NCBI RefSeq assembly: GCF_012932915.1
Contig: NZ_VCQU01000002.1
Coordinates: 558,001-622,000 of the forward strand
Direction of reading: 5' to 3'
Length of the DNA stretch: 64,000 bases
Origin: Antrihabitans stalactiti
Lineage (GTDB): Bacteria > Actinomycetota > Actinomycetes > Mycobacteriales > Mycobacteriaceae
Shown here piece after piece: positions 1-64,000 of this stretch. Position 1 is the stretch's first letter. Every line of letters starts with the position of its first letter. A program made the position numbers and the translations under genes. The notes beneath the pieces are model-generated. The model did no database searches and was not told the DNA's origin. It was given only the letters and a program-made list of their open reading frames with translations.

Positions 1-1
1 G

Positions 2-1261
2 ACCCCGACCGACGGATCCACCGAGAAGTGCCCGACCGCCTTTCGCTACTGGGATTCGTTGGACACCAAACAGGTTCGACGAGCGCGCCGCATAGTGAAG
101 CGGGTGACCGGCGGCGAACTGTTCCCGACCGACCGTCAGGCCCACGACTTCTGCAGCGACCTGTTCGAGGGCGATCCCGTCGCAGAGCGTTTCGTCGCCG
201 AGGTCATTCGCGGCGACGTCGGCCCCAAGGCGGGCCGCAAGATGCTCGACGCCGCACTCTCCGACGGTATCGACAGCCTGCCCGACGTCCCCGACGCGAT
301 GGCAGAGTTGTTCGCCGAGTTCGAGACTGTGCCCGATTGGGTCCAACCCGAGCTGGTCGAGCAGGGCGCAGCGATCTGGCGCCGCTGGGGCACAATGCTT
401 TTCAGCTTCGCGGGAGCCGAAACCCTCGAGATCTACACCGAGGCGGCCGTCGCGACGCCGCTGTCACTCGCAGGCGGTTACGCCGGTGACAATGCGCTGC
501 GCCGTTTCCTGGAGACCTGCCGCTTCTGGATCGACGTGTCCGAACCGGGCGCTCTGCTCACCCCCGGTTCGAAGGGCCGCGTCACCGCGCTGAAGGTGCG
601 AGTGATGCACGTGTCGGTGCGTGCCAGGGTCGCTCAGCACGCCGAATGGGACACGGAGAAGTGGGGTTTGCCGATCAGTCAGGGCTACATGCTGTTGACC
701 CTGTTGGCGGGAAGTGTGACCCCGGGTTTGGCGCTGTGGTCGCTCGGCCACCAAACGACGCCGTCGGAAATCAGGGCCCTGCTGCATTTTCAGAAGTACA
801 TGGGTTACCTGCTCGGAGTGCGGGTCCGGTGGTATCCCGAGACGATCACCGACGCACTGCGACTGCTCGCAATGACCGTCGCGTCCCGGTCCTACGACGC
901 CGGAACTCACGGCGCGGAACTGATCGAGTCGTACCCCGCCGCATTCGCCCCGCGAGATGGTCACCGCGGTCTGGTCCGGCTGCGCGAGGCTTACAACTTC
1001 CGGATCAACTCGGTGTACTCGGCGATGTACATGGCGCCGGGGACTCGAAGCAAATACACCATGCCTGCAGCGTTTCCGTGGATTCTCATTCCATTGGTGC
1101 GGTTTCCCTTGATCACCGGCATGGAACTGGCGCGCAGGTTCGTTCCCGGCTTCGGTCGCGTGCACGAGAAGGTCATGCTCTGGCACCGCGAGAACTGGTA
1201 CCAAGCCCAAATGAGCGGCCGTACAGCCGCATTCGACGCGAGCGGAGCGTTGCGACGATGA
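2..1261 (+). CDS. MpaB-like oxygenase family protein, 5' end cut by window
   Basis: Likely haem-dependent oxygenase of the MpaB/rubber-oxygenase catalytic family (formerly DUF2236). The frame is open to the window edge; the first possible start inside is TTG at 59, but residues upstream of it (EKCPTAFRYWDSL) look coding, so the gene probably begins just outside. The mid-protein motif KVRVMHVSVRARV matches the R-x-x-H...R signature that carries the proposed haem ligand. About 400 residues follow TTG 59, normal for the family. The stop overlaps the next ATG (ATGA at 1258-1261), so the two genes are translationally coupled. The substrate is unknown. The family call rests on the motif and general sequence character; the function is inferred. 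Confidence 0.75.
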   Translation, partial: TPTDGSTEKCPTAFRYWDSLDTKQVRRARRIVKRVTGGELFPTDRQAHDFCSDLFEGDPVAERFVAEVIRGDVGPKAGRKMLDAALSDGIDSLPDVPDAMAELFAEFETVPDWVQPELVEQGAAIWRRWGTMLFSFAGAETLEIYTEAAVATPLSLAGGYAGDNALRRFLETCRFWIDVSEPGALLTPGSKGRVTALKVRVMHVSVRARVAQHAEWDTEKWGLPISQGYMLLTLLAGSVTPGLALWSLGHQTTPSEIRALLHFQKYMGYLLGVRVRWYPETITDALRLLAMTVASRSYDAGTHGAELIESYPAAFAPRDGHRGLVRLREAYNFRINSVYSAMYMAPGTRSKYTMPAAFPWILIPLVRFPLITGMELARRFVPGFGRVHEKVMLWHRENWYQAQMSGRTAAFDASGALRR

Positions 1262-2322
1262 CAACTCCCACCATCATCGAGGCATGGAACGGTCCTGGCC
1301 GCCGCGACGGCGAACTGACCCCGGTGCGCCCGCACCACAACGCTTTGCATTCCGAGAACAGGTTCACCGCGTTCGAGCATTGGTACTTCGATGCGCACCT
1401 GACCTCGGGGCACACCGTGATCGGCTTCCTCGCCAAGCGTAGGCCCGAGGACCTGCCGAACTGCCGGCCATGGGTGGAGTTGATCGTCTACGCGCCCGAC
1501 GGAACTCGGCTACAGGTCAGCAAGAAGTACCCGCGCGCCCAGGCGACCTTCTCGTCGGAGAAGTGCGACGTGGTGATCGGGCCGAACCGTGCCTATGTCG
1601 AGTTCGGTGAATCGGGGTTGCCGATTCACCACGTGTACCTCGCCGAAGACGGTCTCGAATTCGATTTGACGTTCGAGAACGAAACTCCGAGTTGGATGCC
1701 GGGCAAGGGCGAAACCCATTTCGGTGCAAAGGATTCGTTCGGTTGGACGGTCGGGGCTCCGCGCGCCCGGGTGTCTGGGTCCGTACGAATCGGCGGAGAG
1801 ACCTTCGACGCGGACGGCCGCGGTTACGCCGACCACAACTGGGGCGTCGGCGACATGAAGCGCGTCATCGAACGCTGGCATTGGGGTCGGCTCTACGTCG
1901 ACGACTATTCGCTGCTCTACGCGACGGTCCTGACGCAGAAGAAGTACGGCGCCCACGAGATTCGGCCGTTGATGCTGGCTCGTGGTAACGAGATCATCCT
2001 GAGCACAGGCGAAGTCGAATTCACCGAAGGTCCAGCGGTTTACGACTCGACCGCCAACCGTTCCTACCCCGCGTGGATCAGAATTCAGGTTCCGGGTGCG
2101 GTCGATCTTCGCCTGACCGTCAACGACGTCATTCACGCCCACGACTTCATCGACGACGTTCCGGTTTTGCGCACCGGATTGCTGAAGCCGTTGGCATACC
2201 GATTGATTGGGCATCCTGGCTACTTCCGATTCAACTCGGCCTTCGAGCTCAATGTCACCACCGACAAGGGCGAGATTCAGCGCAGTGGAACCACGCTCCA
2301 CGAACTCGTGGCGTTGCGGTAG
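1258..2322 (+). CDS. CrtC/lipocalin-like (hydroxyneurosporene synthase-type) protein
   Basis: 354-residue soluble protein starting at the ATG that overlaps the oxygenase stop. The sequence is beta-rich throughout and contains GRGYADHNWGVGDM around residues 192-205, the Y-x-D-H-N-W-G signature of the CrtC/AttH lipocalin-like fold (carotenoid 1,2-hydratase, tocopherol-cyclase-like proteins). No signal peptide or membrane segment is evident. Coupling to an MpaB-type oxygenase suggests both act on one hydrophobic substrate, for example a terpenoid or sterol-like lipid; no carotenoid genes are visible nearby, so carotenoid hydration is only one possibility. It ends 29 bases from the convergent CDF transporter gene. 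Confidence 0.7.
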   Translation: MTTPTIIEAWNGPGRRDGELTPVRPHHNALHSENRFTAFEHWYFDAHLTSGHTVIGFLAKRRPEDLPNCRPWVELIVYAPDGTRLQVSKKYPRAQATFSSEKCDVVIGPNRAYVEFGESGLPIHHVYLAEDGLEFDLTFENETPSWMPGKGETHFGAKDSFGWTVGAPRARVSGSVRIGGETFDADGRGYADHNWGVGDMKRVIERWHWGRLYVDDYSLLYATVLTQKKYGAHEIRPLMLARGNEIILSTGEVEFTEGPAVYDSTANRSYPAWIRIQVPGAVDLRLTVNDVIHAHDFIDDVPVLRTGLLKPLAYRLIGHPGYFRFNSAFELNVTTDKGEIQRSGTTLHELVALR

Positions 2323-2351
2323 GGATCAGCGGCGGTAACGCAGGCCGCGAC

Positions 2352-3395
2352 TCAGGTGTTCGACGCCGGCGATCGCGTCTGCCCTCGGTTGTCGTGTGCG
2401 GGGTAGGCGTGGACGAGTGCGCTGTCGAGTTTGGGGACTGCGTGGGTGAGGGTGTGTTCGGCGTCGTGCGCGATCTTGTGCGCACCAGTAAGGCTGGTGG
2501 CGGGGTCGATGTCGAGTTCGGCGTCGGCGTGCAGGCGGTGTCCGATCCAGCGCATTTTCACGCTTCGTACGCTTCTCACGCCGGGTTCGGCGGCGAGCGC
2601 TGTTTCGGCGGCATCGACTAGTTCGGGATCGACGGCGTCCATGAGCCGTCGGAATATGTCACGGGCGGCGGTACGCAGAACGGCGAGGATCGCGATAGTG
2701 ATGAGAAGTCCGACGATCGGGTCGGCGAGCGGGAATCCGAGCGCAACCCCGCCGGCGCCGATGAGGACGGCGAGCGAGGTGAAGCCGTCTGTGCGGGCGT
2801 GCAGTCCGTCGGCGACGAGGGCAGCGGAGCCGATCTGGCGCCCGACGCGGATGCGGTAGACGGCGACGAATTCGTTGCCGAGGAATCCGACGAGCCCGGC
2901 GGCGGCGACCCAAGGAAGGTGGACGATGTCGACTGGGTTGATCAGCCGCCGGATCGATTCGAACGCGGCGACCGCGGCGGACAGAGTGATCATCGCGACG
3001 ACGAACAGTCCAGCGAGATCTTCGGCGCGGCCGAACCCATAGGTGTAGCGGCGGGTCGCGGCGCGTCGACCGAGCACGAACGCGATCCAGAGCGGGATCG
3101 CCGTCATCGCGTCGGAGATGTTGTGGATCGTGTCCGCCAGCAACGCGACCGATCCCGAAATCAGCACGATCACCAACTGCGCGATCGACGTGACACCCAA
3201 CGCGACGAGGCTGATCTTCACCGCGCGGATCCCGGCCGCACTCGATTCCAGCGCGCCGTCGATGCTGTCGGCGGCATCGTGGCTGTGTGGGACGAACACC
3301 TCCCGCACCGCGGCACCGAACCGTCCACCCCAACCCGCGTGGCCGTGTCCATGGCCATGGCCGTGGCCCAGATGGTTGTGTTCCTCGTGGGTCAT
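2352..3395 (-). CDS. Cation diffusion facilitator (Zn/Cd/Co efflux)
   Basis: 347-residue CDF-family proton-coupled divalent-metal exporter. The N-terminus has a His/Gly run (GHGHGHGHGHAG, residues 10-21) typical of metal-binding tails. Six TM helices follow, including the segment with the site-A-type motif HNISDAMTA (ADTIHNISD), and a second HARTD motif in TM5 (ADGLHARTDGFTS). A C-terminal cytoplasmic ferredoxin-like domain (about residues 255-330) is present. The start codon overlaps the stop of the upstream ArsR gene, so regulator and exporter form one operon. The substrate is most likely Zn, Cd or Co; the sequence does not settle which. Confidence 0.93.
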   Translation of the reverse strand: MTHEEHNHLGHGHGHGHGHAGWGGRFGAAVREVFVPHSHDAADSIDGALESSAAGIRAVKISLVALGVTSIAQLVIVLISGSVALLADTIHNISDAMTAIPLWIAFVLGRRAATRRYTYGFGRAEDLAGLFVVAMITLSAAVAAFESIRRLINPVDIVHLPWVAAAGLVGFLGNEFVAVYRIRVGRQIGSAALVADGLHARTDGFTSLAVLIGAGGVALGFPLADPIVGLLITIAILAVLRTAARDIFRRLMDAVDPELVDAAETALAAEPGVRSVRSVKMRWIGHRLHADAELDIDPATSLTGAHKIAHDAEHTLTHAVPKLDSALVHAYPAHDNRGQTRSPASNT

Positions 3396-3766
3396 GCGCC
3401 CGTCTCCGCCTTCAGCGCGCCGGTGCCGCGGTGGTGTCCGGGGATGCCCGGACCAGCGTGTTCGGCGTTATAGACCGCGTCGGTGACCAATTGCGCGACG
3501 TGATCGTTCTCCAGGCTGTAGAAGATCGTGGTGCCCTCGCGTCGGGGGCGGACGAGCCGCGCCATCCGCAGCTTCGAGAGATGCTGCGACACCGACGGCG
3601 CGGGTTTCCCAACGTGGTCGGCGAGGTCGTTGACCGACATCTCCCGGCCGACGAGTGCCCACAACACCTGCACCCGCGTCGCATCGGCGAGCATGCGGAA
3701 GACCTCGACCACGAGGCCCACTTGGTCGTCAGGCAACCGCCGCAGAGGCTCGTTAGCTGCATTCAT
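3392..3766 (-). CDS. ArsR/SmtB-family metal-responsive repressor
   Basis: 124-residue winged-helix repressor with the recognition helix in PAPSVSQHLSKLRMARLV and wing PRREGTTIFYSL. There is no N-terminal or alpha-3 cysteine pair, so an ArsR- or CadC-type site is unlikely. The last helix (DHVAQLVTDAVYNAEH) resembles the alpha-5 sensor site of CzrA/NmtR, with His at positions 0 and +14 but Asn at +11 where His is usual; a GHHRG tail may add ligands. By analogy it represses itself and the downstream CDF exporter and lets go on binding Zn, Co or Ni. The ATG lies only a few bases from an AT-rich -10-like element, so the transcript may be leaderless. Confidence 0.92.
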   Translation of the reverse strand: MNAANEPLRRLPDDQVGLVVEVFRMLADATRVQVLWALVGREMSVNDLADHVGKPAPSVSQHLSKLRMARLVRPRREGTTIFYSLENDHVAQLVTDAVYNAEHAGPGIPGHHRGTGALKAETGA

Positions 3767-3790
3767 ACGTAGATAATAAGGGATACGTTT
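3765..3790 (-). promoter_or_regulatory. Probable promoter/operator of arsR-CDF operon
   Basis: Reading the minus strand, TTATTATCT sits directly upstream of the ArsR start, a plausible -10 for a leaderless or near-leaderless message. Two ATACGT copies (3765-3770 and 3783-3788 on the plus strand) flank it as a direct repeat. Classic ArsR operators are inverted repeats, so the repressor site is not defined; only the promoter position is suggested. Confidence 0.35.
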
Positions 3791-3896
3791 TTTGTCGCGT
3801 CGCTATCCGGAAATGAGCGGTCTGATCGCTGCCCAACGTTCGGTCTGCAGCGCGGCGGGGCTCATCCCGCCACAGCGATTGCGCGCGCGGCCGCGG

Positions 3897-4787
3897 TCAA
3901 CGATCGGCGGACCGTGGGGCCACCGCAGCGGACAGGGCCTCGGAGATCTTCTGATGCCCGGCCTGGTTGGGGTGGTCACCGTCGTCGGCAAGCAGTTCGG
4001 TCGGATCGTCGGTTTCGGCGGACCCTTTGAACGCGCGTAGGAGGTCGACGTAGATCGCGTCATGCGCGGTCGCCACCTCCTCGATGACGGTGTCGACACG
4101 ACGGGTAAGCGCGGCGCTGTCGGCCTCGAAACCCGGTCCGTACTCGTGGCGCGCGACGTCGCCGTCGGGGAACACATTCCAGTATCCGGTGACCAGCACG
4201 GTCGTTGGACGACCCTCGCGTAGCTCGGTGAGGCGCTGCAGAATCGTGGTGAGGTTGCTTCGGAGGACATCGAAGTCGGGGTCGACGGTGCTTGGCCAGT
4301 TTTCGTCATACCCGCCGTCGGGATAGCCATCGAGCGAGGATGCGAAGTCGTTTGCTCCGATCGTCACGGTCACGACATCGGCATCACGGACGGGAGCGGA
4401 ATCGTCGCCTTCGGCGCCGAGGGATTCCAGCAGGTCTGTGGTGGTCGCCCCACCGACGCCGAGATTGGTGACCTGCACCTTCGATACGCGGTCGCGGGCG
4501 AGTACTTGGCCGAACAGCTCGATGAACGGCGTACACCCGGCGCAATTGTTGCCTGCCGGAATGGAGTCTCCGATGCTGACAACGTTCAGCACGGCGGTGT
4601 CGGCCACGGGCGCGACACTGGGGGTGACGAGGTCGGTGGCAAGACGCGTTCCAGGCGAAGAACCAGCTGTGATGATGCCGAGGACGAGGCCTATCGCGAG
4701 GATCGCCGCCGCCGCGGGCGCGCGACGACCACGCGTCCCGTGTTCGTCACGACCGGGTCGCATGGCGTGGGCGTCTCCCTCGAACAA
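3897..4787 (-). CDS. Membrane-anchored SGNH/GDSL hydrolase
   Basis: 296-residue predicted extracytoplasmic esterase/lipase-like enzyme. After a short basic N-terminus one hydrophobic segment (about residues 25-42) acts as signal peptide or anchor. The SGNH blocks are all present: block I SIGDSIPAG (nucleophile Ser), block II GVGGATT, block III TIGANDF, and block V DDGDHPNQAG with the catalytic Asp-His pair. An internal ATG at 4763 (residue 9) is an alternative start. It lies 75 bases downstream of the LCP gene on the same strand, so it may belong to a cell-envelope operon; the substrate is unknown. Confidence 0.85.
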   Translation of the reverse strand: MFEGDAHAMRPGRDEHGTRGRRAPAAAAILAIGLVLGIITAGSSPGTRLATDLVTPSVAPVADTAVLNVVSIGDSIPAGNNCAGCTPFIELFGQVLARDRVSKVQVTNLGVGGATTTDLLESLGAEGDDSAPVRDADVVTVTIGANDFASSLDGYPDGGYDENWPSTVDPDFDVLRSNLTTILQRLTELREGRPTTVLVTGYWNVFPDGDVARHEYGPGFEADSAALTRRVDTVIEEVATAHDAIYVDLLRAFKGSAETDDPTELLADDGDHPNQAGHQKISEALSAAVAPRSADR

Positions 4788-4862
4788 CGTTCATGAAAGG
4801 TAAACGTAAACCCGCGACATTTCACTCATGTTTCGCGCGCACGCCCGGTTCGGTCGGCGAGT

Positions 4863-6476
4863 TCACTTCACGCACGGAACATCGTCGCCGCCGAGGCTGG
4901 TCAGGTCGGTGGGTGCCGGTGCGTTGTTGCCTGTCGCCGTTGCTGGCACAACAGGCACAGCTGATTGCGGGCTGGTAGGTGTTGAGTGGGCGAGATCTGA
5001 TCTGCTGTGGCCCGGTTCGTTCGACAGGCTCGGCGGCAGCGCGAAATCGGTGCCAACTGTCACCTGCACCGTTCCGGCCGGCAGGTTCGGGCGTGCGGAC
5101 GCGGACAGTCCGCCCAGCATCGAAGCCAACTGTCGGGCCGGCTGTGCCGAACCTGGTCCGTACTGGACCGACGACGACTTCTGGATCGGTCCGTTGCTCG
5201 CGGCACCTCGGGTGAATCCGCGCGCGGCGAAGTTCGACTCCAGTTGTCCCGCGAGACCGACCTGTCCGGACGAATTGACCACATTGAGCACGACGCCGTC
5301 TGCTCCCGCGACGGTCCCCGTCGATCCCGGCGTGGTAGAGGTCGGCACACCGGCATCCGCCGGTCCGCTCCCGAGGAGCCGCCCGACGATGCCATGGATT
5401 GCGTCGGCATCGACGATGTTGACGTCCTCACCGGCGTCGGTTGTTCCGAAGTGGTCGATCGGCAGCGTGTAGTAAGCGATGTTGCCGCCGCTGAGGTGCC
5501 GCGCAGTGGTCATCAACGAGGCCAGGTCGGGGTTTGCGTCGACTGCGATGTTCTGTTCGGCGACGTCGAGAATGCCTTGCAGCCGGCTCATGCTGGTCAG
5601 GGTGCCGCTCTCGTTCAGCTTCCGCGACAGCGACACCAGGAACGCCTGTTGCCGACGGTCCCTGTCGAGATCGGTGAACATCAGATTCGTGTCGGGATCA
5701 CGTCGTTGCCGAACGAACGCGACGGCTTGTGAGGCGTCGATTTCCTGTTTCCCCTTGTGGAAACGCGCCCCGGAGTAGCTGTCGGAGGTGTCCTCGTTCA
5801 CGCACACTTCGATCGGGGCGACCACCTGCGCGATCTGAAAGAACGCGACGAGGGTGACCTCGAGGAAATGGTCGATCGGCACACCACCGAGGAACTGGCG
5901 CACGGTGGCGATCTCGGCTTTCCGCCCAGCCTCGCGCGAGAGTTGTTCGAGCTGGCGTGGGTCGCTGACCCCCTTGGCCGCCAGCGCATCTCGCGACCGG
6001 GCGAGCGCCTGCCCGTAGGCTTGTTTGATCTTGCCTTTGCACGGGCTGGCGGTGCAGCCAGACAGCTCGACGTAGTCGTCGCGCGGGATGGAGATGGCGC
6101 TTGCCTTCGACCCATCACCCGGAATGTGGAGCAGGATCAGCACATTCGCGTTGTAGCCGCCGACGCTGTCGTCGCCGGCGTGCAGTGCGTCATAGACATC
6201 GGAGGGCAGCGGTTTGCCCTTCTCGTCAAGACGGCTGTCGAGTCCCATGATCAGGACGTTTTGCGTCCCGCCGTTGGACGTGGGCTCACCGGCCAGCGCT
6301 TCCGACTGCGTCAGGCCGGAAGTGACGCCGTGGTAGACCCGCCACCCACTGCCGGTTCCGACGAGCGCAGCCACCGCCGCGAGCGCCGCCAGACTTCGTA
6401 TGACCTTGACCGCCGACGAGCGCGACCGTCCGGCCCCGCGAGCTGGAGCCCGATGCCGGCGCGGTTGATCGATCAC
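4863..6476 (-). CDS. LCP-family (LytR-CpsA-Psr) cell-wall ligase with LytR_C domain
   Basis: 537-residue membrane-anchored protein. A basic N-terminus is followed by one TM helix (about residues 24-45), then the LCP domain (about 70-300) containing the diphosphate-binding core NVLIMGLDSR, SIPRDDYV and the Arg-rich stretch AVAFVRQRRDPD...DRDRRQQAF. A linker leads to a C-terminal LytR_C domain (about 385-475) starting VVLNVVNSSG and a Pro/Thr-rich tail. LCP enzymes in mycolic-acid bacteria join arabinogalactan to peptidoglycan. It lies between an MMPL transporter and an SGNH hydrolase, all on one strand with short gaps (58 and 75 bases), consistent with an envelope operon. Which LCP paralogue it is cannot be told here. 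Confidence 0.92.
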   Translation of the reverse strand: MIDQPRRHRAPARGAGRSRSSAVKVIRSLAALAAVAALVGTGSGWRVYHGVTSGLTQSEALAGEPTSNGGTQNVLIMGLDSRLDEKGKPLPSDVYDALHAGDDSVGGYNANVLILLHIPGDGSKASAISIPRDDYVELSGCTASPCKGKIKQAYGQALARSRDALAAKGVSDPRQLEQLSREAGRKAEIATVRQFLGGVPIDHFLEVTLVAFFQIAQVVAPIEVCVNEDTSDSYSGARFHKGKQEIDASQAVAFVRQRRDPDTNLMFTDLDRDRRQQAFLVSLSRKLNESGTLTSMSRLQGILDVAEQNIAVDANPDLASLMTTARHLSGGNIAYYTLPIDHFGTTDAGEDVNIVDADAIHGIVGRLLGSGPADAGVPTSTTPGSTGTVAGADGVVLNVVNSSGQVGLAGQLESNFAARGFTRGAASNGPIQKSSSVQYGPGSAQPARQLASMLGGLSASARPNLPAGTVQVTVGTDFALPPSLSNEPGHSRSDLAHSTPTSPQSAVPVVPATATGNNAPAPTDLTSLGGDDVPCVK

Positions 6477-6534
6477 AGAATCCGAGACTACCCAGCCTCA
6501 CGTGCGTTCCCCACGATCGCGCGCGGCTGCGGTA

Positions 6535-8841
6535 TCACGATCGCCTGTGCCGACCGGTGTTTCTGGGCGAAGTGTCTGATCCGCCCGTTCCGACGAGTGC
6601 GGTCGGTCGGTCTTCGCTGTCGGATTCTTCGATGCCGATTCGATTGTGGAACCGAGCCAGCGGAGCCGGTGCCCACCAGTTGAAGGTGCCCATGAGTTGC
6701 ATCAAGGCGGGTACCAGGATGCCTCGGATCAGAGTTGCGTCGGCAAGGATTGTGATCGTCAGACCGAGCCCGAACAACTGGATGAACGACACTTGCGACG
6801 TGATCATCGAGAAGAAGACGATCGCCATCAACGCCGCTGCCGCTGTGATGATGCGCCCTGTGCGGGCGACGCCCTTGGCGACGGCAATTGAATTGTCTTC
6901 GGCGCGTTGGTCTGACCGCATCCACTCGTCGCGAATCCGCGAGAGCAGGAAGACCTCGTAATCCATCGACATCCCGAATGCGATGCAGAACATCAGGATC
7001 GGCATCGATGGAATGAGGAAGCCGGTCGCCGTGAACCCGAGCAGTCCCGACAAATGTCCGTTCTGGAAGACCCAGACCATTGCGCCGAACGCGGCCGTCA
7101 GGGAAAGCGTATTGACCACAAGTGCTTTCAGCGGCAGCACCAAGCTGCCGGTGAACATGAACAACACCACAAACGTGGCAAGTGCGATCAACGCGAACGC
7201 CAGCGGTATTCGTGCTCCCAGAGTGTCGATTGCATCCCGGTTCTGCGCGGCGGCACCTGTGAACAACGCCGGGGCCGGGCTGTGGACTGCGCGTAGCGCA
7301 TCCAACTGGGCTTGGCCGTCGGGGGAGAAGGGGTCGGTGTCGGTGGCGATGCTGAGGTAGGTGCTTCGGTCGTTGCTCATGCCCGGCGGTGCCGGCGACA
7401 CCAACTGACCGGCCTCGAAAATGCCGGCAGCAGATGTCACTTCACCGACTGATTTCACCGTGGACAGGTCGGACGCGTAGTCGGCAAGCGCGCCAGGGGT
7501 GTCGCGGAACTCGGGCAGGACTGCGACGACCGTCGATGTGACGTTCTGGCCGAAGTCCTCACGCAGCAGATCGCCGACCTGCCGACTGGTCGCCTGGTCG
7601 GACAGCACTCGGTCGTCGGCGGAGCCGAATTCGGCAGCCAGAAACGGTGATCCGAGCAAAAGCAGCAAGGCGACGACGACAACCGAGATCGGAGTTGCGT
7701 GGCGCATGACGACGCGCACGAGTCGGTACCAGAAGGTCCGCGCCTCGTCGACCGGTGGACGAGGCGGACGACGGAACAACCGGCGCAACGGTGCGCGTAC
7801 GTCCAAGGCGTCGACTCGTCGTCCCAGAAGAATCAGGGCGGCAGGCAGGATCACGAGCGCGGCGAACGACGCTGTGGCAACGACCGCCAGTCCTGCGTAG
7901 GCGAACGACTTCAGAAAATACTGTGGGAACACGACGAGCGTTGCCAGTGACAAGGCAACCGTGATCGCGGAGAACAGCACCGTACGCCCGGCCGTTTGAA
8001 CCGTCCGCAGGACAGCCTGCTCGGGTGCGAGACCACGACCGAGTTCTTCCCGGAATCTACTGACGATGAAGAGGCTGTAGTCGATGGCCAAGGCCAGCCC
8101 CAGCGCAGTCGTCATATTCAAGGAGTAGATGGAGACATCGCTGACGAGTGCCACCGCACGCAAGATCGCGAGCGTCGAAATGATAGAGAACAGGCCGATC
8201 GCGAGTGGCAAAAGCGCGGCGATGATGCTTCCGAACACCCAGATCAACAACAACGCGGTGAGCGGGATGGCAATGGCCTCGGCGACCGCGAGATCGGCCG
8301 TGATCCGGTCGTTGATCTCATGTTCCACGGGGCCGAAGCCGCCCGCTCTGACCACGATTCCGTCATGCTCGCCGGTCAACCGATCGGTGATCTCGCCTGC
8401 ACGATTCGGGACGACCGTGTCGTCGCCGGCGATGCGCGCCGTCACGACGGCGCTCGTTCCGTCGTCGCTGCGCAACGTTGCGGAAATGCCCTGGGGGGCG
8501 GCCCAATAAGACTCGACAGCGGAGACGTCGGGTTCCGCGTCGAGCGCTGCGGTGAGTCCCTCCCCGACGCTACGCGCGGCAGGCGTGTCGACCCCTCCGG
8601 GTGCGGTGACCAACAAGATGAGATTCGGCTCGCCGGTGTGGAATTCGTCGGCGAGCAGCGTCGACGCTCGTGTCGACTCAGCGTCTGCCGCGGTGAATCC
8701 GCCGGCCTTCAAATGCTCGGCGGCCGAGGCTCCGAAGACGAGCGCGAGAACGACGATTGCCAGCGCGCCGGCCAGGACTGCACGCGGGTAACGAACAACC
8801 ATGGCCGCCAAGCGGGTCAGCATCTGCGGGTGCCCTGTCAC
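6535..8841 (-). CDS. MMPL-family (RND) lipid transporter
   Basis: About 768-residue RND/MmpL exporter with two repeats, each one TM helix, a periplasmic porter domain and five more TM helices. The paired proton-relay Asp-Tyr motifs are visible: LALAIDYSLFIVSRF in the first half and FGMSMDYEVFLLSRI in the second. A GTG at 8841 overlaps the stop of the upstream acyl-CoA dehydrogenase (GTGA) and has GGAGACGAG upstream, so it was chosen; ATG 8823 is the alternative. Family members move lipids or siderophores across the inner membrane of mycolate bacteria. Overlap with a lipid-metabolism gene suggests it exports the product of the neighbouring pathway. Confidence 0.92.
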   Translation of the reverse strand: MTGHPQMLTRLAAMVVRYPRAVLAGALAIVVLALVFGASAAEHLKAGGFTAADAESTRASTLLADEFHTGEPNLILLVTAPGGVDTPAARSVGEGLTAALDAEPDVSAVESYWAAPQGISATLRSDDGTSAVVTARIAGDDTVVPNRAGEITDRLTGEHDGIVVRAGGFGPVEHEINDRITADLAVAEAIAIPLTALLLIWVFGSIIAALLPLAIGLFSIISTLAILRAVALVSDVSIYSLNMTTALGLALAIDYSLFIVSRFREELGRGLAPEQAVLRTVQTAGRTVLFSAITVALSLATLVVFPQYFLKSFAYAGLAVVATASFAALVILPAALILLGRRVDALDVRAPLRRLFRRPPRPPVDEARTFWYRLVRVVMRHATPISVVVVALLLLLGSPFLAAEFGSADDRVLSDQATSRQVGDLLREDFGQNVTSTVVAVLPEFRDTPGALADYASDLSTVKSVGEVTSAAGIFEAGQLVSPAPPGMSNDRSTYLSIATDTDPFSPDGQAQLDALRAVHSPAPALFTGAAAQNRDAIDTLGARIPLAFALIALATFVVLFMFTGSLVLPLKALVVNTLSLTAAFGAMVWVFQNGHLSGLLGFTATGFLIPSMPILMFCIAFGMSMDYEVFLLSRIRDEWMRSDQRAEDNSIAVAKGVARTGRIITAAAALMAIVFFSMITSQVSFIQLFGLGLTITILADATLIRGILVPALMQLMGTFNWWAPAPLARFHNRIGIEESDSEDRPTALVGTGGSDTSPRNTGRHRRS

Positions 8842-9953
8842 ACGAAGGCGAACTCGTCTCCGGCGTGGAATCGCGCCAAAGACTCCGACACGGATCGACG
8901 TGACGGCGGATGGAATGCGAAGGCGTGCACCGCCGCGGCGAGGTACCCGATGTCGGACGACTTGATGAATGCGATGCCGCCGAGAGATTCGACGGCCGCG
9001 GATGATGCCCGGACGAGCGCGTCGCGAATGGCGATTCTGCACAACAGGAGGCGGACGGATATGTCCTGGCCGCGCTCACCTTCGTCCACCGCACGAGCGA
9101 TACTCTCGATTGCGCTCATGCCGTTCTCGATCTCCGACGCCGCGCGTACGTAACCTTCGTAGTCGTCCTTGCGGGCCGCGACCAGTCGCTCGAGCAATGC
9201 GCTCGCAGCGCCCAGATAGTTCGCCGTGACGAGCATTCCGAACCAGAGGTACCCGGTCATCTCGTGTTGACCGTCGGGGTCGTCGTCGCCGTTGAGGAGA
9301 ACGAAGCTGGCCGGCACCTCGACGTCCTTCAGTTGGACTTCGTCGCTCTCGGCTCCCGCGAGGATCGAACTCTCCCAGAACGGGTGCACCGAAATGCCCG
9401 GCGACGAAGCGGGAATCAGGGCGATGCCCCGTTCACCGTTGTCGACCTGCACGCTCGCGGTGAGCAGGTCCATCGATGCCGAAAGACTGCACGGCTTCTT
9501 GCTGCCGTTGATGAGGTAGGTCTCGCCGCTACGCGTTGCGGTCATCGTGGGAATGAACACGCTCCCACCGGTGGTGCCCTCCGAGAAACCCGAAGCCACG
9601 ATGGCGCGTTGCTCCACCAAACCCTTGATGAGCGCGCGGTCTTCATCTGTTCCCATCTGGGCGAATTCGTTGAGGGTCGCAAGGGACAGGTGATGCATCG
9701 TCGTCGCGGCGCCGAGCGACGGCGACCTGCTGCCGATGGCTCGCTGTACGCGCACGGCGTCCAATGCCGAGGCGCCGAGCCCACCTGACTCGACAGGGAT
9801 GGTCAGTGCGGTGCCGCCGGCATCCCGGAAATGCGCGATGGCGTCGCTGTTCTTGCCTTCCATCTCGAGCAGTGGCGTTTCGTCCAAATAGGTGACCAAA
9901 TTCGGCAGGTATTTCTGCAATGCTGCACGTTCACGGCCCATCAGTGCGGTCAT
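8838..9953 (-). CDS. Acyl-CoA (or acyl-ACP) dehydrogenase family protein
   Basis: 371-residue flavoprotein of the acyl-CoA dehydrogenase fold. The start at 9953 has a good ribosome site (GAGGGAG, 5 bases upstream). Family features include the helical N-terminal domain (IPVESGGLGASALDAVRVQRAIG), the middle beta domain (VASGFSEGTTGGSVF...LINGSKKPCSLSASMDLL) and a C-terminal helical bundle. The substrate-binding region diverges from beta-oxidation enzymes and the catalytic Glu was not located, so it may desaturate an unusual or carrier-bound acyl chain. It overlaps the MMPL gene and diverges from an alpha-oxoamine synthase, pointing to a role in a dedicated lipid pathway rather than general fatty-acid degradation. 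Confidence 0.85.
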   Translation of the reverse strand: MTALMGRERAALQKYLPNLVTYLDETPLLEMEGKNSDAIAHFRDAGGTALTIPVESGGLGASALDAVRVQRAIGSRSPSLGAATTMHHLSLATLNEFAQMGTDEDRALIKGLVEQRAIVASGFSEGTTGGSVFIPTMTATRSGETYLINGSKKPCSLSASMDLLTASVQVDNGERGIALIPASSPGISVHPFWESSILAGAESDEVQLKDVEVPASFVLLNGDDDPDGQHEMTGYLWFGMLVTANYLGAASALLERLVAARKDDYEGYVRAASEIENGMSAIESIARAVDEGERGQDISVRLLLCRIAIRDALVRASSAAVESLGGIAFIKSSDIGYLAAAVHAFAFHPPSRRSVSESLARFHAGDEFAFV

Positions 9954-10259
9954 AATGCTCCCTCGAATAATTTCCGAATTTCCTGAATTTAAGCGTGTCT
10001 GTAAGGAGGTTCGGAGCGGGCGGCCATGCGGATCTGTGTCCGTGTGCTCTTTTCCGGGAAATTTCGGATCGTGTCCAATCCGTGGCAAGACGGCTCTTAC
10101 CTGCGGTTTTCGGCTGTGGTGCGGCGCCTGAAAGGTCGATTAGGGATAATTCGGGCATTTCATGTGATTATCCTGAGTAACCAATCTTAATTCTCGCCAG
10201 ATCCGAACCCTCTCAATAATCCCGGGATAAATCCGCGTATGGAGACGAGGTTGGCATCG
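9954..10259. promoter_or_regulatory. Divergent control region between lipid-pathway arms
   Basis: 306 bases separating the minus-strand dehydrogenase/MMPL arm from the plus-strand oxoamine-synthase arm. It is noticeably more AT-rich than its neighbours at both ends (9960-9995 and 10150-10230), as expected for two promoters. It also holds a 54-codon plus-strand reading frame (10026-10190) with GGAG nine bases upstream; this could be a small peptide but nothing supports it further. No clear operator was identified. Confidence 0.4.
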
Positions 10260-11492
10260 ATGGCTGAAAGTAATTTGATTCAAAGACTCAGTGGCGACGA
10301 ACGAATTGAGCTGTTCAGGGCCGTACGCGAATCCGTCGGAATTCCCTATTTTCGGGTCATGGAGTCAGCCACCGCGCCGATTGTGCAGGTGGAGGGCGCA
10401 GACAAGATCATGCTCGGCTCGAACAACTACCTGGGCCTCGCCGATCACCCAGCCATCCGGAAGGGCGCTCAGGACGCGCTGGATCGGTTCGGGGCCGCAG
10501 TCACCGGAAGCCGACTGCTCAACGGCACGATCGATCTCCACCTCGAACTGGAGGCCGAGATCGCGGCGTGGCACGACACCGAAGACGCGATCGTTTTCAC
10601 CACCGGCTATCAAACGAATCTCGGCACAATCAGCGCCGTCGTCGGCCCAGGCGACCGGGTTGTCGTGGATGCTGCGGCGCACGCGTCGATCCGCGACGGG
10701 TGCTCGCTCTCGGGGGCGGACGTCCGCCGTTTCGCGCACAACGATGTCGCCGAGTTGGAGAAGGTCCTTCAGGAACCACTCGACGGCGACGGCGCCGTGC
10801 TTGTCATCGTTGATGGCCTGTATTCGATGGAAGGCGATCTCGCACCACTCGGAGCGATCTCTGCCGTATGCCAGCGACACGGCGCAGCGCTCATGGTCGA
10901 CGAAGCGCACAGCCTCGGTGTTTTCGGCGCTCGCCGTACCGGGGTCGCCGAGTTGTTCGGCATCGACACGGCAACAGACATTCGGATGGCTTCACTGTCC
11001 AAAAGCCCGAGCTCGACGGGCGGATTCATCGCAGGGTCCCGGGATCTGCTCGACTCGCTTCGAGTCAATGCCAGCGCGTTCTTGTTCACGACGTCCGGCG
11101 TCCCCGCTGCGATCGGGGCGTCCCTGGCGGCGGTACGACTGATTCGCAGCGAGGAAGGCGCGCAACGGGCGCAGCGAGCACTCGACAACGCGGCGATGCT
11201 GCGAAACGGTCTGGCCCACAGCGGACTCGATGTCAGTGCGCTGTCGCCGCTGCCTGCCGGCGGCGAGACGGTGACGCCCATCGTTGCGGTGCACATCGGC
11301 GACGACCTCGCCGCGATGGACATGTGGCGCCAACTCTTCGATCGCGGTGTATTCACCAGCGCCGCACTGTATCCGGCCGTTCCGCGGTCGGGCGCGCTGC
11401 TGCGGCTGTGCGTCATGGCCTCGCACACGGATGCGCAGTTGAACCGAGCGATCGAAGTGATTGCCGAGACGGTCACACAGGCGGCGGCGTAA
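10260..11492 (+). CDS. Alpha-oxoamine synthase (AONS/serine palmitoyltransferase-like), PLP-dependent
   Basis: 410-residue fold-type I PLP enzyme that condenses an amino acid with an acyl-thioester and releases CO2. Landmarks: SNNYLGLADHP near the N-terminus, GSRLLNGTIDLHLELE, the cofactor Asp in VDEAHSLGVFG, and the Schiff-base lysine in SLSKSPSSTGGFIAG. A start at 10260 is preferred because GACGAGG lies at proper spacing; ATG 10239 is possible. Candidate functions are biotin-pathway AONS, 2-amino-3-ketobutyrate ligase or a serine-palmitoyltransferase-like enzyme. The setting (epimerase/reductase downstream, dehydrogenase plus MMPL divergent, no other biotin gene) favours a long-chain amino-ketone or sphingoid-like lipid, which is inference. 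Confidence 0.88.
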   Translation: MAESNLIQRLSGDERIELFRAVRESVGIPYFRVMESATAPIVQVEGADKIMLGSNNYLGLADHPAIRKGAQDALDRFGAAVTGSRLLNGTIDLHLELEAEIAAWHDTEDAIVFTTGYQTNLGTISAVVGPGDRVVVDAAAHASIRDGCSLSGADVRRFAHNDVAELEKVLQEPLDGDGAVLVIVDGLYSMEGDLAPLGAISAVCQRHGAALMVDEAHSLGVFGARRTGVAELFGIDTATDIRMASLSKSPSSTGGFIAGSRDLLDSLRVNASAFLFTTSGVPAAIGASLAAVRLIRSEEGAQRAQRALDNAAMLRNGLAHSGLDVSALSPLPAGGETVTPIVAVHIGDDLAAMDMWRQLFDRGVFTSAALYPAVPRSGALLRLCVMASHTDAQLNRAIEVIAETVTQAAA

Positions 11493-11494
11493 CG

Positions 11495-12985
11495 ATGAAG
11501 GTCGCCGTCACCGGAGCCACCAGCGATTTCGGCACCGCGATCCTGCCCGTCCTGCTGGCCGACCTCGATATCGACAGCGTTGTCGGGCTGTCCAGGCGGA
11601 CTTTGCAGATCGAGCACCCCAAACTCGAGGCCGTCCAGATGGACATCCGTGACCCGCAGATCGAAGACGCGATGAGGGGCTGTGCAGCGGTCATCCACTT
11701 GGCGTTCGTCGTCGAGGAGATCAAGGACAAGACCGAGACGCACGACATCAATCTGCGCGGATCACGCAACGTCATCGACTCTGCCCACCGCGCCGGGGTA
11801 CGGCGGGTCGTGATTGCCTCGAGTATCAACGCATACGGCCCGGAAGTCCGGCCCGAACCGGTGACCGAAGACGTCTATCCGGAGGGTGACCCCGACCGCT
11901 ATTACTTCCATGACAAAGCGGAGGTCGAGCACTATGCCGAATGGTGGCTGCGGCGCCACGCCGGCGAGATGGCGATCTCGATGCTGCGTCCCACCTACAT
12001 CATCGGGCCGAGCTTCTCCAATGACGGCATCGATCAACTCACCGGTCCGGTGGCGGCATTCCCGCGAGCCGACGAAGCCGCGTACCAGTTCCTGCACGAG
12101 TCCGACATGGCAGATGCGTTTCACCGTGCCGCAAAACAAGACTTGGACGGTCCCTTCAACCTCGGTCCGAAGGACTGGGTGGGAGTCCGTGAACTCGCCG
12201 CCATGCAAGGGCAGCGGCTCTTCGACGTGCCCGAGCGCCCCGCCATCGTTGCCGCCAACATCGCATTCCGCCTTGGACTGACGCCATTCTCCGGCCACTG
12301 GGTGACTGCAGGCGAGACCATCGTGGACTCTGCCCGGCTCACGGCCGCGACCGGATGGCGTCCGTCCATGTCGGCCCACGAATGTGCGGCAATCATGATC
12401 TTGCTGCAGGGAAAGCCGCTGCTGCGCAAAGACGATGCCCTCGAACGCCACATCGCTTGCGAGGCTGCCCTGGCGCCCGCATCGGCAGCGGTCGGCGTCG
12501 ACGGGCACGGGCTCGAACACGTCCAACTCCCGACCGCCACCGGTTCAGTCCACGCCGAAGTCCATGTCGCACAATCGGTTGGGGGAGGAGCCATCGTCAT
12601 CCCCGCGCCGCCGGGTCTGCATGCTCGCTACCTCACTCCAATCGCGGCCGAGATCTGTGCGATGGGCATCGACGTCGTCGTGGTCGACCTACCCGGCCAC
12701 GGACTGAGCACCGGGAAACGTGGTCACGCTAATGGTCAAGCTGTTGCGGACGCGCTCGAAGTTGCCGCCGCCTACGCGCGGTCCAGGTTCCATGGCGAAC
12801 CCGACACACTAACAGTCGGTGCTGGTGCGGAACGACTTTCGCACAGGTTCGAGCGGCATCTGAAGCCTGCGGACGGGCTGCTGCCCCGAAAGGTTCGCTG
12901 TGACAGCGCCATTCTTGGTCGCCTTCCGCACGCCCGCACCCCCCGCGAGGCGGTGGCGATCGCTCAGACTGCGATTGCTACGTAG
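11495..12985 (+). CDS. NAD-dependent epimerase/reductase fused to truncated alpha/beta-hydrolase-like domain
   Basis: 496 residues beginning two bases after the oxoamine synthase stop. Residues 1-310 form an extended SDR (epimerase) domain: Rossmann motif VTGATSDFG, then VIASSINAYGP and the catalytic-type Y-x-x-x-K replaced in position by YYFHDKAEVEHYAE, where FHDK matches the usual YxxSK only loosely. Residues 345-450 read as the first half of an alpha/beta hydrolase (GGGAIVIPAPPGLHARYLTPIA, DLPGHGLSTGKRG). Where the nucleophile elbow GxSxG should come, the sequence is VGAGAERL, with no Ser, after which homology seems lost. The epimerase domain may reduce or modify the synthase product; the hydrolase part looks decayed. 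Confidence 0.75.
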   Translation: MKVAVTGATSDFGTAILPVLLADLDIDSVVGLSRRTLQIEHPKLEAVQMDIRDPQIEDAMRGCAAVIHLAFVVEEIKDKTETHDINLRGSRNVIDSAHRAGVRRVVIASSINAYGPEVRPEPVTEDVYPEGDPDRYYFHDKAEVEHYAEWWLRRHAGEMAISMLRPTYIIGPSFSNDGIDQLTGPVAAFPRADEAAYQFLHESDMADAFHRAAKQDLDGPFNLGPKDWVGVRELAAMQGQRLFDVPERPAIVAANIAFRLGLTPFSGHWVTAGETIVDSARLTAATGWRPSMSAHECAAIMILLQGKPLLRKDDALERHIACEAALAPASAAVGVDGHGLEHVQLPTATGSVHAEVHVAQSVGGGAIVIPAPPGLHARYLTPIAAEICAMGIDVVVVDLPGHGLSTGKRGHANGQAVADALEVAAAYARSRFHGEPDTLTVGAGAERLSHRFERHLKPADGLLPRKVRCDSAILGRLPHARTPREAVAIAQTAIAT

Positions 12986-13309
12986 TGCCCCTCGGCGGCA
13001 CTCGAACTCAGGGGCTGGACATCCGATAGACCCGACACATGTCCGTCTGCCTGGCGCGACTCGGTGCTGGGCCGGTCGTACACACCTCTCGTGGCTCCGT
13101 CGACGACCATCATTAGGAGCAAGGCTGAGCAACTTCCGGCTGACCCGCAGGTCTACGACGAGGTCCGAGCCGATGGGCATCCGATCGCATTGATCTGCGG
13201 CCGCGACATCGTCACGTCTCTGCGAGGCCGGGGTTCGGAGACACGTCTTCGGTCAAAACTTTTGGATTCAAAACTATCGGTGGGGGAGCACGACCCCGTT
13301 GACTGTTGA
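12986..13309 (+). pseudogene. Degraded coding remnant in frame after the fusion gene stop
   Basis: The frame of the preceding gene stays open for another 107 codons after its TAG (12983-12985). The second half (TTIIRSKAEQLPADPQVYDE...DGHPIALICGRDIVTSLRGRG) has the composition and helix-strand pattern of a real protein C-terminus and weakly recalls C-termini of restriction-endonuclease-like proteins; this is an impression, not a verified match. No start with a ribosome site is present. It probably belongs to the decay or insertion zone that begins in the hydrolase half upstream. Confidence 0.3.
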
Positions 13310-13423
13310 GTCAAAACAGCCGCAAACCGAATCGCCAGCCGCTCGCCAAATTGCTAGCGAAAGGGTCTGTGGCTGGCGAAATGCTCGACGGCTGATAGGC
13401 GAGATTTTGGGCGTTGCTCATAT

Positions 13424-13804
13424 TCACGGCGGGCCAGTCATAAGTTGCGAATGCGACCCACGATCGGTGCGCGACCGCTCTAATCGGGCTCGCTCAATCG
13501 CGCGGGCGTACGTCATGTCGATCAACCAGGACAGCACTGAGCCTCTAGAGGGATCGAACTTGCCGGCTGTGCGCCAGACCTCGAGATAGATCTCTTCAGT
13601 GACTGCTTCTGCGAAACCGGCATCGCGCAAAACCTGGAGTGTAATGCCGTACACACCCGCGCAAGTGCGGTCATAAAGCTCCGCGAACGAGTCGACGTCA
13701 CCACCGGCAATGCGGACGACCACGTCCGCTAGCTCTGTAGCGTCGTCTCTGGTGCGCCGTGTTCGATCGACGGTGTCGTTGCTTGCGGTATCGCGCATCA
13801 CCAT
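13424..13804 (-). pseudogene. ECF sigma factor (SigK-like) truncated to region 2
   Basis: 126 codons from ATG 13804 encode an N-terminal ECF sigma region 2: GGDVDSFAELYDRTCAGVYGI, then DAGFAEAVTEEIYLEVWR, FDPSRGSVLSWLIDMTYARAIERAR, closest in character to the SigK group (W-L and R-A-x-D/E-R motifs). The protein stops about 20 residues later, so region 4, needed to read the -35 element, is missing, and no anti-sigma gene follows. Full members are about 170-200 residues. It is most likely a truncated relic; a residual core-binding fragment cannot be excluded. Confidence 0.75.
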
Positions 13805-14052
13805 GTCTGTTCGTTCTTGCCCCGAGCTCGATCGAGGCGGACAGACCCACTTGGTCATCGATGACGGCGTGGCCTTCCACCCTCCAGGTGGCTTAACGCG
13901 TTTCGGCAAGCGAACTGTTACCGCGTATGGGACGGATTTCGCGATCGTTATCGGGTCGTTAGCCAACGCGGCCAACGAGCGACGAACCAGGCCGGTGGAG
14001 ACCACCGGGTAACCGCGCGACGATGGGGAGCACGCAGACCATCGGGTAGATG

Positions 14053-14105
14053 TGCCCTCGGTGAGACTCGAACTCACACTGGACGGGTTTTGAATCTGTC
14101 GCTCT
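14053..14105 (-). tRNA. 3' fragment of a tRNA (apparent CAA anticodon loop), integration-site remnant
   Basis: On the minus strand the sequence contains a perfect T arm (GTGAG-TTCGAGT-CTCAC), a 3' acceptor strand GAGGGCA and a loop TTCAAAA that would carry anticodon CAA (Leu). Upstream, where the D arm and 5' acceptor strand should lie, nothing tRNA-like is found and the anticodon stem mispairs. It is therefore about 50 bases of tRNA 3' end only. Such pieces are typical left-overs of integration by phages or ICEs that recombine in tRNA 3' ends. Confidence 0.6.
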
Positions 14106-14621
14106 CGACGTTTGTGGTTGTTGGCGGTTGACGGCAATGATTGAAAATGCCGCTGAACTGGGATTTCTGGTGTTGGCTCTGTTGATGATCGTTTCGTATT
14201 GCTGGCTCCGCTGCGGAACCGCTGCGGAACGGTTGGAGCCAAGAAGCGACATTGCTCGGTCGCGCTGTCGAACCAATTCGACGTGGCCCCGCCACAACAT
14301 GGGGTACCCGTCCCGAGGCAGGTGTTCGAGATTGGCCAGCTGCCGTTGTTCGTTGGTCACTTGGATTTGGTCGGCGATATGTTCGGAAAGTTGCTGCCAA
14401 GCCCCACCACCGGGCTCCCTGGTCGCGACTCGGGCTGGACAGGACAGAGACGCTCAACGCCAGGGTTCTGCTGATGACAAGGTAGGCGGGCTGCCGGTCT
14501 TGAGCGAGGTACGGCAACACAAGCAATGCGGGGTGTTGAGCAGGTCGCGTCTCATCGCGGAGATCGGAGCAGCGGGTGCACACAAGTGACAGGTGTCGGT
14601 CGAACGTGTGACGACGCGTAG
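14106..14621. other. Non-coding scar region beside tRNA fragment
   Basis: About 515 bases with no convincing gene. On the minus strand a frame between a stop at about 14454 and the tRNA fragment encodes a plausible peptide core (SEHIADQIQVTNEQRQLANLE... from GTG 14360) that runs straight into the tRNA piece, as if a coding sequence had been cut there. I do not recognise it. The plus strand of the same stretch gives only low-quality frames. Confidence 0.35.
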
Positions 14622-15462
14622 CTATTTGTCGCAGAGGTGCTGCAGGTCAGCGGTGTAAATCTCCTCGGGAGTGCTGGCGATCTGTAGTGCGCGGTATGCC
14701 ATGACTCCGTGGCACATGCCGAGGCCGGAAGCCACCAGCTGGTATCGCGGTTGCGGACCGTATTCCACACACCCCAGACCACTGCCGTGCGCCACTGCGG
14801 CGCCCCAGTCCTGCCAAACGATCTGCGAGATGGCATTGGGGCACGAACCCATGGAAATCACCGAGGGCTGTTCGGTCCCGTAGCCGAGCGAATTCGGGCC
14901 CATGTCGGATGCCGAGCCCAGCACGATTGTCGATGCGGCCTGTGTCGTCGGTGTTTGCACTCCAGGCACGGGACCTGTTTCAACCGCTGTTTCGCTCACG
15001 ACGACGGTGCCGTCCTGGATGAGCTGGAATCCGTCGGAAGTGATCACGTAGCGCGCGTTGTCGGGAGCATCCGTGGCGACGAATCCATCAGTTTGACGGG
15101 AAACGTCGTACACGTCGATAGTGGCGCCGTCGGATATTCGGTAGCCACGATAATAGAGTCGGTTGACCTCGCTTCGGCACACCACCAGTGCCGACTGCTT
15201 GGTCCGCATGAACATCTCGGCTTTGTCGGTACCGAAGCACCGTGCGCCGTTCCTGAAGGCGGTAAACCCCTGGGAATCGGCGTCGCCGGCCGGTGGAGGC
15301 GCCGGATTCCCGGTCGGCGTCGGCGCCGCGATAGACGTTGCACTGGTGGTGGCCGTCACGGGCGGCGATGCAGTCTCGGGAGGTCCCGAAACTTGAGCAG
15401 CCGACAACCAGCCCGCCAGCCGCCGCGCCAAGAAGCGCAATTGCTAACCCAATGTTTCGCAT
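14622..15462 (-). pseudogene. Secreted lipoprotein gene with a frameshift after the lipobox
   Basis: ATG 15462 has an ideal ribosome site (GGAGGATC) and starts a lipoprotein signal ending in GGLVVGC (lipobox). Within a dozen codons this frame degenerates, while the +1 frame (GPPETASPPVTATT onward) gives a Pro/Thr linker and a roughly 200-residue Cys-containing domain to the stop at 14622. The shift lies near 15380-15395, in TTTCGGGACCTCCC, where one extra base would explain it. The mature domain (for example CFGTDKAEMFMRTKQSALVVC) is not recognised. Either a real inactivating indel or a sequencing error; the long downstream frame is otherwise intact. Confidence 0.7.
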
Positions 15463-15767
15463 GATCCTCCATCCTTGGCCTTGACCCAGCGGGTTGAATA
15501 ACCGCTTCACCAACTCCGCAATCCGGATCAAACGTGTCGGACACGCTGGGTCAGGGCTCATTTCAACGGCAGATGAAGCGCCGGCCACGCCGAAAGCGAC
15601 TTTGCCCCATCGACACCAAGCTCGTTGTAAAGGTCTCATGCATCGATGCCTTATTACGCGCGTTGAGATTCATCGGGCCCGAAGAACACCATGGCGGGCC
15701 AAATCGATTCCCTTTGGAAAATACTGCCGAGAAGCCGCACGTATGCGGGATGGTGTCGACTGTTCGC
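15463..15767. other. Intergenic, no gene seen
   Basis: 305 bases between the frameshifted lipoprotein and the end of the propeller gene. It presumably contains the lipoprotein promoter; no hairpin with T-run, repeat or credible frame was found. Confidence 0.4.
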
Positions 15768-17387
15768 TCAGGACGGTTGCCCGGTTGTCGCGAAGTACTG
15801 GGTCCCGTCGGCGGCTGCCAGGACGAGCCCGCCAGCGGTCGGGGTTACCTTGCCCTTGGTGAGGGGGGGCCACGGGGTCGTTCCGTCCTGCAACGTGATC
15901 GCGTTCAGTGCCCCATCGTGGGTCACCAATAGTTGCTGCCCGTCGTAGATGATGGTCGAATCACCATCCGGCGCAGGAAGTCCCGAGCGCACTGATTTTC
16001 CGTCCGCGGCGCTGTACAGGTGAATCGCGGTCCCGTCGTTCACAACTGCGAGGCCATCGACGATGTGGGTCACCGCCTTGCCGCCCGGTTCCGACCAGAC
16101 TTTCGTTCCATCTGCGGCATTGAATACATCAGCGCCGATCGCGTACCGGCTATCGGAACCGATGACTGTTGCCACATAGTTGGATGACACCGGGTCGCCA
16201 CGTTTGAGCACTGCAGGGGTCGGTGTCGATTCATTGGATCCTGTTGTTGCGCTTGGGTTTTTAGGATTCGCAGGAACGCTCGCGGCGGTACTTGGCGCAG
16301 TGGTGGGTGCGGATGTGTCGTTGCGGGCGGTTGTTGTCGGCTGCGTGATCGGCACCGTCGGGGTTGCGCCGAACGCGTGGCTAAATAGGATCATGCCGTC
16401 GCGATTGACGATCTGAATATCCGCGTGGTCGTTCCCACAGGGCTGCAGCAATGCGACGGATCCGACACCGAGAACCTTCCTCCCCGCTGTATCGATCTGT
16501 TTGCCGGTGGAAGGGTTGATAAGAATTCCGCCGAAACTAACGAAAGAGCCCGCGCTGTAGAGAAACTCGTCTTTCTTGTTACACCCGGGACCTGGAGAAT
16601 CGTACTTCCGCGCCGGAACAGACGCGCCTGGTGTTATGTCTGCGATCCAGACTGTGTTGCTGTCGCGCCCGCCGGCGAATGCCGCGTCGGCGGTGACCAG
16701 GACGTCCGTGAGACCTTGAAGCTTGACGGGTTCGCCGAATTTTTCGGAAGCGAGATCGACGAACCTGACCTCGTCGCCCTTGACGCAGACTGCCCGGTTA
16801 TCGATGGCAGTTGGGTCGCAGTGGGATACGTCGAGCGGAAATGGTTTGCCGAGCGTGCCGGTCGCCGGGACGTATGTGCGTGCTTCTGTGCGCGAAGGAT
16901 CCCGGATCAGCAAAGTGTCTGCGCTTGAAGTGAACTCAGCTGAGGTGGGGTCGCCGATCTCCAACGGAACCGGTTTATCTGGCACGGTGGGAAAGCTGCC
17001 AGCAATCGTAATCACAGGGTTGTCCGGCGGCTCCTGAACACCCTGACGAGTGGAGTTGCCATTCGCCGAGTCGGTGGAATCATTGCTGCCAAAAAAGACG
17101 AAGGCGCCGACGCCGATGGCGAGGACGGCAACAACGGCCACGGCGCCACCGATGAGGACGCCGTTGCCGCGACGGCGCGGGGGTGGCGGAACGTCGTAGG
17201 GGTCGGGTGCGTAGCCGCCGGGAGATGCGGCGAAACGGTCGGCGGGTTCGCCGGAACCTACCGGTCCAGTGGTCCAGCTACCGGCGAACGGGCTGTCGCC
17301 AATGGGCGCGGAGGCCCAATCCGACGGCCCCGCATCGTAGTTCGGCCCGGAGGGCTGCCCCGGATCGCCGGAGGTCGGATTCGTCAT
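15768..17387 (-). CDS. Membrane-anchored PQQ-like beta-propeller protein
   Basis: 539 residues from ATG 17387 (AAGG about 8 bases upstream; GTG 17396 possible). A Pro/Gly-rich cytoplasmic N-terminus of about 75 residues leads to RRRGNG and one TM helix (GVLIGGAVAVVAVLAIGVGAF). The extracytoplasmic part carries repeated short beta blades of the type VFNAADGTKVW and HLYSAADGKSV, split by a Thr/Pro-rich insert (PITQPTTTARNDTSAPTTAP). Propellers of this kind usually act as scaffolds. The gene lies downstream of and co-directional with the membrane vWA gene, which diverges from the tubulin/GTPase operon, so it is probably part of the same system. Confidence 0.7.
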   Translation of the reverse strand: MTNPTSGDPGQPSGPNYDAGPSDWASAPIGDSPFAGSWTTGPVGSGEPADRFAASPGGYAPDPYDVPPPPRRRGNGVLIGGAVAVVAVLAIGVGAFVFFGSNDSTDSANGNSTRQGVQEPPDNPVITIAGSFPTVPDKPVPLEIGDPTSAEFTSSADTLLIRDPSRTEARTYVPATGTLGKPFPLDVSHCDPTAIDNRAVCVKGDEVRFVDLASEKFGEPVKLQGLTDVLVTADAAFAGGRDSNTVWIADITPGASVPARKYDSPGPGCNKKDEFLYSAGSFVSFGGILINPSTGKQIDTAGRKVLGVGSVALLQPCGNDHADIQIVNRDGMILFSHAFGATPTVPITQPTTTARNDTSAPTTAPSTAASVPANPKNPSATTGSNESTPTPAVLKRGDPVSSNYVATVIGSDSRYAIGADVFNAADGTKVWSEPGGKAVTHIVDGLAVVNDGTAIHLYSAADGKSVRSGLPAPDGDSTIIYDGQQLLVTHDGALNAITLQDGTTPWPPLTKGKVTPTAGGLVLAAADGTQYFATTGQPS

Positions 17388-17495
17388 CGGCCACACCTTA
17401 TTCGTCTCGGAATGCTCTTTGTATCGGTCGAATGGTCGACATTCGGTCGGTGATTCAAGTGCTACCGGCCGGCTCGCCAGGCAAGCGGAGTTGGG

Positions 17496-19898
17496 CTACT
17501 GCTGCTGGCGAATCCAATCGCGAAGCCCGTCGTAAGCGTTGGGGTGTGCGGCGATTCGGCTGCGCAGGTCCGTACGCGCCTGTGCGATCCGGTAGAGATC
17601 GCCGGGCGAGGTTCGGGGGTTGGCAACCGCTGACGCGTCGGCATCGTTGCGAGAGGGCTCGTTTCGGCGTTCGCTACGGCCGTGCGAACCGAACGATGAC
17701 ACGTCTCCGAGCGGGTTGGTCGCGCTAGCGGCGGCCGTGGATGCAAGGCTCGGTGAGGTGAACGGCCCGAACTGCTCCTGGTCCGCCTGTTTGTGGCGTT
17801 CCTTGTCGCGCGGCAAGTTGTAAAGATCGTTGATCGGTTTAGCGGCTAGCAACAGCACGGCGACAACGATCGGCAGCGCGACCATCACACAGTCGAGGAC
17901 ACTCGGCGGCGGATTGTTCTCTGGTCGGGCTTCGACGACCAATCGGCCGATCGAGAGGAAGCCCAGGCCGATGCACGCTGAAACCGCGAGCTCACGCGAT
18001 GGCAATGCTTCTGAGCCGGGACCTTCTTCGGCGAAACCGCTGTCGATGCGCAGCGCCGATGCGCCAAACGATGCCGCGAGTCCGCAGGTCACCAGCATGA
18101 ACGAGACCGCAACGCACTCGCCTACGCTTCGGGCGTTGAACCCCAGTACTACTGTAAGCACGCCGATCACGGCGTAGCCGTAGTTCCAAACCGCCACGAG
18201 CGTAAGTGCGTGCCTGCAGCCGTCCAGCCACTCGAAGCCGGAATGGCGTGTGCTGCCGGTGTTCTGGCGACGGGTGAATGCGAGTGCGGCGCCGGCCGCA
18301 ATCCAGAGCGATAACGCGTAGTAGCCGCCGTCCCCGTGGAATAGTTCGAGCCACGAAGCCGACACGGTTGGAGCAGATAACAGACTGAGTTCGGCCATCG
18401 CTTTGCTCAGTTGATCGGGATCCGAAGCTGGAATGAATTGCCCACCAGTGGCATTGGCGATGCAACTAAGTTCGCCTGCGCCCGTTGGGGAGATTTCGAA
18501 CCCGACGGTGTTGACCTGGATTCCGGTCTTGTCGGCCGTGAGCTCACGCGCCACGTCGCAGGGCGGCTCGTTCGCACATGTCGACTCTCCGTCGCTGACC
18601 AGGACGATGACGCCCTCTTTGCCCTTGTCACGCAGAGTCTGTGCTGCCTTCTTCAGTGCCGATCCGGTGGGCGTGTCTCCATCGGCCACGACGGTATCGA
18701 CGGCAGCGTGCGCGGCTTTGGCGTCGAGGTTGCCGAACTCGATTGCAACGCGGCCGGTTGCGCACTCCGATTGCTGGTCTTTGATGTCGGGGTAGACGAT
18801 CATGCCGAATTGGCGGCCGACGTCCAGATTGTCGATCAGGGCATTCACGGCGCCGCGCGCTGCAGTAATTCGCGTCTTTCCCGTGCCTACGATTTCGTTC
18901 ATCGAACCCGACGTATCGAGCACAACCATGACGGGCACGTTGTGCTCTGGCTGCGGCGGGATCGCGGTGCCGAACACCGACCGCGGCGGCGACTGGCCCG
19001 CGCGTGTATTTCCGTCGCCGGAGCCGAGATGTCCAGCAAACGACAGGCACAGCCCGACAATGAGCGCAGTTGCTCCAAACACACAGACGGCGACTCGCCA
19101 CCCTGCGAAGTCGTTGCTTAGCCCCAGCGTCGCCGTCGTCGCGAAAACGACCGCGACTATTGCGGCAGCTCCGACCAGCGCGATGTAGCCGAGGCGGCTC
19201 GTCGAAGCCGCGCCGTTCGTCGAATCGGCGGCACCGAGCAACGTCGCGACCAGCGCGAACGCCGACAAGACAAGTGCAACGCGAACAAACCCGCGCCCGA
19301 AGGTGGACCAATCGATTCGCAGTGCCGCCCGTTCTGCGGACCGCGGCTGTGCCGCCAGAACTGCGGCGGCGACAGCGCACCAGACCCCGGCGCCCACGCC
19401 GGGATAGTCCCCGAGTCCGGTCGGGGCACTGAGGTGGACGAACTTTCGGACGATGTCGTAGCCGACGAATCCAGCGGCGACGATGAGGAGCGGGATATTG
19501 AGAAGGGCACGAATGGTTCGAATACTCGCGTAGTTCACGGACGACCCGAGCCTGCCGAGATACGACACAAGCAGCGACAGGAGCGATACCCCGATCGCAC
19601 CGATGATGGCCAAGCTGACTAGAGGGAGGTCGAACCGAAACGCCAAATACTCGCGATTCCACGGTACAAGGAGGGAGAGGACGAGAAGTACGGCTGCGAT
19701 TGCCTCGACCACGATGTCGCCGGGAGTGACGTCGGCGAACTTCGTCTGGCGTGGCGGAAGCTCGCCAGGTGGTGCCGTCTGTTGTCCTGGTGCGGGCGGT
19801 GCCGCCGCAAACGGATTGGGGGGCATCGCACCGCCGCCGAACGGTGAATCACGATAGGTCACTACGGAATTCTCGCCGCCGCAGGGCGCAAAAGCCAC
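17496..19898 (-). CDS. Polytopic membrane protein with vWA domain and LRV-like C-terminal tail
   Basis: 800 residues from GTG 19898; ATG 19825 would remove 24 residues. Layout: Pro-rich N-terminus (FAAAPPAPGQQ), about seven TM helices (65-290), a vWA domain (about 320-510) with intact MIDAS (VVLDTSGSMNE, later TPTGS and VSDGEST), a second TM group (535-680) and a cytosolic tail. The vWA has a Cys pair in STCANEPPCDVA also seen in the lipoprotein at 62196. The last 45 residues (ANPRTSPGDLYRIAQARTDLR...YDGLRDWI) resemble the variant leucine-rich-repeat tail common in actinobacterial proteins. It diverges from the large operon, and a shared motif lies in the promoter region; it likely acts with it at the membrane. 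Confidence 0.82.
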   Translation of the reverse strand: MAFAPCGGENSVVTYRDSPFGGGAMPPNPFAAAPPAPGQQTAPPGELPPRQTKFADVTPGDIVVEAIAAVLLVLSLLVPWNREYLAFRFDLPLVSLAIIGAIGVSLLSLLVSYLGRLGSSVNYASIRTIRALLNIPLLIVAAGFVGYDIVRKFVHLSAPTGLGDYPGVGAGVWCAVAAAVLAAQPRSAERAALRIDWSTFGRGFVRVALVLSAFALVATLLGAADSTNGAASTSRLGYIALVGAAAIVAVVFATTATLGLSNDFAGWRVAVCVFGATALIVGLCLSFAGHLGSGDGNTRAGQSPPRSVFGTAIPPQPEHNVPVMVVLDTSGSMNEIVGTGKTRITAARGAVNALIDNLDVGRQFGMIVYPDIKDQQSECATGRVAIEFGNLDAKAAHAAVDTVVADGDTPTGSALKKAAQTLRDKGKEGVIVLVSDGESTCANEPPCDVARELTADKTGIQVNTVGFEISPTGAGELSCIANATGGQFIPASDPDQLSKAMAELSLLSAPTVSASWLELFHGDGGYYALSLWIAAGAALAFTRRQNTGSTRHSGFEWLDGCRHALTLVAVWNYGYAVIGVLTVVLGFNARSVGECVAVSFMLVTCGLAASFGASALRIDSGFAEEGPGSEALPSRELAVSACIGLGFLSIGRLVVEARPENNPPPSVLDCVMVALPIVVAVLLLAAKPINDLYNLPRDKERHKQADQEQFGPFTSPSLASTAAASATNPLGDVSSFGSHGRSERRNEPSRNDADASAVANPRTSPGDLYRIAQARTDLRSRIAAHPNAYDGLRDWIRQQQ

Positions 19899-20088
19899 AG
19901 AAACACCACCGTTGTCGGTCGTTCGAAGGACACGGCGCGCCGACCTTAGTTGCTGCGACTGTCATTCGAACAGCCGACGCGAGAAGGGCCTCGTCTCGGT
20001 AGATTTGCCATCGACGGCAAGTCGGATACCACGACCGTGGCCAGCAGCCGAGCGATTGTAGCGACGCACGGTCTTAGAAACGGTGGTT
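19899..20088. promoter_or_regulatory. Divergent promoter region with 15-base motif shared with 39.9 kb
   Basis: Separates the minus-strand vWA gene from the ten-gene plus-strand operon. It contains TGCTGCGACTGTCAT at 19951-19965, followed by TCGAAC. The identical 15 bases, followed by GCAAAC, occur at 39916-39930 in the divergent region at the other end of the operon. The distance to the plus-strand start is similar at both sites (about 105-124 bases). It could be a regulator site or a promoter element; which strand it serves is unknown. Confidence 0.5.
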
Positions 20089-21261
20089 ATGAACGGCGAG
20101 TGGCAGGGCATGCAACCCGGTACCCCGCCGCCGCGGCCGGGACCGCCGCCGACGGGCGCTGTACCGAACTTCACGGGCGGCGCGGACCCGGTTTCGCCCA
20201 TTCAGTATGCGGAACCCGTATTTCCCGCACCGGTATTCCCAGGTCAGGCGCCGCTCCCGCAGGAAGTGATCCCGCTTGGACCGCCGCTGCCGGAGCGCGG
20301 TGGAAGCAGGAAGCCGCTGCTCATTGTCGCGGCCGTGATCGTGGCGCTGCTTGCGATCGGCGGTGTCACTTTTGCCGTCAGCTCAGGCGATGACGATACG
20401 AACGCGGCAAGTTCGGGCAAACGCAGCGCGCAGTCGCTCGCCGCAGGCGGCAGCCCAATCGTGCCTTGTGCGAGCCCGCCGGGCATGTCGGTCACTGGGT
20501 TCCGAAGGGACGGCCATCAGTTCATCGCGTCCATCTCAGTCAGTGCAGGGTGCGCCGACGGTGACATCCTCTCCTCCAGTGCAACTCGCGTCGCGATCTC
20601 CGATTCCGGAAGCAACGTCGCGGCGGCGACGTTCGACTTCGCCGCCAAGCCGATCGTGTTGCCGCGCAGCGGGGATGCGCCGGTCGCGCTCGAATTGTGC
20701 TTTAACCCCCCCGACTATTGGCGGTTGCCCGATTCGGTGAGCACGTCCGGCGCGCAGGTCGTCGTCGAGAAATTGGGGCAAGTGGGCGGACCCAGCCAGG
20801 CGGATCCCGCCGACGTCGTCGACAGCGTCGGCCGGGTGTGCGCATCGGGTGCCGCGCTACCGCAGACCGGTGATGCGGAATCCGCCAGTAGTGAAGGGCT
20901 GCAGGCGATGCGGACCACTGACGTCGCGCGGATTCGAGCGCTCGGCGCAGACAAATGGGTCCCGCAGGTCAGTACCAAACAGCCGGGACTGTTCTACGAC
21001 AACATCGTCTGGAACTTTGAGCAGATTCTGGGGGAGCAGTACTACTTCCGTGAGCGCTATCGCGAAACCGCGCTGCTGTGGACGGGTGACTTCCGTTCGT
21101 ACAACGATCCGAACTGGTGGGGTTCGGTCGTTTTGATCCCTTTCAGTAATTCGCAGGGGGCACTCGCATGGTGCGCGCAGCAGGGTATGGACAAAGACCA
21201 CTGCTTCGCCAAACGGGTCAACGCGACGGGCACACAGGGTTCGAACGAGTACCAGCCTTAG
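20089..21261 (+). CDS. Membrane-anchored secreted protein with FPG motif (operon gene 1)
   Basis: 390 residues (ATG 20089; GTG 20083 also possible). A Pro-rich cytosolic N-terminus includes YAEPVFPAPVFPGQAPLP, a motif shared with three other proteins in the window, then a TM helix (KPLLIVAAVIVALLAIGGVTFAV, about residues 76-98). The exported part has Cys pairs and ends in a Trp/Tyr-rich domain (TALLWTGDFRSYNDPNWWGSV...AWCAQQGMDKDHCFAKR). I do not recognise a named domain with confidence. As the first gene of the operon it probably supplies an outward-facing component. Confidence 0.7.
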   Translation: MNGEWQGMQPGTPPPRPGPPPTGAVPNFTGGADPVSPIQYAEPVFPAPVFPGQAPLPQEVIPLGPPLPERGGSRKPLLIVAAVIVALLAIGGVTFAVSSGDDDTNAASSGKRSAQSLAAGGSPIVPCASPPGMSVTGFRRDGHQFIASISVSAGCADGDILSSSATRVAISDSGSNVAAATFDFAAKPIVLPRSGDAPVALELCFNPPDYWRLPDSVSTSGAQVVVEKLGQVGGPSQADPADVVDSVGRVCASGAALPQTGDAESASSEGLQAMRTTDVARIRALGADKWVPQVSTKQPGLFYDNIVWNFEQILGEQYYFRERYRETALLWTGDFRSYNDPNWWGSVVLIPFSNSQGALAWCAQQGMDKDHCFAKRVNATGTQGSNEYQP

Positions 21262-21402
21262 CCGAAGTTTCCTACCGCCGCAGGCGATGTGCGTCGATCG
21301 TTCGACCGACATCGGTAGCGCGCGAACTGAGTAAGACTCGACTCTTGCGGCAGAGGTCGGAGCACGCACAGCGGTTCAGACGAGACAATTGGAGGGCGCA
21401 GG

Positions 21403-21957
21403 GTGTCCGGACCACCGAACCCATTCGACTTCAGTGACTTCGGGTCACCGGCGTCGAATCCCGACAGCGCGTCGTCCGCAGGCTTCGGTGGCGGAAATTT
21501 CGGGGGTTCCCCCATGGATCAGCGGCCTCCGTTCGACACATTCGGAGACTCGAATGTGGGGGATACATTCGGTTCGGCTGCGCCGATCGGTGACAGTTTC
21601 GGCCAGGCCACTGGGCTGGAACCCGCGCACGGGCAGGGCTTGTTCGCGCCCGAAGATATTGCCGGGCCGCCTGTTCTATGGGCGGGGATCGCGGGGGCGG
21701 CAGCACTGATCGGACTGGCGTTGGCGCTCCTCGGCTCGTCCGCATTCGGGATAGCGGTGGCCGGCTGGGTGATCGCGGGTCCCGTCGCCATCGGCCTGCT
21801 TGCCGTCTACACCGCTTTCGATACCAAGCAACAGACCAAGCCGTTCTACTCACAACCGGCATGGACAGCCTATTGCTATTGGGTAACGCTGGCCGTCGCG
21901 CTGGCCGGTGTGATCGTCGGTGCGCTGCGGATCGCCTACTGGGCGGGTACCCGATGA
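21403..21957 (+). CDS. Small F/G-rich membrane protein (operon gene 2)
   Basis: 184 residues from GTG 21403 with GGAGG nine bases upstream. The first 85 residues are low-complexity, rich in Phe, Gly, Ser and Asp (FDFSDFGSPAS, GGGNFGGSP, FGDSNVGDTFG), likely disordered and possibly adhesive. Three hydrophobic helices follow (about 93-113, 115-140, 155-178). The stop overlaps the next gene's ATG. No family is recognised. Confidence 0.65.
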   Translation: MSGPPNPFDFSDFGSPASNPDSASSAGFGGGNFGGSPMDQRPPFDTFGDSNVGDTFGSAAPIGDSFGQATGLEPAHGQGLFAPEDIAGPPVLWAGIAGAAALIGLALALLGSSAFGIAVAGWVIAGPVAIGLLAVYTAFDTKQQTKPFYSQPAWTAYCYWVTLAVALAGVIVGALRIAYWAGTR

Positions 21958-24851
21958 GCCGGCTGAGGCGTGTCTGCGCGGCCGTAGCGCTGTATGCCGT
22001 TGTGACACTGGGCATTCTCGGCGTAGGTGGCATGGGGCCGATTGCGACGGCAGTGCCCCCTCCCGCCGCCGCCAGTGCAATCACGAATTACGGAGCATGC
22101 ATCGCGGGCCAGGGCACCGGCGACTTACTACTGATGATCGACGAGTCAGCCAGCCTGCGTCAGTCCGATCCCGGTGGCGCCCGTGTGACCGCTGCCAAGT
22201 ACCTGATCGACCGGCTCGCCAGCTACGCCGACCGCAACCACCTCGCTGTAGATGTCGCGATCGCCGGGTTCTCGACGGACTTCACAGTCGACCGCGGTTG
22301 GACACCGGTTACACCGCAAAATGCTGACGACCTGAAGGCGGTCGTTGACAGGTTCGCCAACCGGGTGGACGGAAACGATACTGATTACCTGACTGCGCTG
22401 GAGGCGGCACGGGCGTATCTGGCGCAGCGCCCGCACGGCACCGGAAACGCACCACGATGCCAGGCGATCGGCTGGTTCACCGACGGCGCCTTCGATTTCC
22501 AAAACCGGTCCGGCCTGAGTGTTCCGTACGCGCCTGGTGTTGATATGAGTACTGAGGCCGGCGTCGCCGAAGCAGTTTCGCTCGGCGCCAACCAGATCTG
22601 CCGCCCAGGTGGCGTTGCCGACCAAATTCGCTCGTCGGGCATCGTGATCTTCGGAGTCGGATTAGTAGGCGGCGGCGCCCAAACGCCGAACTTCACCGAT
22701 ATGCGCCGCATCGTCGAAGGTTCGGCTGCTGGGGCCGGAGACTGTGGCGCGGTTAAGTCGCCGAAGCCGGGTGACTTCCACGAAGCGTCCGACATCGATC
22801 AACTCTTGTTCGCCTTCGACCAGCTCAGCACACCCGGACAGCAACCTACTGTGCACGACACCGGTGTTTGCGCCGGGACAGTGTGCGACACCGCACGGCA
22901 CAACTTCACCCTCGACGATTCGATCGATTTCGTCGACCTTCTCGCCAAGAGTGATCCGAGCCTGGTCCCGTACCTGGTGTCACCCGCCAACGAACAGCTA
23001 CGAATACCAATTCAAAACGAACCGCACGTCGACCAGCTCACAATCGCCGGCGCAGGCGTCACCTATAAGTGGGAGACGGCAGACACCGTCCGGATCAGCC
23101 TGTCGAAACCGAATGCTCCATGGTCGGGGCAGTGGGCACTGACGTTCGTCGACGAGGGTGGCGCCGGCACAGGCGTGTCGCAGAGCAGCATCAGTCTCGA
23201 AGCTGGGGTAAGGCCTGCCAGGCTCGATCAAGCAGCCCTCGCCGCCGGCCAGACTCCCGCGCCCGGACCGTCGCAGAGTCAGGAGCTGAAGTTCGGGCTC
23301 GTCGACCGGGGCGGGCAAACAAAGGATTCGTCGAGCCTTCTCGGTGAGGTCTCGTTGACTATCGATCTTGTGCCCCCCGGCGGGGTACCCGATCCGGCGA
23401 AGTTCGCGCCCGTCGTGCTATCGAAGGCAGAGATCGGTCAGCCGTTACGGCTCGATCTGTCCAGGGTGACCGCGGGGCACTACGACATGGCGCTCGGTCT
23501 GAAGTTGTCGACCGCACCTACCGTCGACTCGGCAGGCGCCGCGGTCCCCGGCACCGAGTTGGTAACGGTCCCGATCAGGCTGCCGATCGACATAGGGCCC
23601 GCTGTCGGGTATCCGACAATCGCGACGGCGCTCGATTTCGGTCAATCCAGTCGTGCGGGAACTGTCACCGCCAAACTGCCGGTGACGGGCCCTGGCTGCG
23701 TTTGGATCGAGAAGGCCACACCTGATCTGTCCGGCAATCCAGCTGGCGTGGGCGCCGTGACCGTCGGGGCGCAACGCGACGGTTCGTCTCGTGAGAAGTG
23801 CTTGAACTTGGACGACGGTAAGAACGGCACCATCGACGTCGAATTGACGACGGAGAACGAAGCCAAAGGCGCCCTCACCGGAACGTTCGTCGTCTCGTCG
23901 GTGTCCAACGATGCGCCCGACAAGGTTGTCAACCAGAACGTCAATCTAACGCTCGAGCTGACGAAGTCGCTCGATACACAGACGTTTTGGCTCACCCTCC
24001 TGCTTGCGCTGCTGCTCGGGCCCGGCCTGCCGTTGCTGCTTCTCTACGCAGCGAAATGGTTAACCGCACGAATCCCCGCACAACCCCTACTGGCAGTGGA
24101 GATTCCGGTGATGATCGATGCTGGAACTGTTCTGCGTGACGGCGAGCCGTTCGCGCTGCGCGAGCGCGATCTCGTCGATCCCGTACCAGGTCTGCACAAG
24201 CCAACCCGGCGTTTGCGGGTGGGGAGCATAGAACTGGCCACCCACATCGGCAGGTCACCTTTCGGCAGCGGCTACGTAGCGGCTCAGAAGACGATGCTGC
24301 TCAGTGCATCGTCGGAGACTCCAGCGTCGATTGGATCGCCGCCACGTGCCCGGTTGCCGCTCGCAATCCACAACAAGTGGATCGTGGTCAGCGATCCAAG
24401 CTGGGCGCCCGATCGTGCAGCGGTCATTTTGATGACCAGCGGCATGACGGATCAGACCCAGCGCGACGCGATCGCCGGGGACCTAGCCCGGCGCCTGCCG
24501 GCGCTGCTCGCCGAACTTCGGTCCGGCACACCAGGCTCGATTCCCGCTGGGCCTGCCGGTGCTGGCCCAGGCATTGGTGATCCGTTCGGGCCGGGTGGCG
24601 GTGATCCGTTCGGGCCGGGTGGTAGTGATCCGTTCGGGCCGGGTGGTAGTGATCTGTTCGGGCCGGGTGGTGGTGATTCCCACGCTCCGGCATCGACGGG
24701 CGGCTCCGTCCCGCCGTCGGCACCGCCTGCACCGTTCGGTGGCCCACCGCCACCGCCGCAGTACAGCGGCGCGCGCAGCGACGGTCCGCCGCCTCCGCCT
24801 CCGCCGCCTCAGTACGGCGGCAGCCCCGACCAACAAGGCAATCAATGGTGA
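21954..24851 (+). CDS. Secreted/anchored vWA protein with proline-rich cytosolic tail (operon gene 3)
   Basis: 965 residues from the ATG overlapping the previous stop. A signal peptide (RRVCAAVALYAVVTLGILGVGG) precedes an extracytoplasmic vWA domain with MIDAS LLLMIDESASLRQ and large Ig-like beta regions up to about residue 675. One TM helix follows (FWLTLLLALLLGPGLPLLLLY, around 681-701), then a cytosolic domain of about 165 residues and a low-complexity tail: four copies of an eight-residue unit (GDPFGPGG-like) and poly-Pro stretches ending QYGGSPDQQ. This layout lets an external metal-dependent ligand binder signal to cytosolic partners such as the tubulin-like protein encoded 43 bases downstream. 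The role is inferred. Confidence 0.8.
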   Translation: MSRLRRVCAAVALYAVVTLGILGVGGMGPIATAVPPPAAASAITNYGACIAGQGTGDLLLMIDESASLRQSDPGGARVTAAKYLIDRLASYADRNHLAVDVAIAGFSTDFTVDRGWTPVTPQNADDLKAVVDRFANRVDGNDTDYLTALEAARAYLAQRPHGTGNAPRCQAIGWFTDGAFDFQNRSGLSVPYAPGVDMSTEAGVAEAVSLGANQICRPGGVADQIRSSGIVIFGVGLVGGGAQTPNFTDMRRIVEGSAAGAGDCGAVKSPKPGDFHEASDIDQLLFAFDQLSTPGQQPTVHDTGVCAGTVCDTARHNFTLDDSIDFVDLLAKSDPSLVPYLVSPANEQLRIPIQNEPHVDQLTIAGAGVTYKWETADTVRISLSKPNAPWSGQWALTFVDEGGAGTGVSQSSISLEAGVRPARLDQAALAAGQTPAPGPSQSQELKFGLVDRGGQTKDSSSLLGEVSLTIDLVPPGGVPDPAKFAPVVLSKAEIGQPLRLDLSRVTAGHYDMALGLKLSTAPTVDSAGAAVPGTELVTVPIRLPIDIGPAVGYPTIATALDFGQSSRAGTVTAKLPVTGPGCVWIEKATPDLSGNPAGVGAVTVGAQRDGSSREKCLNLDDGKNGTIDVELTTENEAKGALTGTFVVSSVSNDAPDKVVNQNVNLTLELTKSLDTQTFWLTLLLALLLGPGLPLLLLYAAKWLTARIPAQPLLAVEIPVMIDAGTVLRDGEPFALRERDLVDPVPGLHKPTRRLRVGSIELATHIGRSPFGSGYVAAQKTMLLSASSETPASIGSPPRARLPLAIHNKWIVVSDPSWAPDRAAVILMTSGMTDQTQRDAIAGDLARRLPALLAELRSGTPGSIPAGPAGAGPGIGDPFGPGGGDPFGPGGSDPFGPGGSDLFGPGGGDSHAPASTGGSVPPSAPPAPFGGPPPPPQYSGARSDGPPPPPPPPQYGGSPDQQGNQW
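24576..24671 (+). repeat. Four 24-base tandem repeats in the vWA tail
   Basis: Four head-to-tail units of 24 bases encode GDPFGPGG, GDPFGPGG, SDPFGPGG and SDLFGPGG (with small changes between units). Near-identical DNA units in frame suggest recent expansion by slippage; copy number may vary between strains. Confidence 0.9.
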
Positions 24852-24894
24852 CGAGAACAAGTGTGATGCGACGAAACAACTTGGGAGGTAACCG

Positions 24895-27800
24895 ATGAGG
24901 CGGTTCTTGATCGTCGGCTGCGGCGGATCGGGCGGGGCGACGCTGTCCTACATGATGGATCAGCTCCGGTCGGATTTGGCTGCGCACGGTGTGAACAAGA
25001 TCCCCGCGGGATGGAAGTTCGTGCACCTGGATGTGCCGAGCGGGGCCGAGCGCGGGCCCGACGGATTGCCGAACGTCGAAGATCAGGACGGCGCCTACTT
25101 CGGAAGTGGTCCCCAGGGCGCCAACTATTCGATGCTCGACGGCGCGCTAAGTCAGCGTCTCGGTGCCCAACAGAGCCTCGACACGATCGCGACCTGGGCG
25201 CCGCGACGCCCTGACGCGGTCGCGATCCCGATCTCGGTTGGAGCCGGTCAATACAGAGCTGTCGGTCGCATGATTACGCTCAATAAGGTTTCTGAAATCC
25301 TTGCGCGGCTGCAGAATTCGTGGAGTCAGCTCAATCACGACACGACAAAGTCGGAGATGGCGCGACTATCGGTTCCCGGCCTCGGCGGGTACAACCCGAA
25401 TGACACCCCAATCGTGCTCGTCGTCTCGTCCATGGCCGGTGGTGCCGGAGCGTCGATGGCGTTGGACATCTGCCGGCTTCTGACGCTCGTCGAAGGCCTC
25501 GATCCGAAGTTGATGGGTGTGTTCATGGTGACGCCCGACATCTTCGATTCGCTGCCTAAGGCCGCGAGATCCGGTGTGCGCGCCAACGCACTTGCGATGC
25601 TCGGCGAGATCGTCGCAAGCCAGACGGGCTCGGCGCGCGAGCACGACCAGCGCACGCTGTCCGCGCTTGGTTTGCACAACGGTGCTGGCGCACTCATTCC
25701 ATTCGCTCGAGTGTTCCCCGTCGGTCGGAAGGTGGGAGCCGAAGGCGCGATCTTCGGCGACGGCTCGCAAAACGCGGTGTATCGGGGGCTCGCACGCGGG
25801 CTCGCGGGGCTGATGATGAGCGGCAAGGCGACCGATCAGTTCGTCTCGTACGACCTCGGCAACACAGGGTCGCCGGACGGCGACCGTGATTTTCTCGGCT
25901 GGGGAAGTGGTGTTTGGGACTCCTTGCCTTGGGGCTCTTACGGTTTCGCGAGTCTCAGTATGGGCCGCGATCGTTACGCCGAGTATTCAGCGCAGCGGCT
26001 TGCCCGCAGCAGCGTCGACAAGCTCCTCAAAGGCCATTTGCAGCCGGGCAACCTGGCGTCCTCGGTGGAACAAGCCACCGCGCTGCTGGATTCGCAGTGG
26101 GACGGGGTGCTCGTCGCCGTCGGTCTACCAGCTCTTTCCGGGCAGGGTCGGGCGGCGGCGTCGGTGGGACCATGGTTGGGCGGCGGAGCAATCCCGCGCC
26201 AGAGCACCGACGCCATGATCAGCGCCATCATCGAACAGCAACTGCGCCCTTATCTTCCCAACGGTGCGGGGATGAACGCAGCGCAATGGGTGCCGATGGT
26301 ACGCCAGCGAGTCGGTGAGCGACGAGCGGCGATGAACCAGGCCGTGCAGTCGACCGCGTACTCCTGGGCGTTTTCCTGGCACCAGGAGCTCGCTAACAGA
26401 ATCGTCGGCGTCGTTTCCAATGCGATTGCAGCACTAGGCCTTCCGTACGCGACTGCGCTAGCCGAACGGCTGCGCAGATACCTGTCAGACGGATTGCTGC
26501 CCGCGGCCCGTGATCTTGTCGGACACGCGAACAGCGACATCACCGCGATGCCTGCCGACGTCGAACCGACATTCGCGGCGTTGAAGAAGACGGTACCTAG
26601 CGGGCCGCAACTCAACGATCGCATTCTCGCGTCGTATGCCAACAGCGTGAGGACACATCTGTTTGCTCGTGCGGCCGGCCACGTCAGCTCGGCATGCGGC
26701 GCGATCGCCACCGAGGTGTTGATGCCCTTGATCGCCGCCATGAGCGAGGCGCAGCGGATTCTCGAGCACGCTACCCGTGAGCAGGTCGCCGATCTGGGTC
26801 TTGCCCGGCTGACGACCGTTCAATACGGCGCATGGCCGGCCGACGGGGAGGAGCGCGTGCACGCCCGCTTCGCTGAGGCCAACAACGAAGTGCTGCTGAC
26901 TAGTTCGACCGATTTCCAGCTGCAGTACGAGCGCGTCGATCTACCCCGCGCGGTCAGCGAGGGCGGTGGGCAACCTCCGCTGTCGGATGCGATACCGCTC
27001 GCGGCACGGCAGGTCATCTCCGGGTTGTGGGCGACCACGGGTGGCAATCGGCCACCCGGTGGGCTGGTCGAGAAGACCGCAGAGTGGCGTTCGCGGTCGT
27101 TCACCAACGATCCGTTCACCGGCGAGCTGCTCCAGCCGTCCCTTGCTCAGTTCGACGTTCATGTGCGCCCGCATGAACTACTTGATCGTGCACGGCAATT
27201 CGTCGCTCGACCGGGCGAGTCCTTCGACAAGTTCGTCCGCGTGTCACTGCGAAACTTCGTCCAAGGCGAAGGGGCTGCGGAATCCGAACTGGCGCAACGA
27301 CGTCATGACATCGTGGTGAAGTTTGCCGAGACGTTGTCGCTGGCCCGACCGCTGGCCACCGTGAGCGACGAGGCGCTGAATGTGTTGCACTACGGCGCAC
27401 AGCTCGAGTACCGGTACAAATTCTCCGACGTGCCGTTCGGCGGAATATCCGTCGGAGAGGAGTTGGCGAAGATCCTTGAGACGAACCCGCGCATCGATCA
27501 GGCGACTAAGGAGAACTTCGGCCGGTCGCTGAGCGATCAAGCCGACTTGACGAAGGTCGACGTTTTCGGTTCCTACCCGAACTATTCACCGTTGGCGTTC
27601 TCGTCTGTGCTGAAGCCGGTGGCCGAGCAATGGGCGCAGACTGCTGATCAAGCACGCGAATCGTTCTGGCGCTATCGGCGTACTCGACCGCTCGATGCGG
27701 CATTGCCGATGGCAGAGGGTGAGCGCCGAGCAATGGCAGCTGGGTGGTTCGTAGGGCAGCTCGTTGGGCGTGTGCAGATACCCGGGCCGCCATTCGGGAC

Positions 27801-28461
27801 ACCTGTCCAGATCTGGGATGACGAAAAGGCGCGCTGGCTTGGCTTCCCGCATCCGCTGCTGACGTCACCTCGTAGCTTCCTTGCGACTTACGACTGGCTG
27901 CCAGCGGTGCTCGAAGGCGTTCTAGTGGCAATCGCGCAGTCGCATCAGTCACCGGCGATGAGTTCGCTTCGGCCGTACCAGGTTTTGCGTGGTTTGTACG
28001 ACGCGAGCACGCAGGATCCGGCAAGCGGACTGCTCGAAGTCACAGCAACCGCAGTTATCACTCCGTGGCTCGCGACGGGCGCCACCGCTGGCGGCAAGCC
28101 GTCTCGTGTGTCTGGCGCGGACACTGCGGATTCGATCGAGGAGCGCGCGAAACTCGCGATGGAATGGCTGCGCACCGTAGGAAATCTCGCCAGCGACCAC
28201 TTCGTTGTGCAAGGCGTCCAGGGTGCGCGTGGCGGCGGCCAATTCTCGGTGATCAGCAACCGCAATCTGGCGTCGAACACGCCGGTCTTCCGTGACCTCG
28301 CGCCGGACGTGCTATGGGCGACAAATGAATTGATCTCGATCGTGGAGATCGCGAAGGTGGCTGCCGAACGTTCATTGCTGGCTGGAGCAACGGCGGCAGA
28401 CGGCCCAGGTGATGGGTCAGACCTCATCCATGTGGTGATCCCGCAAGGGGGGACTTTCTGA
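24895..28461 (+). CDS. Tubulin-like protein, 1188 aa (operon gene 4)
   Basis: Large cytosolic protein with ribosome site GGGAGG. The N-terminal 500 residues match the tubulin/FtsZ-like architecture of the Pfam 'Tubulin like' group: a first strand and glycine loop (FLIVGCGGSGGATLSYMMDQL, residues 4-24), and a counterpart of the GGGTGSG nucleotide loop in SSMAGGAGASMALDICRLL (about residue 178). The rest is mostly helical with no TM segment. Family members are thought to bind nucleotide and are found in large actinobacterial conflict- or envelope-type clusters; whether they form filaments is not established. It is followed after one base by gene 5. Confidence 0.85.
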   Translation: MRRFLIVGCGGSGGATLSYMMDQLRSDLAAHGVNKIPAGWKFVHLDVPSGAERGPDGLPNVEDQDGAYFGSGPQGANYSMLDGALSQRLGAQQSLDTIATWAPRRPDAVAIPISVGAGQYRAVGRMITLNKVSEILARLQNSWSQLNHDTTKSEMARLSVPGLGGYNPNDTPIVLVVSSMAGGAGASMALDICRLLTLVEGLDPKLMGVFMVTPDIFDSLPKAARSGVRANALAMLGEIVASQTGSAREHDQRTLSALGLHNGAGALIPFARVFPVGRKVGAEGAIFGDGSQNAVYRGLARGLAGLMMSGKATDQFVSYDLGNTGSPDGDRDFLGWGSGVWDSLPWGSYGFASLSMGRDRYAEYSAQRLARSSVDKLLKGHLQPGNLASSVEQATALLDSQWDGVLVAVGLPALSGQGRAAASVGPWLGGGAIPRQSTDAMISAIIEQQLRPYLPNGAGMNAAQWVPMVRQRVGERRAAMNQAVQSTAYSWAFSWHQELANRIVGVVSNAIAALGLPYATALAERLRRYLSDGLLPAARDLVGHANSDITAMPADVEPTFAALKKTVPSGPQLNDRILASYANSVRTHLFARAAGHVSSACGAIATEVLMPLIAAMSEAQRILEHATREQVADLGLARLTTVQYGAWPADGEERVHARFAEANNEVLLTSSTDFQLQYERVDLPRAVSEGGGQPPLSDAIPLAARQVISGLWATTGGNRPPGGLVEKTAEWRSRSFTNDPFTGELLQPSLAQFDVHVRPHELLDRARQFVARPGESFDKFVRVSLRNFVQGEGAAESELAQRRHDIVVKFAETLSLARPLATVSDEALNVLHYGAQLEYRYKFSDVPFGGISVGEELAKILETNPRIDQATKENFGRSLSDQADLTKVDVFGSYPNYSPLAFSSVLKPVAEQWAQTADQARESFWRYRRTRPLDAALPMAEGERRAMAAGWFVGQLVGRVQIPGPPFGTPVQIWDDEKARWLGFPHPLLTSPRSFLATYDWLPAVLEGVLVAIAQSHQSPAMSSLRPYQVLRGLYDASTQDPASGLLEVTATAVITPWLATGATAGGKPSRVSGADTADSIEERAKLAMEWLRTVGNLASDHFVVQGVQGARGGGQFSVISNRNLASNTPVFRDLAPDVLWATNELISIVEIAKVAAERSLLAGATAADGPGDGSDLIHVVIPQGGTF

Positions 28462-28462
28462 G

Positions 28463-31249
28463 ATGGTCGCACCACTGTCACAGCCCTCGCTGAACGTGCT
28501 CGTGGCCCGGCGCGGCACCGCCGACGGGATCTTGGACGTCTTGACCGACTTGTCCGCGGTTGGTCTGGTCAGTCCGTTTCTGTGGGTTGCCGAACACGAG
28601 GTGACACGGACGACAGTCCACGCGACGGTCGTCGACGGCGGCCGGAAGCATCGGACGACGATCCAATCGACGCTGGCGGCTCGAAACTTCGCCTATGTTC
28701 GCCTCGTTGTGCTCGTGCCGGTGTCCGGCAGCGCCGAATCACCGAGCATCGGTACACATCAGGAGCTCAGCGAACTGCTCAACTCGTCGGCAGGTGGAGC
28801 CCGCGTCACGCGCGTGCGGATACTGATTGTGCGGCCTGACGGGCCTACGGTGGACTCGGCGACAATCGAAGGCTGGCACAACCTGCTGATTGCGCCCGAA
28901 GATGCGCGCGGCCCAGGTAGCGGACACGAACTATTGACACCTACCGACGACCCGGTGGTGATCGGACGGCACGCGGCACCGGCCATTGCCAGTACCGTCG
29001 GGATGTGGGCGCATATCGACCATGCACCGCTCGACAATTCGGCGCCGCCGCCGGGCCAGACGATCCGCGTCGTGCGGTCGTTCTACCGCAGCATCGACGC
29101 CTCGGCGGCCGAATCGCAGTTGCGCAGAAAGGTTTTCGAATCCGGTACGGCGCTACCGTTACCGCGCCAGCAGGGTGAGTCGGTCTACTATATCGACGAT
29201 GCGGCGATATCGGCGCGTGCGATGGCACGTGCCTGGTGGAACAAGAGTCGGCACTTGTTACGGGGTCCGCGCGTCTCGCCACCACCGGTGCCGGTCAAGA
29301 CCATCGGCGCGCTGGAAGCCATCAAGATGTTCTTTTCTTACCTGCTTGCGGCACTGAAGAATTCGCCGGGGGAGTGGTATGCGGGAGTAGTCCGACGGGT
29401 GTCGACGGGGGTCGCCGGTGCGGTGCAGAGCACCGTATTCGGCGCGCGTTCGGAGTATGCCGTCGTTGTTAACGGTGTAACGGCGCAAGGTGCTCCGGCT
29501 GGACTCGATGATATAGCGGCCGCGTCGGATCGGCTCGGCGCGATGCTCGGTGGTGGCATGGACGACCACGACGTTCGTTCCGACCTCTCCTCGGTGTGGG
29601 ACGACTACGCTAACGGTGCTTTGACACTCGCTGACGGCGGCGAGCGTTCCCCTGGCATGCCGCCGATCCAGATCGGCGCCAATAGGGCTGTCATGCGGTC
29701 GGTCACCGACTGCGTTGTCGCAGAGTCGGAGCGGTTCGAGGTCGCAGGCCCGCTTGCCGCCGTGATCGGGATTTCCTCGGTCTCACCTAACGACGTCTAC
29801 GCGATCAACACACTCGCTGCCACCCTCAGCCGCGCCGAGGGCGATCCTGTCGTGGGATTCGAGGCGAAGAACACCGGCATGGCCCTCAAGGAGTGGGCTA
29901 CCGTTACCGGTCGCAGCTACGGAGCCCAGGTCGGCCGCGCAATTCTCGAGTCGCTCGCGGTGACAACACGTGAGGTTCGAGAGCTGATCGGGCGAATGGA
30001 GGGCCGCACCGGCGCGCCGGACATAAGCACGCAGGCTCGCGCCAGGCAGCGAATGCTGGCGATGTGCATCAAGTTGTTCGGCGGACTGTTGTTTGTTGCG
30101 CTTGTCGGCCTGGGGCTACTGTTCGGCTTCGCAGTGCTTCCGCTGCAGTGGGCGCTCGGTTTCGCATTTATGTCGATCCTCGCGTGGGCGGTAGCGTCTG
30201 TTGTCACGTTCATGAAGGAACGCGGCGAGCTGTTCGCCGAAATGGCTCGACGGCAATCGGATTCGGCAAAAGCGGAAGCCGATCGGCTCAATCTCAAGAC
30301 TGCGCTCCGGGACGTCAACCGCCTCTCGACAGCCTATTCGCAGTATCTCGCATGGAGTAGGGCACTGGGTGCGCTGCTGCGTGCGCCGTTCGGGCCGGAG
30401 GCCGCCGCTGTGCCGGTTCTGCCACATATCGGTGTCGGACTGCCGTTGAGTACCAAGATCGGTGTAGCCAAGCCGGGCGGTGACGTAGTCGCCAACGTGG
30501 CCCAGCAGGTCCGGCGTGATCTGTTCCGCATCGGGTGGCTCACGCCCGTGTGGGAGCGTGCCATCGCAGACGCCGGTAACGGACTCGGTGCCCTCGGCCA
30601 GGACATTAGGGAGAACTCACGGTTACTGTTCGGCAGCGAAGGGGTGGGGTCAGGTTCACCTTTGGATGTGTGGTCGAGTGAGGTCGCGGCGGGGCGCGTG
30701 GTTGCGTCTGGCTCGGACGAATTGTGGCGGCAGGTATTGTCGACACTGTCGGACCCGCGTTCGCCGATCGGGGCGGCATTGCGCGACCATGTCGAGAGCG
30801 TATCGCCCGCTGGGCCCGAAATCGTAGGACTCCCCGACTTCCTCGCAGGCCTCGAAGCGGGTGCGGGCGACCTCGGCGTCCAATATTTCGACGACGAATT
30901 ATTTACCGACGCAGCGGCTTCCGCGGGTGACCCCCGAATCGCGCTGAACTGGCCTCCGTCAGACGGCGGCCCCGATGATCCACGCGCCCGGCCGCGCGTC
31001 GGGCTCGGTGCTGTGACTGCCCTGACGCAGTTCAGCGACGCGATACCTGAGTACCTCTTCAGGTTCGTAGGTACGCGAAGCCAACCCGCCCCCGATCTTG
31101 TGCTGATACCGGGCGGGGATGCGGCACTAGAACTTGAATCCGACGTCGTGAGCTCTGTCGACGAGCATGAGCGCGGACGGCATGCGGCAGCGCCGCAGCC
31201 CGGGCCGCGGCACGTCGAAGTGCCTGGATCGGGGACCTATGTCTTCTGA
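28463..31249 (+). CDS. 928-aa protein with central two-TM hairpin (operon gene 5)
   Basis: Begins one base after the tubulin-like stop. Residues 1-500 are soluble, with strand-rich patterns (SLNVLVARRGTADGILDVLTDL, FAYVRLVVLVPVSG) that may be a nucleotide-system accessory domain. Two TM helices sit around 533-580 (LFGGLLFVALVGLGLLFGF and ALGFAFMSILAWAVASVV), followed by a coiled-coil-like stretch (EMARRQSDSAKAEADRLNLKTAL written in part) and a 300-residue soluble C-terminus. Both ends should be cytosolic. I recognise no named domain. The position suggests it ties the tubulin-like protein to the membrane. Confidence 0.7.
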   Translation: MVAPLSQPSLNVLVARRGTADGILDVLTDLSAVGLVSPFLWVAEHEVTRTTVHATVVDGGRKHRTTIQSTLAARNFAYVRLVVLVPVSGSAESPSIGTHQELSELLNSSAGGARVTRVRILIVRPDGPTVDSATIEGWHNLLIAPEDARGPGSGHELLTPTDDPVVIGRHAAPAIASTVGMWAHIDHAPLDNSAPPPGQTIRVVRSFYRSIDASAAESQLRRKVFESGTALPLPRQQGESVYYIDDAAISARAMARAWWNKSRHLLRGPRVSPPPVPVKTIGALEAIKMFFSYLLAALKNSPGEWYAGVVRRVSTGVAGAVQSTVFGARSEYAVVVNGVTAQGAPAGLDDIAAASDRLGAMLGGGMDDHDVRSDLSSVWDDYANGALTLADGGERSPGMPPIQIGANRAVMRSVTDCVVAESERFEVAGPLAAVIGISSVSPNDVYAINTLAATLSRAEGDPVVGFEAKNTGMALKEWATVTGRSYGAQVGRAILESLAVTTREVRELIGRMEGRTGAPDISTQARARQRMLAMCIKLFGGLLFVALVGLGLLFGFAVLPLQWALGFAFMSILAWAVASVVTFMKERGELFAEMARRQSDSAKAEADRLNLKTALRDVNRLSTAYSQYLAWSRALGALLRAPFGPEAAAVPVLPHIGVGLPLSTKIGVAKPGGDVVANVAQQVRRDLFRIGWLTPVWERAIADAGNGLGALGQDIRENSRLLFGSEGVGSGSPLDVWSSEVAAGRVVASGSDELWRQVLSTLSDPRSPIGAALRDHVESVSPAGPEIVGLPDFLAGLEAGAGDLGVQYFDDELFTDAAASAGDPRIALNWPPSDGGPDDPRARPRVGLGAVTALTQFSDAIPEYLFRFVGTRSQPAPDLVLIPGGDAALELESDVVSSVDEHERGRHAAAPQPGPRHVEVPGSGTYVF

Positions 31250-31290
31250 AATTGGTTCCGAATCAGTAGTTTTGGTGATGGAGGGCAGCG

Positions 31291-33690
31291 ATGGGTGCGA
31301 GTCCGGAGCTTCGCCTCGAGCAGCTGATGAAATGGCAACGAATTACCCAGGCGCGCGGTCTACGAACACCGACGCCCGAAACATTGCGGACGATTGCCTC
31401 GCTCAACACCATCGACGGCGACTACGAGCAAGCAGTAGAGGAATGGTCCGAGACGCTGGGTTGGCTGTTGCACCAGCTGAAGATGGGCGTCGTCGACCCA
31501 GTCGCGCAATTGCCGAACAAGTTGCTGGTCCCGAGGGCCGGCACGGGAACGAACGGGAGCCGCACGGTGTCATCAGCGTCTGAGAGCCGGTTCGGGGGGC
31601 CGTCGTCACCCGCGGAGCTGCGACTTGAGGCATTGCTCGAATGGCGGCGCCGAGCGATCGATGCGGGCCGGACCGAGGTCGCCGCGCTCACGGAAAAGAA
31701 ACTCCGCCTTATCTTGCGGATGCCGGGTCACTTGGCCCCGGACATTGCACGGACTTTGTCGGTATCGCCCGCGTTGGCGGCCGAGATCGCCAACGTGCTT
31801 TCGGATTCTGTCAAACAGGCACCGGCACCCGCGACCGATCCGCGCACCCAGGCGACACCGATGTCGACGCCGGCCAAGCAGGCGCACGCCAACGCGGCGG
31901 CGCCTCTACAGCCGGTGCCGGCCAGCCAGACGGCAGGGCGATCCGACACCACCCCCGCCTCACCGCGTGAAGCCATTCGGGAACGTCGAAGCGCACCGGT
32001 AGGAGTATTGCTCGACCTGGAACCGGAGGATTTCGACGAATTCGACTACTTTGATGCCCCCGACACCGTGCACACGATCAAGGTGACGGGCTCCCTGGCA
32101 ACGGGGATGACCTACGGCTGGCCCGCCTACTCGGCGGCCGACGGTGAGGTCGTCGTCTATCGGCTCGTCTCCAACGACGAGCATCAGCCGTGGGGGCCGG
32201 ACAAGGGTGACTACATCGGTGCGACGCTCGATACGCGGGTCGGCGATGCGAGGCGGTACGCGTCTGCGGTCCGGCACGTCCAAGTGTGGACTTATGTCGG
32301 CCTGAATGTTTCGGATGCGATCCGGCAACAACCAACGTTGTACGCGAATGGAGCGCTCGTCAGTCCCGTCACTGAACTAGAAATCCGCGAGGATCAGGGC
32401 CGCGTGATCGGACAGTGGTCGGTGTTCGAGGGCATTCGCGCTGTACAGGTCTATCGGATCCCGATCGAACGCGCGGCCTTCGGCGGTGAGGAACCGAGAT
32501 TCCGTATTCTCACCGATCTCCCGAACCTCGGTGGGTTCGTCGACCGTGGCGCTGAGCGGGGCAAGCGCTATCTGTACCGAGTACGCGCGGAAGCGACGAT
32601 AGATGGCACAACGCGGCTCTCGGTCCATACGCAGGCCGAGACCTTCGTCTCGGCGCTGCTCGAACCAGTCGAGGATCTGTCAGTCGTGTTTGGTGACGGT
32701 GACGACGGCGAGCGCCAGTTCGATCTAAAATGGACAACTCCGTCGGCGGGACGGGTGTACGTCTACCGCACGGTTAGTGGTCCCACGCCCGGTGCGGACG
32801 CGGTGCCATTGGCTGAAGGCCAGCTTGCTGGTGCCGGTCTACCGATCGAATCGCGCCTCGCACATCCTATTTCGTCGGATACTGCTTCCAGTAGCACTAT
32901 GGTCGACGTGCCTTGGCCGAGAGAATGGACGCGTGCCTACTTCACGCCGGTGACCGTGCTGGACGGGCGTTATCAGGTCGGCAAGACCACGTCGGCGACC
33001 CGCACCGAGAGGATCACACACGCCGAGATCGTCGAACGCGTCGACAAGCAGATTCTGACGTTCACCTGGCCCGCCGGCGCGGCGGCGGTGCTCGTCTACA
33101 CCGGTGTTCGGGGCCAGACCGCCGACCAGGGGCTCAGCGGCCAGCCCACCGAGATTTCCGCGGGTATGTACGCCCGTTTCGGTGGGCTGCACTTTCCGCA
33201 ACGCTTGCCCAACGGTGGTTGCTCCCTGCACATGGTGCCCGTGGCCTTCGCCGCCGGAGAACGAATCCAAGGGCAGTACGTGACCGTCGACTACCCGGGC
33301 ATGCTGCGTGTGTTCTATGACCTCGACATCACCCGCGGCAGTACGGGGGACCCTATAGTCGCCACGATCGAGATCGCTGCAGAGAAGGACACCGACGGTT
33401 CGCCACCTTTCGTGCTCGTCAACAATCCCGACCGGTTGCCGCTCGGTGTGCGCGACGGTGACGCGATCGACGTGGCGCGGGCGGGTGGTACGGACCGGCC
33501 CGCGAAGATGTTCAGCCCGCCCAATGGGCTTACAGCGTCGCGTAACGGTTTGAAGTTCCAGGCCGACGTGCGAGGCCGAACCGGCTTCCTGCGATTGTTC
33601 GCTCACCTTCCTCCCGAGCGGCTCGGCATTTTCGCGCTGCTCGATCCGCCTGTGGCCAAGCTTGTGCTCAGCGCGGGACGGCGGCGATGA
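31291..33690 (+). CDS. 799-aa protein with tandem HRDC-like repeats and beta-sandwich modules (operon gene 6)
   Basis: ATG 31291 has GGAGGG upstream. Residues 4-70 and 105-170 are two copies of one helical module: ASPELRLEQLMKWQR and SPAELRLEALLEWRR begin the repeats, and the second continues LTEKKLRLILRMPGHLAPDIA, the layout of an HRDC-like domain (nucleic-acid or protein binding). A Pro/Ala linker (180-235) is followed by several fibronectin-III-like beta modules (for example GEVVVYRLVSN, GRVYVYRTVSG, AAVLVYTGVRG). No signal or TM segment. A cytosolic adaptor role is inferred. The stop overlaps the next ATG. Confidence 0.7.
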   Translation: MGASPELRLEQLMKWQRITQARGLRTPTPETLRTIASLNTIDGDYEQAVEEWSETLGWLLHQLKMGVVDPVAQLPNKLLVPRAGTGTNGSRTVSSASESRFGGPSSPAELRLEALLEWRRRAIDAGRTEVAALTEKKLRLILRMPGHLAPDIARTLSVSPALAAEIANVLSDSVKQAPAPATDPRTQATPMSTPAKQAHANAAAPLQPVPASQTAGRSDTTPASPREAIRERRSAPVGVLLDLEPEDFDEFDYFDAPDTVHTIKVTGSLATGMTYGWPAYSAADGEVVVYRLVSNDEHQPWGPDKGDYIGATLDTRVGDARRYASAVRHVQVWTYVGLNVSDAIRQQPTLYANGALVSPVTELEIREDQGRVIGQWSVFEGIRAVQVYRIPIERAAFGGEEPRFRILTDLPNLGGFVDRGAERGKRYLYRVRAEATIDGTTRLSVHTQAETFVSALLEPVEDLSVVFGDGDDGERQFDLKWTTPSAGRVYVYRTVSGPTPGADAVPLAEGQLAGAGLPIESRLAHPISSDTASSSTMVDVPWPREWTRAYFTPVTVLDGRYQVGKTTSATRTERITHAEIVERVDKQILTFTWPAGAAAVLVYTGVRGQTADQGLSGQPTEISAGMYARFGGLHFPQRLPNGGCSLHMVPVAFAAGERIQGQYVTVDYPGMLRVFYDLDITRGSTGDPIVATIEIAAEKDTDGSPPFVLVNNPDRLPLGVRDGDAIDVARAGGTDRPAKMFSPPNGLTASRNGLKFQADVRGRTGFLRLFAHLPPERLGIFALLDPPVAKLVLSAGRRR

Positions 33691-36539
33691 CTTATCCCTC
33701 CGCAACATCTGCTGCCGCGTCGTGGCCGGGCCACGCCGCGGTCCCGCAATCGGTGCCCAGTCAGCAGTCGGTCGGCGGAGCGGCGATAAATAGGTTCGGT
33801 CAGCTGACGTATTCGTCGTTCGACGATGGTTCCGGCGTTGGCGGCGGCTGGCAGGTCAAAGACATCACAGGCGGTCTAACCGACACCGAGCGCGAACAAC
33901 TGCGTTTCTGGGTTCAGACGACTTTCGAATTGCCGAAGCCGCTGCCGCAGTTTCCGACTCCGGAAGACGTCGCACGCTTTCCGCGCAGACTGATGTACAC
34001 CCGGTTGCCCGACGGGCGAGCCGGGTACTGGCATACCGTTCCCGCCGGCGCGGACGGTTCTGGACGCCCGGGCAATGTCTTCGCACATACGGTGCTCGAT
34101 CGAGGACCTGACGCCACAGATGTCGACCTCCGCCCAATCGACCTGTGGCGTTCGTCGGACTGGCTGTGCCCATACGGTGCGGCGGACGTGGTCGAGGCCA
34201 AGTTGAGCACCGCGGCGTTGCCGGCGAGTGGTTCGGTTGTCAACCGACAGTCGGTGATCGAGTTTCTGTGTGACCCCGCCGAGTGGCGGATCGGCGTGCT
34301 CAGCGTGCTTCTCGACGCGGTCGCAGCAGCGCTCGCAGGAGGTCCGGCAGTTGTATTCGGCGCGCATTCGGACGACACCGCGGCTATGTGGATCGGCGCG
34401 GTGAGTCACTTGATGTCGGCCGGCACCGCGCGCCGCTTCGGCTGGAGCACGTTCGATCGCGCGGCCGGTGTGCCAGCGTCGCTCGGGCGCGGGGTTGTGC
34501 TGACTGCCGTCCCGATCGGCGACGTGGGCGCAGTGGCGGGCGCAGAGTCGCTCGTCGTATTACGTGAGAACGAGGTCCCGGCAATCGGCGATCTCGGAGG
34601 TGCTCCGCATCGCACCGCCGCAGGATCGGAGGTGCCCGTCACCGAATGGTCAGTGATCGCGCAGAGTGCTGTCGTCGATCATGAGACTTTCGACCACGCG
34701 CTACGCGTGCTGGATGATGTCGCGAGGTCGGTCGCCGATACGGGCCTGGATCCAGCATGGCCCCTCGCTATGGCAGCAGCGTTGATCGAAGAGTTGCGCG
34801 ACGACGTCGGCGCCGAAGCGGGTGCCGTGATCGCCCGGCACTCGCCGGATGATCTCAGCGCGAAACCAGAATTGGCAGAACGTGCTTCGGCAGCGATCGC
34901 CGATTCGTTGGGTACCTCTGCCGCCGACGCCTGGAAGGTCCTCGGGACCGCGAAAGGATCGAGTTCACGGGTTGCACTGGAGATGCTCGCCGCCGTGTAC
35001 GTCGAACGGGCGCTCAGCGATAGGCAGTGGCTCATCCAGGCCGGCGGCGTGCCGTTTGTGATGCATCGTCTCCGTGAACACTGGCGTCCCGAACGTCTCG
35101 ACCGTCAGATCACCGCGCATCTCGACGCGCTTAGTGAGCAGTTCCGCGAGGCGAGTCACCAGGGATTTCCGACGCAGCCCGAGCAGGTCTTCGCCGTGTT
35201 TCGTTCACTCGATCTACTTGTTCGTGCGAACTGCCTCGACTCAGTGTCCTACGGCGGGCTTTCGTCACTGGAGCGCGCGCAGAATCTCCTTGAAATGGCA
35301 GTCGTACCAACACTTGTCGATCCTGGTTCGGGTCCGGGGTTTGTTGCGGCCTGCGGGCCTCTCGACGAACGCACCGCGCGGGCATTGGTCCGGCCGGTGT
35401 TGGCCAGCGCGGCACCGATGAACCGAGGCACACTCGGTCAGCGGTCGTCGACTGAGGTGCTGACCTGGCTGATGCCACCGTCATGGGACGAGTTGCCATC
35501 TGCCAGGCAGTTGGCCGAATTGCCGGTCGGCGAGATCCACCCGCTCGCGGTTCTGACCGCGGAGTTGGCCAGCCAGCACATGGCCGATTCGAAGATGGCG
35601 AACCGGTGGATGCACCTCAACTGGCTGGTGCTGTGGCGGCTACTCGCGCAACACGGCGAACCAGACGTGCAGGCACCGGATGTCAAAACTGTCTTCGCGG
35701 CTGCATTCCCGCCCGCGGCACTCAATCCGTTGCTGGCGCGCTATCCCGGCATCGTGCCACCGCGATACTTTATGTCCACGTTCATGTTCGAGCCGCTGAC
35801 TGACGATTACAGGCGACTGCCAGCGAGCATCTTGGCACCCGCACGACCGGGATCACCGCCGCCTCTTGCAGGCCCGGGCGAGTGGGACGCGATCGCGTCG
35901 GCCATCTACCACGTGCGGGTTCACTCGGCATGGCATCTGATGTCGCGCGAGGAACGCACCGCTCTGCAGAAGCGATTCCTGGGACCAGCTTTGCGAAGGG
36001 TCGCCCCAAGCGGTGGCTCACGCGTCTCCGGTGACCTCGCACATTCGTTGGCCGTGCTGTCTGTAGCCGAGGCAGTGGATGATCCGTCACGCTCCGACAT
36101 CCTTGAGGCTGCAAAAATTGTTGTGCAACAGGAGAATGCTGCGAATCGGGCAAGGCTTGTCGCCGCGGTCGCCGATCTCACGCGCTCGGAAGGACTCTCG
36201 GTCGGTTGGCTGGTCGAGGCTGCCGTCGTGGGTGGCGACCAAGCGCCAGAGCGGAGACTCGCCCGCCCGATCGAGCGATTTCTCGGCACACTTGCGCGGG
36301 ACGTCGATGATCGGCATGTGTCGCTGCTCGACGAAGTGGTCGAACGTCTTGTTGAGCAGAACCGGTACATCGGTCCGGCCGAACCAGCGGCCATCGAGCG
36401 CGCGCTCGTCGAGCGCGTCAGGAGGACCTACGGGGGCGAAGAAGACAAGATTCTCTCCCTGTACCGCAAGTACGCCAAGAAGTGGCTCGAAGACCGTGGC
36501 ATCGAACCGGGTGGCGTCCGTACCCGGAGGAGAAGGTGA
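33687..36539 (+). CDS. GAP1-type GTPase-associated protein, 950 aa (operon gene 7)
   Basis: The N-terminus FGQLTYSSFDDG...GGWQVKDITGGLTDTEREQL and RLMYTRLPDGRAGYWHTVPAG (about residues 35-130) fits the GAP1-N2 domain, with the long helical middle and C-terminal segments expected for GAP1-M and GAP1-C. These proteins are encoded beside TRAFAC-type GTPases and are presumed partners of them; a biochemical activity is not proven. It is cytosolic, lacks TM segments and is coupled by ATGA to gene 6. The GTPase lies two genes downstream, as this pairing predicts. Confidence 0.8.
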   Translation: MTYPSATSAAASWPGHAAVPQSVPSQQSVGGAAINRFGQLTYSSFDDGSGVGGGWQVKDITGGLTDTEREQLRFWVQTTFELPKPLPQFPTPEDVARFPRRLMYTRLPDGRAGYWHTVPAGADGSGRPGNVFAHTVLDRGPDATDVDLRPIDLWRSSDWLCPYGAADVVEAKLSTAALPASGSVVNRQSVIEFLCDPAEWRIGVLSVLLDAVAAALAGGPAVVFGAHSDDTAAMWIGAVSHLMSAGTARRFGWSTFDRAAGVPASLGRGVVLTAVPIGDVGAVAGAESLVVLRENEVPAIGDLGGAPHRTAAGSEVPVTEWSVIAQSAVVDHETFDHALRVLDDVARSVADTGLDPAWPLAMAAALIEELRDDVGAEAGAVIARHSPDDLSAKPELAERASAAIADSLGTSAADAWKVLGTAKGSSSRVALEMLAAVYVERALSDRQWLIQAGGVPFVMHRLREHWRPERLDRQITAHLDALSEQFREASHQGFPTQPEQVFAVFRSLDLLVRANCLDSVSYGGLSSLERAQNLLEMAVVPTLVDPGSGPGFVAACGPLDERTARALVRPVLASAAPMNRGTLGQRSSTEVLTWLMPPSWDELPSARQLAELPVGEIHPLAVLTAELASQHMADSKMANRWMHLNWLVLWRLLAQHGEPDVQAPDVKTVFAAAFPPAALNPLLARYPGIVPPRYFMSTFMFEPLTDDYRRLPASILAPARPGSPPPLAGPGEWDAIASAIYHVRVHSAWHLMSREERTALQKRFLGPALRRVAPSGGSRVSGDLAHSLAVLSVAEAVDDPSRSDILEAAKIVVQQENAANRARLVAAVADLTRSEGLSVGWLVEAAVVGGDQAPERRLARPIERFLGTLARDVDDRHVSLLDEVVERLVEQNRYIGPAEPAAIERALVERVRRTYGGEEDKILSLYRKYAKKWLEDRGIEPGGVRTRRRR

Positions 36540-36573
36540 CCGTGCGCGAACGAAACCGAAAGGACTGACCGGC

Positions 36574-37605
36574 GTGCCGACATATGTGCTGGAAGGTGCA
36601 GGCCGTGCGGTCTTTCCGCGACGGCCGATCGTCGTGTCCATGACCGTCGTCGGGCCCGTGGCCTCCGCGACGATTCGGGCGCTCGTCAACGGCGTCGACG
36701 ATTCACGGGTCGTCCGGCCTACCCCCGGTTTGCTGGTCCTGCCGCGCGTCGACGCGCCAACCGTGCTTCGCCTTATGCCGGCAGGACCGGCAGAGTTTCC
36801 GCCCGATACGACTGTGCATCTGACGCTCGCTGTCGAGGACCGCTCCGACCCGGATCCGGATCGGGCTGTGCTTGGCCCGATCGACGTTTCCGGGCTTACG
36901 CACATAGACGTTGCCGCGCTCGAATCCGTCGGAGAAGGAATCTCGGTTGCGGCGTTGCGCGGCGGTCGGGAGATCGAACTTGGTCCCGTCGCCAATCAGG
37001 CGCGCGTCGCGACACGCGCGGTGTTGGGTGTCGATCAGCTCCCCGAGCACGCGCAGGCCGATATCGCGATCGCGGTCGACATGTCGGCGTCGATGCTCCC
37101 AGCGTTCGCCGACGGCAGTGTCGCCGCTGTGGTGGATGTCATCTCAGGCATCGCAAGCGTTGTCGCGCCACACCGGAGGATTCGCCTTTGCCTCGCAGAT
37201 GCGTCGCCTCGGTGGTTGGAAATCGAAGATCTCGCGACAGCGTCAGCCGTGGTGACAGCTGAAGTCGTCAATGTGGTACTCGTGTCCGGATTTCAGTCCG
37301 CGGCGGTTTCGCAGCTCGACGGCAGTGCTGCCGATATGGTGACCTTCATCCTCACCGACGCAGTTCCCGCCGACAGCAACGGGCTAGCGTACGACACCCG
37401 TGACAGTCGTCATATCGTGACTATTCAGACTCCGTTCGACGGGCAAGAAGCGATGCCGAATGTGACGATTGTAGCGCCACCTCCTCCTGGGGCATCGGCG
37501 CTCGAACGTCTTGTACGAGACCGGGACGCGGTCAATGCCGCCGTCCGGTCGATGCTCAATGCGACCACCCTCGGTGGACGCGGACATGCGGTGGTGACTC
37601 GATGA
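36574..37605 (+). CDS. Soluble vWA-domain protein (operon gene 8)
   Basis: 343 residues from GTG 36574 with AAAGGA about 9 bases upstream. The N-terminal 150 residues are a beta-sandwich (PTYVLEGAGRAVFPRRPIVVS). A vWA domain begins near residue 165 with MIDAS IAIAVDMSASMLPA. The C-terminal end (ALERLVRDRDAVNAAVRSML) is helical. There is no signal peptide, so it is cytosolic, unlike the two membrane vWA proteins of this locus. The stop overlaps the GTPase start, suggesting balanced synthesis and a direct complex. Confidence 0.78.
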   Translation: MPTYVLEGAGRAVFPRRPIVVSMTVVGPVASATIRALVNGVDDSRVVRPTPGLLVLPRVDAPTVLRLMPAGPAEFPPDTTVHLTLAVEDRSDPDPDRAVLGPIDVSGLTHIDVAALESVGEGISVAALRGGREIELGPVANQARVATRAVLGVDQLPEHAQADIAIAVDMSASMLPAFADGSVAAVVDVISGIASVVAPHRRIRLCLADASPRWLEIEDLATASAVVTAEVVNVVLVSGFQSAAVSQLDGSAADMVTFILTDAVPADSNGLAYDTRDSRHIVTIQTPFDGQEAMPNVTIVAPPPPGASALERLVRDRDAVNAAVRSMLNATTLGGRGHAVVTR

Positions 37606-38759
37606 CCAAGTGCCCCAGGTGCTTTCACCCGGTGGATCCGAACAACTACGTCTGGATGTGCGTGTCCGGGCGCTGCGAGGCCAAACCGGATCCGGCTGCA
37701 AGCGCCTTCACCGGCGGTCCCGTCGCTAGCGGGCCGATCCTGCAGTTGCGTCAGGCACCCGGCGCTGCGCCGGGCTGGGCGCCGCCCGATGGGGCTGCCT
37801 GCCCGACCTGCAACGAACGCACACCCGAGGTGTGCGCAATGTGTCACTATCGCTACCCGGAGGGCTGGCGTCAGGCACAAGCGACGTGCATCGCCATGGC
37901 AGGTGCACGTGCTACAGGTAAGAGTCTCTACATCGCGGTTGTCATCAAACAGCTCGAACAGTTAGGTGAGCGACTCGGTTGTTCCGTCGAGCCTGCGACG
38001 CAGCTGACCCAGACGAACTACCAGACTTACTACGAGAAGCCACTGTACGAGGAACGCGGACTTATGCAGTCCACCCAGCGTGCCGACGTCGAAGGTTCCT
38101 ATCAACGAGAGCCGCTGATCTTCAGTCTCGGGCTGTGGGGCGGAGTCCGCCGTTATGTGGTCATACGGGATGTCGCGGGGGAGGACCTGGAATCGAGTGC
38201 GTCCCAAGCGCTACACCTCAGTTTCTTCGCAAACGCTGACGGCGTGTTCTTCATGTTCGATCCGCTCAAGGTGTCCGAGATCCGCGACCAACTGATGGAC
38301 TTGGTTCCCAGTCAACTTCGGATTGGTGGTGAACCGAAGACGGTGCTGAGCAATGTCCTTATGAGCGTTGGGATCGGTACGCCGAAGGTCGCTGTAATTC
38401 TCTCCAAATTCGATGCGTTGCAGGCGCTTCGGAAGGTCGATGGTTCCGAGTGGAGCCAGCTGATGGCGAACCCGGGGGCCGCGTACCTGCGTGATCCGAG
38501 CATGAGTGTCCGCTACAACGATGTCGATGGCGAGTTGCTGCACCAAGAAGTCCGCAGCCTCTTGTTGAAGCTGCACGCCGGCCCTTTGGTCGCGGCTGTT
38601 GAAAACCCGACGAGCGGTGCGCCTATCCCGTTCCGCTTCTTCGCTGTCTCGGCACTCGGCGATTCCCCGATCGGCGAGAACATTCACTCGCGCGGAATCG
38701 CACCGTTTCGGTGCGTCGATCCAGTCCGCTGGATTCTGTCGCCCGTCGGCGTCCTCTGA
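37602..38759 (+). CDS. TRAFAC-type GTPase with N-terminal zinc ribbons (operon gene 9)
   Basis: 385 residues. The N-terminus has C-x2-C...C-x4-C (Cys4, 7, 20, 25) and a second CPTC...CAMC pair (about residues 67-85), a treble-clef or zinc-ribbon unit. The G domain follows: G1 GARATGKS (about 102-109), G3 IRDVAGED, G4 LSKFDAL in place of NKxD, and G5 VSALGDS. It resembles the double-GTPase/TRAFAC group linked to GAP1 proteins. It should be the energy-using switch of the operon, partnered with the GAP1-like and vWA proteins next to it. Atypical G4 leaves guanine specificity to be tested. Confidence 0.83.
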   Translation: MTKCPRCFHPVDPNNYVWMCVSGRCEAKPDPAASAFTGGPVASGPILQLRQAPGAAPGWAPPDGAACPTCNERTPEVCAMCHYRYPEGWRQAQATCIAMAGARATGKSLYIAVVIKQLEQLGERLGCSVEPATQLTQTNYQTYYEKPLYEERGLMQSTQRADVEGSYQREPLIFSLGLWGGVRRYVVIRDVAGEDLESSASQALHLSFFANADGVFFMFDPLKVSEIRDQLMDLVPSQLRIGGEPKTVLSNVLMSVGIGTPKVAVILSKFDALQALRKVDGSEWSQLMANPGAAYLRDPSMSVRYNDVDGELLHQEVRSLLLKLHAGPLVAAVENPTSGAPIPFRFFAVSALGDSPIGENIHSRGIAPFRCVDPVRWILSPVGVL

Positions 38760-38774
38760 AACGGAAGTCAACAG

Positions 38775-39458
38775 ATGAGCTATCTACCGCCGCCCTCGGA
38801 CCCCTTCTCGAACGGCGGATCGGCGCCGCCGCCCGATTGGGGATCGTCGTGGCCGCCACCTGCGCCCTTCACGTCCGCGCCCTTCGCGTCCGTCCCCGTG
38901 CCGGCGACGCCGGCTAATCGGGGCGGATACGCGGCGGCCGACAAACCGCCCGGAACAATTTGGGTCGCGTTCGGCCTGACCCTTGCTGCGGCAGTTGTTT
39001 TGCTTGGAAGTGGAATCCGCTGGGCCCTATGGATTTTCGATCTGAGACGCTACGCGGCGGGTGTCACCGACACTATCCCAGACGGGGAGGTGTCAGGCTT
39101 CTCGGCTGCGCAGGTCGGCGGCTGGGCTGATGATGCGGCCATGTCCGTAGTGATCGTGTTAGCGATCCTGTACATCCTGATCGCCGCCGTTTATGTGCTG
39201 ATGGCGTTCCTGGCGAAAGCGGGAAGCGAGGCGGGCCGGATTGTCTCGACGGTATTCGCCGGATTGTCGTCGATCTTCGTCTTGGGCGGGCCGATTAGCT
39301 GGCTGATCGTGGCCCTGGGCGTCGGCGCGGTCGTCTGTATGTGGCTCGCGCCATCCACCGCGTACATCCAGGTGAAGAAGATCGCCCGCACCGGAATCGT
39401 GCCAAGCGCTTACCCTCCGCCACCTGGACCGCAAGGGACGTACGGATATCCGTATTAA
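38775..39458 (+). CDS. Proline-rich four-TM protein (operon gene 10)
   Basis: 227 residues with GGAAG upstream of ATG 38775. A Pro/Ala-rich N-terminus (PPPSDPFSNGGSAPPPDWG) precedes hydrophobic helices around 58-80, 115-142, 150-175 and 180-200, and a short tail APSTAYIQVKK...YPYPY type with repeated Pro/Tyr. The pattern resembles small actinobacterial membrane proteins of unknown function. It closes the operon, ending 10 bases from the convergent lipoprotein gene. Confidence 0.65.
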   Translation: MSYLPPPSDPFSNGGSAPPPDWGSSWPPPAPFTSAPFASVPVPATPANRGGYAAADKPPGTIWVAFGLTLAAAVVLLGSGIRWALWIFDLRRYAAGVTDTIPDGEVSGFSAAQVGGWADDAAMSVVIVLAILYILIAAVYVLMAFLAKAGSEAGRIVSTVFAGLSSIFVLGGPISWLIVALGVGAVVCMWLAPSTAYIQVKKIARTGIVPSAYPPPPGPQGTYGYPY

Positions 39459-39468
39459 CGAGCCCGGA

Positions 39469-39813
39469 TCAGTACCCGTTCTTCGGCTCGAAACCCGGGT
39501 CGGGAAGTTCGGGCGGCGCATCGGATTGAGGGACCGGCGCGACGGTTTGCGGTGCAGGAGCGACAGTTTGCGGCACTGCCGGCACCGGAGCGGCCGGTGT
39601 CGTTGGTTCGACTGGAGTCACGACTGTCTCGGGTGCGACTGTCGGCGGCGCACTGGTCTCGGCCATGGTCGTAGCGCTTTCCGACGTCGTCTTTGCTGGG
39701 GTCGACCCCGTGCTTGTCTCGGTGGAAGAGCCGGAATCGTCGCTGCAGGCAGACAATGCGAGCACGAGTCCGAACCCAACTGTAGCCAACATGCCGGTGC
39801 GCTTTGACGTCAT
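39469..39813 (-). CDS. Small Pro/Thr/Val-rich lipoprotein
   Basis: 114 residues with a lipoprotein signal peptide (MLATVGFGLVLALSAC, lipobox LSAC) and a mature part almost wholly low-complexity Ser/Thr then Pro/Val/Ala repeats (QTVAPAPQTVAPVPQ). Such chains usually serve as wall-spanning stalks. Its upstream region shares the 15-base motif with the start of the large operon, so it may be co-regulated. Confidence 0.75.
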   Translation of the reverse strand: MTSKRTGMLATVGFGLVLALSACSDDSGSSTETSTGSTPAKTTSESATTMAETSAPPTVAPETVVTPVEPTTPAAPVPAVPQTVAPAPQTVAPVPQSDAPPELPDPGFEPKNGY

Positions 39814-40034
39814 CGAATCTCCTCACCCTGGAGCTCTTTGGCCCCTCTCCTCCACTGCGCCATGGTCTTTCGGACGCGGACGCGCGGCGCCGCAAAGCCT
39901 AGCACTTGTGTCAGCTGCTGCGACTGTCATGCAAACGACGGACGGCGCACTTACGTCGGATCGGACATACTGCGGAGTCGGAGTGCGTGGGCCACTGGGT
40001 CCGGATCGACGCCTAGGACGAAAGGAACGCGAGA
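39814..40034. promoter_or_regulatory. Divergent promoter region, second copy of 15-base motif
   Basis: Separates the lipoprotein (minus) from the SGNH/acyltransferase operon (plus). TGCTGCGACTGTCAT lies at 39916-39930. The following bases GCAAAC match the other site (TCGAAC) at four of six positions. No other inverted repeat was noted. Confidence 0.45.
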
Positions 40035-40958
40035 GTGCGAATGTCGCTGGGCACGGGTGGAGTCGGTCCACGGGCTGCTGCGTTTGTGATGGCATTGGCA
40101 GCGGCGTGCTCGACGGTGCTTGCCGTACCCTCAGCCAGCGCGGCGCCCATTGGACGAACGCTTGTGGTTTTGGGCGATTCCTTCACCGCAACATCCCCAT
40201 TCGTAGGGGGAGATCCCGACGGGTGCACGAGACCACCGACGGCATGGCCGGCGCGGCTTGCGGCGGCGAGTGGATTGCTGGGAACCCCTGGCTACGAGGA
40301 CGTCTCGTGTAGCGGTGGGAGCATCGATACAGGCGGTGGCTGGACGCTCGTGCATCAAGCTCGGAAGGCGGCTGCCGACGGTGCGTTCGGCGATTCAACA
40401 CGAGCTGTGCTCATTCAGATCGGGTGGAACGACACGTGGGGCGCGTCACCGGGCCGAGCGTTTCCATCGATCGACTGTCTGATGGATGTGATCCGAGGCT
40501 GCGGTTTCGATGCAATCAGCCAGGGCCGTCTACCCGACTTCCTCGCTGTAACCCCGCTTGCGTTTGCCGACCGTACTCGCGAGGTGGTCAATTACATCAA
40601 GTACTACGCGCCGAAGTCCCGGATCGTCTTCGTGGGCTACCCGGAGGTTTTTCCGCCTGGACAGTCGACTGCGTGTCTGAGCCTTCCAGCCGGCGGCCAG
40701 GTGGTTCAGCCTCGAGCTGAGGGCTACATTGCATTCCTAGACCACCTTGACGCGGCACAGCGCGGTGCGGCAGGCGTACTCGGAGTCGAATTCTTTGATG
40801 CGCGATCCGTGACCGCCCGCCACGGCAGTTGTGCCGCAGATTCGTGGATCGGTGGATTTACCGAACCGAACTCATTGTTCGTCGGAGCACCGATCCATCC
40901 CTCGGTTGCCGGCAACGAGGTTTTGGCTGCGGCATTGCGTGCGCAACTGGGTCTTTGA
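40035..40958 (+). CDS. Secreted SGNH-family hydrolase
   Basis: 307 residues from GTG 40035 (AAAGGA 8 bases upstream) or ATG 40041. The signal peptide ends ...VPSASAAPIG. Block I is VVLGDSFTAT with the nucleophile Ser, block II SCSGGSIDT, block III IGWNDTW. In block V the conserved Asp three residues before the catalytic His is replaced: GAPIHPSVAG has Ala there. Some SGNH enzymes work with a Ser-His dyad, so activity is not excluded. Six Cys suggest disulfides. The gene is followed after two bases by a membrane acyltransferase, a pairing common in envelope O-acylation/deacylation. Confidence 0.8.
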   Translation: MRMSLGTGGVGPRAAAFVMALAAACSTVLAVPSASAAPIGRTLVVLGDSFTATSPFVGGDPDGCTRPPTAWPARLAAASGLLGTPGYEDVSCSGGSIDTGGGWTLVHQARKAAADGAFGDSTRAVLIQIGWNDTWGASPGRAFPSIDCLMDVIRGCGFDAISQGRLPDFLAVTPLAFADRTREVVNYIKYYAPKSRIVFVGYPEVFPPGQSTACLSLPAGGQVVQPRAEGYIAFLDHLDAAQRGAAGVLGVEFFDARSVTARHGSCAADSWIGGFTEPNSLFVGAPIHPSVAGNEVLAAALRAQLGL

Positions 40959-40960
40959 CA

Positions 40961-42208
40961 ATGACTACGAGTGTGACTATCGATCTGGCGGTGTCGCCGC
41001 GGTCGCGGCTGCCGTCGCTCACTGGCGCCCGTTGGTGGGCGGCGGTCGCGGTGTTTGTCCTTCATGCACTCGTGTTTCTCCCGGTGTACCCGTTCCAGAA
41101 GTCGGATCTTTTCCGAACGATCCATTGGCTTGTTCCGATGCAACTCGGCGCCGCCGGCGTGACGTTCTTCTTCGTCCTGTCCGGCTTCGTGATCTGTTGG
41201 TCGTATCGCCAAGGCGATTCGATCGGCAACTTTTACCGGAAGAGGATTCTCAAGATCTACCCGACGCATATCCTCGCGGCTGCGGTCTTCGTCCTCGCAG
41301 CATCGGTCCCTTTGATGCGCTTGGTGGTTTGGCTTCCAAACTTGGTCTTGGTTCACACCTGGGTGCCGAAATCGACGACGGTGGGCGGACTAAATGTGCC
41401 GTCGTGGTCGCTGTGCGCAGAAATGCTCTTCTACCTGAGCTTTCCGGTGCTAGCGCCCTTTGTTGCGCGGATTCCAGCAGCTCGCATCGGTTGGGCGATC
41501 GCAGGACTGTTCGTGGCAATCCTGTTGCTACACACTGCATTCTACATATGGGCCGATGGTCCGAAGGGAATTGCGAACGCTTTCGCCCCCCGACTGTTGC
41601 CGGGCGACGATTCGCCGGAGTTTGAGATCCATTCGTCACCCGCGTGGTTCGCCCGCGAGAATATACCGGTGTCGCCGTCGTACTGGCTGAGCTACACCTT
41701 CCCGCTATCGCGGCTGCCGGAGTTCTATCTCGGTGTGCTTGTTGCGAGGCTTGTCGCGGAGAACCGATGGAGAAACACCCGCATGGCTCCTGTTCTTGCC
41801 AGCCTTTGTGTCGCCTATGCGGCGACGTGGGTTGTCCCGGTCAACTACAAAATGTCGGTGCTAATGCTTTTGCCGATGACCGCCCTTATCGCGACGGTGG
41901 CGATGCGGGACATTCGTGGTGCTTCGCGATGGAGCGCGACGCCGCGGATGGTGTGGCTGGGCAACGTGTCGTACGCCTTCTACATGATTCAGTTCCCGGT
42001 CATGGCGATCGTGACTCGCGTGTTCATCGGAGGGAATCGGTACTCGGCGACGGGCTGGTTGGCCTGGACGGCGGTGGTGTTCGCGCTGTCTTTGATCGCA
42101 GCCGCAGCGATTTATCGATGGGTTGATATGCCGATCATGACTCGTTGGGCGCGTCCGAAATCTCAGGAAGTCGCGCTGCATTCGTCGCGAGTGGATCCGG
42201 CTCGATGA
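40961..42208 (+). CDS. Membrane acyltransferase (acyltransferase-3, OafA-like)
   Basis: 415 residues from ATG 40961. Polytopic protein with about ten TM helices; helix 1 carries the conserved His (ARWWAAVAVFVLHALVF) and the second block FFFVLSGFVICWSYR is typical of acyltransferase-3 enzymes, which O-acylate extracytoplasmic glycans or lipids. It follows the SGNH gene by two bases and overlaps the next gene (ATGA at 42205), so four genes are tightly coupled. The acceptor is unknown. Confidence 0.88.
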   Translation: MTTSVTIDLAVSPRSRLPSLTGARWWAAVAVFVLHALVFLPVYPFQKSDLFRTIHWLVPMQLGAAGVTFFFVLSGFVICWSYRQGDSIGNFYRKRILKIYPTHILAAAVFVLAASVPLMRLVVWLPNLVLVHTWVPKSTTVGGLNVPSWSLCAEMLFYLSFPVLAPFVARIPAARIGWAIAGLFVAILLLHTAFYIWADGPKGIANAFAPRLLPGDDSPEFEIHSSPAWFARENIPVSPSYWLSYTFPLSRLPEFYLGVLVARLVAENRWRNTRMAPVLASLCVAYAATWVVPVNYKMSVLMLLPMTALIATVAMRDIRGASRWSATPRMVWLGNVSYAFYMIQFPVMAIVTRVFIGGNRYSATGWLAWTAVVFALSLIAAAAIYRWVDMPIMTRWARPKSQEVALHSSRVDPAR

Positions 42209-43413
42209 CCGGGCACGGTCCGAGGCCGCCTGGGGTATCCGACGGTGCCGATTTCCCACCGCCAGTGGGATATTCGGCGCCGCAGTACCCCGCTCCGGTA
42301 TTCCCGGGGCAGATTGTTCCTCCGATCTCGCCGCCAGCAGCGCCACCACCGCCACACCAGCGGCGTTCGCGAGTGCCATTGTTGGTAGGTGCTGTTCTGG
42401 CGACGTTATTTCTCGTGGTAGGTCTCGTCATCGGTACGCGTGATGACTCGGGGCCTTCGGCGGAACAGGCAAGCGTCGCCGCGACATCCGCGTCGGTGAC
42501 GCAGAGTTCGGCAGCGCGGACGCCGCGCTCGGCTTTCTTGCCGGTCGGTTCCAGTCCGTGGGGTGTTGCGGTGGATCCGATCCTGGGCGTCGCGCTCGTG
42601 AGCAATGCCGATGACGACACAGTCACCATTTTCGACACCGCATTGCAGACGGTCGTCGCCACGATTCCCGCAGCGAACAAACCGGCTGCTATCGCGATCG
42701 ATCCGGCTACGCACTCGGGCTATGTGACATGCGCGGAAGACGACGTAGTGATGGTCATCGATCTGTCCAGCCGGTCGGTTATGCGCACCATTCCCGTTGG
42801 CGACGCGCCCTATGGGGTTGCGGTTGACAGTTCCGCTGGTAAGGCGTACACAACGAACTTCGAGTCCGATACGTTGTCGGTCATAGATCTCGCGTCGGCC
42901 GCGGTGACGGCTACCGTTCGGGTCGGCGATCATCCGTATGGCGTCGCCGTTGACCGATCGAGCGGGCATGTGATGGTCGTGAATGCCGGTGACGACTCGA
43001 TGAGCGTGGTCGATCCGACGGCGAGACAGGTCGTGATGACGATTGCAGTGGGTGATGAGCCTTGGGGTGTCGCGGTCGATTCGAAGGGTACCGCGTACGT
43101 GGCAAATCACGCGCAGGATTCAGTGTCGGTAGTCGATCTCGCGGTTGGGTCGACGTCGGCGACGATTGCGGTGCAAAGCGGACCCGTTGGCGTAGCCGTC
43201 GATGATGCGACGTCGACCGTCTACGTCACCAATCACGGCACCAACACCGTGAGCGTGCTCGATGCTTCGGCGCACTCTGTTGTATCAACCATCCCGGTCG
43301 GGGCCAATCCTCACGGCGCCGCATACGACCCGGTAGCCCACACCGCGTACTTCACCAACTTCACCGAACACACGATGACCGCAATCGTCGACATTGACGC
43401 GTGGGCGCGATGA
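42205..43413 (+). CDS. Membrane-anchored YVTN beta-propeller protein with FPG motif
   Basis: 402 residues. The cytosolic N-terminus holds YSAPQYPAPVFPGQIVPP, then HQRRSR and one TM helix (VPLLVGAVLATLFLVVGLVIG). The exported domain is a seven-bladed propeller made of roughly 42-residue repeats of the form PYGVAVD...YVTNH..DSVSVVDL. YVTN propellers are binding scaffolds, often on cell surfaces. Coupling at both ends (ATGA overlaps) with an acyltransferase and a serine hydrolase suggests a shared envelope process. Confidence 0.82.
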   Translation: MTGHGPRPPGVSDGADFPPPVGYSAPQYPAPVFPGQIVPPISPPAAPPPPHQRRSRVPLLVGAVLATLFLVVGLVIGTRDDSGPSAEQASVAATSASVTQSSAARTPRSAFLPVGSSPWGVAVDPILGVALVSNADDDTVTIFDTALQTVVATIPAANKPAAIAIDPATHSGYVTCAEDDVVMVIDLSSRSVMRTIPVGDAPYGVAVDSSAGKAYTTNFESDTLSVIDLASAAVTATVRVGDHPYGVAVDRSSGHVMVVNAGDDSMSVVDPTARQVVMTIAVGDEPWGVAVDSKGTAYVANHAQDSVSVVDLAVGSTSATIAVQSGPVGVAVDDATSTVYVTNHGTNTVSVLDASAHSVVSTIPVGANPHGAAYDPVAHTAYFTNFTEHTMTAIVDIDAWAR

Positions 43414-44663
43414 TGCGTTGGCGGAGCCGCTCGGTGTCGTTCTTTGCTTTGGTAATTCTGGTTGGCGGGTGTACGGCCGCACACTCCGGTGAACCCTCGT
43501 CCGAACAACCCGCAGCGGCGGACGTAGTTAAGGTTTCGACGCCCGATACGTCGCCACGGCCGAACGATCCAGGCCTCGATGCCAAGTTAGCTCCAGTGGT
43601 GTCGTCGGCTGTGGCGCTGGCAGAGATTCCAGCCGCGGTCGTATTTGTCGTAACACCGAGCGGCTCTTGGGCGGAGGCCTACGGGACGCGTGCCTTCGCT
43701 GGGACGGATCCGGTTACCGTCGACGATCGATTCAGAGTCGGGTCCGTGACAAAAACTATGGTGGCGACCGTTGTTCTCCAACTTGTCGAACAAGGAAAAC
43801 TGAGTCTTTCGGACAAGGTGTCAAAGTTCTACCCGGAATTTCCCGACGGCGAGGAGATCACGATCGAACAGCTGCTGGACATGCGTAGCGGGTTGTTCAG
43901 TTACACGGAGGACGTGTCCTTTAACGAGACACTCGACGACAATCCCGGCTACGTCTGGAAGCCTGCGGAGCTCCTCGCTATTGCCACGTCGCATTCGCCG
44001 TACTTCGAACCCGGCAATGGCTTCCGGTACTCGAACACGAACACTGTGCTCGTAGCATCGATCGCGCAGCAGGTGACTGGGGAAACCCTCGGAGATCTGT
44101 TACAGGAGAGGATTTTCGAGCCGCTTGGCCTCCATGAGACCTCATTTCCGGCCGACGGCGATCACACCATGCCGGTGCCGTCGCCGCGTGGATATCTTTA
44201 CGGGACGAATGTGTCGGCGCTCCAGACTGTGCAGTTGCCCGATGCGCAACTCCAGGCGGCGCGGACGGGTGCACTGTTCCCGCACGATGTGACGGAGTTG
44301 GACCCGTCGTGGATCTGGGCGGCAGGCGGCGTGATCTCGACTGCCGCGGATCTGGCGACGTACGCGAGGGCCCTGGTCGATGGACACTTACTTACGCACG
44401 AGATCGACCGATTGCGCATCGAGAGCTTGGGGCAGCTCGACGAAACTAATCCGGCAACAATCAGATACGGGTTGGGGTGGATGTCCTTTGGTCCGATGAT
44501 CGGCCACGATGGCGCGATCCCCGGCTTTCAGACGTTCATGGGCCGTGAGCCCGCCTCCGGGACCACGATCGTCGTGTTTTGCACTATGCGAGACAGCCCG
44601 ACAGGCGTACGGCCGGCGAATGAAATTGCGAAGAACGTCTTCCGTGCGCTCCACGAAAACTAG
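43410..44663 (+). CDS. Class C beta-lactamase-like serine hydrolase, lipoprotein
   Basis: 417 residues from ATG 43410, which overlaps the previous stop. The lipoprotein signal ends LVGGC. The serine-hydrolase fold shows the S-x-x-K motif in RVGSVTKTM (nucleophile Ser), the Y-x-N motif in FRYSNTN, and IGHDGAIPGF near the C-terminus, where HxG replaces KTG. Relatives include DD-carboxypeptidases, esterases and LpqK-type mycobacterial lipoproteins, so true beta-lactam hydrolysis is only one option. Last gene of the coupled operon. Confidence 0.85.
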   Translation: MMRWRSRSVSFFALVILVGGCTAAHSGEPSSEQPAAADVVKVSTPDTSPRPNDPGLDAKLAPVVSSAVALAEIPAAVVFVVTPSGSWAEAYGTRAFAGTDPVTVDDRFRVGSVTKTMVATVVLQLVEQGKLSLSDKVSKFYPEFPDGEEITIEQLLDMRSGLFSYTEDVSFNETLDDNPGYVWKPAELLAIATSHSPYFEPGNGFRYSNTNTVLVASIAQQVTGETLGDLLQERIFEPLGLHETSFPADGDHTMPVPSPRGYLYGTNVSALQTVQLPDAQLQAARTGALFPHDVTELDPSWIWAAGGVISTAADLATYARALVDGHLLTHEIDRLRIESLGQLDETNPATIRYGLGWMSFGPMIGHDGAIPGFQTFMGREPASGTTIVVFCTMRDSPTGVRPANEIAKNVFRALHEN

Positions 44664-45189
44664 CGACACTCAGATCGCCGCAGAGTAGATATATATTGAG
44701 CGCAGGATTACTCACGCGTTTGCAGTGCGTCGGGCAAGGCAATCATTCAGCGTGGTCGTCGTGAGCGCGGGTGGTGCTAGGCGGGCTTCTTGAAAAGCGC
44801 GCCGGACTTTCCGTGTCTCGGATCCCGCTGACCGACCTGAGTCCGAGAGTTTGAAGTCTGGATTCCTCGGCTGCGCGACTTCACCGTTGCCGCGACCGCG
44901 ACGGAATCACCGCTGACGTGCTTTGACGTCAGAAGGGGAGTGCCGCGCAGGGCGTTGGAGCGAGGCGGTCGTACCGACACTGGCAACGTCTTCCATACAG
45001 TCTTTGTCACGTCACCTGACTCCAGGGTGAACTCCGTCTAGTCAACAGTTGGCTAAAGAGCCAATGCCGCCAGCTCATGCCAGTGAGGTGTCGACCATCT
45101 GAACGACTGCGCGGCCCGCGCCCCACTGGGACGATGTGTCGAGAAGCGAGCGCTGAATCAGCATTAGCTTCCGGGCACGGGAGGTCGCG
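44664..45189. other. Gap with AT-rich tract and possible coding remnant
   Basis: 526 bases without a clear gene. An AT tract (TAGATATATATTGAG, about 44686-44700) follows the serine hydrolase. On the minus strand 44777-45033 an open frame encodes about 85 residues (TEFTLESGDVTKTVWKTL...) that look like the C-terminal part of a real protein but lack a credible start region; it may be a fragment. The right end holds the promoter and GGGAGG site of the next gene. Confidence 0.3.
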
Positions 45190-45747
45190 ATGGAAGTGCT
45201 GGCCGTTGTGGGAGCTATTGCGTTCCTCTTTGTAGTCGGCTGGATTTGGTCGTCCCTCACCGAGGCGGTGGAGGACAAGGCGAGCGACCTCACCGACAAG
45301 GCGGTCTACGGTCAGCAGCGCTATGCGGCCGGCGAGTTGGGGACCAACGCTCTGAAGATCCGCACCTCCCTCGCATCCGACAAGTTGTGGAACGAGCTCG
45401 TCTTCCGCCTGCCGTTGCCCTCTAGCAAACCCCGATTCGTGGACTCGCTGTACATCGCTGGTGAGCTGCCAAGCACCAAGGATGGCAACCATGGATTGAG
45501 GGTTGACTGGAATGAGTGCGTTCGGTCCGCCATCTTCGTCATTCGGGAAGCCGACGGCCAGACAGTCTGCGAACACGCGATGCTGCGATGGGTAGATAAC
45601 GGCCAAGCGATGCGTATCGCCGTCAAGCACTTCGCGTCCTTGCGGGAAAATCTCGTCGCAATTGTGGCTTCTGTTGACCCACATGCACGCGCCGTGCTCG
45701 TGGATGAGAACGACCGAGAAGTGCCATTCGCCCCTGCGCAGCGATAA
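45190..45747 (+). CDS. N-terminally anchored protein of unknown function
   Basis: 185 residues, ATG 45190 preceded by GGGAGG. An N-terminal TM helix (VLAVVGAIAFLFVVGWIWSSL) is followed by a short charged helix and a soluble alpha/beta domain (DKLWNELVFRLPLPSS...LRWVDNGQAMRIAVKHFASL). No family is recognised. It lies 27 bases upstream of a second protein with the same layout, and the two are probably co-expressed. Confidence 0.6.
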   Translation: MEVLAVVGAIAFLFVVGWIWSSLTEAVEDKASDLTDKAVYGQQRYAAGELGTNALKIRTSLASDKLWNELVFRLPLPSSKPRFVDSLYIAGELPSTKDGNHGLRVDWNECVRSAIFVIREADGQTVCEHAMLRWVDNGQAMRIAVKHFASLRENLVAIVASVDPHARAVLVDENDREVPFAPAQR

Positions 45748-45774
45748 CTGAAACTAGAGAGAGGTGAATTCACC

Positions 45775-46356
45775 GTGCAAGGATTAGCAATTCTCGTTGG
45801 CATCGTGGTTGTCGTCATGGTCGGGATGTGGATCTTAGAGACTATGGTCGACGGCTTGATCGGTGGTCTGTTTAGATTGATTTCAGCCCCATTCAACGCG
45901 GCCGGAAGGGCGCGTGAAAAAAGTAAGATGGACAAGTACGTCAACGGCCTCTATTTCGACACGTCGACGCCAGTGAATCACCTGCGCGGGGCTCTCGCCC
46001 AACACTTCAACAAAGGTGATCTACACCCCGCAAACAAAGTTATCGTGCAAACGGACGAGCCGGGCATATTCATCATTGGCATCGCCTGGCACGAGCAAGT
46101 CGAATTCACTATGGAGGATGGTTCAAAAGCGCACGGCTCAGGGCTACCCGTGATTGTCGCCGAATTGACCTATGAAAGCCGCGGGCCACGCACGATAGGT
46201 CGAATGCGCCTCACTCGGTTCCCGCACGATCTGGGCTGGGCGGAGAGCGCCGTAATGGATAACATATTTCCTTGGTGCTGTGCACCTATCTACGAATTGG
46301 ACCCGTCAGCCGTGCTGCACGAGCATCAGGACGCGGTGCGGACCGGCATCCGCTGA
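45775..46356 (+). CDS. N-terminally anchored protein of unknown function
   Basis: 193 residues from GTG 45775 (AGAGAGG upstream). A hydrophobic N-terminus (LAILVGIVVVVMVGMWILE) is followed by a second amphipathic segment and a soluble domain (KVIVQTDEPGIFIIGIAWHEQVEFTM in part, with Cys pair PWCCAPIYEL). The layout parallels the preceding protein, though clear sequence similarity is not obvious by eye. Function unknown. Confidence 0.6.
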   Translation: MQGLAILVGIVVVVMVGMWILETMVDGLIGGLFRLISAPFNAAGRAREKSKMDKYVNGLYFDTSTPVNHLRGALAQHFNKGDLHPANKVIVQTDEPGIFIIGIAWHEQVEFTMEDGSKAHGSGLPVIVAELTYESRGPRTIGRMRLTRFPHDLGWAESAVMDNIFPWCCAPIYELDPSAVLHEHQDAVRTGIR

Positions 46357-46673
46357 GCTTAAGGGTCATCCGTGTGATACTCGGAGACGCAGTGGTCTCG
46401 ACAATTGTGCCGCCGACCGTCAGGATGGCTGTCAGCTAGGAATGACGGCCCCGGATCGATCCGGCCGCGAATCGTGACCTCTCGAAGATCGCGGGGCGCG
46501 GCGGGCGGCAGCTATGGCGCGAGGCCTAGTCCCAGCCGGGGCAGCAGTCCGTTCGATCACTGAACTCGATTGCCTCTCCATTCATTCGTTCGTCCGATAG
46601 GGACGTTGATTCCATCCATATAGGTTGGCCTTGGTCGCGCGAATCGCGCAGGCAGAGTGGGACGGGCGGTGCG
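46357..46673. other. Intergenic, no gene seen
   Basis: 317 bases between the anchored-protein pair and the GH3 gene. No convincing frame, repeat or terminator; it presumably carries the GH3 promoter. Confidence 0.4.
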
Positions 46674-48040
46674 ATGACCGGCGCAGAAAACGATGACGAA
46701 ATCGGCGGTGTAGGTCGCGCCGTCGACCCTCAGAAGTCCGATCTCGCCCTGCGCGCGAGGAACTCGAGATCGCTGCGTTCCCGCCTCCGATATTTCCGGC
46801 CCACCTACAGCAGAGCGAGTACATCGCCGCGAGCTCCGCCCCTCGTCGCAAGGCGATCCATCGTGTCCAGCTGATATTTGCAATCGCATTTGTTTCGTTG
46901 ACGCTATTGGGTTTCGTGCTATTCGGAAGGTCGCACTCTTCGAGGGTTCCCCCGCCTCAGTCGGCTGCGCCTGAATCGCAACCGACCTTGCAACCTCCGT
47001 TAGCCTCCGGCACGACGCCGTTCAACGATTGTGTCGGTCAGTTCCTCTCAAAATTCAGCTTGCGGGACAAGCTCGCTCAGTTGCTGACCGTCGGTGTGAC
47101 GGGCCCGTCGGACGCGATCGACGTCGTCAGCACAGAACACGTCGGCGGGATCTTCATCGGCAGCCCGACCGACAAGTCGATCTTGAACAAGTCTCAGATG
47201 GACAAGGTCAAGGCCGCCTCGACGAACCTGCCGTTGATGGTCACTATCGACGAAGAAGGCGGCCGGGTCTCGCGCATCCCCGAGCTGCTCGGCGGTTCTG
47301 AGCTCTCCGCCCGCGAAGTCGCGAAAACTTATACGGCGGACCAGGTTTACGAGCGCACCAAGGCGCGTGCGGCCAAGTTGAAGGAACTCGGTATCACCGT
47401 GGACTTCGCGCCGGACGTCGACGTGAGCAACCAACCGGACGATTCCGTGATCGGTGACCACTCGTACTCCAACGATCCTGCCGTCGTCACCGAATTCGCA
47501 GGCAAATACATCCAGGGAATGTTGGACGCAGGCGTCAAGCCGGTGATCAAGCACTTCCCCGGCCACGGTCACGGCACTGGCGACTCGCACACCGGCGCGG
47601 TGTCGACGCCGCCGCTGGACCAGCTGAAGAAGGTCGACTTGCTGCCGTTCCGCGACCTCGTCTCCAGCGGCGCGGCCGTCATGGTCGGTCACCTCGACGT
47701 GCCCGGCTTGACCGACGCGAACATCCCCGCCAGCATCAGCCCGCAGGTCATGGCGTTGCTACGCGAAGGGACCGGCTACGGCGCTGCGCCGTTCGACGGA
47801 CCGATCTTCACCGACGATCTCAGCGGTATGGCAGCCATCACCGCGAAGTACGACATCGAGACCGCGGTCGAGGCCGCCCTCGTCGCTGGCGCTGACATCG
47901 CGCTGTGGATCAGCACCGACACCGTATCGAGCGTGTCGGATAAATTGGAGAAATCGGTCGCCGCCGGCCGGCCGACCCAGCAGCATGTCGACCAATCCCT
48001 GGTCCGGGTGGCGAAGTTCAAAGGCGCTCTCTCTTGCTAG
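46674..48040 (+). CDS. GH3 beta-N-acetylhexosaminidase (NagZ/LpqI-like), N-terminus frameshifted
   Basis: The catalytic domain is complete: KHFPGHGHGTGDSH carries the NagZ-type His/Asp loop and IFTDDLSGMAAI the nucleophile Asp. It removes N-acetylglucosamine from muropeptides in relatives. In its frame there is no ATG or GTG upstream of TTG 46898, yet coding sequence continues back to 46697 (AAFPPPIFPAHLQQ...RRKAIHRVQLIFAIAFV, a Pro-rich segment plus TM anchor). A start with fitting sequence (MTGAENDDEIGGVG) exists at 46674 in another frame. Removing GC from GCGCGCGAGG (46751-46760) would join them. So either a slippage mutation or an error; TTG 46898 would give a protein without a basic N-terminus. 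Confidence 0.8.
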
Positions 48041-48043
48041 ATC

Positions 48044-49309
48044 TCACCGAGCACGTAATCCCTGAAGTAACAGGTTGCCGATGAATGTCGCATTCTCCTC
48101 GGGAGACAGGTGGCGTCGGGTGAAGCAACGCAGTAGGAGAGTATTGGTGATGCCAGCGGCGATCTCGGTCGGCGTGCCGAGGTCGGTGAAGTCTCCGTCG
48201 TCTTGCCCCTGCTGAATCACCGGTGCGATGATGGCGGGCAGGTTCAATTGCTGCTTGATTGAAATCATGCCCTCTGGTTCGGAGTAGGTGTCGTGGGCGA
48301 CCGCAGCGACCAGCGCGTCCATAAATGCCGTCTCGTCGGCCACTAATTGGGCGCAGCGGAGAAGATGGTTCTCGATGATCGTGATCGTGCCGACGCCGAT
48401 CAGTAGGTCGTCGGCAACCGCTTCGGTAAGCGCTGACACCCGAGACTTCAGTGCGCCGATGAGAATATGTGACTTCGTGGGGAACAACATCCGAGCCGTC
48501 TCGACAGGGACTGAAGCATTCGACGCGATCGTTTCGAGCCGGGTCATGAAGTAGCCACGTTTGCTGAATTCGTCTCGCGCGGCGACGATTACCGCGGATC
48601 GCGGATCGCGTGCCATCGTTCTCGGCACGGAGGATTGCGGGTCGAGCGACGCTAGTGCATCATCCACGTGCTCGTGCAGCTGCGCAGTGTCGACGATTGT
48701 GCTAAGTACCGCCAGGATGGTGTCGGCGAGCAGCGCCGGAGTGACCGAACCCGGATCGGCCCGGCGGCGTATCATGAAACCCTCGACGATCGCGATCATT
48801 GCAGTCGCGAATGTCGTTGCGGTGAAGGGCTTTCGGAGCGTCGCGCCGAGTCGGCCGAACGAAGCTTCAAATGCGGCCAGCACCAGTTGGTCGCGGCGTT
48901 GGTAATCCGCGCGGAGGGCGAAGGTCGTACGCTGCGTCGAGACTGCGAGTACCTGTGCGAGAAGACGTTTGGTCACCGTCAACTCGTCCGTGATCGCTGA
49001 GAAGTGCGATGTGATCAATGCTCGGACCGTGGCCCGTGTCAGCCCCCCGTTGGCGGACATCTCCGTCAGCACCAGTGATCGCATCTGCTTCGGTGTGTAG
49101 CGACCCGACGGAATCAGCCCATCGACTACTTCTGCGAGAAAGTCAGATTTGGATGGAAATTTCCGATAGAACGTCGCGTGCGAGCCATTGGCGCTGTTGA
49201 TCACGTCCTCGCTGCGAAGACCGCGATCGAGGATGCTGCCGGGTTGATCGATGAGAATGCGCAAGCCAGCTTCGACAAACCGCCTGGCGGCCGCGTCTTC
49301 GACAGCCAT
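48044..49309 (-). CDS. TetR-family regulator with two TetR modules
   Basis: 421 residues (ATG 49309 with AGGGG upstream; GTG 49312 possible), about twice the usual TetR length. Two tandem units are visible: residues 1-210 with HTH LRSEDVINSANGSHATFYRKFPSK, and residues 228-421 with HTH RLETIASNASVPVETARMLFPTKSHI, each followed by an all-helical ligand/dimer domain. Double-TetR proteins are known in mycolate actinobacteria and often control lipid or drug-response genes. It converges on GH3 (3-base gap) and diverges from a small LuxR-type gene; the inverted repeats at 49398-49424 are its likely site. Confidence 0.85.
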   Translation of the reverse strand: MAVEDAAARRFVEAGLRILIDQPGSILDRGLRSEDVINSANGSHATFYRKFPSKSDFLAEVVDGLIPSGRYTPKQMRSLVLTEMSANGGLTRATVRALITSHFSAITDELTVTKRLLAQVLAVSTQRTTFALRADYQRRDQLVLAAFEASFGRLGATLRKPFTATTFATAMIAIVEGFMIRRRADPGSVTPALLADTILAVLSTIVDTAQLHEHVDDALASLDPQSSVPRTMARDPRSAVIVAARDEFSKRGYFMTRLETIASNASVPVETARMLFPTKSHILIGALKSRVSALTEAVADDLLIGVGTITIIENHLLRCAQLVADETAFMDALVAAVAHDTYSEPEGMISIKQQLNLPAIIAPVIQQGQDDGDFTDLGTPTEIAAGITNTLLLRCFTRRHLSPEENATFIGNLLLQGLRAR

Positions 49310-49397
49310 CACTACCCCTTTTGATCAGGTCGGCGTGCTCGCGCGTGACGACGGAGTGGTCGATCCTGTGGACGATCGCCTCATTAGAGCACAGTGT

Positions 49398-49424
49398 GAG
49401 AGAGAACCGTCTCACTTGAGACAG
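49398..49424. promoter_or_regulatory. Interleaved inverted repeats, candidate TetR operator
   Basis: GTGAGA (49398-49403) pairs with TCTCAC (49412-49417), and GTCTCACTTGAGAC (49411-49424) is itself a near-perfect palindrome with a 2-base centre. They overlap and lie about 90 bases upstream of the TetR start. TetR proteins bind such repeats, often their own promoter. Short arms occur by chance, so support is moderate. Confidence 0.4.
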
Positions 49425-49543
49425 GGGACTCCGCGACGCAACAGTGACCTTCCGGCAATGGTCGGCTTCCATTGCAAAAGAGTCGGGGATGGTTGCGCAG
49501 CGTGAATCAGTAGCGTCGTGCATTTATCAGCAAGGACCGCGTG

Positions 49544-49828
49544 ATGAGCATTTCTGGATCTGCCAATAGGTCGTCCGAGGTGGAAGGGGTACGCGCGTAT
49601 ACAAAGCCGAATCTTAGTGATCGTGAAATTGAGGTGCTCTTGGCATGGTTCTGCTGCGACACGAAGGCAAACGTCGCTAAGAGACTGTACATTTCGCTCG
49701 GCACGGTCAACACGCATCTGGCGCGCGTCCGGCACAAGTACGAATCTGTCGGCCGATCAGCTTCAACGAAGGCGGCGTTGGTGGCACGTGCGCTACAAGA
49801 CGGGTTCGTCTGCGTCGAAGATCTATGA
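49544..49828 (+). CDS. Receiver-less LuxR/GerE-type HTH protein
   Basis: 94 residues from ATG 49544 (AAGGA upstream). It is essentially one GerE HTH: LSDREIEVLLAWF, then NVAKRLYISLGTVNTHLARVRHKYESVGR with the recognition helix GTVNTHLARVR, and ARALQDGF. No receiver or ligand domain. It is clearly paralogous to the protein at 56673. It likely binds DNA as a dimer or competes with the full response regulator encoded 4 kb away. Confidence 0.8.
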   Translation: MSISGSANRSSEVEGVRAYTKPNLSDREIEVLLAWFCCDTKANVAKRLYISLGTVNTHLARVRHKYESVGRSASTKAALVARALQDGFVCVEDL

Positions 49829-49934
49829 CTCCTGATTGCGGTGCGCGGGCGCAGGGGCCCACGCACGCCAGCAGACCGTTTGCGGCCATAGGCCGCATGG
49901 TAGCTAGAAGCGGAATCGACGGAAGGCGTCGGAT

Positions 49935-50381
49935 GTGAGCGGCACGGTTGGGGGTGGCCAACATCGTGGCGCACGTTCGGAACTTCATACCAGCGCAGAG
50001 GCATCTATCGAGCCTGATTCGCGCTGGGCGCAGTACATGCCCTCGGCGATTCCAGAGTGTTCCGAGGTCCGGGATGACATTCTCGCGCAATCTGGGCGCG
50101 ATATTGGCGTAGTCGACGAGGAATGGTTGCTGACCGTGGTCCGAACCGTCTTGCAGGAGAAGTTGCGCGAGACGACGATTGGTCGCGTGGATGTGACGTG
50201 GGATGAAATTCGGTCGCTCCTCGCGAGGCCAGATTACGACCCACGGTTGCTGTCGAAGTTTCTCAGCACCAAGGGCGCTGTCGGCGTCGCAATCAACGAC
50301 AAGATCTCGGCGTTGCTTAGCGTCCATATCCCTGCGGCGCTACTCTTGCGAGTGCGCGCCGGCGATTTCGATATTCGGTGA
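49935..50381 (+). CDS. Hypothetical soluble protein
   Basis: 148 residues from GTG 49935 with GGAAGG about 9 bases upstream. Mostly helical (EEWLLTVVRTVLQEKLRETT, DEIRSLLARPDYDPRLLSKFL), no signal or TM segment. Not recognised. It lies after the LuxR-type gene and converges on the SnoaL-like gene. Confidence 0.5.
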   Translation: MSGTVGGGQHRGARSELHTSAEASIEPDSRWAQYMPSAIPECSEVRDDILAQSGRDIGVVDEEWLLTVVRTVLQEKLRETTIGRVDVTWDEIRSLLARPDYDPRLLSKFLSTKGAVGVAINDKISALLSVHIPAALLLRVRAGDFDIR

Positions 50382-50402
50382 GAGATCGGGTTTCTGCGGC
50401 CC

Positions 50403-50825
50403 TCAGCGCGTCCAAACGGGCGTGATCGACATGCGGGTAAATCGCCAACCATCCGCGGTGCGAAGGGCGTCGAACGCGTAGTGAATGCCGATGATTCGAT
50501 TGTCTTGGGGGACTGCTGCCGCAGGGACAAAGATCGCGACGATGTTGGCGTCGACCACCGCTTCGTCGACCTGCAGATCGATCGAAACGCCAGCGACGAG
50601 ATGCTGCGTCCGTTCGAACATTTCATGATTGCGTTGCGCAGTCTGGATGATCGCGTCGACGCCGGTCGTGACACCGTCGGGGGTTTTCAGCCTAGCGTCA
50701 ACGGAATAGACGTGCGACAAGTCGTCGAACTGCTTCGAGTCGATGAATCGCCCGATATCCGCGACCAGGTTGGCGATATCGTTCTTGTCCAACAGTTCTT
50801 TGATCGGGTCCGTGGTCGTAGCCAC
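50403..50825 (-). CDS. SnoaL/NTF2-like protein
   Basis: 140 residues from GTG 50825, chosen because GGGGAG stands about 10 bases upstream. The fold pattern is that of the SnoaL-like/NTF2 superfamily used by polyketide cyclases and ring hydroxylases: DIANLVADIGRFIDSKQFDDL, YSVDARLKTPDG, QHLVAGVSIDLQVDEAVVDA, and a final strand GWRFTRMSITPVWTR. No catalytic assignment is possible. An upstream ATG at 50894 would read through a tandem repeat and is less likely. Confidence 0.7.
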   Translation of the reverse strand: MATTTDPIKELLDKNDIANLVADIGRFIDSKQFDDLSHVYSVDARLKTPDGVTTGVDAIIQTAQRNHEMFERTQHLVAGVSIDLQVDEAVVDANIVAIFVPAAAVPQDNRIIGIHYAFDALRTADGWRFTRMSITPVWTR

Positions 50826-50856
50826 TGAAATTCTCCCCTCGAGATGGACCTGCTGT

Positions 50857-50892
50857 GCTTGGTCATCGAACAACGCTTGGTCATCGAACAAC
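50857..50892. repeat. Perfect 18-base tandem duplication
   Basis: GCTTGGTCATCGAACAAC occurs twice head to tail (50857-50874, 50875-50892), just upstream of the SnoaL-like gene. It lies in its promoter or leader, so copy number could affect expression. Confidence 0.85.
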
Positions 50893-51123
50893 ATAGTGTG
50901 ACCGAGCGGTATCCCCGCAATCTGGACTCAATTGTCTGGACTCTCGGGTGGTGACTACGTGTTCGGCGGAGCCGGTTGGCGACCACTCCCGTCGTCCCGA
51001 AAACCTGACAGGTCCGGCGAAGGACGATTCCGCCGGTATTCTCCATCAGTCCAAAATCGGATGGTGCCCAATAGGCCGATAGCCCCAAGGCAACTCGGAT
51101 TGCGATAACGATCGCATCCATGT

Positions 51124-51560
51124 CTAGACGGTTTGTCCCTCGCGCTCTGAGATGGATATCTGGGCGGCGGGATCCTCAGCCCGAATCGCTTCGGCGAGAT
51201 TGATCATGAATTTTCGGTATGCGTTGTATCCGACCATATCCTTAGGCGTAACGGGATGAAGAACACGGGCTGCTGGCTGGTCTTGTAATTGTCTATCTCG
51301 CTACGAACCGTGCAACCTGCTGGCGCGTTGTCGATTGGTACATGGAACACCATCAGTTCGGAGAACTTTCCGACTCCCCGGACGGAGAAATTGGTGCTTC
51401 CCAGTTCGGCGCCTTCGAATCCTATCGGTGCGTGTCATGTCGACATGCCCACCGCGCTTGTATTTTCTCCGATTGCTTTAGTCAATTCTGCGACCCGGTC
51501 GGCGCTCAAGGTTGTTCGTGCGAAAATATGTGACTGGGAGAATTTGTGCGGTGCGGCCAT
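51124..51560 (-). pseudogene. Small protein gene with in-frame stop and frameshift
   Basis: ATG 51560 has AAAGGA at good spacing and begins MAAPHKFSQSHIFARTTL. The frame meets TGA at 51435-51437 after GMST, then continues coding-like (IGFEGAELGSTNFSVRG...QQPVFFIP). Near 51250 it must shift one base at a CCC run to reach KDMVGYNAYRKFM...DPAAQISISEREGQTV and the TAG at 51124. Two separate lesions make a roughly 145-residue protein unreadable. I do not recognise the family. Confidence 0.65.
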
Positions 51561-51964
51561 GATGGGTCCTTTCACAATTGGGCCCAAGTACGCGAGATAC
51601 GTCATGATCGACGGTCGGCAGCCACGTTACTTCGTCGGCGGTTCGCCGCGGTATCGTACGTTTGACCGACGGGCCGCCGTCGATTTCAGTAAGTCAATGC
51701 GCTGGTATGGCCGGACCCGGAGTATTCTCGAACCTGGATTCGCGGGGTGCGAGTGCAATTCCTCGCTCGGTGGTTGTCAATGTATTCACACGAAGCGGTG
51801 CAGCCCGGTGGCGATAAATGCGACCGTAGGACCGACAAACAGACCGATTCGAGCCGTCTGGGCCGGCTGCAGGCGTGTCGACTACTCGGTCGCCGAAGTC
51901 GTCTGCTTCGTCGACACAGCCGCCGCCCCGGTGGGCAGCGCACCAACACTGGGCGGCCGAGTGC
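51561..51964. other. Intergenic, no gene seen
   Basis: 404 bases between the pseudogene start and the end of the next minus-strand gene. Plus-strand frames here are antisense or low quality. Nothing structured was noticed. Confidence 0.35.
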
Positions 51965-52420
51965 TCACATGCTGGCGTCCGGGCAAAGGATAGCTTGGAC
52001 GCCGGCCTGTAGCAGTATGTCGGTCGTACTCACCGCCAGAAACGACGCCCACGCGGCTTCCTCGCGGGAATCATGTCGCTGCGACGCTTCGCCAGCACCG
52101 CTGAAGTGCGCGCTGGCGGTCGCAGCGGCTAAGTCAACGTCGAAGAGCACATCGGCCGTTAGCCGTCGCTGGGTGACCTCGACGGCAGCGACAGGGCGAC
52201 GTAACCGATTATGTCGTCTCTGCGCGATGGTTCTGTTCAATTCCCGGACCTTGGCACCAGAAATGCCGATTACGTTGCCGTACTTCCACTTTCGCTGAGT
52301 ATTGGTTGGGTGCGCTGCCGCATCGTGAACGGCAAGGATGAGTTCGCTCAGCGACGCCGCGGGGACCGTGACCTCGAATGTGCTGATCTCGGGCGAACTC
52401 AACGCTGGCTCATTGGCCAT
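51965..52420 (-). CDS. Hypothetical protein
   Basis: 151 residues from ATG 52420, chosen for the very strong ribosome site GGAGGTGATC 6 bases upstream. Pattern: SELILAVHDAAAHPTNTQRKW, then VRELNRTIAQRRHNRLRR and Ala-rich helices ending LQAGVQAILCPDA. No signal, TM segment or known motif recognised. A perfect 18-base palindrome lies about 180 bases upstream. Confidence 0.55.
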   Translation of the reverse strand: MANEPALSSPEISTFEVTVPAASLSELILAVHDAAAHPTNTQRKWKYGNVIGISGAKVRELNRTIAQRRHNRLRRPVAAVEVTQRRLTADVLFDVDLAAATASAHFSGAGEASQRHDSREEAAWASFLAVSTTDILLQAGVQAILCPDASM

Positions 52421-52985
52421 GCTGTGATCACCTCCGGCGAGGACGTGAGTAGTCGGCACGGTCCGGTTGGCGGCCGCGGCAAATGATCGTTGCGGCCCTC
52501 GTCGCCCTTTGCAGGTAACTGGTCAAGCCCTTATCAGCCCGACGCGCGGTGAGGATTTCGCGTATGAGTGGCTGACAAGCAGGTCGGGCATTTGGCCGAC
52601 GATTGGACATGTGTCCAATGATCCATACTCTGCGCGATGCGTCAAGCGGCTGCCTGCTTCGTCGCGAATTCGATGGCCCGGGCTGCGAATCATCCGACAC
52701 CCAGCGTCGCCTCCATCCGCCTATCGCCCTTGCGCGCGCCCTCGCTCTTTCGAGCATTGTGGACGCCAGTCACGGCGCCACCGCGCTCCAAATTGGTGCA
52801 CGACATCCGATTGGCAATTCAAACAGGTCGAGCCACCAACCCACTGCGATGCAAAATAATCCCAAACGTTTCCATTATGATGCCTTTGTCGGATTTTGAA
52901 GCGCGCAGAATTTCACGCGGACTGCCCGGGGACACTCGCAGGCTGACAATAGACGACGCCAGCCAAGCTCGCGGGACAGCGACTG
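52421..52985. other. Gap with 18-base palindrome, no gene seen
   Basis: 565 bases with no supported coding frame. It contains ATTGGACATGTGTCCAAT at 52602-52619, arms of eight bases around TG, which could be an operator for the minus-strand gene ending its leader at 52420. Confidence 0.4.
52602..52619. promoter_or_regulatory. 18-base inverted repeat, candidate operator
   Basis: ATTGGACA-TG-TGTCCAAT, perfect eight-base arms. One such repeat per fixed spacing is expected by chance in a window this size, so only its intergenic position gives it weight. Confidence 0.3.
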
Positions 52986-53264
52986 TTAAGACAATGGGAC
53001 ATTGGATATGTTGGTCTTGTCATTCGCTGTAATAGAGCAGTATGCCTTCGCCTCTGTCCGGAGAGCCACCAGTTTGATCCCGTTTGGATCCTTTCCGTGC
53101 TTGTCGTTGTACATCTTTGTGACTATGGAGTCCTGCTTGTCCTGCGCTTGACTCAGAAAATCGTGACACGTAGTCTCGCCTCCTTTATTGGACGAGCAGC
53201 CGGTGAATAGAAGCGCGGCGGACAGTCCTGCCATTAGTGCGAAGGGCAGGGTCTTGTTCTCCAT
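52986..53264 (-). CDS. Small lipoprotein
   Basis: 92 residues from ATG 53264 with AAAGGTAA upstream. Signal peptide KTLPFALMAGLSAALLFTGC with lipobox FTGC; mature domain with two further Cys (TTCHDFLSQAQDKQDSI, AKAYCSITAND). The pattern resembles small actinobacterial lipoproteins of unknown function. It diverges from the response-regulator gene. Confidence 0.75.
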   Translation of the reverse strand: MENKTLPFALMAGLSAALLFTGCSSNKGGETTCHDFLSQAQDKQDSIVTKMYNDKHGKDPNGIKLVALRTEAKAYCSITANDKTNISNVPLS

Positions 53265-53604
53265 CGAGTTACCTTTCGTTGCAGTTCTTGCCGATCTGAT
53301 GAATTCGGTATGGCGTATATCCTGGTGTGACACTGAGTCCGTCGTCCATCGTGCGAACGGTCGACACGCATTGTTTAGGGGACGAAAATTCGCATCCAAA
53401 GTCGCTGCACTGTCGATAGCCGCTTGCGAAGACAGCATGGTAAAGACAGACGGCCACAGTTTGTGTGGCGCTAGCCGACACTCGTCGCGCGCGAATCGCT
53501 CGTCGATCGTTTGACTGACTTACGGAATAGGCACGTCCGGTCGACAATGCTTCCAGGGCAGATCTGCCTGGTGACGGCTCGGCAGTCGTAAAGCGGGGGA
53601 GACG
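53265..53604. other. Divergent intergenic region
   Basis: 340 bases between the lipoprotein and the response-regulator operon; it must hold both promoters. No operator or hairpin was identified. GGGGGAGACG directly precedes the regulator's ATG. Confidence 0.4.
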
Positions 53605-54279
53605 ATGACGAACGACACGCCTCACTGTGGGAGCGTGCCTCGGCGGATCGGAGTCGTCGAGGATCATGCGGTGGCAGTGGCAGGGTTGCGCCAAATTCTC
53701 GCGGATGAACCCGACCTGATGATCGTTGCCGCTGCGACAACAGTGTCCGAATTGCTAGCGATCACTACGGATCTCGATCTGGCGATGCTTGATCTTCGTT
53801 TGCCTGATGGATCCTCTCCAATTGCCAACGTCGAGCAGTTGCGGCGGGCGGGAATCGAAACGTTAGTGTTCACCTCGGGAGACGAGCCATTCATGGTTCG
53901 TGCCGCGGCGCGGGCGGGCGTATTGGGCGTGGTGCGCAAATCTGAACGCGGTGAGGTTGTTGCCTCCGCGATTCGCGATGCGGCGATGGGCCGGCTCGTT
54001 GCGACGATGGATTGGGCGGCGGCGATCGATGCAGATGAGGATTTTGCTCAGGTGAATTTGAGTCCGCGGCAGCGTGACGTCCTGGGCTTGTATGCGTCTG
54101 GTGAGCCTGCGGCGCGAGTGGCGAAGCTGTCGGGTCTTACTGAGGACACCGTCAACGCTTATCTCGGTCGAATTCGGCAAAAGTATGCCGAAGCTGGACG
54201 CCCCGCGCGCACCAAGACGGAGCTATACAAAAGGGCACTGGAGGACGGATGGCTGCCGATACCCCGTCGACGCCACTAG
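53605..54279 (+). CDS. NarL/FixJ-type response regulator
   Basis: 224 residues: receiver domain with acidic pair VVEDH, phosphoacceptor Asp in LAMLDLRLPDG, Thr/Ser in VFTSGDE and Lys in VVRKSERGE; then a LuxR-type HTH (NLSPRQRDVLGLYASGEPAARVAKLSGLTEDTVNAYLGRIRQKY in part). It overlaps the kinase gene by 31 bases and is surely its partner. Target genes are unknown. Confidence 0.9.
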   Translation: MTNDTPHCGSVPRRIGVVEDHAVAVAGLRQILADEPDLMIVAAATTVSELLAITTDLDLAMLDLRLPDGSSPIANVEQLRRAGIETLVFTSGDEPFMVRAAARAGVLGVVRKSERGEVVASAIRDAAMGRLVATMDWAAAIDADEDFAQVNLSPRQRDVLGLYASGEPAARVAKLSGLTEDTVNAYLGRIRQKYAEAGRPARTKTELYKRALEDGWLPIPRRRH

Positions 54280-55454
54280 GCGCGCTGCCTGTTGACTTTG
54301 CTAGCGGTGCCGAGACTCGCATCTTGCGGTTGTTCGCACGTTTCGTCAGCGCAGGGTATCTGTTCTACCTGATCTTGTTGGCTCCAGCAATCGGCGATCA
54401 GACGCGGGCCATGGCGGCGTGGTGGACGCCCTTCGGTGTGGTCGCGGTATTTATTCCGCCGCTTGCGATGGGAGCTGCGACGTTTGGGCGCGACCTTCGA
54501 TGGGTGCGCTTGTTCGCTGGTGTGACCGCGTTGTCGTACGTCGTCGCAGCTGCGACGTGGCCGATTGCGTGGAATGGTGTTCTTCTGCAATCGGATTCGT
54601 GGATCTCGTCTATTCCTGGTCTGTCTGGTCTGGCGGCGGCGGTGGCTTGGGGTCCGCGTCGGACAATTTCTCAGCTGGTCGTTGCGATCACGATCGTGCA
54701 GTTGATCAATCACGCCTGTCGCGTGCCAAACCACAACGGCGCCTTCGTCCCAGATCTTGCGTTTGCGATGAGCTTCTGCTTGCTATTTGTGGCAGCCGCA
54801 TTGATGGCGATGCGAACCGGTCGGCTGCTTGACGAGACGCAGTCGGGGGCACATGCCGTCGCCGCCGCCGCCGCGGCGATTGAGGCACGCGCCGTGCAAA
54901 GGGTCCGGTTCAACGCGTTGGTTCACGACTGGGTGATGTCGACGCTCCTTGCTGCGGCTCGGCAACCGCACACTGACGTGGTGCGCAATCAGGCGCGACT
55001 GACACTGTCCAAACTCGATGAGCTTGGCGATGTAGAGCAGGGGTCATTTGATGCTAGGGCTGTGTTGGCGCACTTGCGCACGGCGGTGGGAGCCGTCGAC
55101 GACAGTTTGCGAGTGGACACTCGCGTCGACCCCGGCGCCGAGAAAGCGACGTATCCTGCAGAGGCGATCCGCGTGGTCGGCGGTGCAGTTTCAGAAGCTG
55201 TTCGCAACAGTGTTCTCCACGCAGGCGACAGGGCTCGGCGCTCGGTGTCGGTGACGGTTGGAGCGATGGGACTCGAGGCCGTCATCGCCGACACGGGAAC
55301 CGGGTTCGATATCGAAGCTGTGGCTCCGCATCGTCTTGGCTTGGCAGTCAGCATCCGAGGTCGGATGCAACAACTCGACGGTGGCTCGGTGGACGTGCAG
55401 TCATGTCTGGGCGCGGGAACCACCATCAAAATGGTTTGGGTGGCCCAGCCTTGA
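54249..55454 (+). CDS. Membrane sensor histidine kinase (NarX/DesK-like)
   Basis: 401 residues, ATG 54249 with GGAGG five bases upstream, inside the end of the regulator gene. About five to six TM helices (28-215) are followed by a dimerisation helix with the likely phospho-His in FNALVHDWVMSTLL, and an HATPase domain with N box VSEAVRNSVLHAG and G box ADTGTGFD. No separate sensor domain is seen, so the membrane part probably senses. It is followed by a companion membrane protein whose TTG start overlaps this stop. Confidence 0.87.
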   Translation: MAADTPSTPLGALPVDFASGAETRILRLFARFVSAGYLFYLILLAPAIGDQTRAMAAWWTPFGVVAVFIPPLAMGAATFGRDLRWVRLFAGVTALSYVVAAATWPIAWNGVLLQSDSWISSIPGLSGLAAAVAWGPRRTISQLVVAITIVQLINHACRVPNHNGAFVPDLAFAMSFCLLFVAAALMAMRTGRLLDETQSGAHAVAAAAAAIEARAVQRVRFNALVHDWVMSTLLAAARQPHTDVVRNQARLTLSKLDELGDVEQGSFDARAVLAHLRTAVGAVDDSLRVDTRVDPGAEKATYPAEAIRVVGGAVSEAVRNSVLHAGDRARRSVSVTVGAMGLEAVIADTGTGFDIEAVAPHRLGLAVSIRGRMQQLDGGSVDVQSCLGAGTTIKMVWVAQP

Positions 55455-56503
55455 CGAATCGTGGAGCGCACATCCGAGATGCGCGGACCTTGCTGGGAAT
55501 GGACACACGCGCCGCGTGGGGCATTGCCATATTCTATCTCGCGTCAGAGGTATTGCTCGTCGTGACATCGTGGCATGGAGTAAACGTGCGCTGGCCGATT
55601 GGTGCAGCGCTCGTGATCACGTTTGCGGTCACCATCGGTTTGATCGCAGTCCGACCCGACCCGCTCCCTGTCGGGATTGCGGTGATGATGGCGCTGGCGG
55701 GCCCGTTGTGCTGTGCTTTGGTGTTTTGCGTCCTGCCAATTCCCCCCACGTCTGCCGCTCAGCTATGGCCGTTGGGCACAGGCACCGCTACTGCGACCTA
55801 CATGTGCGTCCGCGGCCGCACCGGCGCGGCCTGGATAAACGTGTTGGCCATGATTGCTGTGACTGCAATATGGTCGGCGTCGACTGGGCAGGGCTTCCTT
55901 CACGGAGTCGGCATCTCGGTAATCAACCTCGGTCCGCTTTTAATGGCAACCTTCTTCGCCTACACCATCCGTCCTGCTGCACGTGCGATCTTCGACCTCC
56001 GCGAAGAATCTACGCGGCGCATTGCCACCGAAGCCGCCGCAACCGCGGCCCTGGTCGAACGCGACGAGCAGATGCAGCAACTAGACCAACTCGTCCGACC
56101 GATTCTGTCGACGATCGCGAACCCGGAACAGCTGGACTCGACAACGAAGCTCGAATGCGCGCTCCTCGAAGCCCATTTGCGAGACAAGCTTCGTGCGCCA
56201 GCGCTGGACCAGCCGAGCGTTGCCGCAGCTGCAAGGCAAGCTCGTCAGCGAGGCGTGGAGGTCGTGATGGTCGACGACCACGGGCTCGACGATGACGATG
56301 ACGAGATCGGACCGCGCCTGTTCAGCCTTGTGTCAACCGAGCTTGGACGGGCCGAGGCAGGTACGGTGACGATCCGAATTTTGCCGCCGCACCGGCAACT
56401 GCTCGCAACTATTCTCGCGTACGATCCCGCGACTGGTATTCGGCGCCTCGAAATCGACCACAACGTAGCGCCGACATTCCCTGTAACGCAACAAATTTCC
56501 TAA
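55451..56503 (+). CDS. Membrane companion of the histidine kinase
   Basis: 350 residues from TTG 55451 (overlapping the kinase stop); ATG 55499 is an alternative. About five TM helices, then a coiled-coil linker (EESTRRIATEAAATAALVERD) and a cytosolic domain with LECALLEAHLRDKLRAPAL and GVEVVMVDDHGLDDDDDE. There is no His box or ATPase motif. The same domain forms the C-terminal half of the kinase at 57071, so it is a split kinase accessory module, probably a sensor or output modulator. Confidence 0.75.
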   Translation: MTNRGAHIRDARTLLGMDTRAAWGIAIFYLASEVLLVVTSWHGVNVRWPIGAALVITFAVTIGLIAVRPDPLPVGIAVMMALAGPLCCALVFCVLPIPPTSAAQLWPLGTGTATATYMCVRGRTGAAWINVLAMIAVTAIWSASTGQGFLHGVGISVINLGPLLMATFFAYTIRPAARAIFDLREESTRRIATEAAATAALVERDEQMQQLDQLVRPILSTIANPEQLDSTTKLECALLEAHLRDKLRAPALDQPSVAAAARQARQRGVEVVMVDDHGLDDDDDEIGPRLFSLVSTELGRAEAGTVTIRILPPHRQLLATILAYDPATGIRRLEIDHNVAPTFPVTQQIS

Positions 56504-56672
56504 ATAGTTGCATGCAACTAACTACTTCGGCTAACGGTGACCCCAATTCTGGCGTCAAGGAAGTCGAACCTCGTGTAAGCACGCCATCGCGCATAGCGTT
56601 GTGGTTAATCGGTTCAAAACCACGGTCGGGGGGCCGTAAGATTTCCCGAAGCGTTCGGTGAAAGGAACTACT

Positions 56673-56972
56673 GTGCTCACAATCGAACTTCCCATCGCCG
56701 TCGACGCCAACTCCCGTGAGGTTGCCTGCGACAGACACCCTTTGCGGGCGCCTAAGCTAAGTGCGCGTGAGATCGAAGTATTGGTGAGTTGGATCCTCAA
56801 TGACTCGAAATCTAGTGTGTGCGAACAGCTTTACATTTCGCCAGGAACGGTGAACACGCATCTCTCTCGCATACGCGAAAAATACGAGTCTGTCGGTCGT
56901 CCCGCACCGACGAAGGCGATAATGCTCGCCAGAGCGCTACAGGACGGTCACATTATTCTCGACCAACTCTGA
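56673..56972 (+). CDS. Receiver-less LuxR/GerE-type HTH protein
   Basis: 99 residues from GTG 56673 (AAAGGA upstream; GTG 56658 possible). Single HTH: LSAREIEVLVSWI, QLYISPGTVNTHLSRIREKYESVGR, ARALQDGH. Strongly similar to the protein at 49544, with a longer N-terminus. It follows the split kinase set and converges on the fused kinase gene; it may be an auxiliary regulator of the same stimulon. Confidence 0.8.
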   Translation: MLTIELPIAVDANSREVACDRHPLRAPKLSAREIEVLVSWILNDSKSSVCEQLYISPGTVNTHLSRIREKYESVGRPAPTKAIMLARALQDGHIILDQL

Positions 56973-57070
56973 GCCCCGGGTTGACACGGCACAGTTTGCG
57001 ATGTTAGTCAGATCGCGTTTGAGCTCAGCACGTTTCGTTCCGTGGGATTCGATTGCTGTGCGAGAGGCCG

Positions 57071-59338
57071 TTACGCGTCGGCGAGCGCATCGGATCGGGG
57101 AATCTCGACGCGGCGGTTAAAGTTTTGGCCGTTGTGAACGATCGTGCACAACTTACTGCGGCCATCGGGATGGACGCGAATCGTGACTTGGTTGCCCTCG
57201 GAGGTGTCGAGTTCGCGGATTGCAATTTCTGTCAGCTCACGGAATTGGTCCTCCTCGACGTCACCGTCGCCGAGGAGGACGACGTCGATTCCTCGGCTGC
57301 GGGCGCGTGCGGCGGCATCCAGGAGAGGTTCACTCGCTAGTGTTCGTGCGCGGATCCTGTCGCGCAGCCGCGCCTCTAGTAGCAGCGCCTGAAGGCATTC
57401 ATCGTCCTCGAAGCGCTCGGGCTGGCACATACGGACCAACATCGGACGGGCGGTGACGTTGAGGTATCGCAGCTGATCGTCACGTTCGCGTAACCGAGCC
57501 TCGGATTCGGCGCGCTCGGTCGCGAGCGCGATCGAGCGAATCCTCACAGCGTTGATGCGTCCGACCATCCGCCACATCGTCACTGAGAATGCGCTAGTGA
57601 TCGCGAGCAGCATCATTTCCCATGTCACCATGCCGGTGAAGTCGCCGTAGAACCCAGTTCGCGAATGCGCCGCCCAACCGACAAACACGGCGGTAGCCGC
57701 GAGCATGCCGCACCAAGCGAGCATGAACCTTCCCCGCAGAGTCAGTAGAGCCATAAGCAGGGTTCCCATGGTCCACGACCAGAGTGCATTGTGACCATGA
57801 TGGCTGTCGGAGTTGATCGCCGTAACGTTGGCGAGCGCCGCCAAGCCCGGAACCACTGCCAGTACTACCGCCCGTCTTTGCGGCATCGGATCGAGCGACG
57901 GCGCTACTAGCAAGACGATTCCGGCGAGCAGCACCGCGAGAGTCGCGGAGAACCATCTTGGATCGAGGTGTGACTCAAATCCCCGCGCTGCTTCGACGGC
58001 GAGGTATGTCGTGAGCAAGACCGCAGCGAGAGGCGTGTGCAGCCCGACCATGCCAGCGGCAGTCACTGGTTCGGTGTGCTGCGCAGCGTCCCCTATAGCC
58101 GTCCGCGGTCCGCCGTCGACGACGGGGATTGACGGTGCTGCAACCTCGATCACCGTTCCGGCGCCGGGTGACGAATCGACTAGAAGGGACGCGCCGCCGT
58201 ATTGGTCGACTCTTGCGGATGCAACTGCGAGACCCATCCTCGTAGGACCAACGTTCGTTGGTTCGAATCCGGAGCCGTCGTCCGTGATGCGAACAGTGAT
58301 CAAGTCCGCCTCGCGAACCTCTACGACGCGATTGACCGCACGGTCCGATCGATCTGCGTGGCGAACGCTGTTGCGGACCGCCTCTGACGCCACCTCTAGA
58401 AAGAGCTGGGCTGCTGAGGCAGCTAGCGTTCGCTGTGGGTCCCCGGCAAGAGAGACCACGACTCGGTGATCAATCTCTGCACAGGTGCGGCGAACTTGCA
58501 CTACTAGCTCGCCGACGGTGATCATTGCGGCAGGATCGAATTCCGCGGTGATGCGGTCAAGCGCCGCGATTCCCTGTCCGCCGGCCACGGCTATCGCCGC
58601 CACATTGCCACGAGTCCGGCCCACAAATAGCAGAGCAGCCAAAACCGCATCGTGAACTAGTCCGTCCACACGCGCTCGTTCGGTCGCCATTGCGATTGTG
58701 GCAGCTCGACGTGCGGCTTGGACGAGGGCCGCACCGGTGTCGCGGTCCAGCGTTGCCGCCGCCCGCGTCGACATTATCGTCGCCCCAGCGACCACCAGCC
58801 CGAACAGCGGCGTCGACACCGTGTTCACTGCGACTTGATACGCCGACCACCCGGTTCCTGCCCACCAAGTCGCCATTGCCACCAAGGGGCCATACGCCAC
58901 TAAGTAGGCAACGAACCAACGCAGACTCAGCACAAGCGGGGCCACGCCGATCACCACGCCGTGAATTAGTGTCGGCCAAGGCCAGCCATAGTCCGTGAGG
59001 AACGCATGGCGCGCAAACCCGAAAGGCAGCACCGCTAGGACCGGAATAAATGATGCGACGAGCACTCCGACAACCATGCGAAGCGACGCTATCGGCCACC
59101 AAAATGCCCCGACTGCCATTAGAGGCGGCGGAACAGCAATCAGTGCGATAGCCGCTACGTTCCACCACGGTATTGCGAATTCGAATTGCGCAGGGACAGA
59201 GGGACGCAAGGTCGAAAGGAACAGAACGCCGGCTGATCCGAACGCGAAGCACACAATCCGGAAGGTTCTTTCCGGCGCTTGCGCCGTAGTGAACATGGAA
59301 TTAGACAGTACTGCAGCGACGCGGCGACGGCTCGCCAC
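57071..59338 (-). CDS. Fused histidine kinase plus companion membrane module, 755 aa
   Basis: From GTG 59338 (GGAG upstream; ATG 59296 possible). The N-terminal 400 residues repeat the kinase layout of 54249: multiple TM helices, phospho-His in VDGLVHDAVLAALLF, N box ASEAVRNSVRHAD, G box TDDGSGFEP. Residues 425-755 repeat the companion at 55451: TM helices, then LQALLLEARLRDRIRARTL and RGIDVVLLGDGDVEEDQ. No response regulator is adjacent, so it may use the regulator at 53605 or an unlinked one. It is a natural fusion of the two proteins split upstream. Confidence 0.85.
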   Translation of the reverse strand: MASRRRVAAVLSNSMFTTAQAPERTFRIVCFAFGSAGVLFLSTLRPSVPAQFEFAIPWWNVAAIALIAVPPPLMAVGAFWWPIASLRMVVGVLVASFIPVLAVLPFGFARHAFLTDYGWPWPTLIHGVVIGVAPLVLSLRWFVAYLVAYGPLVAMATWWAGTGWSAYQVAVNTVSTPLFGLVVAGATIMSTRAAATLDRDTGAALVQAARRAATIAMATERARVDGLVHDAVLAALLFVGRTRGNVAAIAVAGGQGIAALDRITAEFDPAAMITVGELVVQVRRTCAEIDHRVVVSLAGDPQRTLAASAAQLFLEVASEAVRNSVRHADRSDRAVNRVVEVREADLITVRITDDGSGFEPTNVGPTRMGLAVASARVDQYGGASLLVDSSPGAGTVIEVAAPSIPVVDGGPRTAIGDAAQHTEPVTAAGMVGLHTPLAAVLLTTYLAVEAARGFESHLDPRWFSATLAVLLAGIVLLVAPSLDPMPQRRAVVLAVVPGLAALANVTAINSDSHHGHNALWSWTMGTLLMALLTLRGRFMLAWCGMLAATAVFVGWAAHSRTGFYGDFTGMVTWEMMLLAITSAFSVTMWRMVGRINAVRIRSIALATERAESEARLRERDDQLRYLNVTARPMLVRMCQPERFEDDECLQALLLEARLRDRIRARTLASEPLLDAAARARSRGIDVVLLGDGDVEEDQFRELTEIAIRELDTSEGNQVTIRVHPDGRSKLCTIVHNGQNFNRRVEIPRSDALADA

Positions 59339-60162
59339 TTGCTCGCTCCGCCGGAACTCTGGGTGAGGCGTATCCGGTCCACGGAGGGCCCACGGTGAAG
59401 GATCGACGCGGGGCGGCGTCTGCGCACGGCCTTACCGTCGTGGCCCGCGCTTGTCGAGTGCCCCTTGGGGCGGAGTCCCCGGAGTCGGGGAGGCCTTGCT
59501 CCTCCCGACGTCGTATCTTTGTCGTCGCCACGCCCTGCGACAGCGGGAACCACCCATGCCTTTGTCCGCGCTGGGTCTACCAATCGGCTGGCGCGTATGC
59601 CGGCCAAGGGGATCGCCCCCGGGTGAAGGGTTCGGAGACGACAGAATCTGCACAGTGTGTGCGCTATGAACCGATTCTCCATTTTTCGGACGACGAATTG
59701 TGTCGCTCAAACGCATGACATTGATTTACGCCGTCGCCTCCATCGGATGTTCGTCACCCGGGGGAGACTACCTGCGCGGATTTCCTCAAGGCGGGTTTTT
59801 TGACCAAGAAGACATCGGCGAGGAGGCAATGGACAAGCACGGAGTCAGCCATGAAGGGGCCTTCGACTCGACGATGGTCGCCGGCCAAGTGCGCACTGAA
59901 TGTGTGCGTGCAGGAAATGCGTCGAAACCAATCAACACTGTTATCGCCTGGGATACCTGGACGGCGGTGCGCGACAAATGAAGATACGGTCGGATCCGGC
60001 CCTTGCCCGGCGACGAGGTCGAGCCGGGCAAGGTCGATCTGCCACAAATCAAATGACGTGTACCGCACTCCACGCGCTCGACGCCGCGGTGTCACGAACC
60101 ACTTTTTTCCTTGTAAAATCAACGGGGCATATCTCACGGCCGCGGTGGGGTAACTTCGAACG
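59339..60162. other. Hairpin-rich spacer without clear gene
   Basis: 824 bases. The left half is GC-rich and holds adjacent stem-loops (59460-59509). The right half has a weak 93-codon plus-strand frame (59700-59981) without a ribosome site, and an AT-rich -10-like TAAAAT about 45 bases before the next gene. No transposase or known RNA signature was recognised. Confidence 0.4.
59460..59509. repeat. Cluster of three adjacent stem-loops
   Basis: GCCCCTTGGGGC (59460-59471), CCCCGGAGTCGGGG (59477-59490) and a nine-base-pair stem with one bulged G formed by 59484-59493 and 59501-59509 around CCTTGCT. The second and third overlap, so they are alternatives or a switch. No T-run follows, so this is not an ordinary terminator; a REP-like element or structured RNA is possible. 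Confidence 0.5.
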
Positions 60163-60801
60163 GTGACGGAGGATTGGCAACTGAGCCACAAGCGAGGCGG
60201 CGGAACGGTCCCAGTGGATCCGTCTGCGGCGGAGGATCTGTCAGCGACGGCGAACCGACCGATCGAGTATCGCGAAACGGAATTCCCGCCGCCTGTGTTT
60301 CCAGGGCATATTGCCCCAGTGCCGCCTGGTCCCGAACCATCCGATGGACAGCCCCAGCGCTCGGGGCCACCACGTGCGGCAGCGGCAGTCGTCGCAGGTC
60401 TGGTTGCCTTACTCGTCGTGGCCGGGTTTGTGATCTTCATGGCCAATCACTCGGGAAATGACGATGCGGCCGCCGCCGACCAGACGACTTCTGCGTCGCT
60501 ACTCCAGACGGTCGCACCGCATACAGAGGCTCTGTCCCCGCTTGCAGTGCCACCACCGAACGCAGTCGAATGTTCAAACACCGGTACGGGACCGTACGCC
60601 CGCTCGGCGCGTGGTAACGATGTGACGTCTTGTCCGTTCGCTGAGAATGTTCGCCGTGAATTTAGCGCGGGAAATGCGAAACCGGCGAAGATCATTAACG
60701 TGTTCAGTCCAGTCACAAATTTGTACTACGTCATGACCTGTGTGACGGAAACCGTCGTCGTTTGTCGGGGCGGCAACGATGCAGTGGTTTACGTCTATTG
60801 A
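60163..60801 (+). CDS. Membrane-anchored secreted protein with FPG motif
   Basis: 212 residues from GTG 60163. Cytosolic Pro-rich N-terminus with YRETEFPPPVFPGHIAPVPP, TM helix (AAAVVAGLVALLVVAGFVIF, about residues 71-90), then a small exported domain with Cys pairs (ECSNTGTG, TSCPFAENVRREF, MTCVTETVVVCRGGN). The exported domain resembles small Cys-paired extracellular modules attached to actinobacterial anchored proteins. Not assigned further. Confidence 0.7.
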   Translation: MTEDWQLSHKRGGGTVPVDPSAAEDLSATANRPIEYRETEFPPPVFPGHIAPVPPGPEPSDGQPQRSGPPRAAAAVVAGLVALLVVAGFVIFMANHSGNDDAAAADQTTSASLLQTVAPHTEALSPLAVPPPNAVECSNTGTGPYARSARGNDVTSCPFAENVRREFSAGNAKPAKIINVFSPVTNLYYVMTCVTETVVVCRGGNDAVVYVY

Positions 60802-60854
60802 CAGTCGTTCGCGTACAAGAATACGAGGCTGCCGGGCAGGCGCATAGGGAGTAA

Positions 60855-61232
60855 GTGAGCCGACGACGAAGGAATGCCAACTTGGACTCGACGTCGTGGC
60901 TCGAACCAGGGCATCGACGGCCTGAATCCGCATTTCCATACGAAGACAGTAATGTACTCGCGAAGCCCCCAGAAACGGACCGAGAATTGCGCGAGTCCGG
61001 GATGGGCGCCGTCGAACTGAACGTTAAGCAACTTGTTCCCAAAGTCGTCACCGACCGTCTTGGGTACTTGTGCCCGTCGATCGGAGCGCATCCGGGTTTG
61101 GAGACTTCGATGCGATTCGTGCAACTTGCGCGGCTTTGCCATGATTGCGCGTTGCTGAATGGAGTGCTGGCGGTGGAATCGATGCCCGACCATCTTTCAC
61201 GCGGACTGCTATGGCGAAAATCGGACGATTGA
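60855..61232 (+). CDS. Hypothetical protein
   Basis: 125 residues from GTG 60855 with GGGAG six bases upstream. Basic N-terminus, then helices (GAVELNVKQLVPKVVTDRLGY, MRFVQLARLCHDCALLNGVL) with a Cys pair. No signal or TM segment. Not recognised; the ribosome site and position between co-directional genes are the main support. Confidence 0.4.
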   Translation: MSRRRRNANLDSTSWLEPGHRRPESAFPYEDSNVLAKPPETDRELRESGMGAVELNVKQLVPKVVTDRLGYLCPSIGAHPGLETSMRFVQLARLCHDCALLNGVLAVESMPDHLSRGLLWRKSDD

Positions 61233-61309
61233 ATGACACGCGTGCTGCGTTCGTCGCGATACGGTGGACCCGCAGAAGATTCTTCGATCCGATTGCCCTG
61301 GAGGGTCCT

Positions 61310-61594
61310 ATGAATAGTGTTGTGCAACGAGTGTCGGGTGTGGTCTTTGCGCTATCGGTTCTCGGTATAATTTATAAGGCCAGCATTGTGGGAGTAGAGG
61401 TGACCACAACGACCAATTATTCGACAGGTGCCATTTCGACCTCGACAGACTACGGGTATATTCCGATCTTGGCGGTGATCGCTGTAGTCGCCGGTCTGGT
61501 GACTTTTTTGCTCGCTCGTTCAACGGAACGGCGGGCGATCAAACCATTTCTGCTGGGGGCCAATGGAAATCAGGGGAAGTCTACAAACGGTTAA
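61310..61594 (+). CDS. Small two-TM membrane protein
   Basis: 94 residues, ATG 61310 with GGAGGG five bases upstream. Two hydrophobic helices (VVFALSVLGIIYKASIVGV and IPILAVIAVVAGLVTFLLA) flank a Thr/Ser/Tyr-rich extracytoplasmic loop (TTTTNYSTGAISTSTDYG). Tail RRAIKPFLLGANG. No family recognised. Confidence 0.6.
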   Translation: MNSVVQRVSGVVFALSVLGIIYKASIVGVEVTTTTNYSTGAISTSTDYGYIPILAVIAVVAGLVTFLLARSTERRAIKPFLLGANGNQGKSTNG

Positions 61595-62195
61595 TTGAAA
61601 CCGATCATCGCGGCAGGTCGGCTGTAGATTCCCGTGATGGTGCTGACGATGCAGGAGAGATCAGTCAGCGTGAAGTTTGAGGATCGATTGGCATCGTTAC
61701 TGGTTGTCCTTGGTGTCGCCAGTACGACACGACCGTCGAGCACGTGGCCCAACGGTTGCGGGCGCGGTGCGATCCGCGCTTTCGCTTGTTGAACGACTCG
61801 ATGCGCTAGTTTGGACGCCGATCGCAACGAAACGCAGGCCGATCCAGAGGTGGTCAAGGCAGAACTGCTGGGCGCAGGGGATATCAGGTCCCGGCGTCGC
61901 CCCCATCCTCATCGCCTGGGTGAACCGCTCCGCAAGGCGAAGCCCGTCGCGAGTTCTTCGACCTGTCGCTCGGGCGGCGCTGTGCTACTCGAAGGACTGG
62001 CTGATGAGCGAATCCAAGCGTTGCCTTGGGTGAACGGGTCGCAGGCAACACTCAGAGCGACTGGTGGCGAGTCGCACGGCAGACGAGCGGCTATTCCGAT
62101 TCTCCTTTAAGAGGCTTTTAATTTGCAATGCGTCGCGATGTCGGCTGTTCGGTCGACTGTCGAATTGCGGTTCGCTGCACGTAGCGTCGATATTT
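61595..62195. other. Intergenic, no gene seen
   Basis: 601 bases before the vWA lipoprotein gene. Several minus-strand frames are open but lack starts with ribosome sites and give no recognisable protein; parts may be decayed coding sequence. An AT-rich stretch (62105-62125) is a possible promoter. Confidence 0.35.
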
Positions 62196-63773
62196 ATGCG
62201 TCGTACGGGATCGTTCGTTATGACTCTCTCTGTCACGTGCGCCCTGTTGGCAGGCTGTGGTTCGGACGGTGCCGATTCAGCAGAGTCGTCCGGCTCAGCG
62301 ACGGCATCCTCGGCGTCGGCGAAGCCGGCGACGGTACCGACGGTGTTGATTTTGGATGCGTCGGGGTCGATGACGGCCGACGATGCGCCCCGTCTGCGGA
62401 TCGACGCAGCGAAGCAGGCCGCGTTGGGGTTGGTCGATTCGTTGCCGGACGAAGCGATGCTCGGGCTGGTGACCTATGGAACAAGGACAGGAAGTTCCGA
62501 CGCAGAGATGGCGGCCGGATGTCAGGACGTGACAAAGTTGATTGAGTTTGGTCGTCTGGCTCGTGAACGAGTTCGCGGTGAGGTCCTTGCTCTGCGGCCG
62601 TCTGGCTATACGCCGATCAGTTTGGCTCTGCAGCAGGCGGTTTCGATGTTGCCGACCGATGGTGGCAAGCAGGCTGTGGTGTTAGTGTCCGACGGCGAAG
62701 ATACGTGTGGTTCTCCGCCGTGCGAGGTGGCGAAACAGTTGCGCGCACAGCATCCGGGTCTGTCGATTTCGACGGTGGGTTTCAAGACGGACGGCGCGGC
62801 GAGAGAGCAATTGAATTGTGTCGCAACGGCAACTGACGGGTTGTTCGTTCAGGCCGCAAACAGCAAGCAGCTCGCCGCGCGCCTGATGGCGACCCAGGAC
62901 ACCGAGACTGCGCGAGAGTCGTTGTCACCTAACGGAATAGCAGGAGTTGAGGTGCGATCTGCTGTCGGCGACATTAAACGCAGCCACTCCGAGTTCCCGG
63001 ATGTCGGGTCGTCGGGCCGGGTCGTAGTGGTGTGGCGTGAGTGCGAATTAACTTTCGTGGACGGAGTTCTCGACTCCATCGCACCACATGGGGGAGGACG
63101 AACGATCGATGGGATTGCACCAGGTACTCCCGTCGCCAAAGCGACTGAACTGTATGGTGATCCGCTGGAAACGGTCGACAATAGAAACGGTACGTACAGC
63201 CTTACCTACACCGCGGACGAAGCACGCGGCAACGCATACCGCATGGCCGTCACCGACTTCTCCGCAACAGCAGGCACTATTTCGGGTCTGATCAAGACGA
63301 TCGTGTTGTGCCACTGCCTCCCAAAGAAGCCGACCGCTTGGGTTGCCACGACCGATTCCTACGGGCCCTTCCGGCTTGGTATGTCGTTGCCGGACGCTGC
63401 CGGTGCCCTCGCACCGATTTCTGTGACGCGAAACCATTACTACAATTGCTCTGTGCTTGGGGAAAACCGGCAGTACGCATTGACCCTTTGGATTAAGGAC
63501 GATAAAGGTGTCGTCACCGGGATAAACACACCTGCAGGTACGGTCACTGACCGCGGAGTCGGTGACGGATCGACAGTGGATCAGATTCGCGCGGTCTATG
63601 CGCGTGACCACGACGTCGATGTCGGTAACAGTGCCGGTCAGGGCAGTCCCGGTGTTGTCGTCAAGCCAACGGGCAGCGCCAAGCCCGGGGATTATTTAGT
63701 GTTCCCAATCGAAAACAACGGGACCGTCGGACCGCCAAGTGTCGGTCGAGGTCCGGCAAACGAAGGTTGTTGA
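62196..63773 (+). CDS. vWA-domain lipoprotein
   Basis: 525 residues from ATG 62196, preferred over 62220 because it gives the RR basic start of a lipoprotein signal (MRRTGSFVMTL...LLAGC). The vWA domain (about 48-240) has MIDAS LILDASGSMTADD, GYTPISLAL and VLVSDGEDTC; its Cys pair DTCGSPPCEVAKQL matches that of the membrane vWA protein at 17496. The C-terminal 270 residues contain two Cys-bearing beta domains, the first with VWRECELTFVDGVLDSI and GIAPGTPVAKATELYG, the second with CHCLPKKPTAWV and SYGPFRLGMSL. Role unknown; anchored outside the membrane. Confidence 0.82.
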   Translation: MRRTGSFVMTLSVTCALLAGCGSDGADSAESSGSATASSASAKPATVPTVLILDASGSMTADDAPRLRIDAAKQAALGLVDSLPDEAMLGLVTYGTRTGSSDAEMAAGCQDVTKLIEFGRLARERVRGEVLALRPSGYTPISLALQQAVSMLPTDGGKQAVVLVSDGEDTCGSPPCEVAKQLRAQHPGLSISTVGFKTDGAAREQLNCVATATDGLFVQAANSKQLAARLMATQDTETARESLSPNGIAGVEVRSAVGDIKRSHSEFPDVGSSGRVVVVWRECELTFVDGVLDSIAPHGGGRTIDGIAPGTPVAKATELYGDPLETVDNRNGTYSLTYTADEARGNAYRMAVTDFSATAGTISGLIKTIVLCHCLPKKPTAWVATTDSYGPFRLGMSLPDAAGALAPISVTRNHYYNCSVLGENRQYALTLWIKDDKGVVTGINTPAGTVTDRGVGDGSTVDQIRAVYARDHDVDVGNSAGQGSPGVVVKPTGSAKPGDYLVFPIENNGTVGPPSVGRGPANEGC

Positions 63774-64000
63774 GAACAACGTCGTACTTGCGGATGTGTG
63801 TGCCGGGCACATTTCTGGGTCTCCCGTTTCGAGCAGAGCAAACGAGCGCTCAACGGAATCCGCCTACGGCGATTTGTTGCTCTTCGAGGCGTTGGCGTCG
63901 TCCGTCGTCCGTCACGATCCTCGTGCAGAGTCGGCCAGGGGAAGCAATGAGAGCGCGGCTCGCGAGAGCGTAGTTTGCCAGTGCCGACGGACAAACTTCC
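63774..64000. other. Right edge, no gene seen
   Basis: 227 bases to the window end without a supported frame. A short stem (GTTGTT/AACAAC) straddles the previous stop codon but has no T-run. Confidence 0.35.

Follow-up and report, generated by a model that had tools for sequence, protein, structure and literature searches.

Ten genes on one strand of the Antrihabitans stalactiti genome encode a tubulin-like protein, a GTPase, a GAP1-like partner, vWA proteins and several membrane proteins, which raises the question of whether they form a single system and what that system does. The window (the whole 64,000 nt stretch of DNA analysed, with coordinates counted from its position 1) carries a complete example of the tubulin-type GAP1-N2/DO-GTPase system of actinobacteria, which is uncharacterised and of a kind already in print. 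FtsZl1/vWA/GTPase operons were reported by Makarova and Koonin in 2010 (PMC2875224), and Kaur et al. described in 2020 (PMC7159879) the tubulin form that GAP1-N2 GTPase systems take in actinobacteria. Its putative function is most likely that of an envelope-stress or conflict device, comprising an exported metal-site vWA protein, a GTPase switch and a membrane-proximal tubulin.

Gene order and the eight-gene unit

ORF calling confirmed ten genes (g1 to g10) on the forward strand at 20083-39458, and the description of these genes as closely spaced and partly overlapping in an earlier, sequence-only reading was borne out: g2 and g3 overlap at an ATGA (21954), g6 and g7 at 33687 and g8 and g9 at 37602. 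The start of g3 was revised from 21678 to 21954 and that of g8 from 36079 to a GTG at 36574. In 78 of the best 80 among 213 related loci, at least two of the genes g2 to g9 were present, always contiguous, in a single order and on a single strand, with no intervening gene. All eight were present in 42 of these 78 loci, the others being truncated at the ends of the available stretches. This recurrence exceeds chance, and the unit is eight genes. The anticipated conservation of gene order in other genomes was therefore found, and the fixed unit supports the earlier suggestion of an assembled machine.

The flanking genes differ in this respect. g1 (20083..21261, +), which encodes a probably anchored or exported protein with a Pro-rich N-terminus and one TM segment (79-97), fills the slot that precedes the conserved block; homologues were found in 3 of the 80 best loci, all on the opposite strand and away from g2, and none at the position seen in the window. 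Elsewhere this slot holds TerD (some Rhodococcus and Gordonia, Williamsia and one Nocardia) or a DUF4190 membrane protein (some Mycobacterium), and the variable gene may represent a lineage-specific input. g10 (38775..39458, +) encodes a membrane protein with five hydrophobic segments, and one of 13 longer regions has a homologue of g10 in the same position; the absence of g10 from all 80 best loci says little, since just 4 of these extend 500 bases beyond g9.

Two genes diverging from the operon, encoding a DUF7937/vWA/LRV_2 membrane protein (17496..19898, -) and a propeller-like protein with a single TM segment (15768..17396, -; PQQ_2 below its cut-off), had been counted as parts of the machine. 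Neither was linked to the operon in any of the 80 best loci, 64 of which extend 3.5 kb or more upstream of g2, and they are not supported as parts of the system; the propeller thus provides no evidence for ligand binding by the machine. The divergent vWA protein was matched in 39 of 151 family genomes, its own included (E <= 1e-10), with partial-length matches only outside its own genome. A propeller in the right flank had matches of just 34-46% among genus members, and an MMPL gene in the left flank has several paralogues.

Proteins of the unit and published counterparts

The conserved block begins with g2 (21403..21957, +), a small membrane protein with three hydrophobic segments in the window (three in 62 of 68 copies, two in 6). 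The product of g3 (21954..24851, +) matches VWA_2 (E 1.8e-8); its MIDAS residues (D63/S65/S67/T143/D177) and seven cysteines are conserved in at least 95% of 74 rows (73 loci plus the window). With a signal-like segment (7-25), a TM segment (682-700) and a tail, g3 is probably exported, as judged from hydropathy and cysteines. The second vWA-like protein, the cytosolic g8 (36574..37605, +), had no Pfam match in the window and is called a vWA protein on its DxSxS motif, found in 44 of 57 copies. The family is weakly TerF-type: 6 of 30 members matched vWA-TerF-like at E <= 0.01 (best 8.9e-4), and 24, the g8 of the window among them, did not.

g4 (24895..28461, +; 1188 aa) encodes the single tubulin of the operon and matches Tubulin_2, i.e., FtsZl1 (E 4.6e-47). 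As in other FtsZl1 proteins, an N-terminal Tubulin_2 domain with GTP loops occurs in an operon with vWA and GTPase genes; the nucleotide-loop motifs are invariant in the family, mean column identity is 52%, and the C-terminal region is helical. The predicted structure (pLDDT 87.9) matches whole tubulin and CetZ folds, and in the model the tubulin fold is apparently split by a helical insertion. g4 is not the cell-division ftsZ of this genome, as the TIGR00065 match sits elsewhere (G000:C12:400281). A profile alignment of g4 with 30 actinobacterial FtsZ proteins was not significant (E 0.1); it would set the T7-loop aspartates of FtsZ opposite D320 (44/46) and N323 (46/46), so that these residues are candidate T7-loop counterparts as a lead only.

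Tubulin_2/FtsZl1 proteins were first described in 2010 (PMC2875224), and literature searches found no experimental study of any of them. In that paper, T6-H7 could not be placed and nothing resembling the C-terminal domain of established family members was seen, whereas the g4 model matches both domains of tubulin, with the insertion apparently preceding the second.

The product of g5 (28463..31249, +; 928 aa) has an alpha/beta N-terminal domain and two adjacent TM segments (541-559 and 565-583), which lie in helices in the predicted structure, the second extending to about residue 640. Its identification as a second, decayed tubulin was rejected: there was one weak structural match (8to0_Df, Z 7.5; presumably a tubulin chain, given its length), and profile comparison with g4 gave a probability of 0.3%. 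A P-loop GTPase identity for its N-terminus is not claimed, as Z scores of about 7 to Rab/Ras fall within the background range of the tool, and a new fold was not inferred from the parts that lack a fold match.

The remaining genes encode the presumed switch. g7 (33687..36539, +) is a GAP1 protein with GAP1-N2 (E 1.5e-22) and GAP1-M (E 1.3e-9) domains and a variable C-terminal half that is short or missing in some lineages; its mean column identity is 31%, and that of the cytosolic adaptor g6 (31291..33690, +) is 34%. g9 (37602..38759, +) combines zinc ribbons with a DO-GTPase domain, and the conserved glutamate after Walker B together with the N-terminal ribbons places it among the TRAFAC DO-GTPases. 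The window copy itself had no GTPase-model match in Pfam, being the one miss among 14 family members of which 13 matched DO-GTPase2 at E <= 0.001; GARxxGK, RDVAGED and SKFD are invariant in 14/14 sequences, and mean column identity is 51%. The ribbon cysteines are kept in the window copy and missing in five others (L101, L102, L109, L111 and L113). Hence, the expected nucleotide-binding families were reached directly for the gene at 24895 and only through family members for that at 37602. The family calls of the sequence-only reading (Tubulin_2, GAP1-N2/M, vWA and, via relatives, DO-GTPase) were right. Its HRDC label for g6 is weak: HRDC was found in 1 of 31 g6 family members (E 0.045), fn3 in 4 of 31 and neither in the window protein.

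The proposed likeness to actinobacterial NTP-dependent conflict systems was correct (PMC7159879), as was the placement of parts on both sides of the membrane. The combination of an extracellular vWA protein, TM segments and a cytosolic tubulin and GTPase was seen as a departure from known systems, but the same combination is found in Kaur et al. Both have a zinc-ribbon DO-GTPase with the Walker-B glutamate, GAP1-N2/M, an adaptor gene, a single tubulin with a long helical region and a membrane vWA protein. By comparison, the published adaptor is labelled HRDC/FNIII, a label weakly supported in g6, and the published membrane vWA protein has FNIII and beta-rich domains where g3 shows vWA and a TM segment. 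The portion of that text consulted makes no mention of the constancy of the eight genes or of g2 and g5, of Ter neighbours or of a whole split tubulin fold. The FtsZl1 operons of Makarova and Koonin (PMC2875224) likewise share with the window a Tubulin_2/FtsZ-like protein encoded with vWA, GTPase and membrane genes.

Distribution and Ter-type neighbours

Tubulin_2 is present in 1 of 4 genomes from the genus, 17 of 151 from the family and 28 of 394 from the class; this patchy distribution, with ftsZ proper elsewhere in the genome, fits a dispensable response system. It speaks against a constitutive machine for membrane remodelling or vesicles, as predicted for FtsZl1 operons by Makarova and Koonin (PMC2875224), in which the tubulin would give the membrane its shape, vWA and TM proteins would provide the anchor and the GTPase the timing, with no sensing of attack. 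The fixed order of eight genes with no variable effector among them, a tubulin tree that mostly tracks genera and the match of the g4 model to polymer-forming tubulins favour such a machine; absence from 3 of the 4 genus members, which sits poorly with a basic function, and recurrent Ter neighbours make it doubtful overall.

Of 68 loci, 16 have a TerD-family stress gene upstream, adjacent and on the same strand in 11, where about 0.1% would be expected per locus, and its state on the tubulin tree changes at least 4 (adjacent) or at least 7 (any) times. StiP, PRTase_2, PELOTA, TelA and TerC/DUF475 genes, which belong to the Ter stress-response systems reportedly treated by Anantharaman et al. 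in 2012 (a study cited in PMC7159879), also adjoin the operon in some genera. No earlier report of a link between Ter genes and FtsZl1 operons was found in the literature. With this link, a response to envelope/metal stress or to conflict is favoured, rather than a housekeeping role.

Unlike in Ter systems, the window contains no TerD, nor TerC or TelA (the latter two as covered by Pfam scans only), and operon proteins other than g8 have no Ter family match. TerD is absent from the stretch of upstream flank covered in 52 of 68 loci and wholly absent from 6 of 14 operon-bearing genomes; A. stalactiti itself has 11 TerD matches, all on other contigs. Among 25 other class genomes with Tubulin_2, TerD was found in 17, but in 16 such genomes, many with short contigs, none of the matches listed lay within 10 kb of Tubulin_2, the nearest being at about 16 and 20 kb (G410 and G265). 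On these listed matches, a Ter link as a general property of FtsZl1 genes was rejected.

The operon could act at the membrane as the executor for a Ter-type pathway of metal/envelope stress: the exported vWA protein would be loaded with metal at its MIDAS, helped by TerC/DUF475-type chaperones, TerD would pass its signal in at the upstream slot, a TerF-type cytosolic vWA protein would relay it, and the DO-GTPase would license assembly of the split-fold tubulin on the membrane. This reading gained weight from the TerF match in the g8 family, and it is regarded as unlikely.

A proposed sensing, switching and assembly system

The best explanation of the locus as a whole, held with about even confidence, is a tubulin-type GAP1-N2/DO-GTPase system in which outward vWA sensing would lead through a GTPase switch to a tubulin output. 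g3 would face outward and bind a ligand or sense wall damage in a metal-dependent manner; g2 and g5, the latter with a pair of neighbouring TM helices borne on a long helix, may pass the change of state inward. A threshold switch could be formed by the DO-GTPase together with GAP1, g6 and the cytosolic vWA protein, and GTP-dependent assembly of the tubulin beneath the membrane would remodel or seal the envelope or stop the cell. Several observations count against this explanation. Variable components are the stated hallmark of the conflict systems among which Kaur et al. (PMC7159879) class such loci, yet the block contains no variable effector gene; variation was seen in the GAP1 C-terminus and in which gene precedes g2. 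TerD is missing from most upstream flanks, most g8 relatives lack a TerF match, and PADLOC-DB 2.0.0 gave no credible match (nine genes without g2, plus the divergent vWA protein; the one match was of g1 to PD-T4-6, at E 0.032). The case for g3 export comes from hydropathy and cysteines, and only 41 of 73 copies have at least two hydrophobic segments.

Taking into consideration the classification by Kaur et al. and the patchy distribution, an anti-phage abortive system could also be envisaged, with the tubulin or a TM component as a toxic effector that GAP1 and the GTPase would restrain until a phage enters. Upstream flanks have little in common at lower tubulin identity, a comparison made without a housekeeping control, and matches to PADLOC models occur among the flank ORFs (84 ORFs in 45 families; all but one of the 25 families listed were matched by a single ORF). 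Such a system is improbable, as no known effector domain was found in the ten genes (Pfam for all ten; NCBIfam and PADLOC for nine) and conservation is fairly high in the tubulin and the GTPase, unlike in g6 and GAP1. The same scans (Pfam; NCBIfam for nine) gave no AAA+ match that would indicate a MoxR-vWA ternary (VMAP) system. A GTPase-driven transport or secretion device with the tubulin as scaffold, an idea raised by a reviewer in PMC2875224, accords with components that have a signal-like segment and several TM segments, but it is very improbable, as none of the genes of the block matched a transporter or channel family above cut-off (Pfam, NCBIfam).

The constant unit of g2 to g9 represents a minimal set for expression. 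Corynebacterium glutamicum, which has matches to both Tubulin_2 and GAP1-N2, offers a safe laboratory host for testing the operon, and the Ter neighbours suggest metals, tellurite, envelope damage and phage as stimuli for functional tests. The g4 model bears on the question of a reviewer in 2010 (PMC2875224) as to whether this family retains the parts that a tubulin needs to polymerise. If the operon were the membrane executor of a Ter-type pathway, two large uncharacterised systems, FtsZl1/DO-GTPase and Ter, would be merged in one pathway.

Extent of the conserved operon core

The ten-gene run described in the sequence-only reading was present in the window, on the plus strand at 20083-39458 (here g1 to g10), with short gaps or overlaps, and the start codons of two genes were revised (g3 to 21954 and g8 to 36574). 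An alignment of 14 tubulins was used to search contigs of GTDB genomes for relatives; 213 were confirmed and the best 80 of these were analyzed. The gene order was found to be conserved elsewhere, as g2 to g9 were contiguous, in one order and on one strand, in 78 of the 80 loci (each with at least two block genes), and all eight genes were found in 42 of these best 80 of 213. Individually, the tubulin (g4) was present in 80 loci, the two-TM protein g5 in 78, the adaptor g6 in 77, the exported vWA protein g3 in 74, the small membrane protein g2 and the GAP1 protein g7 in 72 each, the cytosolic vWA-like protein g8 in 69 and the GTPase g9 in 48. Block genes absent from a locus were absent at stretch ends; in the eight loci without g2 the first core gene starts no more than 215 bases from the end, and where g9 is lacking (32 loci) no more than 200 bases follow the stop of the final core gene. 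Adjacent block genes are separated, stop to start, by a median of 2 and a maximum of 209 bases (389 of 490 pairs, those with a placeable start). The operon core of eight genes is unusually rigid. Two short stretches, L054 and L081, carry the tubulin as sole block gene, which in L081 is split between two ORFs.

In 13 longer regions that were also compared, seven of them from genomes already among the 80, g3 to g9 were present in order throughout; in one (L103, G122:C2), approximately 2.7 kb with an rve/Mu-transposase protein (rve/Mu_transpos_C_2) is inserted between g6 and g7. A near-identical relative, L104, is without this insertion.

Homologues of g1 were found in only 3 of the 80 loci, on the opposite strand and elsewhere than the g1 position, and a g10 homologue was found in 1 of the 13 longer regions, most of the 80 loci being too short downstream to show it. 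The divergent vWA gene (17496-19898, minus strand) and the propeller gene (15768-17396, minus strand), previously regarded as machine parts, accompanied the block in none of the 80 loci, 64 of which reach at least 3.5 kb upstream of g2. Since g2 to g9 are constant and g1, g10 and the divergent pair are not, in the loci long enough to show them, the proposed machine of ten genes plus two contracts to the conserved set of eight, g2 to g9.

Family placement and predicted properties of the proteins

Pfam searches identified g4 as Tubulin_2 (E 4.6e-47), g7 as GAP1-N2 plus GAP1-M and g3 as VWA. The g9 protein has Cys-rich ribbons together with the signature of a P-loop GTPase, although no GTPase model matched the window sequence in its own Pfam scan. 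GARxxGK, RDVAGED and SKFD are invariant across the g9 family alignment (n=14), and DO-GTPase2 was matched by 13 of the 14 members (E <= 0.001); zinc-ribbon cysteines are missing from 5 of these copies. The earlier nucleotide-binding assignments therefore hold directly for 24895 (g4) and, for 37602 (g9), only through its family members. Mean column identity was 52% for the tubulin (46 rows), 51% for the GTPase (14), 42% for the exported vWA (28), 40% for g5 (46), 36% for g8 (30), 34% for g6 (31) and 31% for GAP1 (27), the differing row sets allowing only rough comparison between genes.

The top Foldseek matches of the predicted structure of g4 (pLDDT 87.9, pTM 0.79) were mainly FtsZ, TubZ and tubulins, with weak E-values (best 3.9e-3). 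VIA-align, which re-aligned the same matches, gave Z 19.7 and rmsd 3.6 against CetZ (3zid_A; 316 of the 360 residues in the chain aligned, across residues 1-923 of the model) and Z 17.9-19.4 against tubulins (337-369 aligned, model to ~1022, chain to ~413-435). Because the 313-369 aligned residues spread across 900-1000 residues of the model, judged by alignment end points only, the simplest reading would be a whole tubulin fold with its second domain split by a long helical insertion; the model thus offers a structural hint of a complete fold. The nucleotide-loop residues G8, G10, G11, S12, G13, G182, G183, G185 and S187 are invariant (46 rows). For this family, Makarova & Koonin were unable to locate T6-H7 and detected no likeness to the known C-terminal domain.

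Topology was called by hydropathy scan only. In the window copy of g3 a signal-like segment and a single TM (682-700) were predicted; over 73 loci, two or more hydrophobic segments were found in 41 and one in 32. Residues D63, S65, S67, T143 and D177, which make up a complete MIDAS set as established for vWA domains, are conserved along with seven cysteines in 95% or more of the 74 rows, suggesting that the vWA part of g3 is most likely outside the cell and metal-binding. Among 77 copies of g5, 37 have two segments and 35 three, and its model (pLDDT 86.4) shows a long helix after the second. Of 57 copies of g8, 44 contain the DxSxS motif; window g8 matched no Pfam family at E <= 0.01, and vWA-TerF-like, the sole Pfam family matched, was hit by 6 of 30 family members at that threshold (best 8.9e-4). 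One Mycobacterium clade (L022, L037, L041) and several, though not all, of the Corynebacterium-type copies (L100, L101, L109, L111, L113) have a GAP1 ORF shortened to roughly one half to two thirds of the normal length, which suggests that the C-terminal part of GAP1 can be dispensed with or replaced.

Distribution and flanking genes

Tubulin_2 was found in 1 of 4 genus, 17 of 151 family (in three of them shorter proteins were matched, over a short part only) and 28 of 394 class genomes, and GAP1-N2 in 50 of 394. Both occur in 12 class genomes; in five (G000, the window's own, G135, G002, G413 and G497) they lie ~8-9 kb apart on one contig, and in seven no linkage was observed, the two being on different contigs or separated by 3.1 Mb. 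In a FastTree phylogeny the tubulins cluster for the most part by genus; among the exceptions, one Mycolicibacterium row falls next to Gordonia, and Rhodococcus is spread over more than one clade. Block genes correlated with rpoB over 14 genomes (rho 0.76-0.86), but more weakly over the nine outside a small-genome group that is probably Corynebacterium (rho 0.44-0.74). Shared upstream neighbours, counted without a housekeeping-gene baseline, were common only at 90% tubulin identity or above (22/25 pairs), the figures being 15/65 at 80-90%, 33/91 at 70-80%, 19/108 at 60-70%, 20/736 at 50-60% and 18/991 below 50%. L015-L020 (G059, G142, G076) carry two adjoining shorter proteins, each matching Tubulin_2 in part (E ~2e-6 and 6e-5), apparently a separate, diverged tubulin-pair locus in a genus group that also includes Williamsia genomes.

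Downstream, the operon is followed by a GDSL-acyltransferase-propeller-beta-lactamase cassette (40035-44663). In the closest relative (L021:1038-5823; 72-74% tubulin identity) the same cassette is found upstream, in inverted orientation, and block and flank have therefore moved relative to each other. Its YNCE-like propeller (42145-43413, plus strand), adjoining the GDSL lipase, acyltransferase and beta-lactamase-fold genes, finds matches of no more than 34-46% in the three remaining genus genomes, which suggests that this right flank is accessory too. Further vWA proteins are encoded ~23 kb downstream of the operon (62064-63773, plus strand) and, in the same genome, ~38 kb downstream (G000:C12:635865).

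Ter genes beside the operon in some genera

TerD is one recurrent family in the operon flanks. Of the 68 loci whose sequence extends 1 kb or more upstream, 16 carry it within the available upstream flank (up to ~6.5 kb), though in L047, L073 and L076 the match is weaker. In 11 of the 68 (four from Rhodococcus, three each from Williamsia and Gordonia, one from Nocardia) TerD is encoded on the strand of g2 and its end is under 1 kb from that gene, with gaps of 41-884 bases. As four of these genomes have 9-13 TerD matches each, chance adjacency would be ~0.1% per locus. The loci are related, so the count does not equal 11 events; the tubulin tree requires at least four changes of the adjacent state and at least seven of the looser (any upstream) state. 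TerD was not found in the window, the 11 TerD matches of its genome all being on other contigs, and 6 of 14 operon-bearing genomes are without any TerD; Ter is therefore not obligatory. Among the matches listed for other Tubulin_2 genes, outside this operon type, none had TerD within 10 kb (16 genomes). TerC/DUF475 also occurs in Arthrobacter and Pseudarthrobacter loci, TelA in Arthrobacter, and PRTase_2/TRSP and StiP/PELOTA in Gordonia loci. An AIM24-domain protein lies immediately upstream of the block in one Gordonia locus (L067:4735-6429). In Mycobacterium-type loci the upstream slot can carry a DUF4190 membrane protein (10 loci, two members Pfam-confirmed).

The operon belongs to a known, functionally uncharacterized kind of system, the type having been described by Kaur et al. 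2020 (PMC7159879), whose single mention of TerD is among signalling domains of vWA-MoxR (VMAP) systems. In the literature covered, which included few subscription papers, neither a Ter link nor an experiment was reported for this Tubulin_2 operon family, and no earlier report of its recurrent Ter neighbourhood was found. Since TerC proteins in B. subtilis are reported to metalate exported enzymes (PMC10550928, PMC12096827), one might guess that TerC proteins could load the exported MIDAS site of g3. We infer an order of events in which sensing would lead to assembly.
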